Origin: Hexactinellida sp. DTS-2022
Lineage: Eukaryota > Porifera > Hexactinellida
Length of the DNA: 64,000 nucleotides
Assembly (NCBI GenBank): GCA_028753945.1
Contig: JAPNXP010000015.1
Location: 1,116,001 to 1,180,000, forward strand
Direction: 5' to 3'
In this document: positions 1-64,000 of the stretch, piece after piece
How the letters are laid out: every line of letters starts with the position of its first letter
Numbering within the stretch: the stretch's first letter is position 1
Made by a program: the position numbers and the translations under genes
The notes under the pieces: generated by a model
The model's input: the letters and a program-made list of their open reading frames with translations, nothing else
The model's database searches: none
Told to the model about the DNA's origin: nothing

Positions 1-206
1 TTTACTATGCTTTACTACGCTTTGTATTTGGTGGTCAGTTTCATTTTCACGTTTTAATCGCTTTCTCGCTGTATTGGGCGTTTTTTTACAATCATTACCA
101 ACACGCGAACGTTTTTTAAGTGGCATACGTATAGTTGATAACAGGTTTGGATTTTGAATGTAAATTATGACTGAAGTTGGCAAAATATGTCAACCCGATC
201 TAGATA

Positions 207-401
207 CAGTCAGGTTCTTTTATTATGAAATTCAAGGGACCAAAAATTGTGTTCATAATAGAGAGACTTCATAATAACCGAACTCAACTTAATACAAACT
301 CTTATGTAAGTTGTTAAATTGGGACCAATAAGGCTTGTTCATAATAAAAAATCTTCACATTAAGCAGACGAAATCTTGTTCATAATAAGCAGACCTGACT
401 G
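207..401. mobile_element. pogo/Tigger-type MITE, family 1, copy 1
   Basis: A 195-bp element flanked by TA on both sides (205-206 and 402-403). Its ends are inverted copies beginning CAGTCAGGT, and the phrase TTATTATGAA recurs inside both arms. It has no coding capacity. A second copy in the opposite orientation lies at 28153-28345. TIRs starting CAGT with TA duplication fit Tc1/mariner-pogo MITEs. Confidence 0.75.
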
Positions 402-570
402 TATAGCAATAGGTATGACCATAGCATTCTATACTCTAAGGCAATGCCACGGTTGAATGGACTTGGACCATGGATGAACTAGTATAGTTAACTAAATATT
501 TGCAATGCAATTATTCTTCGAAATAAGTAATCCAGGGTGCTTCTACTTATGTAATTGTTTTATGAGCATC

Positions 571-739
571 CTTATATGTAGACCGTCTAGAAATAGACGG
601 TCTATAAAAGCCCATACAAATAAGCCAAAAATTTGTAGACCGTCTATAAATTCTGTAGACCACTTGCCATGCTTTTTATGGGTAATACTAATGTATAGGG
701 AATAAAACCTGGTCTATTTCTAGACGGTCTACATATAAG
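571..739. mobile_element. Short TIR element (MITE) with GTAGACCGTCTA ends
   Basis: About 28 bp at each end form an inverted repeat (CTTATATGTAGACCGTCTAG on the left and its complement on the right). The left arm is itself a hairpin around GTAGACCGTCTA. There is no ORF of note. The TA-rich edges leave the exact target duplication ambiguous, so the superfamily is open. Confidence 0.6.
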
Positions 740-1131
740 ATATCTCTTGTTTTATATATAGGTAGTCATGTACAAGACGCATATTTTTGAGATGCCACTT
801 GGGCGAAATGACGTCACTGTATTGTCTAATAGTCCAAATATGCCAAAACTTTGAACGCATGTAAAATGTTCAATTTCGCTTTTTAAAACAAATCGCTGTG
901 ACTAACCCATCTAGGAGTCATTTTACATAAAATATCTCAGAATCAATTATGGAATGTTTACACATTCCTCTGTTGCTATGGAAACGTAATTTCAATGCTT
1001 GAGGTCATATCTCGAGAAGAAATATAGTTACAGCTTAGTTAATGGATCCAATTGATACCCCGTCCTCAACTTCCTATTCAAAGATAATGCATTTCGATGC
1101 TCCCACATTAAAGTAATAAAGTCATAATCCG
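740..1131. other. Intergenic, nothing recognised
   Basis: AT-rich single-copy-looking sequence. I see no ORF, repeat or RNA gene in it. Confidence 0.5.
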
Positions 1132-1272
1132 CAGTGGCGGATACAGGAATTTTACTCAGGGGGGGCCAAGCTTGTAACGTGGGGGTGGATTTGCAAAAAT
1201 CTGAACTTTCAATCCGCTGAAAAATATCAGGGGAGGCAATGACCCCCTAACACCCCCAGTGAATCCTCCCCT
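1132..1272. mobile_element. Degenerate CAGTGGCGGAT-type MITE
   Basis: Starts with CAGTGGCGGAT followed by a G-run and ends with a C-rich AATCCTCCCC stretch. This resembles the widespread animal MITE whose ends read CAGTGGCGGATCC. The right end is degraded and no target duplication can be fixed. Confidence 0.35.
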
Positions 1273-1362
1273 AATTATCCCTATAGAGAACACTTGTCTT
1301 ATTTTAAATACGTAACTATACTTTTAACTTAATGTCCACTGTCCAGACAATAAAGGTGTATA

Positions 1363-1880
1363 TGTTGCAGTGTATTAGAGAACTTAGTGAGTACGCGTAC
1401 ACATCATTTAAGTTTGGTGTGTACGCGTACTCACCAAACTGTGTAGTGTGTATGCGTACACACTGAATGTAATTTGTGTGTTAGAGTATTTTTCATGTAA
1501 TGAGTTGTTTTCTCCGATTCTAAGCTCATTTATATTAGTAATAATTATTGTCTCAATCAATAACTTAATTTAGGTAAAACCTCTGAATATAGTTAATTAA
1601 AAAGCCGTAATACATTCAAATGAAAGTTGAAGTTACTGATTAGAATTCTGTTTAGAATCCCTTAATATCTCAATTCATGATTTCCAGCTTCTTAATTAAC
1701 TATATTCAGAGGTTTTACATAAATCAAGCGTGAAACAACTCATTACATGAAAAATACTCTAACACACAAATTACATTTAGTGTGTACGCGTACACACTAC
1801 ACAGTTTGGTGAGTACGCGTACACACCAAACTTAAATGGTGTGTACGCGTACTCACTAAGTTCTCTAATACACTGCAACA
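1363..1880. mobile_element. Ginger-type non-autonomous foldback element
   Basis: Starts TGTTGCAGTG and ends CACTGCAACA, with arms of roughly 190 bp or more in inverted orientation. Each arm carries three copies of the palindrome GTACGCGTAC in the context GTGTACGCGTACAC. The same TGTTGCAGT terminus is found on the coding Ginger at 21787-25174. The four flanking bases, TATA and TAAA, agree at three positions, so the target duplication is plausible but imperfect. No transposase is present. Confidence 0.65.
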
Positions 1881-1949
1881 TAAATACAATAGATAGCGAA
1901 AGCGATATTTTTCAAATAGATTTATATACCCCTCTCTTTAATACAACTA

Positions 1950-2237
1950 CAGTACACCCTCGCTAATCCGTACAAAGATGTTCCGATCAGTGAATTCGTT
2001 CGGATTAGTGAAGTAGTACATTTTCTATAGCCATCTATAAAATGAGACCCCGATAATCCTAACCAAACATGTCGAAATAGTTTTAATCCAAACAAAACAT
2101 ATAGCACACTACCTAAAATTCTTGTAGGAGACTTATTTTTGTATAATTCCAATGTAATATACAAATATTTATGATTTTTTCCACTTTTATACTAAATAGA
2201 TTTGGGGTCTCCTGTTCGGATTAGCGAGGGTGTCCTG
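1950..2237. mobile_element. pogo/Tigger-type MITE, family 2, copy 1
   Basis: A 288-bp element with TA flanks (1948-1949, 2238-2239). The ends read CAGTACACCCTCGCTAATCC on the left and, as complement, CAGGACACCCTCGCTAATCC on the right. TTCGGATTAG recurs inside. A related copy (21963-22223) is nested in the coding Ginger. Confidence 0.75.
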
Positions 2238-2387
2238 TATCACACAAATAAATACACGTGCACAACAATCGGTTTAATAATATACATTTACCAGCCATCG
2301 CTGTCTTCATCGGCTGGGGAATCTTAGAATCCGATTGTGGAGAACTATAGGGGAGATGGACCTAGGGCTGGACGCTCCTGAAAAGGA

Positions 2388-2467
2388 ACTCCCTCTTGTT
2401 CCCGCTCCCATGTAGGACTCACTCCTCAAGGAGATGGAGTCCTAGATGGGGAGCGGAAACAAGAGGG
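2388..2467. repeat. Perfectly bounded GC-rich hairpin
   Basis: Two arms of about 31 bp (CCCTCTTGTTCCCGCTCCC on the left, its near-complement on the right) enclose a smaller stem-loop, ACTCCTCAAGGAGAT. It lies in a locally GC-richer patch just left of the minus-strand ORF at 2469-2837. It could be a hairpin MITE or a structured transcript end. No target duplication is evident. Confidence 0.5.
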
Positions 2468-2468
2468 G

Positions 2469-2837
2469 CTATAAAATCCCGAAACGCAGGGCGAGAAAGA
2501 AGGAGGGATAGAAATTCCTGAGGGGAGGGGGAGATGACGGGAGAGAAATTGGAAGCAGCAGGTCTTGAGACGAGCTACTAGGAGGGTCCGGTGTCGGTAG
2601 GTGTGGGGATGAACAGGAACGGTATGCCCTCTTCTGAAAGGGATGAGGAGGTGGTGTATATTTCTCCAAATCTGAATCGTTTGGCAGCTGGAGGTAATGG
2701 GTATGAGATGTTCCTCTTTCCCTTTTATTTAGCTTACACCCTCCCTGCTGGGTCAAGCTTGATCCGCTTTCCAGAGGGTTGAAAAGGTGAATTGGACAGT
2801 CCATCTCCCGAAAATAAGTGTAATCACTTCCAGACAT
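2469..2837 (-). CDS. Possible 122-aa proline/serine-rich ORF, unrecognised
   Basis: An open frame in a patch that is more GC-rich than its surroundings. The predicted protein begins MSGSDYTYFREMDC and is rich in proline and serine in its second half. I recognise no domain. It lies between MITEs and the start of the repeat array, with no clear promoter or splice sites. It could be one exon of a host gene or a chance frame, and I cannot separate these. Confidence 0.2.
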   Translation of the reverse strand: MSGSDYTYFREMDCPIHLFNPLESGSSLTQQGGCKLNKRERGTSHTHYLQLPNDSDLEKYTPPPHPFQKRAYRSCSSPHLPTPDPPSSSSQDLLLPISLPSSPPPLRNFYPSFFLALRFGIL

Positions 2838-2923
2838 GAATTTCTTAGAGTAAAGTTAGCTTGAAATTTGAGATGATGTTGACGTTGATGTTATATTAGT
2901 TACTAGCGCGCTTCGCTTGCTAG

Positions 2924-3398
2924 GGGTTCTCGAAATGTGACAATGACGTCATAACTTGTCGAGGTGTGAGAAATTTTGAGTGGAAACCTCAACTTGTTGG
3001 CGGGTGCCAAAAATTACCCCCATTGCCAAAATCGCATTTGGAAACCGTCCAGTTTCTTCAATCAACTCGTAGCATACAAACAAATATATATATACACCCA
3101 CCCACCCAGGCTTGTGTTTTAATAGTATAGATAGATAATAATACAATCCAAAATTGCAGCCTGTGCCGACGCATGTTCCTTTGGTGGCACTATATTTTGT
3201 TGGTGGTCTATTGATAGTGCCTCCAATGGAACATGCTGTCGACACAGGCTGCAATTTTTGATTTATTTCGCCAAGTCATCAACGCCCAAGGTGTGAAGAA
3301 CCATTTGTTAATTGGTCGGAGTCACAAGGAACGGTAGATAAATTTGAAGTTAGTTTCTATCATAAACCATCTTGATTTTAATGCCATTCATTCATTAT
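2924..3398. repeat. 475-bp segment duplicated identically at 15981-16455
   Basis: By eye every base from GGGTTCTCGAAATGTG to the CATTCATTCATTAT stretch matches 15981-16455, including the FB1 foldback inside. Left flanks are unrelated and right flanks diverge gradually as ordinary array sequence. The left part has a tail AATAGTATAGATAGATA that resembles the 3' end of a retroposon, which would explain the sharp left edge. Confidence 0.8.
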
Positions 3399-6300
3399 GT
3401 ATTGATAATAAGTTATATTATAGTTATTTATTTTAGCAATGTTATCCATGGTTGGTTGAGTTGAGTCAACAAATTCCTTATATTATATTATTTAATTTAT
3501 CCATTGTATAGAAATACTATAATTAAATAGAAGCCAGCTGGTATTTATAAGTTAAATCAATATAATTATCGAAAGTTGAATCACTAGAGTAGGATTTAAC
3601 AAGTTAAATCAATATAATTATTACAAGTTGAATACAATAGAATTAGATTTAACACTTTTACTGAAATTGAAGTTTGGCTAAACAAAGAAATTTCAACCCC
3701 CATTTGTGGCATTAATTAAAACAATTGTAAAAAATTCTCTTTTCCTATTAGACGCAAAAATTTATGGTGAATCCAAAGGTGAAATAAAAATTGCGGGTTT
3801 AGTATAACAATTTTTGAGTTATGGCCAGACAAATTTTAAAAGGTGTGAAAAATGTGTCCAAAACGTGTTAATCAAAATCGTAACCCCAGGTGCAAATTAA
3901 ACTGTCCATCCGCACCTACATGCCAAGTTTCTGCTCATCAACTATAAAGCTCTGGCTATGGCACCGTCTACGGATTAAAAAAAATATCCAAAATTGCAGC
4001 CTGTGCCGACGAATGTTCCTTTGGTGGCACTATATTTTGTTGGTTGTTTATTTATAGTGCCTCCAAAGGAACATGCTGTCGGCACAGGCTGTAATTTGGG
4101 ATGTTTTTTCGCAAAGTCATCAACGCCGCAAGCTGTCAAGAACCATTTGTTAATTGGTCCGAGTCACAAGGAACGCTAGTTAAATTTGAAGTTTGTTTCT
4201 ATCATATACCATGTTGAGTTTAATGCAATTCATTCATTATGTATTTAATGATAAATTACATTATTAGTTATTTATTTAACAATGTTATCCACGGTGAGTT
4301 TGATTTAAGCTCACAAATTCCTTATTTAATTTAATTTGCTTCAATCCATTAAATAGTGATACTACAATTAAATAGAAGCCAGCTCGAATTCACAAGTTAA
4401 ATCAATATAATTATCGCAAGTTGAAAAAATCCAAAATTGCAGCTGTGCCGACGCATGTTCCTTGGTGGCACTATATTTTGGTGGTGGTCTATTGATAGTG
4501 CCTCTAATGGAACATGCTGTCGACACAGGCTGCAATTTTGGATTTTTTTCGCCATGTCATGAACGTCACATGGTGTTAACACCCATTTATTAATTTGTTT
4601 CGGGACAAAGGAACGTTTGATAAATTTCATGCTTCTTTCTATCTTAAACCATCTTGAGTTTAAGTTTATATTTCCATTATAAATGCGTTTTATACCCCCT
4701 ATCACTCTAATACAATTCGGGTACCAAACAAGCACACAAACGAATAGTTATAAACTAGAAATTCCATCTCAATAATCCATTGTTTATATATCAGTTATCG
4801 TTTTGAAATTGAATTCAGCATACTCGCTTACTTTGAATGACATATGGGATTAAGTTTATATTTCCATTATAAATGCGTTATAAACCCCCCTTACACTCTA
4901 ATACATTTCGGGCACCAAGCACACACATAGAAAAATATTTATACAAATAGATATTCCATCTCATTAATCCATTGTTTGAATATCAGAAATCGTTCTGAAA
5001 TTGAATAACTGTTGAGTGAAATTGAATTTTCATATAGGAGAAAACTTTAATACAATTATTGTATTAGAAATAGATTTATATAGTAGCAGCTATTGAATCA
5101 AATTGAATTATTCATTTACGATATAATACTTTATTGTAAGTAACTTGATATCAGAAATTGATTTGTATAGTAAGAGCTATTGAATGTAAATTAATTATTC
5201 ATATATACTAGAATTCTTTATTGTAATTATGATATCAACAATAACTTGAATCCTAATAACACTGAATCTAATTGAATTATTCATAAATAGTAGATCTTCA
5301 TTGAAACCACGAAATAATTGCATAACTGAATATTAATGAATTTACGATTTTAGAAAGTTAAGGGTGAATTGTGGCAACTTTGAGCCTAATTATCAGGTAA
5401 ATGAGGACGGATTAATAAAATCGTGAAGAGCTATCAGTTGCAAAATACTTTATGATACTAATGATTCTAAAAATTTTCTTGTTATTGCATTTGTTTTCTT
5501 ATGGGACAAAAAAACCTAAAAGTCGCGTTAAAAATTTTTCCAAGTCGAAATTAATAAATCGTGACCCCAGGAGCACATCTGTAACCCATGAGACACCTAT
5601 GCTGAAAATTTCAGTTCTTAGTTAATAAAACTCTGTTCTGTAGAGAGGCTACGGACCAATAATAAAATCCAAAATTGCAGCCTGTGCCGACGCATGTTCC
5701 TTTTGTGGCACTATATTTTGGTGGTGGTTTATTTATAGTGCCTCCAAAGGATCATGCTGTCGTCACAGCTGCAATTTTGGATTTTTTCGCCATCTTATGA
5801 ACGCCTCATAGTGTTTAGACTCATTTAACAAGTTGTATGGTACAAAGGAACGATTGTTAATTTTAAATTATTTCTATCTTGAACCACCTTGAGTTTAATG
5901 CCATTCATTCATTATGTATAGATAATAATTTATATAAATAGTTAATTATTTGAGCAATGTTATCCACTGTGATTTGAGTTAAGTAAACAAATTCCCAATA
6001 TAATTTACTTTGCTTTAATCCATTGAATATTAATATACTGTTAAAAATTGGAAATAAGCATACTTGTTTACTTAGAATGACAAAAGGATTAAGTTTATAT
6101 TTCCATTATAAATGCGTTATAATTATCCCCCCCCTATCACTCTAATACAATTCGGACACCAAACACGCACACAGACGAATAGTCATTTAATAGATATTCC
6201 ATTTCATTAATCCATTGTTTGTATATCTGTCATCGTTTTAAAATTGAAATCAGCATACTCGCTTACTTTGAATGATATATGGGGATTAAGTTTATATTTC

Positions 6301-7143
6301 CATTATAAATGCGTTATAAACCCCCCTTACACTCTAATACATTTCGGGCACCAAGCATACACATAGACAAATATTTATACAAATAGATATTCCATCTCAT
6401 TAATCAATTGTTTGAATATCAGAATCGTTCTGAAATTGAATAACTGTTGAGTTAAATTGAATTTTCTTATAGGAGAAAACTTTAATACAACTATTGTATT
6501 AGAAATCGATTTATATAGTAGCAGCTATTGAATCAAATTGAATTATTCATATACACTAGAATACTTTATTGTAACTATGATATCAGAAATTGATTTGTAT
6601 AGTAATAGCTATTGAATGTAAATTAACTATTCATATATTCTAGAATTCTTTATTGTAATTATGATATCAACAATAACTTGAATCGAAATAACACTGAATC
6701 TAATTGAATTATTCATAAATATAGTTATTCATTGAAACCACGAAATAATTGCATAATTGAATATTAATGAATTTATGATTTTAGAAAGTTAAGGGTGAAT
6801 TGTGGCAACTTTGAGCCTAATTATTGGGAAAATGAGGACAGATTAAAAAAATCGTGAAGAGCTATCAGTTGCAAAATACTTTTCTGATACTAATGATTCT
6901 AAATTTTTTCTTGTTATTGCATTTATTTTCTTATGGGACAAAAAAAGCTAAAAGTCCCGTTAAAAATTTTCCCAAGTCGAAATTAATAAATCGTGACCCC
7001 AGGTGCACATCTGTGACCCATGAGACACATATTCTGAAAATTTTGGCTCTTAGTTAATAAAACTCTGGCTCTTAGTTAATAAAACTCTGGTCAGTAGAGA
7101 GGCTACGGACCAATAACAATAATAACCAAAGCACTAAGACCAA

Positions 7144-7180
7144 TACTGGGCCACTATACTATGGTATAGTCGGCACAGTA
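7144..7180. repeat. FB2 palindrome, single copy
   Basis: A 37-bp near-perfect palindrome, TACTGGGCC...GGCACAGTA around ACTATAC/GTATAGT. This copy has ATGGT in the centre instead of ATAGT. It is followed by AATAATAATAA and then an FB1. Confidence 0.85.
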
Positions 7181-10100
7181 ATAATAATAAAATCCAAAAT
7201 TGCAGCTGTGCCGACGCATGTTCATTTGGTGGCACTATATTTTGGTGGTGGCTTATAGATAGAGCCTCCAATGAAACATGCTGTCGGGACAGCTGCAATT
7301 TTGGATTTTTTTTTTCGCCATGTCATCATCACTATGATGGTGTTAAATTATTTCAAAAAGGTGCTACAGAAGGCAAAGACCCTTAGAGTGGTGGAAGTTT
7401 CCATCTAGATCACTTAATTTTAGATATATTCAAGTTTGAGTAGATTATAACAGCTGATGACTCAGCATTTTTTTTGTGAGTGTTGGGTCATCACCCAACA
7501 TCAACTAACCCATTTTAAATATCGTATTAACAAAATTGTAAAAACCCATTTTTTAGATGTCATCATCACCTCAAGGTGTCAAAACTCATTTGTAGAGGTG
7601 TTACGTGGCATAAGGATCAATTGATAAATTGGAAGTTTGTTTCTATCTTATTTGATTTCTGAGATTTATGATATTTAATTAATTAGTATAAATAATAATT
7701 AATATTATTTATAATTTAACACCAATTTCAATGTCAACTTACAATTATTAAGTTAAATTATTTTGTCATGAATAATTAATTAATTAATTTGGTTATCAAA
7801 TTTCAATTCCGCACTCTCGATAACCCCTAATAAACAAATTATAAGCATCTATATAAGTAATATACTGACTGAATTAATTATAATTCATTACGTCAGTATA
7901 TTAACAGTGCAATAATATTCTCGCAGAAGTAAATATAATCACATAATCTGTCGTTGTTATGGAATGTAAATCTCGGTTCTCAATTGGAAAATAGAAGCCT
8001 ACTCGATCTCACAAGTTGAATCAATATAATAATAACGAGTTGAAACAATAGAATTAGATTTAACACTTTCAATTGAACTGAAGTGTTAGTAAACAAAGAA
8101 ATTTCAACTCCAATTTATGGCAGAAATAAAACTCTTTATTGAAAGTTTTCTTCTCCCATCAGACGCAGAATTTTATGGTGAATCCAAATGTGAAAAAAAT
8201 TTGGGGGTTTAGTAAAACATTTTTCTAGTTATGGACCAAACAAATTTTGAAAGGTGTCAAAAATGTGTCCAAAATTGGTTAATCAAAAATCGTAACCCCA
8301 GGTGCAAATTAGAAGGGCACTCCGCATCTACATGCCAAGTTTCAGCCCTCAATGTATAATGGTGTGGCCAGGGCACCGTCTACGGAGAAAAAAAAAATCC
8401 AAAATTGCAGCCTGTGCCGACGCAAGTTCCTTGGGGGCACTATATTTTGGTTGTGGTTTATTGATAGTGCCTCCAAAGGAACATGCTGTCGGCACAAGCT
8501 GCAATTTTGGATTTTTTTTCGCCATGTCATCATCACTATGAAGGTGTTAAATTATTTCAAAAAGGTGTTACAGAAGGCAACGACCCTTATTGAGTTGTAA
8601 GTTTCGTTTTGGATCACTTCATTTCAAAGATATTCAAGTTTCAGTATAATATAATAGCTGATGACTCAGCATTTTTTATGTGAGTGTTGGGTCATCACCC
8701 AACATCAACTAACCCATTTTAAATATCGAATTAACAAAATTGTAAAAACACATTTTTGTGACGATGTCATAATCACCTCAAGGTGTCAGGACCCACTTGT
8801 ATAGGTGGCACCTGGCATAAGGACCAATTGATAAATTGAAAGTTTGTTTCTATCTTGAATCATCTCTGAAATTAATGAAATTTAGCTAATTAGTATAAAT
8901 ATTTAATTAATTTATAATTATTTAACACCATTATTATATACAGCAAAATAAATTAAGTTCAATTATTTGCAATTATTATTAATTTAAATTGAATTTCACT
9001 ATAATATTTGAATTCCACGTACTCGATAACCCCAATAATCCAATTGGAACCGTCTATAAGTTAAATACAAAAGGAATTAATTATAATTAATTACGTCAGT
9101 ACATTAATTGTGCAAGAATGTTCTCGCCGAAATATATATAATCACTTAATCTGTCGTTGTTGTGGAATGTAAAATCTTAACTGTTCTATCATAAACCATC
9201 TTGAGTTTAATGCCATTCATTCATTATGTAGTGATAATAAGTTATATTATTTGTTAATTATTTTAGCAATGTTATCCATGGTTGGTTGAGTTGAGTCAAC
9301 AAATTCCTTATATTATATTATTTTATTTAATCCATTGTATAGTAATACTACAATTAAATAGAAGCCAGCTGGAATTTATAAGTTAAATCAATATAATTAT
9401 CGCAAGTTGAATCACTAGAGTAGGATTTAACAAGTTAAATCAATATAATTATTACAAGTTGAAACAATAGAATTAGATTTAACACTTTTAAAAAATTGAA
9501 GTGTGAGTAAACAAAGAAATTTCAACCCCCATTTATGGCAGAAATTGACCCCTTTATTGAAAAATTTCTTCTCCCATCAGACGCAGAATTTTATGGTGAA
9601 TCCAAATATGAAATAAAATTTGGGGGTTTATTAAAGCATATTTTGAGTTATGGACCAGACAACTTTTGAAAGGTGTTAAAGATGTGTGCAAAATTTCGTA
9701 ACAAAAATCGTAACCCCAGGTGCAAATTAGAAGGGCACTTCGCATCTACATGGCAAGTTTCAGCCCTCAATGTATAAAGGTGTGGCCAGGGTACCGTCTA
9801 CGGAGAAAAAATAATAATAATAAAAATCCAAAATTGCAGACTATATTTTGTTGTTTGTTTATTGATAGTGCCTCCAAAGGAACATGCTGTCGGCACAGTC
9901 TGCAATTTTGGATTTTTTTTCGCCCAGTCATCAACGCCTCAAGGTGTGAAGAACCATTTGTTAATTGGTCCGAGTCACACGGAACGTTAGATAAATTTGA
10001 AGTTAGTTTCCATCATAGACCATCTTGAGTTTAATGCCATTCATTCATTATGTATTGATAATTAATTATATTATTAGTTATTTATTTTAGCAATGTTATC

Positions 10101-12086
10101 CACGGTGAATGAGTAAAATCAACAAATTCCATATTTTATTTTATTTTATTTAATCCATTGTATAGTAATACTACAATTAAATAGAAGCCAGCTGGAATAT
10201 ATAAGTTAAATCAATATATTTATCGCAAGTTGAATCACTAGAGTAGATTTAACAAGTTAAATCAATATAATTATTACAAGTTGAAACAATAGAATTAGAT
10301 TTAACACTTTACTGAAATTGAAGTGTGAGTAAACAAAGAAATTTCAACCCCCATTTATGGCAGAAATTGACCCCTTTATTGGAAAATTTATTCTCCCATC
10401 AGACGCAGAATTTTATGGAGAATCCAAATGTGAAATAAAATTTGCGGGTTTAGTAAAACATTTCTTTAGTTATGGACCAGACAAATTTTGAAAGGTGTTA
10501 AAGATGTGTCCAAAATTTGTTAATCAAAAATCGTAACCCCAGGTGCAAATTAGACGTCGACTCCGAACCTACATGCCCAGTTTCAGCCCATCAACTATAA
10601 AGCTCTGGCCAGGGCACCGTCTACGGAGAAAAAAAAAATCCAAAATTGCAGCCTGTGCCGACGCATGTTCCTTTGATGGCACTATATTTTGGTAGTGGTT
10701 CATTGATAGTGCCTCCAAAGGAACATGCTGTCGGCACAAGCTGCAATTTTGGATTTTTTTTTGCCTAGTCATTATCACTATGAAGGTGTTAAATTATTTC
10801 TGAAAGGTGTTTCAGTAGGCAACGAACCTTAGAGTGGTGGAAGTTTCAATTTAGCTCACTGCATTTGAGAGATATTCAGGTTTCAGTAGAATATAATCTG
10901 TGATGACTCAGCATTTTTAAAGTGCGTGTTGGGTATTCACCCAACTCCAACCAACCAATGCAAATTATTTAATTCACAAAATTGTAAAAATACATTTTTT
11001 TGACGATGTCATCATCACCTCAAGGTGTCAAGACCCACTTGTATAGGTGGTACGTGGCATAAGGACCAATTGATAAATTGAAAGTTTGTTTTTATCTTGT
11101 ATCATCTCTGAGATTAATGAAATTTAGCTATTTAGTATAAATATTTAATTAATAAATTAATAATTTAACACCATTATTATGTACAGCAAAATAAATAAAG
11201 TTCAATTATTTGCACTTATTATTAATCTAAATCGAATTTCACTATCATATTTGAATTCAGCGCACTCGATAACCCCACTAATGCAATTGGAAACTTCTTA
11301 AGTTAAATACAAAAGGAATTAATTATAATAAATTACGTCAGTACATTAATTGTGCAAGAATATTCTCGCCGAAATAAATATAATCACTTAATCTGTCGTT
11401 GTGGAATGTAAAATCTTAACGGTTCTATCATAAACCATCTTTTGTTTAATGCCATTCATTCATTACTTATTGATAATAAATTAAATTATTAGTTATATAT
11501 TTTAGCAATGTTATCCACGGTGAGTTGAGTAAAGTCAACAAATTCCTTATATAAATTAATTTAATTTAATCCATTGTATAGTAATGCTACAATTAAATAG
11601 AAGCCAGCTGGAATTTATAAGTTGAATCAATTTAATTATCGCAAGTTGAATCAATAGAGTAGGATTTAACAAGTTAAATCAATATAATTATTACAAGTTA
11701 AAACAATGGATTTAGATTTAACACTTTTACAGAAATTGAAGTGTGAGTAAACAAAGAAATTTCAACCCCAATTTATGGCAAAAATTAAACCAATTTTTAA
11801 AAGTTTTCTTCTCCCAACAGACGCAAAATTTTAAGATGAATCCAAATATGAAATAAAATTTGGGGGTTTAGTAAAACATATTTTGAGTTATGGACCAGAC
11901 AGATTTTGAAAGGTGTTAAAGATGTGTCCAAAATGTGTTAATTAAAAATCGTAACCCCAGGTGCAAATTAGACGGTCCCATCGCACCTACATGCCTAGTT
12001 TCAGCCCATCAACTATAAAGCTCTGGCCAGGGCACCGTCTACGGAGTAAATAAAATAAAATAAAAAAATAAAGGCAGTGAGATTAG

Positions 12087-12123
12087 AACTGGGCCACTAT
12101 ACTATAGTATAGTCGGCACAGTA
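12087..12123. repeat. FB2 palindrome, single copy
   Basis: The same 37-bp palindrome, preceded by AAGGCAGTGAGATTAGA and followed directly by an FB1 that lacks its first few bases. Confidence 0.85.
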
Positions 12124-14412
12124 ATAACAAAATTGCAGCCTGTGCCGACGCATGTTCCTTTGGTGGCACTATATTTTGTTGGTTGTTTATTTATAGTGCC
12201 TCCAAAAGAACATGCTGTCGGCGCAGGCTGCAATTTTGGATTTTTTTTTCGCCATGTCATCATCACTATGAAGGTGTTAAATTATTTCAAAAAGGTGTTA
12301 CAGAAGGCATCGACCCTTAGAGTGGTGGAAGTTTCCATTTAGTTCATATAATTTTAGAGATATTCAAGTTTGAGTTGAATATAATAGCTGATGACTCAGC
12401 ATTTGTTATGTGTGTGTTGGGTCATCACCCAATATCAACTAACCCATTTTAAATATCGAATTAACAAAATTGTAAAAATACATTTTTTTGACGATGTCAT
12501 AATCACCTCAAGGTGTCAAGACCCACTTGTATAGGTGGTACCTGGCATAAGGACCAATTGATAAATTGAAAGTTTGTTTCTATCTTGTATCATCTCTGAG
12601 ATTAATGAAATTTATCTAATTAGTATAAATATTTAATTTATTTATTTATTATTTAACACCATTATTATATACAGCAAAATAAATTAAGTTCAATTATTTG
12701 CAATTATTATTAATTTAAATTGAATTTCACTATAATATTTGAATTCCACGCACTCGATAACCCCAATAATCTATTTGGAACCGTCTATCAGTTAAATACA
12801 AAATGAATTAATTATAATTAATTAAGTCAGTCATTAATTGTGCAAGAATATTAACGCAGAAGTAAATATAATCACATAATCTGTCGTTGTGGTATGTAAA
12901 ATCTTAACGGTTCTATCATAAACCATCTTTAGTTTAATGCCATTCATTCATTACTTATTGATAATAAATTAAATTATTAGTTATTTATTTTAGCAATGTT
13001 ATCCACGGTGATTTGAGTTTAGTCAACAAATTCCTTATATCATTATATTTTATTTAATCCATTGTATAGTAATACTACAATTAAATAGAAGCCAGCTGGA
13101 ATTTTTAAGTTGAATCAATATATTTATCTCAAGTTGAAACAATAGAGTAAGATTTAACAAGTTAAATCAATATAATTATTACAAGTTGAAACAATAGAAT
13201 TAGATTTAACACTTTTACTGAAATTGAAGTGCGAGTAAACAAAGAAATTTCAAACCCCATTTATGGCAGAAATTAAACATATTTTTGAAAATATTCCTCT
13301 CCCATCAGACGCAGAATTTTATGGTGAATCCAAATGTGAAATAAAATTTGGGGGTTTAGTAAAACATATTTTGAGTTATGGACCAGACAAATTTTGAAAG
13401 GTGTTAAAGATGTGTCAAAAATTCGTTAATCAAAAATCGTAACCCCAGGTGCAAATTAGACGGTCCATACGCACCTACATGCCAAGTTTCAGCCCATCAA
13501 CTATAAAGCTCAGGCCAGGGCACCGTCTACGGAGAAAAAATAAAAATAATAAAAATCCAAAATTGCATCCTGTGCCGACGCATGTTCCTTGGGTGGCACT
13601 ATATTTTGTTGGTGGTTTATTGATAGTGCCTCCAAAGGAACATGCTGTCGGCGCAGGCTGCAATTTTGGATTTTTTTTCGCCAAGTCATCAACGCCCAAG
13701 GTGTGAAGAAGCATTTGTTAATTGGTCCGGGCCCACAAGGAACGGTAGATAAATTTGAAGTTTGTTTCTATCATAAACCATCTTGAGTTTAATGCCATTC
13801 ATTCATTATGTATTGATAATAAATTATATTATTAGTTATTTATATTAGCATTGTTATCCACGGTTGAGTTGAATTAAGTCAACAAATTCCTTATATTATA
13901 TTATTTTATTTAATCCATTGTATGGTAAATTAAATAGAAGCCAGCTGCAATTTATAAGTTAAATCAATTTAATTATCGCAAGTTGAATCAATAGAGTAAG
14001 ATTTAACAAGTTAAATCAATATAATTATTACAAGTTGAAACAATGGAATTGGATTTCACAGTTTTATTGAAATTGAAGTGTTGAGTAAACAAAGGAATTT
14101 CAACCCCCATTTATGGCAGAAATTAAACCAATTTTAACAAATTTTCTTCTCCCGTCAGACGCAGAATTTTAAGATGAATCTAAATATGAAATAAAATTTT
14201 GGGGTTTAGTAAAACATTTTTTGAGTTATGGACCAGACAAATTTTGAAAGGTGTTAAAGATGTGTCAAAAATTTGTTAATACAAAATCGTAACCCCAGGT
14301 GCAAATTAGACGTCGACTCCGAATCTACATGCCAAGTTTCAGCCCTCTATGTTTACAGGTGTGGCCAGGGCACCTGCTACGGAGAAATAATAATAATAAT
14401 AAAAATAATAAT

Positions 14413-14977
14413 AAAGGCAGTGATTCCAATACTGGGCCACTATACTATAGTATAGTCGGCACAGTAATAATAATATAAATAAAGGCAGTGATTCCAATAC
14501 TGGGCCACTATACTATAGTATAGTCGGCACAGTAATAAAAATAATAATAATAAAGGCAGTGATTCCAATACTGGGCCACTATACTATAGTATAGTCGGCA
14601 CAGTAAAAATAATAATAATAAAAATTAAAATAAAGGCAGTGATTCCAATACCGGGCCACTATACTATAGTATAGTCGGCACAGTAATAAAGGCAGTGATT
14701 CCAATACTGGGCCACTATACTATAGTATAGTCGGCACAGTAATAATAAAGGCAGTGATTCTAATACTGGGCCACTATGCTATAGTATAGTCGGCACAGTA
14801 AAAATAAAGGCAGTGATTCCAATACTGGGCCACTATACTATAGTATAGTCGGCACAGTAAAAATAAAGGCAGTGATTCCAATACTGGGCCACTATACTAT
14901 AGTATAGTCGGCACAGTAAAAATAAAGGCAGTGATTCCAATACTGGGCCACTATACTATAGTATAATCGGCACAGTA
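14413..14977. repeat. Tandem array of nine FB2 palindromes
   Basis: Palindromes start at 14430, 14498, 14569, 14649, 14705, 14764, 14823, 14882 and 14941, each 37 bp. Spacing is 68, 71, 80, 56 and then 59 bp four times. Spacers are (AAT)n or AAAATA followed by AAGGCAGTGATTCCAA. The last four 59-bp units are almost identical, so the right half looks recently amplified. The array ends against an FB1 at about 14979. Confidence 0.9.
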
Positions 14978-15509
14978 AAAATCCAAAATTGCAACTGTGC
15001 CGACACATGCTCCTTTGGTGGCACTATATTTTGGTGGTGGTTTATTGATAGTGCCTCCAAAGGAACATGCTGTCGGCACTGCTGCAATTTTGGATTTTTT
15101 TTCCAATGTCATCATCATTATGAAGGTGTTAAATTATTTCACAAAGGTGTTTCAGAAGGCAACGACCCTTAGAGTGGTGGAAGTTTCCATTTAGCTCACT
15201 TCATTTGAGAGATATTCAAGTATCAGTAGAATATAATAGGTGATGATTCAGCATTTTGTGTGTGTGTTGGATGACCACACAACACCAACCGAACCATTCG
15301 AAATAGTGAACGACCGAAACCAGTATTTTACCGAAACCGAATTTCGGCCGAAATTAAAATTTCCCACCGAAATACCGAAACCGAATTTCGTTATTTCGGC
15401 CACAATTTACAAGACAATAAATACTATTTTAATTAATCATCACAGTTATTTTAATATAGTTGAGCAAATTTTCAATTACGTAATTTGTGTTACTATCTTT
15501 TTCTAATAA

Positions 15510-15664
15510 ATGAAATCAACTTTTTTGGGTAAGTTTTCTCGACAAAACAATATTTTTTCCGCATTTGCTGGGAGTAATCTGTTCCTTTCATCGGTTACAA
15601 TGTCACCAGCTGTTGAAAATAAACGTTCGACATCAGTGGTAGTCGGAGGTGGAGTAAGATATAA
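15510..15664 (-). pseudogene. hAT transposase, C-terminal dimerisation domain
   Basis: The minus-strand translation contains PPPTTTDVERLFSTAGDIV followed by RNRLLPANAEKILFCRENLP, the classic hAT C-terminal dimerisation motif (E-R-xF-S-xAG ... RxxL ... lxxNLP). Reading stops soon after, in the element's left end. Its upstream coding neighbour lies 28.6 kb away at 44251. If the inserted block and one ATAA copy are set aside, the frame passes directly from LAEQAL to YLTPPP, the expected spacing. The domain is non-functional as it stands. Confidence 0.85.
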
Positions 15665-15980
15665 AAAATCCAAAATTGCAGCTGTGCCGAGGCATGTTCC
15701 TTCGGTGGCACTATATTTTGTTGGTGGTTTATTGATAGTGCCTCCAAAGGAACATGCTGTCGGCAACCTCTAACATTGATTATAAAGCGTAAATAGGCTT
15801 AAATGGTCAATTTTAACATTTTGAAATTTTAGTGATTACGTCATCATGCGATAATGACTCAGCATATTGCGAATCTGGTGTGACCAAAGTGTCCGCATCA
15901 TTAATGTGCATGTTCTATTAAATTATCAGATTTTTATAACTCTTAGAGGGCGGGAATTATGTGCGATAAGTAAATTTTCA

Positions 15981-16455
15981 GGGTTCTCGAAATGTGACAA
16001 TGACGTCATAACTTGTCGAGGTGTGAGAAATTTTGAGTGGAAACCTCAACTTGTTGGCGGGTGCCAAAAATTACCCCCATTGCCAAAATCGCATTTGGAA
16101 ACCGTCCAGTTTCTTCAATCAACTCGTAGCATACAAACAAATATATATATACACCCACCCACCCAGGCTTGTGTTTTAATAGTATAGATAGATAATAATA
16201 CAATCCAAAATTGCAGCCTGTGCCGACGCATGTTCCTTTGGTGGCACTATATTTTGTTGGTGGTCTATTGATAGTGCCTCCAATGGAACATGCTGTCGAC
16301 ACAGGCTGCAATTTTTGATTTATTTCGCCAAGTCATCAACGCCCAAGGTGTGAAGAACCATTTGTTAATTGGTCGGAGTCACAAGGAACGGTAGATAAAT
16401 TTGAAGTTAGTTTCTATCATAAACCATCTTGATTTTAATGCCATTCATTCATTAT
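15981..16455. repeat. Second copy of the 475-bp identical segment
   Basis: Identical to 2924-3398 at a constant offset of 13,057 bp. The left neighbour here is the unique 15773-15980 stretch. Confidence 0.8.
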
Positions 16456-17035
16456 ATATTGTTAATAAATTATAGTATTAGTTATTTATTTTAGCAATGT
16501 TATCCACGGTTAAGTTGAATTAAGTCAACAAATTCCTTATATTATAATATTTTATTTAATCCATTGTATAGTAATACTACAAATAAATAGAAGCCAGCTG
16601 GAATTTATAAGTTAAATCAATATAATTATCGCAAGTTGAATCACTAGAGTAGGATTTAAGAAGGTAAATCAATATAATTATTACAAGTTGAAACAATGGA
16701 ATTAGATTTCACAGTTTTACTGAAATTGAAGTGTGAGTAAACAAAGAAATTTCAACCCCCATTAATGGCAGAAATTGACACCTTTATTGAAATATTTTTC
16801 TCCCATCAGACGCAGAATTTTATGGCGAATCCAAATGTGAAATAAAATTTGGGGGTTTAGTAAAACAATTTTTGAGTTATGGACCAGACAAAATTTGAAA
16901 GGTGTTAAAGAAGTGTCAAAAATTTGTTAATAAAAAATTGTAACCCCAGGTGCAAATTAGACGCTCCCATCGCACCTACATGCCAAGTTTCAGCTCTCTA
17001 TGTATAAAGGTGTGGCCAGGGCACCGTATACGGAG

Positions 17036-19883
17036 AAAAAATAAAAATAAAAAAATTGCAGCCTGTGCCGACGCATATTCCTTTGGTGGCACTATATTTT
17101 GGTGGTGATTATTGATAGTGCCTCCAAAGGAACATGCTGTCGGCACAAGCTGAAATTTTGGATTTTTTTTCGCCTAGTCATCATCACTATGAAGGTGTTA
17201 AATTATTTCAGAAAGGTGTTTCAGAAGGCAACGACCGTTAGAGTCGTGGAAGTTTCCATTTTGCTCACTTCGTTTCAAAGATATTCAAGTTTCAGTAGAA
17301 TATAATAAGTGATGAGTCAGCATTTTTAATGTGAGTGTTGGATCATCACCCAACACCAACTAACCCATTTTAGATGTCGAATTAAAAAAATTGTAAAAAT
17401 ACATTTTTTTAACGATGTCATCATCACCTCAAGGTGTCAAGACCCACTTGTATAGGTGGTACCTGGCATAAGGACCAATTGATAAATTGAAAGTTTGTGT
17501 ATATCTTGTATCATCTCTGAGATTAATGAAATTTAGCTAATTAGCATAAAAATTTAATTAATGTATTAATTATTTAACACCATTATTATATACAGCAAAT
17601 TAAATTATGTTCAATTATTTGCAATAATTATTAATTTAAATTGAATTTCACTATAATGTTTGAATTCCACGCACTCGATAACCCCAATAATCCAATTGGA
17701 ACCGTCTATAAGTTAAATACAAAAGGAATTAATTATAATTAATTACGTCAGTACATTAATTGTGCAAGAATATTCTCGCCGAAATATATATAATCACTTA
17801 ATCTGTCGTTGTTGTGGAATGTAAAATCTTAACTGTTCTATCATAAACCATCTTGAGTTTAATGCCATTCATTCATTATGTAGTGATAATAAGTTATATT
17901 ATTTGTTAATTATTTTAGCAATGTTATCCACGGTTAAGTTGAATTAAGTCAACAAATTCCTTATATTATAATATTTTATTAAATCCATTGTATAGTAATA
18001 CTACAATTAAATAGAAGCCAGCTGGAATTTATAAGTTAAATCAATATAATTATCGCAAGTTGAATCACTAGAGTAGGATTTAACAAGTTAAATCAATATA
18101 ATTATTACAAGTTGAAACAATGGAATTAGATTTCACAGTTTACTGAAATTGAAGTGTGAGTAAACAAAGAAATTTCAACCCCCATTTATGGCAGAAATTG
18201 ATCCCTTTATTGAAAATTTTCTTCTCCCATCAGACGCAGAATTCTATGGCGAATCCAAATGTGAAATAAAATTTGGGGGTTTAGTAAAACAATTTTTGAG
18301 TTATGGACCAGACAAAATTTGAAAGGTGTTAAAGATGTGTCAAAAATTTGTTAAAAAAAAATCGTAACCCCAGGTGCAAATTAGACGCTCCCATCGCACC
18401 TACATGCCAAGTTTCAGCTCTCTATGTATAAAGGTGTGGCCAGGGCACCGTCTACGGAGAAAAAATAAAAATAAAAAAATTGCAGCCTGTGCCGACGCAT
18501 ATTCCTTTGGTGGCACTATATTTTGGTGGTGATTATTGATAGTGCCTCCAAAGGAACATGCTGTCGGCACAAGCTGAAATTTTGGATTTTTTTTCGCCTA
18601 GTCATCATCACTATGAAGGTGTTAAATTATTTCAGAAAGGTGTTTCAGAAGGCAACGACCGTTAGAGTCGTGGAAGTTTCCATTTTGCTCACTTCGTTTC
18701 AAAGATATTCAAGTTTCAGTAGAATATAATAAGTGATGAGTCAGCATTTTTAATGTGAGTGTTGGATCATCACCCAACACCAACTAACCCATTTTAGATG
18801 TCGAATTAAAAAAATTGTAAAAATACATTTTTTTAACGATGTCATCATCACCTCAAGGTGTCAAGACCCACTTGTATAGGTGGTACCTGGCATAAGGACC
18901 AATTGATAAATTGAAAGTTTGTGTATATCTTGTATCATCTCTGAGATTAATGAAATTTAGCTAATTAGCATAAAAATTTAATTAATGTATTAATTATTTA
19001 ACACCATTATTATATACAGCAAATTAAATTATGTTCAATTATTTGCAATAATTATTAATTTAAATTGAATTTCACTATAATGTTTGAATTCCACGCACTC
19101 GATAACCCCAATAATCCAATTGGAACCGTCTATAAGTTAAATACAAAAGGAATTAATTATAATTAATTACGTCAGTACATTAATTGTGCAAGAATATTCT
19201 CGCCGAAATATATATAATCACTTAATCTGTCGTTGTTGTGGAATGTAAAATCTTAACTGTTCTATCATAAACCATCTTGAGTTTAATGCCATTCATTCAT
19301 TATGTAGTGATAATAAGTTATATTATTTGTTAATTATTTTAGCAATGTTATCCACGGTTAAGTTGAATTAAGTCAACAAATTCCTTATATTATAATATTT
19401 TATTAAATCCATTGTATAGTAATACTACAATTAAATAGAAGCCAGCTGGAATTTATAAGTTAAATCAATATAATTATCGCAAGTTGAATCACTAGAGTAG
19501 GATTTAACAAGTTAAATCAATATAATTATTACAAGTTGAAACAATGGAATTAGATTTCACAGTTTACTGAAATTGAAGTGTGAGTAAACAAAGAAATTTC
19601 AACCCCCATTTATGGCAGAAATTGATCCCTTTATTGAAAATTTTCTTCTCCCATCAGACGCAGAATTCTATGGCGAATCCAAATGTGAAATAAAATTTGG
19701 GGGTTTAGTAAAACAATTTTTGAGTTATGGACCAGACAAAATTTGAAAGGTGTTAAAGATGTGTCAAAAATTTGTTAAAAAAAAATCGTAACCCCAGGTG
19801 CAAATTAGACGCTCCCATCGCACCTACATGCCAAGTTTCAGCTCTCTATGTATAAAGGTGTGGCCAGGGCACCGTCTACGGAG
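17036..19883. repeat. Identical 1,424-bp tandem duplication
   Basis: 17036-18459 and 18460-19883 read the same wherever compared, including small chance ORFs at 17099 and 18523 that give the same 68 residues. The unit runs from one FB1 to the next and includes one full module pair. Sequence left of 17036 also resembles the unit but with several differences. Lack of divergence means a very recent event or an assembly artefact. Confidence 0.85.
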
Positions 19884-21962
19884 AAAAAAAAAATTGCAGC
19901 TGTGCCGACGCATGTTCCTTTGGTGGCACTATATTTTGGTGGTGGTTTATTGATAGTGCCTCCAATGGGACATGCTGTCAGCACAGCTGCAATTTTAGAT
20001 TTTTTTTCGCCATGTCATCATCACTATGAAGGTGTTAAAATATATCAAAAGGTGTTACAGAAGGCATCGACCCTTAGAGTGGCGGAAGTTTCCATTTAGT
20101 TCACTTCATTTTAGAGATATTCAAGTTTGAGTAGAATATAATAGCTGATGACTCAGCATTTTTTATGTGAGTGTTGGGTCTTCACCCAACTTCAAATAAC
20201 CCATTTTAAATATCGAATTAACAAAATTGTAAAAATACATTTTTTTGACAATGTCATCATCACCTCAAGGTGTCAAGACTCACTTGTATAGGTGGTACGT
20301 GGCATAAGGACCAATTGATAAATTGAAAGTTTGTTTCTATCTTCTATGATCTCTGAGATTTATGATATTTAATTAATTAGTATAAATAATTATTAATAAT
20401 ATTTATAATTTAACACCAATTTCAATGTCAACATATATTTATTAAGTTTAATTATTTTGTCATAAATAATTAATTAATTAATTTGGCTATCAAATTTCAA
20501 TTCCGCACACTCGATAACCCCTAATAAACAAATTGGGAGCATCTATATAAGTCATATACTGACTTAATTAATTATTATTAATTACGTCAGTATATTAACA
20601 GTGCAAGAGTATTCTTGCAGAAGGAAATATAATCACATAATCTGTCGTTGTTATGGAATGTAGAATCTTAGTTTTCAATTGGAAAATAGAAGCCTACTCG
20701 ATCTCACAAGTTGAATCAATATAATAATAACGAGTTGAAACAATAGAATTAGATTTAACACTTTCAATTGAACTGAAGTGTTAGTAAACAAAGGAAACTT
20801 GCAACTCAATTGTGGCACAAACTAAGTACAATTTGAAAATTCGTGCACTGTGAAAAGGTGTAGAATTTAATTCTCTATCGAATGCATATAAATAGAATAT
20901 ACGCGCACTATTTATTGTTCTTTTTCTAATATTAAACAGGTGCAAAAATGTGTCCAAAAAAATGTGATAATAAAACGTGACCCCAGGTGCACATCTGTAA
21001 CCCATGAGACACATATCCTGAAAATTTGGGCTCTTAGTTAGTAAAACTCTGTTCAGTAGAGAGGCTACGGACTAATAACTAACCAAAGCACTAAGATTAG
21101 AACTGGGCCACTATACTATAGTATAGTCGGCACAGTAATAATAATAATATTAAAGGCAGTAAGATTAGAACTGGGCCACTTTACTATAGTATAGTCGGCA
21201 CAGTAATAATAAAAATAATAAAGGCAGTGATTCCAATACTGGGCCACTATACTATAGTATAGTCGGCACAGTAAAAAATTCAAAATTGCACCCTGTGCCG
21301 ACGCATGTTCCTTTGGTGGCACTATATTTTGTTGGTTGTTTATTGATAGTGCCTCCAAAGGAACATGCTGTCGGCGCAGGCTGCAATTTTGGATTTTTTT
21401 TCGCCAAGTCATCAACGCCCAAGGTGTGAAGAAGCATTTGTTAATTGGTCCGAGTCACAAGGAACGGTAGATAAATTTGAAGTTTGTTTCTATCTTAAAC
21501 CATCTTGAGTTTGATGCCATTCATTCATTATGTATTGATAATAAATTGTATTATTAGTTATTTATATTAGCATTGTTATCCACGGTTGAGTTGAATTAAG
21601 TCAACAAATTCCTTATATTATATTATTTTATTTAATCCATTGTATGGTAAATTAAATAGAAGCCAGCTGCAATTTATAAGTTAAATCAATTTAATTATCG
21701 CAAGTTGAATCAATAGAGTAAGATTTAACAAGTTAAATCAATATAATTATTACAAGTTGAAACAATGGAATTAGATTTAACAGTTATGTTGCAGTGCAAA
21801 CGCGTTTTTGGTGTAATCGCGATTACACTGGTGCAATCGCGATTACACTGATATGTTGGCGTGATCGCGTTCACACCGGTGTAATCGCGATTTAGGTTTT
21901 TAGTTGAGCTTGTGGTTAGTTTAGATAGTTGGTGATACTGGTATACTAATGAGAAGATTGTA

Positions 21963-22223
21963 CAGTACAGCCTCCCTAATTCGAACCCTTGCCAGTCCGA
22001 ACAGGAGATCCAAAAATATTTTTCGTATAAATTTGGGGAAAAATTACAATGAAATTATTAAAAAATAAGTCTCAGATTAGGTAGTATACTATATGTTTAG
22101 TTTGGATTAAAAAGGTTTGGACAAGTTGGTTCGGATTATCGAGGTCTGATTTTAAGTTTAACTAATCGGAAAAGATTTTTTTTGTATCAGAATACCTCTG
22201 TTCGGATTAGAAAGGGTGTACTG
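21963..22223. mobile_element. pogo/Tigger-type MITE, family 2, copy 2
   Basis: The left end reads CAGTACAGCCTCCCTAATTC and the right-end complement CAGTACACCCTTTCTAATCC, with TA flanks (21961-21962, 22224-22225). It interrupts the Ginger at the inner edge of its left TIR, so it is younger than the Ginger. Confidence 0.7.
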
Positions 22224-22496
22224 TAACTAGTATAATCATGTAATCATATAATCATCACATATCAGATGGCAGGCAAACTGTCAAAGAACATTTACAAATC
22301 TTTGATCAATTTTTTGTATACTAAACAGTCATCAAAGGTAGAACTTGCAAAAATCTATTGAAGTTAACTTCAGATGATGATTATAGTTCTGCTTTGCATA
22401 CTAGGTTCCAATTTGTCAATTTGGGGTATAGAAAAGCAAAGAAACGGCTAGCTTATAAATATACTTGAATTGAGCGATGGTTAGTAGCATTTGGAG

Positions 22497-24543
22497 ATGT
22501 CCCGAAGTGAATTTGTAGAAAAATTAAACTCCTTAACCCGAGTTTATTCGAGTGAAATCTACACTCCAGCCGATATTGCAACAAAGATTGCTATATTACA
22601 ATCTGGAAAACCGTGTCTTCCACAGAAAGAAGTGACAAGGTGGAAACGTGTGCATGAACGATTCAAGTTGCTATCTTATCAAGGTACTAACATACTATAT
22701 CTCCGAGAACGAAAAAATCATCCTGCAAAGCGAGTTCTCTCAACTGAAGAGCTTTTTGACACTTTGGAGAGGCTGCACAAAGTTGAAGGAGATCATACAG
22801 GCAGAACTAGGTTATACAAGCGTGCTTCACAGGAATTCTACGGTGTTACTGAGAGAGTGTGTGGCATTTTCGTTAAAACTTGTATTGTATGTCACCTAAA
22901 GAAGTCAAAGAAGTCGTTAAAAACCATAGTTGTTAAGCCAATCGAATCAACAGACTATCTCTGCAGAGCTCAGGTAGATTTGATTGATATGAGCGATTTA
23001 AATCTAGAAGCAAACTTGTCTCCAGATGTTGTCACTCCATATCGCTACCTCATGGTCTATTTGGACCACTTCACTAAAAGATAAATCTAACACCGCTGAA
23101 ACGAAAAACTGGAGAGGAAGTAACCGAAGCTCTTCTGGATATTTTCTGTGAATCTGGCCCCCCGCACATCCTCCACTCGGATAATGGCAGAGAATTCTCC
23201 AATCACTTGTTGTTTTCAACATTAGCTGAAAAATTACCATCCATCAAGATAATTCATGGTAAACCACGTCACCCTGAGTCACAAGGAGCAGTAGAACGAG
23301 CAAAACGCGATATCAAAGATGCTCTCTTCACGATTATGTTTGATAATGGGAATGATCAGTGTTGGGTCAAGTATCTTAGGTGGGTGAAGTGCCACAAGAA
23401 TACGAGTTATCACAGCCATTCGAAGCTGTATACAACAAAAAGCCATCATTCGGTCTGTCTCACCTTGGTATTGCCCATGAATTCTGGGGATCAATAGATA
23501 CAGAAGAAGATCTAGCTTTTTTTCAAAGAGAAGTGAGTGCACCTGCTGCTGCTGAAGTACGTTCGTCGGAAGTCTCTTTTGACGAAGTTAATGAACTACT
23601 CAGTCACTCTTCTGATTCTGTAAGCCATCATAGCCCAGTGCCATACAATTCTAAATTTCGACCTCAGATTGACGAGTACGAAAGTCAAATATGTTATCCG
23701 TTACCTGTTGGAACTATAGTTACAGATGGCTTTGAATCTCCAATCGAGTCAAATTACAATCCTTTCCAAACTGGCTTTCATCAATCTGAAATAACGGAGC
23801 AGTCAGAATTGGCTAGCTACCAAACTCAGACGCACCATCACAGCCCTGACCTCCCTTTTCCTAGGTCTCCTACTCCACCTCGTTATATCGAAAGAATACA
23901 TGACAACGGTGCTTTAATTAATATGGATTGCGTTGCATGTGGTCGAAAGACGTCCGGTGTTCATTCTTGTCCACATTGTTTTCGTTTCATTCATACGATA
24001 TGTGGCAGATTAGTAGGTGAAGAAGGATATGGTAGCAGTGTGGTATGTCCAGCATGTGATCTTGCATCACGCAAAGAAACATGTAGTACGATGCGTGCTG
24101 GCGTGAAGCGAAACCAAGAAAGTTCGCATCACAGAATGCTGAATTCGAGCTCTAAGAAGTTTAAGCCAGCACATATAGGAAATACAGTTGTAATACCAAT
24201 TTCAGAGCCGGACAAAGTCAACTCTTTGGGTCCGCGGAATATTATTGGATGCATTACTGGTAAAGATGACTCTACATACACTGTTGGCACTTCCCAAGGC
24301 ACAATCTCAGTTGCTTATACTAGGAATCAGTTTGAGCTATGTCCCAGTAATCTGCTCTCTATCGAAAGTGTCCCGCATGAGACCGTAACACAGACAGAGG
24401 TTACACAGAGTGCTTCCCTTGGAATTACTAAAGGGTCTTCCTGTCGGTGCAAGTTTTGCAAAACGCAGAGGTGCCCATGTAAGAAGTCAGGGAGAGCTTG
24501 CAACTCTAAATGTCACAAGGGCCATAGCTGTTTCAACAAGTAA
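22497..24543 (+). pseudogene. Ginger transposase (H2C2 finger, DDE integrase, PHD-like finger, Cys-rich tail)
   Basis: The first ATG in the open frame is 22497 (MSRSEFVEK). In order: an HHCC zinc-binding region (HKVEGDHTGRTRLYKR ... CIVCHLKK), the DDE core with first Asp in AQVDLIDM, second in HSDNGREF and the Glu in HPESQGAVERAKRDI, the PFEAVYNKKPSFGL segment, a PHD-like finger (CVACGRKTSGVHSCPHC ... CPACD) and a C-terminal cysteine cluster (CRCKFCKTQRCPCKKSGRAC). This order matches invertebrate KRBA2-like/GIN1-like proteins of Ginger elements. The reading frame is disrupted about twice. No intron signal explains the breaks. Confidence 0.85.
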
Positions 24544-25178
24544 TATTCTAGCCAGTTCATTAGTTAGCTATTTGGAGCTTGCAAACTTGTATTTGTACCA
24601 CCAAATCTGTAGGCAATCAATAATCCTTTTATCGATCTAAATCACGTTCATGTTCAGTAATTATATCTAGTTCGATTAATTTTTAAGTTATATAACAAAT
24701 TTCAATTATAATAAGTACAGTAAGTTGAAATAGATCAAAGATCCGTAACTCTAGAATCTAGATTAGTATCACACAAGAATCAACAAATCTAAAATCAAAT
24801 AAAATTGTATATAACGAAGGCCTTCGCTCTCGGTCGATTCCCGACGGACCACTCTCTCATAAACTATTTTATTTCCTTCGACTTTACCTAAGAATAGGAA
24901 AGCTAAGCGAATCATACGGTATTTGGCAAAAAACTTGAGTCAATCTTTCTTTTCACAGTTTGCCTGTCATCTTGATATGACTATGCGATTTTACAAACTA
25001 CAATCTTCTCATTAGTATACCAGTATCACCAACTATCTAAACTAACCACAAGCTCAACTAAAAACCTAAATCGCGATTACACCGGTGTGAACGCGATCAC
25101 GCCAACATATCAGTGTAATCGCGATTGCACCAGTGTAATCGCGATTACACCAAAAACGCGTTTGCACTGCAACAGTTA

Positions 25179-28100
25179 TACTGAACTGAAGTGTGAGTAA
25201 ACAAAGAGATTTCAACCCCCATTTATGGCAGAAATAAAACTCTTTATTGAAAGTTTTCTTCTCCCATCAGACGCAGAATTTTATGGTGAATCCAAATGTG
25301 AAATAAAATTTGGGGGTTTAGTAAAACATATTTTGTGTTATGGACCAGACAAATTTTGAAAGGTGTTAAAGATGTGTCAAAAATTTGTTAATCAAAAATC
25401 GTAATCCCAGGTGCAAATTAGACGGTCCCATCGCACCTACATGCCAAGTTTCAGCCCATCAACAATTAAGCTCTGGCCAGGGCACCGTCTACGGAGAAAA
25501 AAAAAATAATAAAAATCCAAAATTGCAGCTGTGCCGACGCATGTTCCTTTGGTGGCACTATATTTTGGTGGTGGTTTATTGATAGTGCCTCCAATGGAAC
25601 ATGCTGTCGGCACAGGCTGCAATTTTGGATTTTTTTCGCCATGTCATCATCACTATGAAGGTGTTAAACTATTTCAGAAAAGTGATTCAAAAGGCAACGA
25701 CCCTTAGTGAGTTGGAAGTTTCGTTTTAGCTCACTTCATTTGAGAGATATTCAAGTTTCAGTAGAATATAATATGTGCGGAGTCAGCATTTCTTAAAGTG
25801 CGTGTTGGGTGTTCACCCAACTCCAACCAATCCATGCGAATTATTTAATTCACAAAATTGTAAAAATACATTTTTTTGACGATGTCATCATCACCTTAAG
25901 GTGTCAAGATCCACTTGTATAGGTGGTACGTGCCATAAGGACCAATTGATAAATTTAAAGTTTGTTTCTATCTTATATCATTTCTGAGATTAATGAAATT
26001 TAGATAATTTGTATAAATATTTAATTAATCTATTAATAATTTAACTCCAATATTATGTACATCAAAATATATTAAGTTCAATCTTTTGCAATAATTATTC
26101 ACTTAAATTGAATTTCACTATCATATTTGAATTCAGCGCACTCGATAATCCCAATAATCTATTTGGAAGTTGGAACCATTTCTATACATTAAACACAGAG
26201 CTAATTAATTATAATTAAATATGTCATGCATCCATTGTGCAAGAATATTCTATGCAGAAGTAAATATAATACATAATCTGTCGTTGTTGTGGAATGTAAA
26301 ATCTTAGTTTTCAAATAGAAAATAGAAGCCTACTCGATTTCACAAGTGGAATCAATATAATTATCGCAAGTTTAAACAATAGTGTAAGATTTAACAAGTT
26401 TAATCAATATAATTATTACAAGTTGAAACAATGGAATTAGATTTAACAGTTTACTGAAATTGAAGTGTGAGTAAACAAATAAATTTCAACCCCCATTTAT
26501 GGCAGAAATTAAACCCATTACTAAAAATTTCTTTACCCATCAGACGCAGAATTTGAAGATGAATCCAAAGATGAAATAAAAATTGGGGGTTTAGTATAAC
26601 ATTCTTTGAGTTATGGACCAGACAAATTTTGAAAGGTGTTAAACATGTGTCCAAAATTTGTTAATCAAAAATCGTAACCCCAGGTGCATATCTGTAACCC
26701 ATGAGACACCTGTCCTGCAAATTTGGGTTGTTAGTTAATCAAACTCTGTTCTGTGGATGAGCTACGGAAGAATAATAATAATAAATAACCAAAGCACTAA
26801 GATTAGAACTGGGCCACTATACTATAGTATAGTCGGCACAGTAAAAAAATCCAAAATTGCAGCCTGTGCCGACGCATATTCCTTTGGTGGCACCATATTT
26901 TGGTGGTGATTTATTGATAGTGCCTCCAAAGGAACATGCTGTCGGCACAGGCTGCAATTTTGGATTTTTTTCGCCTAGTCATCATCACAATAAAGGTGTT
27001 AAATTATTTCAGAAAGGTGTTTCAGAAGGCTAAGACCCTTAGAGTGGTAGAAGTTTCCATCTTGCTCACTTCATTTGAGAGATATTCAAGTTTAGGTAGA
27101 ATATAATATGTGCTGAGTCAGCATTTTTTTGGTGCGTGTTGGGTATTCACCCAACTCCAACCAACCCATGCGAATTATTTAATTCACAAAATTGTAAAAA
27201 TACATTTTTTTGACGATGTCATTATCACCTCAAGGTGTCAAGACCCACTTGTATAGTTGGTACCTGGCATAAGGACCAATTGATAAATTGAAAGTTTGTT
27301 TCTATCTTGTATCATCTCTGCAATTAATGAAATTTAGCTAATTAGTATAAATATTCAATTAATTTATGAATTATTTAACACCATTATTATATACAGCAAA
27401 ATAAATTCAATTATTTGCAATTATTATTAATTTAAATTGAATTTCACTATAATAATTGAATTCCACGCACTCGATAACCCAATAATCCAATTGGAACCGT
27501 CTATAAGTTAAATACAAAGGGAATTAATTATAATAAATTACGTCAGTACATTAATTGTGCAAGAATATTCTCGCGAAATAAATATAATCACATAATCTGT
27601 CGTTGTTGTGGTATGTAAAATCTTAACGGTTCTATCATAAACCATCTTTAGTTTAATGCCATTCATTCATTACTTATTGATAATAAATTAAATAAAATCC
27701 AAAATTGCAGCTGTGCCGACGCATGTTCCTTAGGTTGCACTATATTTTGTTGGTTGTTTATTGATAGTGCCTCCAAAGGAACATGCTGTCGGCGCAGGCT
27801 GCAATTTTGGATTTTTTTTTCGCCAAGTCATCAACGCCCAAGGTGTGAAGAAGCATTTGTTATTTGGTCCGAGTCACAAGGAACGGTAGATAAATTTGAA
27901 GTTTGTTTCCATCATAAACCATCTAGAGTTTAATGCCATTCATTCATTATGTATTGATAATAAATTATATTATTAGTTAGTTATTTTAGCAATGTTATCC
28001 ACGGTGATTTGAGTTTAGTCAACAAATTCCTTATATTATTATATTTTATTTAATCCATTGTATAGTAATACTAGAATATATAAGTTAAATCAATATATTT

Positions 28101-28540
28101 ATCGAAAGTTGAAACAATAGAGTAAGATTAACAAGTTAAATCAATATAATTACAGTCAGGTCTGCTTATTATGAACAAGATTTCGACTGCTTAATATGAA
28201 ATTTTTTTATTATGAACAAACCCTACGGTCCCAATTTAAAATTTACATAGGGTTTGTATTAAGTTGAGTTCGCTTATTATGAAGTCACTCTATTATGAAC
28301 ACAATTTTTGGACCCTTGAATGTTCATAATAAAAGAACCTGACTGTATTACAAGTTGAAACAATAGAATTAGATTTAACAATTTTACTGTGAGTAATTAA
28401 ACCACTATTTATGGCATGAATTAAACCGTTTATTAAAATTTGTCTTCTCCCATAAGACACACAATTTTAAGATGGATCCAATGGTGAAATAAAGATTGGG
28501 GGTTTAGTATAAGCCCATAAACTATAAAGCTCTGGCCAGG
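25179..28540. repeat. Foldback-bearing repeat array, third block
   Basis: FB1 near 25514-25637, 26846-26970 and 27694-27817, and FB2 at 26807-26843. The 27694 copy interrupts a module at ATAAATTAAAT, which is continuous in sister modules. The block ends abruptly after GCTCTGGCCAGGG, a phrase that elsewhere continues CACCGTCTACGG; foreign sequence with the Helentron and a small gene follows. Confidence 0.8.
28153..28345. mobile_element. pogo/Tigger-type MITE, family 1, copy 2
   Basis: A 193-bp element inserted into the array phrase ATATAATTATTACAAG. The interrupted site and the many intact sister sites show a TA duplication (28151-28152, 28346-28347). It lies in the opposite orientation to the copy at 207-401. 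Confidence 0.85.
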
Positions 28541-28767
28541 GGGCCGAATGTTAGGAAGACCTGGTGTAGATAATTGAGAATCCTAATTAGTTCAGAACTT
28601 CTCTATTGAAACATTTGTGTAGTATAGATGATACCTTTGTGAGTTATCAATAATAACAAAGAATTCAATTCTTCAATTGTAGAGATAGAAACCTAAGAAT
28701 AATATACTATTCAAACATGTTGTTCTTTTGAGTTGCGTGAGTTGTCAACAAGAGAACACAAATAGAA

Positions 28768-28775
28768 TATAAAAG
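28768..28775 (+). promoter_or_regulatory. TATA box of the small three-exon gene
   Basis: TATAAAAG lies 75 bp before the ATG at 28850, which would place transcription start near 28800 and leave a short leader. Confidence 0.5.
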
Positions 28776-28849
28776 CCTTGATTATAATATATTACACAAT
28801 AGAAATCCACGAATATTCTTTACAATTTATCATCATTTCCTATTCAATA

Positions 28850-29582
28850 ATGGCTCAAAATTTGAATAATTGTACGATCACCAACTTGACTGTAAGTATA
28901 ATGACGTTATTTATTATTACATCATAATAAATTACTAACGATCTTATCCATAGATTAGTAACAATTCCAAAAATGGATTCAAAAAACCAAGAAGGACATA
29001 CATAAAAAACAAAAAAATCTACAGTATATTTAAAGAAAAAAAATTAGTTAATGAAGCAAAGAAATATCTAGTGAGTTTTGTTCCCCTATTTCTAATATAT
29101 TTTGTACTACTTTATTATTTTGTATATAGGAAATTTGCAACTTACAAAATGAAAAGAATTTGGCAGACACACTAATAGAATTAAATAGACGAGATTTATT
29201 ACAGAAACTAGGTTTGCATACGCCCCCCATTTATCCCCCACAAGCCACGCCCCCCATTTATCCCCCACAAGCCACGCCCCCCATTTATCCCCCACACGCC
29301 ACGCCCCCCGTTTCTCCCCCACACGCCACGCCCCCCGTTTCTCCCCCACAAGCCACGCCCCCCGTTTCTCCCCCACAAGCCACGCACCCCGTTTCTCCCC
29401 CACAAGCCACGCACCCCGTTTCTCCCCCACAAGCCACGCCCCCCGTTTCTCCCCCACAAGCCACGCACCCCGTTTCTCCCCCACAAGCCACGCCCCCCGT
29501 TTCTCCCCCACAAGCCACGCCCCCCGTTTCTCCCCCACAAGCTACGCCCCTCGTTTCTCCCCCACTTCCTAGCTCTAATTAA
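28850..29582 (+). CDS. Small spliced gene for a proline-rich repeat protein with PPxY motifs
   Basis: Three exons, 28850-28891, 28954-29070 and 29130-29582, fit GT-AG rules (GTAAGT/ATAG, GTGAGT/ATAG) and are all in phase 0, giving 203 aa. Exon 1 encodes [14 protein letters not shown], exon 2 a lysine-rich basic stretch ([16 protein letters not shown]), exon 3 a charged helix-like segment and then 13 nine-residue repeats of the form TPPVSPPQA. The first three repeats read TPPIYPP, so each holds a PPxY motif, the ligand of WW domains. No membrane segment or catalytic motif is visible. It lies between the array and the Helentron gene, in opposite orientation to the latter. Intact splice sites and frame argue it is or was recently expressed. 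I do not recognise the family. Confidence 0.55.
29219..29570. repeat. 27-bp minisatellite, 13 units
   Basis: CCCCACAAGCCACGCCCCCC-type units encode the nine-residue repeats of the small gene. The GC-rich tract keeps all frames open on both strands, which explains several overlapping false ORFs on the minus strand. Confidence 0.9.
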
Positions 29583-29639
29583 CTTACTACAATCACAACC
29601 ATTACACAAATAACATTATTATTAGCTTAATTCTTTTCT

Positions 29640-29790
29640 ACTACTACATATGCCACGCCCCCCGTTTCTCCCTCACACGTCACGTCCCCCGTTTCTTTCT
29701 CCCTCACCTCCTAGCTCTATAATGAACTTACTACAGTGACAACCATTACATAAATAACATTATTATTAGATTAACTATTTTCTTATTACA
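29640..29790. repeat. Partial duplicate of the small gene's 3' end
   Basis: Two degenerate repeat units (GCCACGCCCCCCGTTTCTCC) followed by CCTAGCTCTATAATGAACTT copy the end of exon 3 and its 3' flank (29560-29630) about 130 bp downstream. This is a local tandem duplication; it has no open frame of its own. Confidence 0.75.
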
Positions 29791-30001
29791 ACATACCTAT
29801 ACTATCTAATTAAAACTCTATTTATATCATGTTATCAATTGAAATTAGAATAATTTCGGATCAAATGGAATATACGTATACCTTGTGATTGTGAAATAAG
29901 TATATTTCCTGGTATTTGGAAAAACCACCATAATTCATTATCAACCAATAATTTAACATCAATTAAGATGTATTACTTGAATTCACCTTTCACAATTACC
30001 C
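29791..30001. other. Intergenic, nothing recognised
   Basis: AT-rich sequence between the small gene and the tandem repeat. I see no ORF or repeat. Confidence 0.5.
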
Positions 30002-30268
30002 CCATATATAAGATAATTACAGAACACTGCTTTAAATCTATGGAGAATTTCAATTCGGTCCCTCAAGGCCTGCTGATAAGAATCAGTGGGTGCACTTGGG
30101 ACACACCTCAGTACCTTTTCCCCGAAATTAACCCATAAATAAGATAATTACAGAATACTGCTATAAATTTATGGAGAATTTCAATTCGGTCCCTCAAGGG
30201 TTGCTGATAAGAATCAGTGGGTGCACTTGGGACACACCTCAGTACCTTTTCCCCGAAATTAACCCATA
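30002..30268. repeat. Two tandem ~130-bp units
   Basis: The unit from CCCATATATAAGATAATTAC to TTTTCCCCGAAATTAA is present twice with few differences. On the minus strand the unit keeps an open frame (FGEKVLRCVPSAPTDSYQQ), which may reflect former coding sequence downstream of the Helentron stop codon. Confidence 0.8.
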
Positions 30269-30295
30269 AATTACTAATTGCACCATGATCCCTGT

Positions 30296-30412
30296 TACAT
30301 AAGCCATATGCAAATACGCACACTTATCATACAGACAAGCCATATGCCTAGCACACTTGCCAAAAAAGCAAGCCATATGAAATCTCGCACACCTCATAGA
30401 GGCCATATGCGT
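30296..30412. repeat. Degenerate GCCATATG tandem repeat
   Basis: Four units of about 30-38 bp, each with GCCATATG and CACAC(T/C)T. They sit between the 130-bp units and the Helentron stop codon. Confidence 0.6.
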
Positions 30413-30602
30413 TGCACACTTAGTAACAGTTACATGTATTAATTAGCAAAGTATTATTAAACCTGATTGTACTCATAATGACAAACAATTATAGTACCAA
30501 GTCCAGGAAAATTTGGAATCTCATAAAGTTATGAAATAGCATAATCCATTATTTGTCAAGAAATTATACATAAGAAAATAAACGCCAATAGCTAAAATAC
30601 TA

Positions 30603-33600
30603 TTAAATCATGTAGATTGCATCATAGTGGTTCGCACCACTTCCACAATGATTAATGGAATGAAATAGAACTATTAATGACTTTCCTTGATAGATAGGAT
30701 CATTGGGTATACCTAGATTATTTGCATTATATACATCAGTAATCACCCATTTAGACGGGTCTGTATCAGGAGCATTAATATAACTTACATTAATGCGGGC
30801 TAAAATGCCTAACATAATAAGTTCATTCACAGTTCCCCAAGAGTAATTACGCTTCATATTACTCAAGTGTTGCTGAATAGTAACTGCATTATAGCCTTGG
30901 TGGCCACAGAAAGCAGCAACATAAGGACTTTGTTCAAATGTGTCTATTAGAGAACTACGGATATTATGATGCTCACTTTCATCACCGAAAATAATGTGAG
31001 ACAATGTTCTAAAGAAACAATTCCCATCACTTATTACAGGAACTATCCTGAAATTAAACCGATCTCTTATATTTGTACGCATAAAATCGTAATAACTAGT
31101 AGCAGAGACTCTAGACCCAGTATAGTTAGTCGGTCTTAAAGGTATTCTCTGTAGATTAATGCATGCTGCTAATGACTGTCTCATCGCAAATGTGAATGAA
31201 TTTGCATTGTCATATGTATTTACGGGAGGCAGCACAGGAGTAGGGATGTGTACATGACTAACAATTACATCCTGAATATCCTTGGTTGTATTATCATTTG
31301 ATATTTGATCAATATCAATAATATCATGTTGACTAGTAGCATGTGATATAATTGGTTGATTATCCACATTACTACAGTCACTAACACCAGTTCCAAGAGA
31401 AATCAACATTGGCTTATGATCACTAAAGTATGATTCATAAAAACCAGATGAACAGGTCAAGTTTTTAGTGAATACACAATCCAGCTGAGATCCATAGTTA
31501 GTGGATACTCCAGACAAAGATTGCATTATACCTTTATTTGCAAAATACTTTATCAAGGTATCTCTCTCAAGAGATCGGGCAAATAAATCTATATTGAAGT
31601 CCCCAGTAACAATCAAGGAATCAGAGTTATCAATTTTACATAGAACCTGATCAAGTTCCGAGTAAAATTCCTTCATTGGGGATTGTGGTGATCGGTATAT
31701 AGACATTACCACGATAGGGTTATCGATAATCATGGGATCATAGAACTGGATAATCAATATCTCGATCCTAGCGCCATTATGACAGCCTGAGTGTGCAACT
31801 AAAGACTTACACACCGCTGGATTTCGGGAGTATATGTGTGTACCAGAACCAGGAAGTCTAGCGCTACCATCAATTCTACCAATAAGAGTATGACCAGGGA
31901 TATTAAAGTTATCAGTGGCTAAAGTCATTGTCTCCTGCAAGATTAACACTTGGGATTGTACTATGAATGGATCTACGGTCAAGTCCTCCCAGTGTTTGTT
32001 CAATGAACGAACATTGTGTACATAGATATCTGGACTAGTTAGAGGAATAGACCAGATAATAGAACAGTGTTCTCTTAACCGCTTAAGTTCTAAGTGGACA
32101 GGATCTTTTTCAGATAACTTATTAGTTAGTTTTAGAATACCAACTACAAACAGACCAGATGCAGATTTAGCCCTACTGAGCGCGGTGTATAACGCATTAC
32201 GTGGCATACGTATTTCTATATGGACTACAACACAATCGTAAGTATCGCCTTGACTCTTATGAATTGTAAGAGCTTCGGCTACTATGAAAGGAAACTGCTT
32301 CCTAACAATCTTATAGGAACTCACACTTTTCCCTCTCTGGAAACGTCGCGTTTCCAATCCAATAGGAGTCCAGTTCCTTGGAATTGCATTATCTCTAAGA
32401 TAACGATGTTGAGACTTTACTCGTTTATCCTTTCCTACAGTTGGATCGTCAAACTCGATCCAGAGGATACAGGGAACTCGTTCCAGAGAATCGCTCTTGG
32501 TTCCATAAACTATTCTCTTCAAGAGTCCAGTAGCTCCATTAACCAGACCATCTTGTATGTCGTTATTCACTGTCATGAGGTATCTAGCGCCCAGCTTCAA
32601 GAAGAGCTCATAGGGTAGTCCCTGGGTGTCACATACCTTTAGGTGTTTAATAAGGTTACTCAGCTTGTCAGTAATACCACCAGCAGTATCTCCTACTAAA
32701 GAATCAATAGCTATAAATCTAAAACCTTCAGTGGTTAATGCATTGAGAACAATTTCGTTATGAGCATTAACACTGGCGTTTGTACTAAACAGATGGATAG
32801 ATTTAATAGGGAGATTCTCATAAGAATCTTTCGCAATAATTCTACTAGTAAATAGATTTGTGTCATCCTCAGTTAAACAACAGTTAGCAAAATTGTTTAA
32901 TGCAAATGCAAACTTCTGATCATCTTTTTGTCTCATTATTTCCGTCAGTTCTATATATGAGAATTTTTCCCAAAGGTACGGACCAACCAGTCCGTCGTAA
33001 TTATTGGCACTGGAGCCTGAAATTTGAAATACATAGCTATCCTTAACCGGACGTAACTGATGGAAATCTCCAACACAGATGATGGAGACACCACCAGAGT
33101 CCAGTGAATTATCCATAATGGCTTTCAATCGCTTATTAACCTGAGACAAAATTTTACTACCAACCATGGATATTTCATCTATTATGATAACTTTCAAACA
33201 GCTTAGCTTACTTCTTAGTGTGTTACAAACATCAGAAGATAAGTTGGGCATTTCGCCGTTAAACTCCGTTACAGGTAAAGCAAATGCAGAATGGAGTGTC
33301 ATACCACGGATATTAAAAGCAGCTTTACCTGTAGGAGCTGTTAGCAGTACCTTAATAGCATCAGGCTTAGTACCAGGCAGTGAATTCATAAATCTTACCA
33401 AACCTTCGTATAAGACTCGTACCACCGTACTCTTACCAACACCAGCACCTCCTCCAATATAGAGATACATGGGCAGCTGCTTCATAGTCTTAAAGCAGTG
33501 CAGAGTGTGGAGGAATACAGTACGCTGAACCTTGTTCAAGCTGCGACACATCTCAAGGAATACCTCCTCAGTATTCATGTTAGGAATATTGAAGAATCCT

Positions 33601-36600
33601 CCTACAGATTTAGTACCGGGGTCACTATTGGGATCTACAGTCCAGGGATTGTCGTTCCCTGGATTGTCTACCTGGAAGTCAGTATCCTCAATAACCACTG
33701 CACCCTCATTGTTAATTATTTCCTCAATAGCAATCCCATCAAAGTTAAGCTCATCGGGGTCCAAGTCCTCGAGGATATTAATAGCTTCGTCAATTGAGGA
33801 TAGATCTTTGCTTTCAAATAATTCCCTATTCTGAGTAATCAGATTAAGATGGGTAGCATACATAGACTTAAAGTCAATATTGTCAGTATCACTAGTGTCA
33901 GTTCTCCATGGTATAAACAGCATTAACTGTTCTCTATAAAAGTTAACTTCGTCCTGTATAATACTATACCTTCTAAATCGGATAATTTTAGCTTTTCGAC
34001 GAAGTCTCATAAAACCTGTATCTTTGAGAGGAAATAATCTCGGATTATCGACCAGGGACGCTGCCTCGTCTTCCATATTTTCCTCCTCAAAGTCGGGATT
34101 AGTTTTACATATTCGCTTATTAGATTGGAATTCATACCAAGCGGCAAACTCTGCTAGGCATGTTTCCTCTAACTCATCAGGTCGTTGCATGTAGTGCTCA
34201 ATTAGACCTGACAGAAGTATATCTACAGAATCCTGTTCCATACCCATTAGAACGGGTTTAGACTTGAGTATCCTAACCCGTTTATTAGCAGGATTGGTGT
34301 TAATATAGACATTAGCTCTGCTGCACTTAGAGAGAGGGAGACTGAGGAGATGGTAAGAAACCTCCTGAGCTGATACCTCGCTACAGCTCTGAAATTTGTA
34401 AGCAATTCCCCTCAGTCTCTCTTTGATAGTGGCATTGCCTGCTTTCAGATGCATTAAGGCATCTCTCAACAACTTAGACATCCCACGCTGGGACTTTCCG
34501 ATATACGAAATAACGTAAACAGCACAAGCGTATGGATCCAATATGTATTGGAGATCCATATTAGCTTTCCATAAATGCAAAATAGTCTTATTATGAGCAT
34601 TGATTCGTATCTCATTCAAATTTCGTTTCAGAAATATAGTAGGTCTATTTATACAAGATCTCAATGCAGTTATGTATTGCTCTTCGGTAACATAGAGTTC
34701 ATTAAAGAAATCCTGTATCGTTATACTACCCAAGTCAGTATTGCTCTTATCATAGGTATCAATTAGAGTATATATTTTCTTAGCAGTCTCCTTAAGAGCT
34801 GCATTAGCAGCTATCTCCTCTTTGGTGGCCGTGCTGGCATCAAACTCCAATGGTTCTAGAATTTTAGTTGATACCATTGGAGGGTACGGAATACCAAACC
34901 TACAGCGCCGAAACGACTTTTTCTTATAACACGTATTTGTGTGCTTATGTCGCTGTAACTTAATATCATCCTCAGTTATTATACTAGTCTCATCTGGCAA
35001 TTTAACTGAGATAGTACGATCAATAAATTCTATAACTTCATTTAACGAATTGTGGCCATACTTAGGGGCATCTTGTACCCAAAGTAATGAATGCACATGT
35101 GGTGACCCTCTTTGCTGAAATTCTATTCTCAAATAGTAATCAGTCAATTTACCAAGGGGACTAACCTCTGATCGAAGCACCTTAAATAGCTCCTTGGAGC
35201 GGTGATCAAAGTACCTAGCACAAGTGACAGGATCTCTCCTTATCAGATCTGCTCTCTCGCTCCACTGGAATTCCAGAACCTCTTCAACAGACAGCTTAAC
35301 GTCATCGAGGATCTGTTTCAGTATCCTTAGTAGCTCTAGCCATTTAGTCTCAGCAGCAGACAGAGTTAGAAAGAACGTGGGACATCCCAGCTGTCTTATC
35401 ATAGACATCAGCTCTCTCTGTTTCTGCTGCCAGAATGCAGGGGTAGACCGGACTTGCTTCAAGAACTTAAAAGCCTCATCGTCCTCAACCATTCTCTCCA
35501 GATTATCGTCATTGAGAACATCAGACACAGTTATAGCCTGTCCGTCATTAGACTTTGTTTTTCGCATACAAATACTGATAGCACTGTTAAGACTAGTTGT
35601 CTCCACCAGTTTGTACTTAAGAAACAGCAGAGGAATGTTAGTGCTACATCTCCTATCATATCTAGGAAATAAATTAAATAGGCTTAGCAGATTTGAAAAT
35701 TATATTAATTAGAACTTAGTTAATTGTAATTTAGATAACAAATATGTTATTGAACCATGGATTTAACATAATAATTTATACTTTAAGAATATCCATGGTT
35801 GAATAACAAATTAATTATGTTTATAGCAGAGATTGAGATTATAAGTTTTATTAGATAGTATCATATTATTATGTATAACTAACCTCAAAATGTCAGACTT
35901 TGATTTCTTGAGGATCGACAGGTCCTCAGGTAAGTCTCTGCATTGACCAGCAAACACACAAGGGTAAGCTAGTTCCTCTACAAACTTATCCGTGGTTAAG
36001 TACAGAGGCTTCCTCCCTTCTCCAGGAGCCAATTTCATTAGCAGGTTCCCATTAGACAGCAGCAGTGTGTCTAGAGAACCAGGATTAATGGGGAGATCAT
36101 CCTTGGTCTCATCCCAATCATCAATCTCCTTCAACAAGTCCTCAAGGTTATCGAAGAGCTCCTCGATACCAGGAATAGTCTCAGAACCCTGTTCCTCTTC
36201 ATCTATAACTATATCAGAAGGCTCGTCATTCGGGTTAACAATAAAATTAACATTACCAGAACCAGTTCGTGGAACAGAGTTAACCCAATTCTCTGAAACT
36301 ACTACTTTCTCTAGCTTGAAGAGCTCAGTGGTAGAGAGATAGAGAGCTGCTTCTAACACTACATTCGGTCTTATCGTTTCGTATAAATAAGGTTTCGCGA
36401 ACGATAGCCTACGAAACAACTGTAACTGAATGGTTTGGGACTGTAGGAATGTCCTAGGTAACTGATTAACAGTCTTATCTATGTCTATGGGAACATTAAC
36501 AACCATGCCATGCAGTCCGTGCTGTCTCTCCCTGCCCAGAGATCTGATATTCATGAACTCGTGTCTGGGAGATACCAGTCTCTGTTCAATCACAGTCAGA

Positions 36601-38311
36601 CCAGATAGCTCAGGAGGGATCTCGGGAAAAGTTAAGCCACGGCATAACGCTATCTTAGGGACTCTGCCATCTTTGATGTTAATGAGACAGTTCTTACATA
36701 CATACTCAATGTTAAGTGTCTCATAGAGAAAAACCTAAAGGAGAATACCAGTAAATAATTCGTAACAGGATCACCCGCATATTATAATTGACTATGTCTT
36801 TAAATTAATAATATAACTATTAATTTAATAACTTATCCATTTACAGTCAACTCCGCTTAATAGAGCCACCGGTTAATCGGTTTCTCCGCTTAACCGGGTC
36901 AAAATTGCATAGGATTTAGAGCACAGAATGACTGTTTGTCTTAAATATTTTCGGGTAATCGGTTTCTCTGCTTAATCGGGTCAAAACAACCTGGTCCTGA
37001 GGTGGCTCTATTAAGCGGAGTCGACTGTAATTAAATAATTAATTAATTAGCAAAATAAATTATCTAAATATTTAACGTAAAGAATATAATTACCTGTTTT
37101 ACGAAATCAGAGTTGGAAAGATTCGTTGAAACAAGTTTTTCTCTTTTAAGAATAACAACTGTTTTCCTGAAATGGAGACATCCACAACAAGAACAAACAT
37201 ACGTTGGACCTTGAGATATCTGGGAGAAATAACCTTGAATAACAGAGTTAACCTCCTCTCTATTAGTTCTATATCTCTCCAGAACATGTTTGTTGTGCTT
37301 TTCACGCACATTAGGATCGTTCAATCTCTCGGCCACAGCGTCATTATGTTCAGCACGCTTCTCAGGATCCTTCAACCTCTCGGCCACAGCGTCATTATGT
37401 TCAGCACGCTTCTCAGGATCCTTCAATCTCTCGGCCACAGCGTAACTATTCATTGCACGCTTCTCAGGGTCCTTCAACCTCTCGGCTACAGCATCATTAT
37501 GTTCAGCACGTTTATCAGGGTCTTTCAACCTCTCGGCTACAGCATCATTATGCTCAGCACGTTTATCAGGGTCTTTCAACCTCTCGGCTACAGCGCTATT
37601 ATGCTCAGCACGTTTATCAGGGTCTTTCAACCTCTCGGCTACAGCGTCATTATGCTCAGCACGTTTATCAGGGTCTTTCAACCTCTCGGCTACAGCGCTA
37701 TTATGCTCAGCACGTTTCTCTGGGGTTTTCAACCTCTTTGTAAAGTCCCGTAATTGATTTTCGTTGTGCTTAGAAAGAAAATCGGGATCCTCACAATCTT
37801 TATTGAAAAGCTCAAGACGAGCCTCATTCTCAGTTTTACAAAACTCTGAGTCATCAGTTCGTCTCTTCTTGATAGCCGCTCGATTTTTGTCTTTTCTAGC
37901 CCGATATCCTTTTCTCTTCCGAGACTTAGGGGTAGAGATACACTTCTCAGGAGTCATTGGGACATCAGAACACTCGCTAAACAAATCGAGGTCGTTTAGA
38001 GGTACAACTTGAGACGATATCGGAGTCTGTTGTACCGTTTGAGAAGAGAATGTAAAAACATCTGGTTGGGAACATTCGTCTATCTCCATAGAACAAATCT
38101 CTTCCTCTGTTGTTGAACCAGGCCCGGGATTTATTTCGATTCCACCGATCAACAATAATGCGCTAATGGTATTGGCCTCTAGGCGGGTAGAAATGCGCAA
38201 TAATATGTCGATACAAATAGTAGACTTTCTGATAATAGAGTGGGGTAACTGGGACCTATAACGTCCACCCCAGCCACTTATTCTTGCTCTATAGAGCTCA
38301 ATTGAAATCAT
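30603..38311 (-). CDS. Helentron polyprotein (2A-like, 17-aa repeats, Rep, helicase, APE endonuclease, OTU), three exons
   Basis: Exons 38311-37094, 36734-35884 and 35661-30603 use GT-AG introns and join in frame to about 2,375 aa. An in-frame stop three codons before the ATG supports the start. Order: 2A-like GGIEINPGP at 56-64; nine 17-aa repeats; CSCCGC cluster; second Cys pair (VCKNC) and the Helitron N-terminal region (LVSPRHEFMNIR); Rep with HUH motif PHVHS (~878-880) and tyrosines in YVISY (~1072, 1076); SF1/PIF1 helicase with GGGAGVGKS (~1426) and IIIDEISMVG; APE-type endonuclease with LQE, GDFN and SDH; OTU protease with DGNC (~2235-2238) and NHYD (~2367-2370). All catalytic residues I can check are present. 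It would nick, unwind and copy its own strand by rolling circle. Whether exon 1 is one chain with the rest depends on the splice calls. Confidence 0.85.
35662..35883 (-). other. Helentron intron 2
   Basis: Minus-strand donor GAG|GTTAGT and acceptor TTCCTAG|ATATG. Splicing gives ...KSKSDILR followed by YDRRCSTN, the usual junction of the two conserved blocks in Helitron proteins. Confidence 0.7.
36735..37093 (-). other. Helentron intron 1, host of a MITE
   Basis: Minus-strand donor CAG|GTAATT and acceptor TTTAG|GTTTTT; phase 0, joining ...DFVKQ to VFLYETLN. The 184-bp MITE at 36844-37027 lies fully inside, doubling the intron length. Confidence 0.7.
36844..37027. mobile_element. pogo/Tigger-type MITE, family 3
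   Basis: TA flanks (36842-36843, 37028-37029). The ends read CAGTCAACTCCGCTTAATAG and, as complement, CAGTCGACTCCGCTTAATAG. The phrase TTAATCGG is repeated inside. It is inserted in an intron of the Helentron gene. Confidence 0.85.
37310..37740 (-). repeat. 51-bp minisatellite encoding nine 17-aa repeats
   Basis: Units of the form PDKRAEHNDAVAERLKD; eight are close and the ninth is diverged (PNVREKHNKHVLERYR). Neighbouring units share silent bases, which suggests recent copying within the gene. Confidence 0.9.
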
Positions 38312-38644
38312 ATCTAATTAATGTCATAAATATAAACGAAATATAAAATATAAAATATAAATGCAACAGCGTTTGTTACTTTACTTTGTATTTACAAATT
38401 TTCGGTTAAAATTTGTAGTAAAACTTTATAACATAAACGCTAATTGTAAATATAAATAGTGAGAACGAAAAACATAGGTTAGTAATAACAGAATATGAAA
38501 AACATACCTTCAAAAACAGAAGTTTATCACAATGATTCAAAGGATTAAGTCAAATAAAAGAAAGTCAGAAAGTCAAATAATGAATCAAGATACAAATTAT
38601 TTAATTTATACTTGAGAACTAGACAAAATGGAAAACATAATCTA
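38312..38644. other. Helentron 5' flank, no gene seen
   Basis: Very AT-rich sequence upstream of the Helentron ATG. It presumably holds the promoter and the element's 5' end; neither a TATA box nor a terminus could be fixed. Confidence 0.4.
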
Positions 38645-41600
38645 GAATGGAAACCTGTAAATAACAGGTTAAGGTTAATAAATATAATTATAACAAGATG
38701 AAACAATAGATAAATATTTAACAAGTTAAAAATTAATTTAGTTATTACAGGTTTAAACAATAGAATTAGAAACAATATAATTCTTACAAGTTGAAACAAT
38801 AGAATTAGATTTAACACTTTACTGAAATTGAAGTGTGAGTAAACAAAGAAATTTCAACCCCCATTTATGGCAGAAATTGACCCCTTTATTGGAAAATTTC
38901 TTCTCCCATCAGACGCAGAATTTTATGGCGAATCCAAATGTTAAATAAAATTTTGGGGTTTAGTAAAACATTTTTTGAGTTATGGACCAGACAAATTTTG
39001 AAAGGTGTTAAAGATGTGTCAAAAATTTGTTAATACAAAATCGTAACCCCAGGTGCAAATTAGACGTCGACTCCGAATCTACATGCCAAGTTTCAGCCCT
39101 CTATGTATACAGGTGTGGCCAGGGCACCTGCTACGGAGAAATAATAATAATAATAAAAATAATAATAAAGGCAGTGATTCTAATACTGGGCCACTATACT
39201 ATAGTATAGTCGGCACAGTAATTATTAGTTATTTATTTTAGCAATGTTATCCACGGTGATTTGAGTCTAGTCAACAAATTCCTTATATCATTATATTTTA
39301 TTTAATCCATTGTATAGTAATACTACAATTAAATAGAAGCCAGCTGGAATTTATAAGTTGAATCAATATATTTATCTCAAGTAGAAACAATAGAGTAAGA
39401 TTTAACAAGTTAAATCAATATAATTATTACAAGTTGAAACAATAGAATTAGATTTAACACTTTACTGAAATTGAAGTGTGAGTAAACAAAGAGATTTCAA
39501 ACCCCATTTATGGCAGAAATTAAACATATTTTTGAAAATATTCCTCTCCCATCAGACGCAGAATTTTATGGTGAATCCAAATGTGAAATAAAATTTGGGG
39601 GTTTAGTAAAACATATTTTGAGTTATGGACCAGACAAATTTTGAAAGGTGTTAAAGATGTGTCAAAAATTCGTTAATCAAAAATCGTAACCCCAGGTGCA
39701 AATTAGACAGTCCATACGCACCTACATGCCAAGTTTCAGCCCATCAACTATAAAGCTCATACCAGGGCACCGTCTACGGAGAAAAAATAAAAATAATAAT
39801 AATAAAAATCCAAAATTGCAGCCTGTGCCGACGCATGTTCCTTTGGTGGCACTATATTTTGGTGGTGATTTATTTATAGTGCCTCCAAAGGAACATGCTG
39901 TCGGCACAGGCTGCAATTTTGGATTTTTTTTTGCCATGTGATCATCACTATGAAGGTGTCAAATTATTTCAAAAAGGTGTTACACAAGGCATCGACCCTT
40001 AGAGTGGTGGAAGTTTCCATTTAGTTCACTTCATTTTAGAGATATTCAAGTTTGAGTAGAATATAATAGCTGATGACTCAGCATTTTTTATGTGAGTGTT
40101 GGGTCATCACCCAACATCAACTAACTCATTTAAAATATCGAATTAACAAAATTGTAAAAACACATTTTTTTAGCGATGTCATCATCACCTCAAGGTGTCA
40201 AGGCCCACTTGTATAGGTGACTCGTGCCATAAGGACCAATTGATAAATTGAAAGTTTGTTTCTATCTTCTATGATCTCTGAGATTTATGATATTTAATTA
40301 ATTAGTATAAATAATTATTAATATTATTTATAATATGACACCAATTTCAATGTCAACATACAATTATTAAGTTCAATTATTTTGTCATAAATAATTAATT
40401 AATTAATTTATCTATCAAATTTTCTTTTCCGCACACTCGATAACCTCTAATATACAAATTGGAAGCTTCTATATAAGTTAAATACAAACTGAATTATTTA
40501 TAATTAATTACGTCAGTATATTAACAGTGCAATTATATTCTCGCAGAAGTAAATATAATCACATAATATGTCGTTGTTATGAAATATATAATCTTAATTT
40601 TCAATTGCAAAATAGAAGCCAGCTTGAATTCACAAGTTAAATCAATATAATTATAGCAAGTTGAAACAATAGTGAAAGATTTAACAAGTTAAATCAATTT
40701 AATTATTACAAGTTGAAACAAAGGAAATAGATTTCACAGTTTTACTGAAATTGAAGTGTGAGTAAACAAAGAAATTTCAACCCCCATTTGTGGCAGAAAT
40801 TAAACCCCTTATTGAAAGATTTCTTCTCCCATCAGACGCAGAATTTTACGGTGAATCCAAATATGAAATAAAATTTGCGGGTTTAGTAAAAGATTTTTTG
40901 AGTTATGGACCAGACAAAATTTTTAAAGGTGTTAAAGATGTGTCAAAATTTTGCTAACGAAAAATCGTAACCCCAGGTGCAAATTATAATATTTGAATTC
41001 CACGCACTCGATAACCCCAATAATCTATTTGGAACCATCTCTATACGGTAAACACAGAGCGAATTAATTAGAATTAAATATGTCAGTACATTAATTGTGC
41101 AAGAATAGTCTCGCCGAAATTAATAAAAATCCAAAATTGCAGCCTGTGCCGACGCATGTTCCTTTGGTGGCACTATATTTTGGTGGTGGGTTATTGATAG
41201 TGCCTCCAATGGAACATGCTGTCGGCACTAGCTGCAATTTTGGATTTTTTTTCGCCTAGTCATCATCACTATGAAGGTGTTAAATTATTTCTGAAAGGTG
41301 TTTCAGTAGGCAACGAACCTTAGAGTGGTGGAAGTTTCAATTTAGCTCACTGCATTTGAGAGATATTCAGGTTTCAGTAGAATATAATCTGTGATGACTC
41401 AGCATTTTTAAAGTGCGTGTTGGGTATTCACCCAACTCCAACCAACCAATGCAAATTATTTAATTCACAAAATTGTAAAAATACATTTTTTTGACGATGT
41501 CATCATCACCTCAAGGTGTCAAGACCCACTTGTATAGGTGGTACCTGGCATAAGGACCAATTGATAAATTGAAAGTTTGTTTCTATCTTGATCATCTCTG

Positions 41601-44246
41601 AGATTAATGAAATTTAGCTAATTAGTATAAATATTTAATTAATAAATTAATAATTTAACACCATTATTATGTACAGCAAAATAAATAAAGTTCAATTATT
41701 TGCACTTATTATTAATTTAAATCGAATTTCACTATCATATTTGAATTCAGCGCACTCGATAACCCCAATAATCCAATTGGAAAATTCTATAAGTTAAATA
41801 CAAAAGGAATTAATTATAATAAATTACGTCAGCACATTAATTGTGCAAAAAGAATATTCTCGCCGAAATAAATATAATCACTTAATCTGTCGTTGTTGTG
41901 GAATGTAAAATCTTAACGGTTCTATCATAAACCATCTTTAGTTTAATGCCATTCATTCATTACTTATTGATAATAAATTAAATTATTAGTTATTTATTTT
42001 AGCAATGTTATCCACGGTGAGTTGAGTAAAGTCAACAAATTCCTTATATAAATTAATTTAATTTAATCCATTGTATAGTAATGCTACAATTAAATAGAAG
42101 CCAGCTGGAATTTATAAGTTGATCAATATAATTATCGCAAGTTGAATCACTAGAGTAGGATTTAACAAGTTAAATCAATATAATTATTACAAGTTGAAAC
42201 AATGGAATTAGATTTCACAGTTTACTAAAATAGAAGTGTGAGTAAACAAAGAAATTTCAACCCCCATTTATGGCAGAAATTAAATAATTTATTGAAAATC
42301 TTCTTCACCCATCAGACGCAGAATTTTAAGGTGAATCCAAATATAAATAAAGTTTGGGGGTTTAGTAGAACATATTTTGAGTTAAGGACCAAACAAATTT
42401 TGAAAGGTGTTAAAGATGTGTCAAAAATTTGTCAATAAAAATTTGTAACCCCAGGTGCAAATCAGACGTCGACTCCGAACCAACATTCCAAGTTTTAGCC
42501 CTCTATGTATATAGGTGTGGCCAGGGCACCTGCTACGGAGAAATAAAAATAATAATAATAAAAAAAAAATCCAAAATTGCAGCCTGTGCCGACGCATGTT
42601 TCTTTGGTGCCACTATATTTTGTTGGTTGTTTATTTATAGTGCCTCCAAAAGAACATTCTGTCGGCGCAGGCTGCAATTTTGGATTTTTTTTTCGCCATG
42701 TCATCATCACTATGAAGGTGTTAAATTATTTCAAAAAGGTGTTACAGAAGGCATCGACCCTTAGAGTGGTGGAAGTTTCCATTTAGTTCATATAATTTTA
42801 GAGATATTCAAGTTTGAGTAGAATATAATAGCTGATGACTCAGCATTTTTTATGTGTGTGTTGGGTCATCACCCAACATCAACTAACCCATTTTAAATAT
42901 CGAATTAACAAAATTGTAAAAAGACATTTTTTTGACGATGTCTTAATCACCTCAAGGTGTCAAGACCCACTTGTATAGGTGGTACCTGTCATAAGGACCA
43001 ATTGATAAATTGAAAGTTTGTTTCTATCTTGTATCATCTCTGAGATTAATGAAATTTATCTAATTAGTATAAATATTTAATTTATTTATTTATTATTTAA
43101 CACCATTATTATATACAGCAAAATAAATTAAGTTCAATTATTTGCAATTATTATTAATTTAAATTGAATTTCACTATAATATTTGAATTCCACGCACTCG
43201 ATAACCCCAATAATCTATTTGGAACCGTCTATAAGTTAAATACAAAATGAATTAATTATAATTAATTAAGTCAGTCATTAATTGTGCAAGAATATTCTCG
43301 CCGAAATAAATATAATCACTTAATCTGTCGTTGTTGTGGAATGTAAAATCTTAACGGTTCTATCATAAACCATCTTTAGTTTAATGCCATTCATTCATTA
43401 TATATTGATAATAAATTATATTATTAGTTATTTATTTTAGCAATGTTATCCATGGTTGGTTGAGTTGAGTCAACAAATTCCTTATATTATATTATTTAAT
43501 TTAATCAATTGTATAGTAATACTAAAATTAAATAGAAGCCAGCTGGAATTTATAAGTTAAATCAATATAATTATCGCAAGTTGAATCATTAGAGTAGGAT
43601 TTAACAAGTTAAATCAATATAATTATTACAAGTTGAAACAATAGAATTAGATTTAACACTTTACTGAAATTGAAGTGTCAGTAAACAAAGAAATTTCAAC
43701 CCCCATTTATGGCAGAAATTGACCCCTTTATTGAAAAATTTCTTCTCTCATCAGACGCAGAATTTTATGGCGAATCCAATTGTGAAATAAAATTTTGGGG
43801 TTTAGTAAAATATTTTTTGAGTTATGGACCAGACAAATTTTGAAAGGTGTTAAAGATGTGTCAATAATTTGTTAATACAAAATCGTAACCCCAGGTGCAA
43901 ATTAGACGTCGACTCCGAATCTACATGCCAAGTTTCAGCCCTCTATGTATACAGGTGTGGCCAGGGCACCTGCTACGGAGAAATAATAATAATATAAATA
44001 AAGGCAGTGATTCTAATACTGGGCCACTATACTATAGTATAGTCGGCACAGTAATAATATACCAAAGCACTAAGACCAATACTGGGCCACTATACTATAG
44101 TATAGTCGGCACAGTAAAAATAAAAATAATAAAGGCAGTGATTCCAATACTGGGCCACTATACTATAGTATAGTCAGCACAGTAATAATAATAAAGGCAG
44201 TGATTCCAATACTGGGCCACTATACTATAGTATAGTCGGCACAGTA
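38645..44246. repeat. Foldback-bearing repeat array, fourth block
   Basis: FB1 near 39805-39930, 41126-41253 and 42567-42690. FB2 at 39184-39220, 44017-44053, 44080-44116, 44148-44184 and 44210-44246. The last FB2 is the right end of the composite insertion. A segment around 41260-42130 closely repeats 10760-11640. No gene is present. Confidence 0.8.
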
Positions 44247-44250
44247 ATAA

Positions 44251-46063
44251 TGCTTGTTCAGCTAGTTTCTTTTCGTAAAGATTTGTTGATTTTGAATATT
44301 CTTTCCAGAATTCCAAACATTCCTCAGTTACAGTAGCATTTAGATATTTGTCAACTGTGTCTTTTGCATTAGTAAATGAATGGTCCTGGCAAGTACTAGT
44401 ACATTGACTTACTTCGTTCTCTGCTATTATTATCTCCATTAAACTTGTGAAAGAAAGATCCTGTTGATCAGCTGTAACTTTGTCATCGCATCTTGGAGAT
44501 TCAGAAGATGAATTAATAGAATTCGCTACTTTAGAAATTAGCACAGATCTTGCATGTTGAAAATTTGATTTATCTTTGAAGAAATATTTTTATATCGTGG
44601 ATCAAGTAAACAGGAGAGATAATAATGCTCGCAGTTCTCAATGTCTCTAAATCTTTCAATCATAGCACCTTTGAGTCTGTTTTTCATTCTCATTATTCCA
44701 AGATCTTCAGTTGTTGTTTCTAAAGCACGTATGATTGTAAATACAAAGGGAATAGTTGAGCTGATTGATGCTTCTTTCGAAGATAACAACTTTGTTGCCT
44801 CTTCAAAACACTTTAGACATGTGACTATTTTGTCACACAGTGTCCATTCAGCAGATGAGAACTCGATATCTAAATCTATTTCTAATAAAGTAGCGGCAAT
44901 TGCAGGCTTGAGATAGATAAATCTTTGGAGCATGTAATATGTACTGTTCCATCTGGTATCTATATCTTGAATAAGAGATAATCGACGAGATATTCCCATC
45001 TGTTTTTCCTGCTGTTTGTAGAATTCGGAATAGAATATATTGGAGTGATTTGCATGTGTACATAGCTTTCTACACTTTTTAATTAACGATTCTACACTTG
45101 TCATTGAGAATAATTCACGTTTAATCACTAACTGGAGGGAATGATTGAGACAAGGAGAAGATTTTAGCAAACAATTAGGCTCATTGAACGCTGCTGTTAC
45201 ATTTCGAGCATTACCCGAAGGCATAGTTGAACTTTGTTAATTATATCCCATTCTAAAATAACATCTTCTATTTTTTTATAAATGTGTTGTGCAGTGTGGC
45301 GTTCATCGAATGGAACACAGGAAATATGAAAACTTTTACGATGCCAGTCACTGATATAATGAATAATAATTCCTAAATAACCATGATGATGGGCTGACCA
45401 AGCATCCAATGCTAGGGAAACAACTATTGGATTGTCAACTTCTAACTTATTCTTTAGTGCTGTTTTTATCTTAAAATAACTTGGACCGAGCATATCACGG
45501 TAGTACTTCTCGGATGCCAGTTCAAAATTAGGAGTGGATAGCTTTTGATTCCGTAGAAAACCAGGTTTATTAACTGTTGACCACGGCATAAGATCCAAAA
45601 CAATCATTTCAAATACCGACTTATGTAGTCTTTGAGCCTTTTCGCTGTTGAAATCCCAAACTGTTTTACTCTCTACCCAATCAGGAATAGTTGTCTCAAA
45701 TAGATCAATTCTCTGCCTTTTAGACCGTATATTGAAGATTGAATCCTCATTCCTCGATAGTTCTGGAGTATTTTTTATATTTAGTTCACTTTGAGCCGAA
45801 GTTGCTTGAGTCAAATAGATTGGCTCCTTAAATTCAACTGGATGTTTAGATAACATATGGGTTTTCATACCAGAAGTAGTTTGCTTTTTTGGATCCTCAG
45901 AGCCTCGAGAAATGTTTACACTACAAAATTTGCAAACAACAAATTTTTTATCAACTGCACTGATTGAAAAGAATTGCCAAAGTGGAGAACGATTACTGGA
46001 CATATTGCTAATTAAGAATCGAGTACACGACGGATAATTTATGAATACGATAATACGATTCAA
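44251..46063 (-). pseudogene. hAT transposase, BED finger and catalytic body
   Basis: The likely start is the second ATG at 46003 (MSSNRSPLWQFF), right before the BED zinc finger: W, then CKFCSVN, then HMLSKHP. The body follows: SLALDAWSAHHHGYLGIIIH with the first catalytic Asp, PCLNHSLQLVIKR, QDIDTRWNSTYYMLQRF with the conserved D-x-x-TRWNS, and LLDPRYK. Two single-base frame shifts are visible, near 45,210 and near 44,597. The frame ends at 44251 where the composite insertion begins; the missing C-terminal domain is at 15510-15664. This copy cannot make transposase. Confidence 0.85.
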
Positions 46064-46336
46064 AGACTCATATTTGTACTATGGTTTACCAATTGAAAGA
46101 CTATTTGGACAATGGCATTGCACATCTATGGTTTACCAATTAAAAGACTATGTAGATTGTGTCTGTTGAATGTTTATTTAGCACACTTGATAAGTATTCT
46201 TTGCTTATTCAAAAGCATTATAATATCATCAATTTAGCATGATTTCGGTGAAGCCACCGATACCGAAATTCGGCCGAAACCGAAACCGAAATTTGGGCCG
46301 AAAGTTTCGGCCGAAATTAATTTCGGTCGTTCACTA

Positions 46337-47340
46337 ATTCGAATTAAATAATTCACAAAATTGGGTAAAAACTCATTTTTTTATCGATGTCATAATCACC
46401 TCAAGGTGTCAATACCCATTTGTAGAGGTGTTACGTTGTATAAGGATCAATTGATAAATTGGAAGTTTGTTTCTATCTTATATGATTTCTGAGCTTAATG
46501 AAATTTAGGTTATTAGTATAAATATTTAATTAATTAATAAATAATTTAACACCATTATTATGTACAGGAAAATAAATGAAGTTCAATTATTTGCACTTAT
46601 TATTAATTTAAATCGAATTTCACTATCATATTTGAATTCAGCGCACTCGATAACCCCAATAATCTAATTGGAACCGTATCTATAAGTTAAACACAGAGCG
46701 ATTTAATTAGAATTAAATATGTCATGTATCCATTGTGCAAGAATATTCTAAGAGAATAAATATAATCACATAATCTGTCGTTGTTATGGAATGTGTAATC
46801 TTAGTTTTCAATTGGAAATAGAAGCCTAACCGATCCCACAGGTTGAATTAATATAATAATAACGCATTGAAACAATATAATTTGATTTGACACTTTCAAT
46901 TGAACTGAAGTGTTAATAAACAAAGGAAACTTGAAACTCAATTGTGGCACAAACGAAAACAATTAAAAAATTCGTGCACTGTGAAAAGGTGTAGAATTAG
47001 ATTCTCTATCGAATGCATATAAATTAAATATTTGTGCACTATTTATTGTTCTTTTTCTAATATTAAACAGGTGCAAAAATGTGTCCAAAAAAATGTAGTA
47101 AAAAATCGTGACTCCAGGTGCACATCTTAACCCATGAGACACCTGCCCTGAAAGTAAAGTCGGCACAGTAAAAATAATAAAATCTAATATTACAACTGTG
47201 CCGACTCCATTTTCTTTTTGTGACACTATTAATCAACCAATCACCAAAATATGTGCCTACAATCAGTACAATGACATCATCTAGTGGACATGCTGTCTGC
47301 ACAGCTGTAATTTTATATATTTTAATTTATTGATTTAACG
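46337..47340. repeat. Foldback array remnant right of the hAT
   Basis: Continues the module interrupted at 15303. It ends with a diverged FB1 (about 47188-47325) whose arms still read ACTGTGCCGAC and GCACAGCTGT but whose loop is changed. Confidence 0.7.
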
Positions 47341-47466
47341 TATAAAACGCAATACGCGTATTAATTAACTTTTTATATGTACTATTTACAAATTTCTCTA
47401 TTATGTAGTCTACGAGTATAATATCTGATTTGGTTGCTTAACAATTTGCAAAAATGAATACTACTA

Positions 47467-47652
47467 CAGTAGAGCTTCTGAACAACGGACACCTTGGGAC
47501 CGGAACCGTTGTCCGTTATTTAGGGTTGTCCGCTATTTAGAGGTTGCTTTTCTATTAGACATATGCTCTTTAAATAAACCCGTGCCACGAGGGTTGTCCG
47601 TTATTTAGAGGTTGTCCGCTATTTGGAGTGTCCGTTATGGGAGACTCCACTG
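47467..47652. mobile_element. pogo/Tigger-type MITE, family 4
   Basis: TA flanks (47465-47466, 47653-47654). The ends read CAGTAGAGCTTCTGAACAAC and, as complement, CAGTGGAGTCTCCCATAACG. GTCCG(T/C)TATTTAG(A)GG is repeated four times inside. Confidence 0.75.
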
Positions 47653-47812
47653 TATAACTATATATACTACTATATTGGACTGTTCTATTTATTGATTTCA
47701 AACTGGTACTGGAACTATACGAGTGTCTAAAACAGCTGGATTTGATTTCGGTACTTTCTCCTCTTGTGTCTAAAATTAGAACATAGACATTGGAATGTTT
47801 GGAGCAGGCTTG

Positions 47813-47948
47813 GGGCTGATTACGATTACAATCGTAATCGATTGTAATCGATTACAACTTTTCCTGTAATCGTAATCGTAATCATAATCAAGCTTTTTTT
47901 GAAGGATGTAATCGTAATCGTAATCACCCACTAGTAATCAGCCCCAGG
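47813..47948. mobile_element. TAATCG-rich foldback MITE, copy 1
   Basis: Bounded by GGGGCTGATTAC and GTAATCAGCCCC and filled with TAATCGTAATCG and its complement. It has no coding value; tyrosine/aspartate-rich ORFs here are artefacts. Confidence 0.65.
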
Positions 47949-47956
47949 TATGGCAC

Positions 47957-47986
47957 CAGGCCCCCCCCCCCCCCCCAAATTTTCCA
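47957..47986. repeat. Poly-C tract
   Basis: An uninterrupted run of about 18 C residues after GGCACCAGG, next to the TAATCG element. Confidence 0.8.
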
Positions 47987-48124
47987 CAATAACCTTAAAT
48001 ATGGACATAGTTTGAGGTTTCGCTGATCTCATGGACCCCCAAAGATATATCCGGCCCCTACAAATAATTCTTGGTGGCTACCCCCATGCACACGGGCCAT
48101 ATTTTTCGTCCGCATAAAACTCCG

Positions 48125-48302
48125 GGGCTTAATCGGAACGATCGTAATTGCATCGTAAAAAAAATGAAATTGTAATCAATTGTAATTGATTGTAATCGAT
48201 TACAATATTTCCTGTAATCGTAATCGTAATCATATTCAAGCTTTTTCTGATGGATGTAATCGTAATCGTAATCGTAATCACTCACTAGTAATCAACCCCA
48301 GG
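48125..48302. mobile_element. TAATCG-rich foldback MITE, copy 2
   Basis: Same core as 47813-47948 with the order GATTGTAATCGATTACAA, TTTCCTGTAATCG, then CACTAGTAATCAACCCC. The left end (GGGGCTTAATCGG) is more diverged. Confidence 0.55.
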
Positions 48303-48341
48303 TCTGGTTTGGAGAGACAAGAATATATTCTAAACGGTAAT

Positions 48342-49289
48342 AAATAGGGACATACCTAATTTTCCGGAAGCATTTAGGGCCCGCTTAGTCCGAAATCGCT
48401 AAATGTAGGGATCAGTCCAGTGATAGGGACTAGACCTCTGCGGGATTTATATAATTATTAATAAATAAATAAATGCGGGACCCGCAACCCGCAACCCACA
48501 ACCCGTGGGTTCATGCGGGACAAAGGATCTGAATATTTTGCGGGGCGGGGGCGGGATCCGCATACGACTCCTTAAATTATTACAATACTATTAGTCATAC
48601 TAACTAAGTATCGCACTCAGGATGGAGGGCAGTGATACAATGTGCATTCTACAACAAGAGTTATCATTAATAAAAACGTATGCAAGTCCCTAAAGACTAA
48701 GTATGTATAAGTGACACGTGTCGGACGTGTAGACTGTAGACAAGATGGTGTAGACACCTCCATCCCAAATGTTCTCACGCACGTACGCATTGCATACTGA
48801 TGAAATCTGGGTTCACTACCAAATTGAAAGTCCAACTAATACAACTCCTGTAATTTATTTATAGTTAGGGTTCCGGTATCTAAATTGTTAATTTAGGTAC
48901 ATGAGCTGGGATAGTTCAACTAAAGATTGATTAGACCTATAACAATATACCCAATCTATGCAAAAACTCGGGGTTCCTAAATCGCTAGCGATTTAGGGCC
49001 CCACAAGAACACAATAGGTTAGCTATTTCGGCCCCTGTATCCCTAAACGCCCTTACACCGGTTTGTTTCAGTTTATCTTGATGATTTAGCACATTTAGTA
49101 CAAAATAGTATATCAGAATGCAAGATCAAATGTTGTTAAAGTCTATAATAACCAATACCTTGGGGGTCTATCCCGTTCCGTAATTTAGGTACTTAAATTT
49201 CCCGGAATGGTACCGTTCCGTAATTTAGGTACTTTGATTTTCCGGAATGGTACCGTTCCATACCGTTCCGTTCCGGATATTAGGTATCT
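48342..49289. mobile_element. ~950-bp non-autonomous TIR element with palindromic interior
   Basis: Left end GGACATACCTAATTTTCCGG; the complement of the right end is GGAGATACCTAATATCCGG. Bases just outside (ATAAATAG and ATTAATAG) resemble an 8-bp duplication, but the right edge is uncertain by one base. Inside are a GC-rich CGGGACCCGCAACCCGCAAC patch, a perfect 22-bp palindrome (48976-48997) centred on GCTAGC, and two 46-bp repeats with ACCGTTCCGTAATTTAGG (49165-49255). A hAT-type origin is possible. Confidence 0.45.
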
Positions 49290-49509
49290 CCAATTAATAG
49301 CAGTTAGTTCCAAATTGTAATATTTATAGTTCCATATTGTAATATTTATAGTTTCAATTCATTAGATTTGGAATCACAGAAATCTTTGAGAAAAACAGAA
49401 CTGGTGCCAAATGGTGAAAAGGAGAAATTGGAACTGAAACTATCGAAACTAACAGAACAACAATCAGCTACTATTCAGGAAATAGCAATCACAACCTTTA
49501 GGCGTTGAT
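49290..49509. other. Intergenic, nothing recognised
   Basis: AT-rich sequence with a short direct repeat (TTCCAAATTGTAATATTTATAG twice, shortened here to its theme). No gene seen. Confidence 0.4.
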
Positions 49510-50490
49510 GACTTGGCGAAAAAAAAAATCCAAAATTGCAGCCTGTGCCGACAGCATGTTCCATTGGAGGCACTATCAATAAACAACCAACAAAATATAG
49601 TGCCTCCAAAGGAACATGCGTCGGCACAGGCTGCAATTTTGGATTTTTATTTATTTCTCCGTAGACGGTGCCCTGGCCAGAGCTTTATAGTTGATAAGCT
49701 GAAACTTGGCATGCAGGTGTGGATGGACCGTCTAATTTGCACCTGGGGTTACTATTTTTGATTAACACATTTTTAACACCTTCCTTTCAAAATTTGTCTT
49801 GTCCATAACTCAAAATATGTTTTACTAAACCCCCAATTTATATTTTACCATTGGATTCAGCATAAAATTCTGCGTCTGATGTCATAAGAAATTTTTTATA
49901 ATGGGTTTAATTTCTGCCATAAATTGGGGTTGAAATTTCTTTGTTTACTCACACTTCAGTTTTAGTAAAAGTGTTAAATCTAATTCTATTGTTTCAACTT
50001 GCGTTAATTATATTGATTTAACTTGTTAAATCCTACTCTATTGTTTCAACTTGCGATAATAATATTGATTCAACTTATAAATTCCAGCTGGCTTCTATTT
50101 AATTGTAGTATTACTATGCAATGGATTAAACAAATATAATAATATAAGGAATTTGTTGACTTAACTCACTCACCGTGGATAACATTGCTAAAATAAATAA
50201 CTAATAATATAATTTATTATCAATACATAATGAATGAATGGCATTTAACTCAACATGGTAAATGATAGAAACAAACTTCAAATTAATCTACCGTTCCTTG
50301 TGACTCGGACGAATTAACAAATGGTTCTTGACACCTTGAGGCGATGATGACTTGGCGAAAGAAAATCCAAAATTGCAGCCCGTGCCGACAGCATGTTCCT
50401 TTGGAGGCACTGTCAATAAACAACCAACAAAAATATAGTGCCACCAAAGGAACATGCGTCCGCACAGGCTGCAATTTTGGATTTTTTCTA
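49510..50490. repeat. Foldback array block in reverse orientation
   Basis: A complete module read on the minus strand, flanked by FB1 copies near 49530-49650 and 50366-50486. This is the only block on that strand apart from 56880-57345. It ends at the right FB1. Confidence 0.8.
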
Positions 50491-50570
50491 TTTTAGTTTC
50501 AGTTCTATTTTAAGAACAATTGGGAATAGAAAAGTTGATGGTCGATTATTTGTTCAGTTGATTGTTTGTA

Positions 50571-50692
50571 TGTTTGCTTGTTTGTTTGTTTGTTTGTTTG
50601 TTTGTTTGTTTGTTTGTTTGTTTGTTTGTTTGTTTGTTTGTTTGTTTGTTTGTTTGTTTGTTTGTTTGTTTGGTTGGTTGGTTTGTTGTTGT
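50571..50692. repeat. (TTTG)n microsatellite
   Basis: About 24 tetranucleotide units, then (TTGG) and (TTG) variants. It creates false ORFs with runs of CLFV and NKQT. Confidence 0.95.
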
Positions 50693-51202
50693 TGTTTGTA
50701 TGTATGATCAAGTTAACAGAGGAACGCACAAATGAGATTCAATAAACAATAATTTTTATTGTTGTTGTTGACATAGAATAAACAACGAATAAATTTGTCT
50801 TGGAGGAAGTCACATAATAATAAAATAACTAAGAAAATAGAGAAAAGATCCCTAAATAATTTAATATGGAAGTTCAAATTAGAACTATAGAAAATAAATA
50901 CCTTAAAACTAAACTCTAAGGAACAACGTTAACATTGCAAAGTAAATTAATTAAAGTACTTATTTAACAAGTTCAATTGAACTGTCCGTATCAAGTTCCA
51001 TATATGTACAGAAATAACGATATTGCACTCTGAAATATGATCTGTATCCCAGACAGAATAGAAGAACTTTAATCACATTCCTTACAGTATCCTAGTAACG
51101 AGACATTATAACATACACGTGTATAACTCGTGTTGTTGTGTACTACCACATTATACTCACATCATCATTGTTGTTGTTGCAACAAACAAATCATAACACA
51201 GC
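50693..51202. other. Upstream region of the NHL gene
   Basis: AT-rich sequence without an ORF of note. It probably contains regulatory sequence of the NHL gene; nothing specific beyond the TATA box below is recognised. Confidence 0.4.
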
Positions 51203-51210
51203 TATAAATA
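51203..51210 (+). promoter_or_regulatory. TATA box of the NHL-repeat gene
   Basis: TATAAATA lies 73 bp before the ATG at 51276, implying transcription start near 51235. Confidence 0.5.
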
Positions 51211-51275
51211 CACAGATTGTTCATATCAACCAATTTATAGCTAAACTATTCAACTATTATTCTACAAACAATCGA

Positions 51276-52260
51276 ATGGCAGCTCGCTATCCCATTCCCC
51301 CTCCAGTAGCAGACGCCGTAGAGGCGAACATTCCAGCTGAGACACAATTAAGAAGGCAGTGCGAGACACGAATCCTCGAAGTGAGCATTTCACGTCTCGG
51401 GGAGATTGCACAGTTACCAGTAGGGCCTAACTACGCCACATTTCCAATTGCCCACTGTCGCTACTGGGAAACAAGGTTGGGACCCTGGCGAGTTGTATTG
51501 GCCATGTGGTGTCGCCATTAACGAAGCTACAAACCAGATATTCGTAGCTAATTTTAACAATAACAGAATAGAGATATTTTCCGAAACAGGAGAGTATCTC
51601 AATCAGTTAGGTGACGGACAGCTAGATTCTCCATATGGCATAGCTATTCATGTGAATAGTTTGTATGTTAGTTGCGACTGGGAACACACTATAAGCAAAT
51701 ATTCGCTAACTGATTTTAGCTTCGTTAAGCAGATAGGCAAGAAGGGATCGAATAACGGAAAATTTAAATCTCCCAGACAACTAACAACAGATCCCAACGG
51801 ACAGGTGTTCATAGCAGATGGAGATAACAACAGAATCTGTGTATTCGATACAGACCTAAACCATATTAGGAACATAAAACATCAGACAATATCAAACCCA
51901 TATGACGTCAAGCTATCGCATGACCGTGTATACGTACTGTGTCCATTTAAGAATCCGTGTCTTCTGGTACTGTCACTAGAGGGAGACATGCTACACTCTA
52001 TCATTAGCAGAGGACAAGGAAAGGATGTGTTATGGCCATTGTTCTTCTGTTTGGACACAAATAACAACATCGTCATTAGCGAAGCTTACACACACTCCAT
52101 TCGTGTATTCTCCCCAGCAGGCAACCTCCTACATACCATAGGAACAAAGGGACACCAACAAGGAATGTTATATGAGCCCTATGGAATAGCTATAGATACA
52201 AACGGGAGAATAGTTTGTGTGTCCGGGAACAAGAATTACGGTCTCCAAATATTTAATTAG
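51276..52260 (+). CDS. NHL-repeat protein (TRIM2/TRIM71-like propeller), one apparent frameshift
   Basis: The ATG at 51276 gives MAARYPIPPPVADAVE and runs to NYATFPIA; the beta-propeller continues in another frame from TVATGKQGWDPGELYWPCGV to the stop at 52258-52260. Together about 327 aa. NHL repeats are clear: GVAINEATNQIFVANFNNNR, PYGIAIHVNSLYVS, PRQLTTDPNGQVFIADGDNN, PYDVKLSHDRVYVL, FFCLDTNNNIVISEAYTHSI, PYGIAIDTNGRIVCVS: six blades. No RING or B-box is present, so this is the short, propeller-only type. Such propellers bind RNA or protein. The frame change sits in a CCC run near 51450-51453 and equals one extra base. It may be an assembly error, a recent loss, or a very short intron. AATAAA at about 52302 serves as polyadenylation signal. 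This is the only likely host gene in the window. Confidence 0.75.
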
Positions 52261-52299
52261 CTTTTTGTATTAGTTTGTTATTTATTCTCTTTTAAACAA

Positions 52300-52308
52300 C
52301 AATAAAAT
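52300..52308 (+). terminator. Polyadenylation signal of the NHL gene
   Basis: CAATAAAATAA lies about 40 bp after the stop codon. Confidence 0.5.
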
Positions 52309-52348
52309 AATATCCCACATTTTGACACCTATTGTTTAAATTACCGTC

Positions 52349-52489
52349 GCTCCAATTAGAGCGTCTGATGTTCGTATAGGAGCCACTATCGCTCCAGTAA
52401 GAGCATTTGTTGCTCGTATATGAGCAACTCTCGCTCCGATAAGAGCATCCGATGCTCGTATAGGAGCTACTGTCGCTCCGATAAGAACT
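52349..52489. repeat. 42-bp tandem repeat, 3.3 units
   Basis: Units start with GCTCC(A/G)(A/G)T(A)AGAGC and include GCTCGTATA(G/T)GAGC. The period is 14 codons, and the minus strand stays open through all units (ATVAPIRASDALIGA). It lies just after the NHL polyadenylation signal. Confidence 0.75.
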
Positions 52490-52871
52490 AAATAACGTGA
52501 TTGGTTGGTTCTAGTGTTGACCTGTGTTTGTTTGGCTAGCTCATTGTTGTTGTTATTGCTTTAATCCAAATATTCGTTTGTTCTGACGAAATAAATAAAA
52601 AGGCATAAATTGGAACTAGTATAAAGAATCTCTGTAATTTATTAACAAAATTGGTATTTTGCAAAGAAAATCCTTATATTGTTACGAGATGAGGCCACGT
52701 ACTAGTATGAAGACTAGACGCTCTAGCTGACCCATCCCGTAAGGATGTTACGTGTGTGGTTTCGTCCCATTGCAGGGACTCATCAGGAGGGTAACCCTCG
52801 ACCACGTCCGTACCAGTGTCGCACACCGGCTACCCGTTCGTACTGCCGGCGATCCGAAGGAACGGTGCCCG

Positions 52872-55800
52872 TGTTGCAGTCCAAATGCGTTTCAACGCCA
52901 AATGCGTTTGGCGCGTTTATATACGCCATTCCCGTTTCTAACATTATTTCTTTTTATTTGTTGTTATTTAATTATGCTAGTTCAACAATACAAATAATTT
53001 AGAATTATTCGGAATTATATTTCCCTCTAAGGCGAGGTACATATAGTTCAAGTACATATTGTTCAATTACTTAGTTTGAACCTGAATTGTTTTTAATTCA
53101 CGATGGTTTTAAATATTTAGTACAAGTCGCAATGGTATTATTTAGTACACAGATGAAATATACAGTAAATATTATAGAACAGATATTTGAATATTAATTA
53201 GATACTCTGTTTGTGAATAATCTAACTAGCATTAATTAAATAACGCTAGGGCACTCTGGAAATTTCCCAATGTATAATTATATTATTTATAGTAGAATTT
53301 TTTCAATTCTTGATCAGGGACCTGAGGATGGATCATATGATATGCCTCAACTTTTTTTGTAACTTTCTTAAAATTATTCTAGATGTTATAAGCATTCTAG
53401 GGCTGCGGCCTATGAATTTCTCCGATTTTCAGGATTAAACGAGGTGATAAAATTCTGCACTGCCATATATTGTGTCCAAAAATCGAAAAGTTCGGACTCT
53501 TGAGGTCAAAATATATAGGTTCACGTCAAAAAGTTCAGGAATATGTCAATGATTAGGAAATTAGGGGCATAAAAGTAGATGAAGGGTATGCAAGTACCCG
53601 GTGATCTTATATTACTGTGTGAATTTGGACTGCAGAATATTTCTGATATTAATCATATTAATCCGTTAGCTCCTTATGTATACGTAGCATTTGGTTTCAA
53701 CACTTTTCCAATAATAAATCATGAGTTATGACCAAATTATGAGTATGGTTTTGTCTGTTTTGTCATATTTTCACATCTCAAGGCCCTCAAATACACAATA
53801 ATGTATTATATAACACCACAATTAGTTAATACAAAGATGGAAATAGCAGTTGCGCACAAAATGAGACGTTACACGACACGATCCAATAATTATTCGATTA
53901 ATTATGGACTTTTGCCCCTCAGAAGGGGGCAAAGAATCACACATTTCACACCTGTTGATATTTCAGAAATGCTTTGAGATAGAATGATCATAGCCATTAG
54001 AAAATACTGAAAATACCTGACTTTCTATTCTATACGTATATAATACATTTTAGGACCCTAAGTGTCACGGTTTTCAACATGACCATATATGGTAATTTTT
54101 ATGTAGCCAATTTTGATGACGAAGCAAAATTTCCAACTCTTGATCCATGGACAGCAGAAACTCGCTCTAAATTTCTAATCACATCATGATACTATTTCAT
54201 TTTCATTGGAAAACCTTCTGGGAGTATATTTGAATTTGAATTTGAATGATGTGTTCTGCATTAAAATGCCCATATATGGTGGTGGCATAGTGGCAATATT
54301 ATTAAGGTGACAAAAATCCAACTTCGGATCTAAATGAGATAGACCTTAGCTCTAAATTGCTAAAAATATTCTAATTCAATTTCAAATGACATTATCTAAT
54401 TTATGCAGCTTTGGAACTCATTTTCATCGCACCTTCAAATTCTGGACTCAGCCACTTCGACACTACTCAAAAGAGTAGATGAACAAAATGTTCACCAAAA
54501 ACAGGTGAATGAATTTGTCTGAAAATTTAATAGAGTGTTGAGAACATGTAAAACAATTATTTCCATAGATATAATTTTGATTACTTGTTTTTTGATTACC
54601 CTGTGGGCAGTTTAGTACCAAACATGGCCTACTTAATATACGGCTAGATATGTCACCGAGAAGGCCATAAAACGAGAAGGCCAGTTTCAAATTTTAATTT
54701 TAGGATAAACTATGCCTCCTATTGTTGTTATTTGGGTTGTATATGGGGTAATCAACCATTGCGAGTTCATTAGAACCACTTTTTAGAATCTCAGATTTGT
54801 GGTTAAGCTGTTTAGGCGCCATTTAATGATGACACCACAAATATACAAAAATGTAAAATTCGAGTCTAAAGAACTGCGAGAAAATGAAAATAATTTGCTA
54901 ATATACTTAGAATACATTTTCCGAATATATAATGAGAATGAATATATATAAACCAGCAATTATAAACGTTTTATGTACAAAAATAGTAAGTTTTAATTCG
55001 GATACTACTTGTATTTTAGCATGTGGTTGCTTAATAATTTTTAATTTTTTTTTAAATGTCGCCATTTTGTGATTTAGTAGTCTTTGGGATATGAAATATA
55101 TCCCTATATTAGTATTCCTATTATAAAATTATTAGAAAATAGGAAGAAACTGAAATTTATGATATTTGAAATTTTTTTCATTTTACCATAAATTGTTACC
55201 GTCATCATTAAATTGCGCCTAAACAGCTTAACCACAAATCTGATATTCTCAAAAGTGGTTCTAATGGACTCGCAATGGTTAATTACCCCATATACAACCC
55301 AAATAACAACAATAGGAGGCATAGTTTATCCTAAAATGAAAATTAGAAACTGGCCTTCTCGTTTTATGGCCTTCTCGGTGACATATCTAGCCGTATATTA
55401 AGTAGGCCATGTACCAAAAAATGTCAAAAACCCATGAAAAGTGGCGTTTTCAAGAATCAAGACACATTGCTCCCAAAAGTAGTTCTGGGTAATTTTTGAG
55501 CTTAAAGTGGATATTTTGGTGTTGTATTGGATATTATTGCTCAGTCCTACGATCAAAAAAGATTAAATTTATGTACTATGAGCACTGGAAAAATTTATTG
55601 GTTGTATTAACTTGAATTGAAGCAATATTTGGAATTTTAAAAAGTTCCATACTTTAGAAACTAGATAAACGCATTTTGAAATTCCTCAAATACTCTCCAT
55701 ACACTCATAATACAGTGCCCTTAGTATAAAATATCTGCTTATTATAGATTTTGCTCCATAATACAATAACAACAAATAAAAAGAAATAATGTTAGAAACG

Positions 55801-55890
55801 CGAATGGCGTATATAAACACGCCAAACGCGTTTGGCTGAATTAAAATGCGCCAAACGCGTTTAGCGTTGAAACGCATTTGGACTGCAACA
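52872..55890. mobile_element. Non-autonomous Ginger-type transposon with CCCG target duplication
   Basis: TGTTGCAGTCC...GGACTGCAACA ends with TIRs of about 110-120 bp. A perfect 4-bp duplication CCCG flanks it (52868-52871, 55891-55894). Subterminal palindromes read CCAAACGCGTTTGG. The 3-kb interior (52990-55770) shows no transposase frame; it is AT-rich and holds the foldback at 54623-55411. It must be mobilised by a related transposase elsewhere. Confidence 0.8.
54623..55411. mobile_element. Foldback element with ~215-bp TIRs and 7-bp duplication
   Basis: The arms start CATGGCCTACTTAATATACG on both strands and remain about 95% alike for some 215 bp. TACCAAA flanks both sides (54616-54622, 55412-55418). 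The 350-bp centre is AT-rich and non-coding. It lies inside the Ginger at 52872-55890. Superfamily unknown. Confidence 0.75.
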
Positions 55891-56097
55891 CCCGTAATGC
55901 CAACTACCCAGGGCTCCCAACCCTTAGGTATCCTGGAGACCAGGGATATCGTAACATCACTCCCGCGTTAGTCTCCCACACAACCAGCCAGGTCTTCCCT
56001 CTAGCTCGGGCTCTACCTGCTGGTGTGCTCCCGCTCACGCTCACCGCCTCCGGACCCTACGTCCTCGAGCAGTGCAAGCGTAGCTCGCACCGTAACA

Positions 56098-56125
56098 TAA
56101 GTACTCCTCATATGAGCAGTACTTA
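56098..56125. repeat. Hairpin between the two LTR-like repeats
   Basis: TAAGTACT and AGTACTTA enclose CCTCATATGAGC. The stem extends into both repeats (CGTAACA / TGTTACG), giving a palindromic junction. Confidence 0.6.
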
Positions 56126-56430
56126 TGTTACGAGATGCCACGTACTAGTATGAAGACTAGCCGCTCTAGCTGACGCCATCCCGTAAGGATGTTACGTGTG
56201 TGGTTTCGTCCCATTGCAGGGACTCCTCAGGAGGGTAACCCTCGACCACCATGCGTACTGCCCTGCAGCACTACAGTTACCTGTAGCGTACTGCCCATGT
56301 GTCCTTCCACCTGGCACCAGTCGTACTGCCGGACCAATCCTACTCGCTTGCTAAAGTAGTGTCCCGTACTGCCACCTATAGTCTTTCCCAAGGACTATAC
56401 TCCTGAAGGCTACAGGCAATATCTATAACA
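56126..56430 (+). mobile_element. Second LTR-like repeat copy
   Basis: The first ~125 bp (TGTTACGAGATG ... GAGGGTAACCCTCGACCAC) match the left part of the copy at 52680; beyond that the two differ. The right limit is approximate. A fossil fragment. Confidence 0.35.
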
Positions 56431-56879
56431 ATATAGAGCTGAGCTCTAGTAGAGTTCAGATTTTTTCCTATACTAAAATCCCAGGACGAGTGTGAAGTTA
56501 GCAGCGAGCTGGCAGCGAGAAATTGAGCACACTATAAGACACTATAAGTAATGAACCAACGGGTCAATCAAGATGCCATTTGAAATATAGCAATACTAGC
56601 CTAGGTACTTTCTGTAAAATGAATTTTTTGCTGAACTAACACCTAGGAGGCATACAGTGACTTTGCAAAAAATGTTATAATTTTTCCAAAAACTTCAAAT
56701 TCTTAAAATCGAGCACAGTTTGGGACGCCATATTTATGTATCACCAGTATATAAAGAACTGCCATTTGGAATATAGCAATACTAGCCTAGGTACTTTCTG
56801 GTAAATTAATTTTTCCTGATCTGACACCTGGGAGGCATACAGTGACTTTGCAAAAAATGTTATAATTTTCCAAAAAATG

Positions 56880-57345
56880 TATAATTTAATACTAAGAGTC
56901 TAAGATTATATATTCCATAACAACGACAGACTATGTGGGTATATTTCCTTCTGCAAGAATATTCTTGCATTATTAATATACTGATGTATTTAATTCTAAT
57001 TAATTCAGTCTGTATTTAAGATTTGATGACGCTTCCAATCTGTTTAAAGGGGTTATCGAGTGTGCTGAATTCAAATATTGTAGGGAAATTCATTTTTAAT
57101 TAATTGTTATTCTAAATACTTAAACTTAATAAATCTAAATGTACATTGAAATTGCTGTTAAATTATTAATACATTTAATAATTATTTAAACACCTTGAAG
57201 CGTTGAAGACAGTAAGAAAAAAATCCAAAATTCCAGCTGTGTCGACAGCATTTTCCTTTGGAGGCACTATCAATTGACCAGCCATCAAATATAGTGCCTC
57301 CAAAGGATAATGCTGTCGGCACAGCTGCAATTTTGGATTTTGGAT
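56880..57345. repeat. Foldback array fragment nested in the MULE-like element
   Basis: Reverse-oriented module end (AACAACGACAGA, GGGGTTATCGAGTG) plus an FB1 near 57222-57345 with arms CCAGCTGTGTCGACAGCA and GCTGTCGGCACAGCTGC. It shows the array spreads by insertion outside its main blocks. Confidence 0.8.
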
Positions 57346-57876
57346 TCGGGTAGGTCAGGCTATGGTCGTTGGCGACGAATTTTATGAACTATATTTTCCA
57401 CCTCGACTCGCCTGAATTAATTTCTTTCTCATTAATATTTCAGAAAAATTTAATTGATCTCTAAATCTGAAACCATATACGGCCTATTAGTTTTCCTGAT
57501 TGCAGTATCATAATTTTGAATTAATAATAATATCATAAATGTTTTAGTTAGTATAACCTTACAAGTTTCTGATGATTAATTGATCATGATAATAACCATT
57601 TTACATTACTTGATATACTAATTGAGGCAATATATATATTGACTTTTAATCTAAATCGCCTTAAAATTCATTTGGACTAGCGATCTATTTATTTTTATTC
57701 AATAAATATTCATGAAGATACATAGCAATTATTTAGGTTTAGATATTAAGACATCTTGTTAATATTTATTTTGCTATGTTCGCAAATTTTACTCTACTTT
57801 CTCTTCTTTCCCTCATCTTCTTTCCCAAAGTACTTGTTATGTAATATTGGACTTGTTTAATATTTTTATTCATCAG

Positions 57877-58109
57877 TGTGGCGATATTGAGGTAAATCCT
57901 GGACCAAGACAATTAGGTAAATATACTGAATTAAATTACATTATTAATCTGAATTGATATTAAATACTTATTTTTAATTTCTAGAATTCAGAAAGAGAAC
58001 TGCAAAAAATCATTCAAGCAATCTTTTCGTTACAAATGAAATGGCCCGAAATAGAAGAATAACTAGTCAAGAATCAAAATTGGCGTTCCCCTAATTCTTT
58101 CTGGGGTAA
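57877..58109 (+). CDS. 2A-like motif and downstream exon of the MULE-like element
   Basis: CGDIEVNPGP at 57877-57906 matches the 2A consensus (D-I/V-E-x-N-P-G-P) and follows a hydrophobic stretch (VILDLFNIFIH). A 68-bp intron is likely: donor TTAG|GTAAAT (57917) and acceptor TTTCTAG (57981-57984), leading into FRKRTAKNHSSN. The following frame ends soon, and a related frame with NWRSPNSFWGKLAKCIYN begins at about 58075. 2A motifs cause ribosomal skipping, and in some animals act as signal sequences. Confidence 0.6.
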
Positions 58110-58110
58110 G

Positions 58111-58569
58111 TTGGCGAAGTGTATTTATAATAGAAACCGAGCACCACTGAGGACAAAAATAATGCAATTATGGAGGAAAAATTATTCTGCTACTCGGCAA
58201 AAATTGGTTATTCTAAATGGATCTAGTGAGACTAACTCATCAAATTTGAGTTTACTTGTCAGTATTAAATTTGAATACCTTCCTTCAACTTCCAGTTTCC
58301 ATATAGAATGTACTCCGTTCAAAAGTCCGGATAGTTGCATTAATTTGCTTTCTAATTCCAAATACTGTCAAGATAGTAGCACTACCGAATCTACTCTTAT
58401 CGATACGTTCCAACAACCTGTTGATTGTGATTCAGCTTCATCCACAGACAATCATGATTTTAATTACACTGACTTATTACTGCAAAATGTAGTTTCTTCA
58501 ATCAACTCTGATCATAGAAATATATACATATTTATAAAGACTATTTGTGTTAAAATGACCTTTAGGTGA
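58111..58569 (+). CDS. MULE-like element, N-terminal ORF
   Basis: Begins inside the conserved-looking NSFWGKLAKCIYNRNRAP segment, which starts upstream in the same frame near 58075. It continues with a basic region (KIMQLWRKNYSATRQKL) and a serine-rich acidic tail without recognised domain. It is probably the region between the 2A motif and the transposase core. Confidence 0.5.
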   Translation: MAKCIYNRNRAPLRTKIMQLWRKNYSATRQKLVILNGSSETNSSNLSLLVSIKFEYLPSTSSFHIECTPFKSPDSCINLLSNSKYCQDSSTTESTLIDTFQQPVDCDSASSTDNHDFNYTDLLLQNVVSSINSDHRNIYIFIKTICVKMTFR

Positions 58570-58794
58570 CGTGGTAAAAGGTCAAAAGTGTAATAAATTG
58601 ATTTCTCATCCCTAAAAATCCCATGTTAGATACTAAGATGAAGGTTCTAGCATGTGTACAACCCAAGATATGATGGGACCCAAATTGAACTTGGGACCCA
58701 AGTTCCGCAATCCCAGATTGTCAGATACTAGTCCTTCTATTGAAGTAGTCTATGGTATATTCAAACAATATCTAGAAATCCTTTTGTTATCCAC

Positions 58795-59817
58795 TTGCAC
58801 ACTGAAGAGCAAATACGTCTCCTAAAAAAGATTCCTTCAGAAAAATTTACACTACATCTAGATTCCACTGGATCGGTTATTCGTAAATTAGATAAAACTC
58901 ATAAAAGTTATCTTTATTATGCTTTAACAATAAAACACCCTTTCTCAAAGGTTAGCCCCATTCCGCTAGCTGAGATGATCAGTAGCGATCAAACCAATGT
59001 AGAAATAACTCATTTCCTCCTAAAATGGCGTTACAATGTCAAGAAAGTTTTAAAGAAAGATATTACAGAACTAAATTCTATCAACTCGATACTCCACATT
59101 TGCTCAGCTCATATAATGCACCGGTTTAGCTATAAACTTGAAAAGAAAAGTTCGCTAAAGCCAACCAAAAGGACCAAACGAATTATTTTGTATATAATGG
59201 CTAGACTAACAAGCTCAACAACTATGGAAGATATAAGTCAACTTTTCACTGCTTTGTGCATGTCCTGTTTCTCAAAGTTGAGGTACCCAGAAACTAAATA
59301 ATATATTACTAAACTTCAAGATGCAATATTATTTACTGTGAATAATAACGATAATACATCTGAAATAGAAATCCTCGAAGAATTGGACGAAGAAATGCAA
59401 AATAAACAAGGAGATAGCTTGACCTACAAAGATAAGTCACCATTTGGCAAACATTTTCAGAATATCTATAATAAATGTTCAAATTTTATAGAAAATTTAA
59501 GCATAAAATATATGCATCATTCTTTCGAGGAAAACAATGAACTTTATTTACCTGATTTACCGGACTTTTTAGCAACACATTATATGCCAATTTCCCCACT
59601 ATGGACAGGTTTAATGCTTGGCCCGATATTATATCCTGGGAAAGTTGATGCTACCTTCACGAATTCTATAGCTGAAAATTTGATGCGCATTGTGAAAATT
59701 AGTATTTTGCAAAATGAAACTAAGTTAAGACCTGGGGACTTTATACGAAAGGTACGTGAAAGTATTTCTGGCAGAATAAAAGCATTTGATTTTGCATTCA
59801 AATTGATAAAAAGTTGA
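58795..59817 (+). pseudogene. DDE-type transposase segments of the MULE-like element
   Basis: Two neighbouring frames. The first (58795-59301) has FTLHLDSTGSVIRKL with a candidate catalytic Asp, YYALTIKHPF, PLAEMISSDQTNVEITHFL and HICSAHIMHRF. The second (59338-59817) has PLWTGLMLGPILYPGK and TNSIAENLMRIVKISIL, which resembles the C-terminal catalytic block of MULE-related transposases. A stop at 59299-59301 separates them, and a typical second Asp (VTD-like) is not seen. Superfamily placement relies mainly on TIR and 9-bp duplication. Confidence 0.6.
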
Positions 59818-60788
59818 TAAAAAGGATAAAGGTGGAAAAGAATGATAACACACAGGTGGAAGAAATCTGGAAGAGAGGTAAGAGAAGTAAACGTAGTTAC
59901 TTTAGGAAAGCTGAACTTTCTACAGCCCGAAGTAGAGACAACCAAGTTAGAAATAAAGGTATAAATACACAAAATTCTGAAGGGAATAAGAAAATACGAA
60001 GAAAGCGAAGGATAGATTGTAGCAGGATACAAAATGACCATACATGTTGTATATCGGGAAAAAATAATTATTTACATGTAGAATCAAATGAATTATCAAG
60101 TGATGATAGTATATTTGTTACAAAATCTGATGATATCCAGACATACGATCACGGAGAGTTTAGCCCAGTAAACCCATCATGGCAAAAAGAGAGGTGTAAA
60201 GAAATGATGCTTACATTTATTAGTGGAGTTATTTATGAAAATCAGGCTATTAATAAAACACTGAAAATACGGAAATTGGTTCCCTCGAAGGAAAAGCGTA
60301 TTGCACCGGATGGAAATTGTTTGTTCAGTTCTCTCTCGTATATCATAACAGGGTCTGATCATAATCACAGAGAAATAAGGGAGCTATTAGTATTAAATAT
60401 GCAAGGGAAATACAGAGATTGTTGTTCAAAATACTGCAATTCACACTCCAATTTAAACGCTACAAACAACTACTCTTCAATTGAGGAGTATATAAAATCA
60501 AGTAAGATTGACAGAACTGGATCTTGGGGAACCGACTTGGAATTATTTTTAGCCGCACAATTGCTTAAAACAGATATTTTCTTATACAAGGATTTTGACC
60601 ACCTTTGGTATAAATTTTCGGGGCATGGATTTAACGATAAGAAAGACGTCCATAATTTAACAGAGAAGAGGATATATCTTCGTCTCTACTTAAGTTATTT
60701 TCAACCAATAACAAAAGTTAATTCAGAAGATAAAATGGGACAAAGCAACATACGGGTATGGGAATTAGACCCTACGAAGTATAATTAG
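59814..60788 (+). CDS. OTU-domain protein of the MULE-like element, catalytic His replaced
   Basis: The 324-aa ORF overlaps the previous frame by four bases. Residues 1-70 are strongly basic, with repeated RKR-type clusters. The OTU cysteine-protease domain spans about 155-300: APDGNCLFSSLSYIITG (Asp166, Cys169), then GSWGTDLELFLAAQLL, then IYLRLYLSYFQPI. At the place of the usual N-H-(F/Y)-(D/E) the sequence reads S-Y-F-Q, so the catalytic His appears to be Tyr, explained by one transition. The domain may still bind ubiquitin but should not cleave. OTU domains occur in several MULE, Ginger and Helentron lineages. Confidence 0.75.
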   Translation: MIKRIKVEKNDNTQVEEIWKRGKRSKRSYFRKAELSTARSRDNQVRNKGINTQNSEGNKKIRRKRRIDCSRIQNDHTCCISGKNNYLHVESNELSSDDSIFVTKSDDIQTYDHGEFSPVNPSWQKERCKEMMLTFISGVIYENQAINKTLKIRKLVPSKEKRIAPDGNCLFSSLSYIITGSDHNHREIRELLVLNMQGKYRDCCSKYCNSHSNLNATNNYSSIEEYIKSSKIDRTGSWGTDLELFLAAQLLKTDIFLYKDFDHLWYKFSGHGFNDKKDVHNLTEKRIYLRLYLSYFQPITKVNSEDKMGQSNIRVWELDPTKYN

Positions 60789-60936
60789 TTAGAGATATAT
60801 AAATCGAAGTCTGTAGTATTAGATATGATTAGAATTAGCATCTTAGCATATTTTGACAATTATTAAAAATGTAGATTTGCTATGTCACTGAGGGACATAC
60901 TTTACGTATATGTGTGGTTTAGTTATTACCAAAGTG
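60789..60936. other. 3' region of the OTU gene
   Basis: AT-rich sequence between the OTU stop codon and the right TIR. No canonical AATAAA is seen. Confidence 0.4.
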
Positions 60937-61265
60937 ACAGAAAGTACCTAGGCTAGTATTGCTATATTCCAAATGGCAGTTCTGTATATACTGGTGATAC
61001 AAAAATATGGCGTCCCAAACTGTGCTCGATTTTAAGAATTTGAAGTTTTTTGGAAAAATTATAACATTTTTTGCAAAGTCACTGTATGCCTCCCAGGTGT
61101 TAGTTCAGGAAAAAATTCATTTTACAGAAAGTACCTAGGCTAGTATTGCTATATTTCAAATGGCATCTAGATTGACCCGTTGGTTCATTACTTATAGTGT
61201 CTTATAGTGTGTCAATTTCTCGCTGCCAGCTCGCTGCTAACTTCACACTCGTAAGCCCAGGGGAA

Positions 61266-61665
61266 AACTGTAATAGGTCCGAATGGATTAAGTCCGACTG
61301 GAATAAGTCCGACCAAATTCCATAGCTGGATTAAGTCCGACTATTTCCATACCTGGATTAAGTCCGACTGGAATAAGTCAGACTGTTTTCATAGCTGGAT
61401 TAAGTCCGACTGTGATGATAAAACCAAATATAGTAAATAGTTTAATATAATCTTACTACAGGAAACACGAGAAGTGTTTAGTTTTACTATTTGCCTTGAA
61501 TCTCCAACTATATACTAGCTAAGTAACCAACTAACATAAGAGAGAATAGCAGCAGTTCGGCTACTTCATTACACGACTGGGATAAGTCAGACTATTGTCA
61601 TAGTTGGGTTAAGTCTGACTATTTCCATAGCTGGGTTAAGCCCGACCAAATTCCATAGTTGAAAT
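61266..61665. repeat. GGATTAAGTCCGACT tandem-like repeats in two clusters
   Basis: Units such as GGATTAAGTCCGACT and GGAATAAGTCCGAC alternate with (T/A)TTCCATA(G/C)CT at 61270-61420 and again, more diverged, at 61568-61662. Between them lie 140 bp of other sequence. The two clusters could be the arms of a degenerate MITE whose interior repeats echo its ends, like the pogo-type families here. Confidence 0.6.
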
Positions 61666-61762
61666 GCGTCGGTAGACTCGGTACAATTAAATTCAATCAA
61701 ATATAATGCTTTATTTAGTTAATTAATTTCTATACTTTTAGTCTGAAGAATATTATTGACGA

Positions 61763-61929
61763 CAGGGCCAGCGGAAGCTCGTGAGAGGTGGGGCGGCCTT
61801 GTATTATGATGATAATTGTGAGGATTGCAGAGTCATAAAACACGCTCGGGAATTTCAGAGTACCAAAAATATTACAGAAAAGTGGGGGGGGCCGAGGCCG
61901 CCCCAACCGCCCCTCTTCCGCCGGCCCTG
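61763..61929. mobile_element. hAT-type MITE with perfect 8-bp target duplication
   Basis: 167 bp with imperfect TIRs: CAGGGCCAGCGGAAG on the left and CTTCCGCCGGCCCTG on the right. ATTGACGA flanks both sides exactly (61755-61762, 61930-61937). The interior is GC-rich near the ends (GGGGCGGCC) and AT-rich in the middle. The perfect duplication suggests recent insertion. Confidence 0.85.
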
Positions 61930-61937
61930 ATTGACGA

Positions 61938-62189
61938 CATGTAATGTGCCTAGAAATTTATTAATTTGTGATTGTATTGTGAAATATCTAATGCATTAAC
62001 ATAGTGGGCCAGAATATTGTTTTATGACTGAGGGGAAAAGGCCCCCCTAAACAGACAAGAGTCACAAGACAACATTTATATAGCATTAGCATATAAAGTA
62101 AAATAAATAAAATAACTATGTCATATGTATATAGGAAAGCTAATGGAAAAACAAGTGATTATCATACTAGTTAACTTGCATTGTTGATT
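61938..62189. other. Intergenic, nothing recognised
   Basis: AT-rich, no ORF of note; a short AGGGGAAAAGGCCCCCCT hairpin lies near 62030. Confidence 0.4.
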
Positions 62190-63275
62190 CTCAAACCTCA
62201 AAGAAAAACTTGGAAATATTGTTCAACGACGCCTCGGAAAATTGGACAATGTTTCTGGCCATCTTGTGTAATTATTTGTAATGAAATAAGCAACCACTAC
62301 AATCAGCTTCAGGGAATCCAGATGAGAAAGACTTAAATAGAGCTTCTTCAAAGTCTGTAATTATATCTGACACATTGAGTGGGAGTATTGTTTTGATTTT
62401 CATAACAATTTTGTCATATAATTCTCTGGACTTGCATGACATGAGAATATGAATTGCTGGCAGGGTATATGATTTATAGTTTAGAAATATATTCAGTAAT
62501 TGGTATAATTGCTTTGGAACTACATAAAACGTCGCATCTGCTTGTAGAAGTCTCTGAATCTAATCGTATGGCAGTCAACCACTTTGGACTCATGAAACCA
62601 ATTACAAACTCTCTATTGGCTGGTTCATTTATTGAAAATAACGAGTAAATTCTATACTCTTCACAGCAATCGTGTAAAAAGCAATAGCTTCTTCTGCATC
62701 TTGTGGAACATTTGGCCTATTCAATCTTCTTTATACATGGAATTCTCCAAATCAATAAAGCTAACAAGTCCACCAAACTCTGAATTGTTTGCTGCCTCGT
62801 CAAAATTTCCCTAAGAGTGCCTTGCGAATTTTCAGCCTTTCTTTTGAGATTCGTTTTCAGTTGCAAAACTTCAATTTGCTCATCAGTTACTTGATGCTCA
62901 CTATGTTCTTTTGTAACAAAGAATTCACCTGTTTCTAGGTTCAGTGAAATTTTTGCCATTGATTATCTATTAAAACATAAATGTCAGTTTCTAGCCAAAT
63001 TGCAGCGCAAAATAATTCCACATCACCCCCCAATGGTTGGCATTTCCATTTTCTTTTGGGTTATATATTCTCCTACCTTTTGATCAGTTTTGACCACAAT
63101 ATACCTTTCACTCAAGGGAGATATTAGATGCACGACCAGGGCAGCCTTTCCTAAACTCTCCACATTTCATATAACGAGAATTATTTTTGTCTTTGTCTTT
63201 GACATACACATATGAATCACAAACATAAACCGGAGAACCTTTGCGAGAGCCTTCAATAATTTTGTAAGATGACAT
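62190..63275 (-). pseudogene. FLYWCH finger plus MULE transposase relic
   Basis: Minus strand. 63275-63109 begins MSSYKIIEGSRKGSPVYVCD and contains YMKCGEFRKGCPGRAS, a FLYWCH-type zinc finger. 62959-62717 (MAKISLNLETGEFFVTKEHS ... TNLKRKAENSQGTLREIL) is the linker usual in FLYWCH-MULE proteins. About 62560-62290 is a MULE catalytic core: ADATFYVVPKQLYQLLNIFL with first Asp, then IITDFEEALFKSF with second Asp, then GCLFHYK. Stop codons and missing pieces separate these parts (for example a stop directly after GCLFHYK), and the C-terminal end is absent. A dead fragment; no TIRs found. Confidence 0.7.
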
Positions 63276-63308
63276 TAACTTGTAATGTAGGTCGAATCTT
63301 AGAACAAA

Positions 63309-63420
63309 TGTTGCAGTGCATTAGAGAATTCAGTGTGTTCGCGAACACACCATTTTTATTTGGTGTGTTCGCGAACTCACCAAATATTTACGGTGTGTTT
63401 AAGTGCCTCATTTTCTAATG
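63309..63420. mobile_element. Ginger-type terminus
   Basis: Starts TGTTGCAGTGCATTAGAG, very like the terminus at 1363, with subterminal palindromes GTGTTCGCGAACAC and TGTTCGCGAAC. No matching right end occurs before the window ends, so the element is truncated or continues beyond 64000. Confidence 0.6.
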
Positions 63421-63893
63421 CTAGTACATTTTGTGACATATATTTACTGGAAATCTATCATTATTCAACTTGCGCTTCATACTAGAATTTATTATATAAA
63501 CTTCATGAGGAAAGGAACAATAATGTACACCTGCTGACGTCAAGATATTGTGCAAAATTTCTATCCCTGATGTCAAATTAAACACATAATTTCGTTTCTT
63601 ATTTGAATTAGTCACCCTGTATTTAGACTGTGGAGATAACTTCTAATTAAATTGTGGAAAGCTTTTTTTAGTAAACTGTCCAAATAAGATAGCATTTCTC
63701 AGTTTGCCCAGGGATTTTCTATTAAGCGATCCCATTATTCATAGTGAATTTGTTTCAACTCCCCGACAGCATCATATCAATATATATACTTTCTCGCCAC
63801 AAGCTGCTCGTCCGCACTACGTGTGTTCTTGCAACCTGCGGCCCTCGCTTGTTTCAAGCACATTCCTTTTCAAATGTCTGTTGTATTTATATA
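63421..63893. other. Unassigned sequence, possibly Ginger interior
   Basis: Only short chance-like ORFs. No family recognised. Confidence 0.35.
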
Positions 63894-64000
63894 CAGTGGA
63901 ACCTGCTATAGTAATACCGCGCTAATGACTGACTAACCCAACAGTCTGACAAAAAATTGTCGCTATGTAGTAGAGGTAATACACAAGGTGATTTTAATTT
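63894..64000. mobile_element. pogo/Tigger-type MITE or transposon end, family 5, cut by the window
   Basis: After TA (63892-63893) the sequence reads CAGTGGAACCTGCTATAGTA, a terminus of the same kind as the other CAGT families. The rest lies outside the window. Confidence 0.5.

Follow-up and report, generated by a model that had tools for sequence, protein, structure and literature searches.

A block of 28.6 kb, which is built as a head-to-tail array of Helentron-family elements and bounded on both sides by Helentron ends, most probably interrupts a young hAT transposon in the stretch of 64,000 nucleotides analysed here (G000:C7:1116001-1180000, in the following "the window"); we put the probability of this reading at about 0.9. 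The Helentron family is likely the mover of this block and not its cargo. The features are compiled in Table 1.

Table 1. Features of the interrupted hAT transposon, the inserted block and the surrounding array (window positions)
Feature	Position	Strand	Remarks
hAT 8-bp target duplication, left copy	15296..15303	.	ATTCGAAA
hAT 8-bp target duplication, right copy	46337..46344	.	ATTCGAAT
hAT left piece: TIR and end of transposase gene	15304..15664	-	
hAT right piece: bulk of transposase gene and other TIR	44247..46336	-	
Inserted block, 28.6 kb, head-to-tail Helentron-family array	15665..44246	-	3' end left, 5' end right
FB1', leftmost Helentron 3' end, right arm truncated	15665..15765	-	
Non-autonomous canonical Helitron fragment carried in block	15766..16190	-	
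475-bp tract with zero mismatch to 2924-3398 (left edge of outer array)	15981..16455	.	
HINE units	16200..21786	-	includes near-perfect tandem pair 17153-18576 / 18577-19990 of 1424-bp unit
Ginger-type element in HINE unit	21787..25174	+	
Helentron, FB1 3' end to FB2 5' end	27694..39220	-	within HINE unit at unit position 746/747
Helentron ORF, 1698 aa: Rep, PIF1 helicase, endonuclease, weak OTU	30603..35699	-	
Helentron ORF with DUF6570	35811..36734	-	
Helentron 5'-proximal ORF, 51-bp tandem repeats	37064..38317	-	
HINE units, closing in four tandem FB2 5' ends (43990-44246)	39221..44246	-	
Outer HINE array, discontinuous, insertion target of hAT	3143..15303	-	unit resumes at about 46350

Empty sites and age of the hAT transposon

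Searches of the genome (112.4 Mb, 18 contigs) yielded 18 matches for the left piece of the hAT transposon and 27 for the right piece. In all six loci that were aligned across the insertion site the two pieces are contiguous, and uninterrupted copies, for which the first-pass annotation had suggested a search, thus exist. The close sisters (L029, L038, L039, L040 and L041) show identities of 98.97-99.27%, and the diverged relative L043 shows 85.8%. L038 is a duplicate of L039 (0 differences in 982 bases), hence the empty site is represented by five independent loci. Seven more loci bearing the hAT transposon (L037, L042, L044-L048) lie outside the cross-site alignment, and several of them lack the site.

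In L041, the hAT transposon contains a single ORF of 658 amino acids with BED and hAT dimerisation domains (zf-BED, Dimer_Tnp_hAT), which reads LAEQALLYLTPPP over the position of the insertion in the window. Because the sister loci are contiguous and this ORF is unbroken across the site, the hAT transposon was once whole here and received the block later. It had been claimed that the transposon was opened at a single point, and the empty sisters confirm this; the hAT ends and their 8-bp duplication indeed frame 31 kb. The flanks ATTCGAAA and ATTCGAAT are equal in 7 of 8 bp, so that the outer duplication is real, and the host repeat unit picks up again beyond the transposon (unit positions 217 and 228). 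Terminal inverted repeats, the 8-bp duplication (7/8 in the window) and a BED finger with a dimerisation domain (in the sister L041) are the features found of the hAT class. The assumption of an intact transposase on either side of the block holds with regard to the contiguity in the sisters, but in the window itself the right piece is split into two overlapping ORFs (44538-45236 and 45197-46078).

The region is highly repetitive and known here from the assembly alone, and an assembly error might have joined unrelated pieces. This explanation is extremely improbable, as the hAT pieces meet at the same transposon base, the outer duplications match and no hAT bases are lost.

The hAT transposon of the window possesses 8 private substitutions in 2,445 positions (0.33%) and differs by 0.67% and 0.79% from the two longest sisters and by 0.20-1.34% from partial sisters. 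Since the aligned sisters are empty and so few private substitutions are present, the insertion is recent, and the block must be younger than the split of this hAT copy from its sisters. The parts of the block were compared with their relatives as well; only the best candidates were scored, and closer relatives may exist. The nearest listed relatives reach 97% for the unit 17053-18476 (its tandem twin aside; 32 candidates scored), 95% for the right edge (40 scored) and 98% for the Ginger-type element. The Helentron shows 97-100% to the closest four listed copies at its 3' end and 99% to two at its 5' end, and for the tract 41191-42198, 39 more copies at 98-99% are listed. Because they are so close to listed relatives, the Helentron and some of the units may postdate the opening of the hAT transposon.

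The empty site in the sisters reads AGATATAATAATGC. In the window, the left edge of the block reads AGATATAA and the right edge ATAATGC, preceded by a copy of the repeat FB2 ending in ACAGTA. A target duplication of ATAA had been postulated, but it does not agree with the real empty site: at the annotated block limits the window carries just one A more than the empty site, deletion of the block together with one ATAA leaves a sequence 3 bp short of the site in the close sisters, and site and block end overlap by TAA at most. Of the 20 additional FB2 ends listed for the window, 10 are followed by ATAA and 9 by AAAA. The ATAA at the right edge is therefore a frequent companion of the FB2 end, and a duplication of 4 bp is unsupported. 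The letters of the site fit insertion into an AT-rich target without duplication.

Helentron ends and composition of the block

The assignment of the block edges starts from the Helentron inside the block (11.5 kb). A HINE unit halts at unit position 747 (27693) in front of this Helentron and restarts at position 746 (39221) behind it, with FB1 at one end of the Helentron and FB2 at the other. FB1 was also present at the left (3') end in 5/5 other Helentron copies fetched; judged by eye, these 3' ends adjoin the 5' end of a HINE in four cases and FB2 in one. FB2 was present at the right (5') end in three of four other copies. The Helentron-specific 5' region, to which the HINE library gave no match, runs to FB2 on contigs C12 (99.0%), C2 (98.8%) and C7 (81%); the copy on C18 loses homology near window position 38352, and no FB2 end was seen there. 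As both repeats recur at the ends of other Helentron copies, FB1 represents the 3' end and FB2 the 5' end of the Helentron. Ten bases occur in inverted orientation, as CTGTGCCGAC near the 5' end and as GTCGGCACAG near the 3' end. The HINE units, as non-autonomous partners, have FB1 and, in part, FB2 in common with the Helentron. Beside this, tandem amplification of the 5' end (about 65 bp) was found at 43990-44246, at 14400-14977 (nine copies) and in L057 (nine copies or more).

FB1 and FB2 had been regarded as independent foldback elements in the first-pass annotation; they are ends of one Helentron family instead. Both fold into hairpins (for the long hairpin of FB1 -64.9 kcal/mol, folded as RNA and without shuffle control) and both sit at the edges of the block, as do the hairpin-forming repeats at the edges of the Drosophila Foldback (FB) elements. 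A Foldback transposon carries one long repeat at both ends, in inverted orientation, and is accompanied by a target duplication. The edges of the block differ from each other in sequence, being two different ends of a rolling-circle element, and a 4-bp duplication was not found and is contradicted by the empty site. Classification as a Foldback transposon was therefore rejected, and movement of the composite by foldback elements with a 4-bp duplication is highly improbable. What stands of the earlier proposal is that a large composite opened a contiguous hAT transposon and that the repeats at its edges define it; foldbacks as the agent and the 4-bp duplication do not.

The 1698-aa ORF of the Helentron shows matches to Helitron_like_N (2.1e-28) and PIF1 (7.5e-23) in Pfam and, behind the helicase, to Exo_endo_phos (4.1e-07, residues 1250-1428). 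Its translation contains the Rep motif YLRIEFQQRGSPHVH, which by eye matches the Helentron motif given in the excerpts of PMC4067079, where an S between G and P with (F/Y)xR ahead is diagnostic in Rep motif 2. An RPA domain was not found when the three Helentron ORFs were scanned against Pfam; an RPA ORF is present in some Helentrons and does not define them. Insertion occurred without target-site duplication at T-rich or TT sites (the hAT site and the site in L043, the latter judged against a diverged empty site), with an uncertainty of one or more in the number of T. The element possesses a 3' palindrome and subterminal repeats in inverted orientation, spaced differently from those of mite elements: about 18 nt separate the 10-nt subterminal repeat from the 3' end, in comparison to 38-60 in the mite elements described in the excerpted PMC4067079. 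The Rep/helicase with a fused endonuclease, the Rep motif, the terminal palindromes, the inverted subterminal repeats, the AT-rich insertion without change of the target and the non-autonomous derivatives with common ends are all shared with the Helentrons and HINEs (DINE-1-like) treated in these excerpts (PMC4067079), from which the element differs by its very long 3' hairpin (about 110 nt) and its tandemly repeated 5' end.

A protein search with the Helentron ORF (best 120 of 1,113 matches) revealed six near relatives with 70-91% identity, and named animals with about 42% or less. The 5'-proximal ORF contains the motif IEINPGP, which resembles 2A motifs. A small inverted-repeat element (CAGTCAGGTCTGCTTATTATGAAC) is located in the 3' region of the Helentron (28153-28350) and again at about 207-405; other Helentron copies align straight across 28153-28350. 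Outside the block, an ORF with an OTU protease domain (59790-60788) is possibly part of another mobile element.

The block consists mostly of tandem repeats, with a unit length of about 1424 bp. The same unit accounts for much of the outer array (3143-15303) and is abundant in the genome (at least 338 matches; 32 scored of 3,886 candidates). When the members of the tandem pair 17153-19990 were compared in 14 windows of 100 bases, 13 windows showed 100% identity. Twelve FB1 3' ends are present in the block, eleven with a recognisable right arm and the truncated first one, and about 13.7 kb remain if the Helentron and the Ginger-type element are subtracted. The block as a whole is bounded by the same pair of ends, oriented alike, as the single Helentron within it. 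The description of a block that starts in FB1, ends exactly at an FB2 and holds a Ginger and a Helentron was accurate in each of these points.

Ginger elements are characterised by a 4-bp target duplication, inverted repeats and an integrase-type transposase. The Ginger-type element of the block possesses perfect inverted repeats of 176 bp; its second ORF matches Znf_SCAND3 (5.8e-10), and the first ORF gave no hit in Pfam. As it lies within a HINE unit and has its own GTTA duplication (21783-21786 and 25175-25178), it either came along as a passenger or arrived later. At 1363-1880, inverted arms with GTACGCGTAC repeats were observed, whose ends TGTTGCAGTG / CACTGCAACA correspond by eye to the end letters of the Ginger; going by these letters, this is perhaps a small non-autonomous relative.

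Possible routes of the array into the hAT transposon

Movement of the block as one unit was marked as an inference in the first-pass annotation and keeps this status. Its arrival in one multi-unit rolling-circle event with bypassed terminators is our tentative preference, at slightly less than even odds. The Helentron machinery would nick at a 5' end (right) within an array, and copying would run from 5' to 3' (right to left), bypassing several 3' terminators. It would then overrun the outermost 3' end (FB1) of the array into an adjoining Helitron fragment and stop at another FB1, and the multi-unit product would insert in the hAT transposon. Later changes may account for the Ginger and for the perfect tandem pair of the 1424-bp unit, and quite possibly for the Helentron, too. 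In its narrower form, one recent event would have moved a preassembled array, about 13.7 kb long or as much as 28.6 kb with the Helentron and the Ginger already in it, past up to about 12 terminators and dragged the Helitron fragment along; this is possible, if rather doubtful. The empty site in 6/6 loci, the nature of FB1 and FB2 as Helentron ends, the youth of the hAT transposon, the 475-bp junction and the arrays in L043 and L042 were counted in favour of a single event. The divergence of 12% between units, the failure to find a whole sister block among the few candidates scored, the young Helentron together with 41191-42198 and the truncated FB1' junction were counted against it.

The Helitron fragment shows at most 93% to other copies (40 of 3,182 candidates scored), and the junction of Helitron and FB1 is matched in 451/451 bases at the left edge of the outer array (40 of 5,272 scored), as part of the zero-mismatch tract of 475 bases. 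The next match to this tract among those listed has 80%; of the listed places, 100% occurs only at the edge of the outer array, 13 kb away. As the fragment is this distant from other copies and the junction nevertheless identical over 475 bp, it was carried in and not inserted in place. Judged from these identities, at least the left end of the block was copied in preformed, from or together with the neighbouring array. To the right of the shared tract, the first unit of the block departs by about 12% from the first unit of the outer array, whereas it is 3% away from the unit that follows it in the block. Exchange within the block at a later time is thus required, and the block is not a simple copy of the present-day outer array. 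With regard to a donor array collinear with the insertion, just the 475-bp exact tract was found, with few candidates scored per search. A local origin by similarity alone was dropped: several tracts of the inner and outer arrays agree to about 98-99%, but in a control search one of them, 41191-42198, was equally close at 39 other listed places.

Alternatively, a single HINE or Helentron may have inserted in the hAT transposon, and the array then expanded in place, as further elements entered the TAA-rich ends of older units and as neighbouring arrays took part in unequal exchange and conversion. The near-identical pair 17153-19990 indicates that local expansion has occurred, and stacking is common, as the five Helentron 3' ends mentioned above adjoin a HINE 5' end (four) or FB2 (one, by eye). 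Additionally, 41191-42198 derives from a young, widespread subfamily, and the Helentron is young, with copies about 1% away at both ends. This route, one of the two main rivals of the single event, is nevertheless somewhat less likely. About a dozen insertions or exchanges would be required within the 0.33% divergence of the hAT transposon; for the unit 17053-18476 the listed copies other than its twin do not exceed 97%, and for the right edge they do not exceed 95% (32 and 40 candidates scored, respectively). The Helitron fragment and its junction were hardly made in place.

Recombination or repair, the other main rival, was considered as a third route. With the help of TAA microhomology, a break of the hAT transposon at TAATAAT might have been patched with a copy of the neighbouring array, through break-induced replication with template switches, or a circle cut from an array might have been integrated. 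The junction between FB1' and the Helitron fragment is truncated and non-canonical, such as a template switch or a deletion would give. The exact tract of 475 bp in block and outer array edge and the TAA common to the hAT site and the unit ends also speak for repair. Both edges of the block are element ends and not arbitrary points of the unit, and two further arrays bear the same type of edge, which makes repair a rather unlikely route.

These two arrays were detected in other hAT-bearing loci. In the diverged relative L043, an insertion of about 2.1 kb, which holds two HINE 3' ends, opens the hAT near position 146-150; its edges are FB2 (interrupted by a small insert) and FB1, and its site is a T-run with no longer duplication, as judged against a diverged empty site. 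L042 contains a HINE array of 4.2 kb with FB1 and FB2 edges inside an apparent canonical Helitron (judged by its two ends), which opened another hAT copy between A and T. A whole sister of the block was not found among the few candidates scored (11 of 5,148, 40 of 3,182 and 32 of 3,886). The first of these searches did not list the Helentron of the window itself, the second missed the copy in the outer array, and the block parts 25260-27640 and 38800-41125 lay outside the separate genome queries.

Insertions of other types were observed as well. At L029-L037 (G000:C11:4202500-4282157), a sister hAT transposon is opened by a separate insertion of 79.7 kb, which is flanked by TTAA on each side and has short inverted sequences at its ends (GGTTAAATTAC / GTAATTTAACC); Mutator-like transposases are encoded by two of the six ORFs scanned. 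At L038/L039 (G000:C11:7.99-8.00 Mb), a sequence of 9 bp (GCTTGAGAT) flanks an insertion in a hAT copy, and the left part of this copy is present twice, identical over 982 bases, which indicates a recent local duplication.

Composite or end-bypass transposition of Helitrons has already been proposed in print, and the tandem Helitron clusters described in the excerpts of PMC4067079 are likewise head-to-tail arrays that have the ends of the family on either side and include a fragment captured from next to them. In comparison to these clusters, the empty site is known here and the host can be dated; movement is concluded indirectly. The oyster Cg_HINE with its satellite-like arrays (PMC7492417, excerpts) is likewise a case of a Helentron family tied to tandem repeats without target duplication, but there short repeats lie inside one element, whereas here whole elements are repeated. 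We thus regard the block as a well-placed and well-dated case of a process known in kind, not as a new type of transposon.

The case also exposes two traps, as terminal hairpins of rolling-circle elements can mimic foldback elements and TAA-rich element ends can mimic target duplications. The excerpts of PMC4067079 and PMC5148889 leave open whether tandem arrays of Helitron type arise because termination is missed, because copying proceeds by a rolling circle or because elements insert again and again into the same end. An array located in a host with known empty sites and tiny divergence makes this question testable at one site. If the single-event reading is true, whole satellite-like arrays would jump, besides growing in place.
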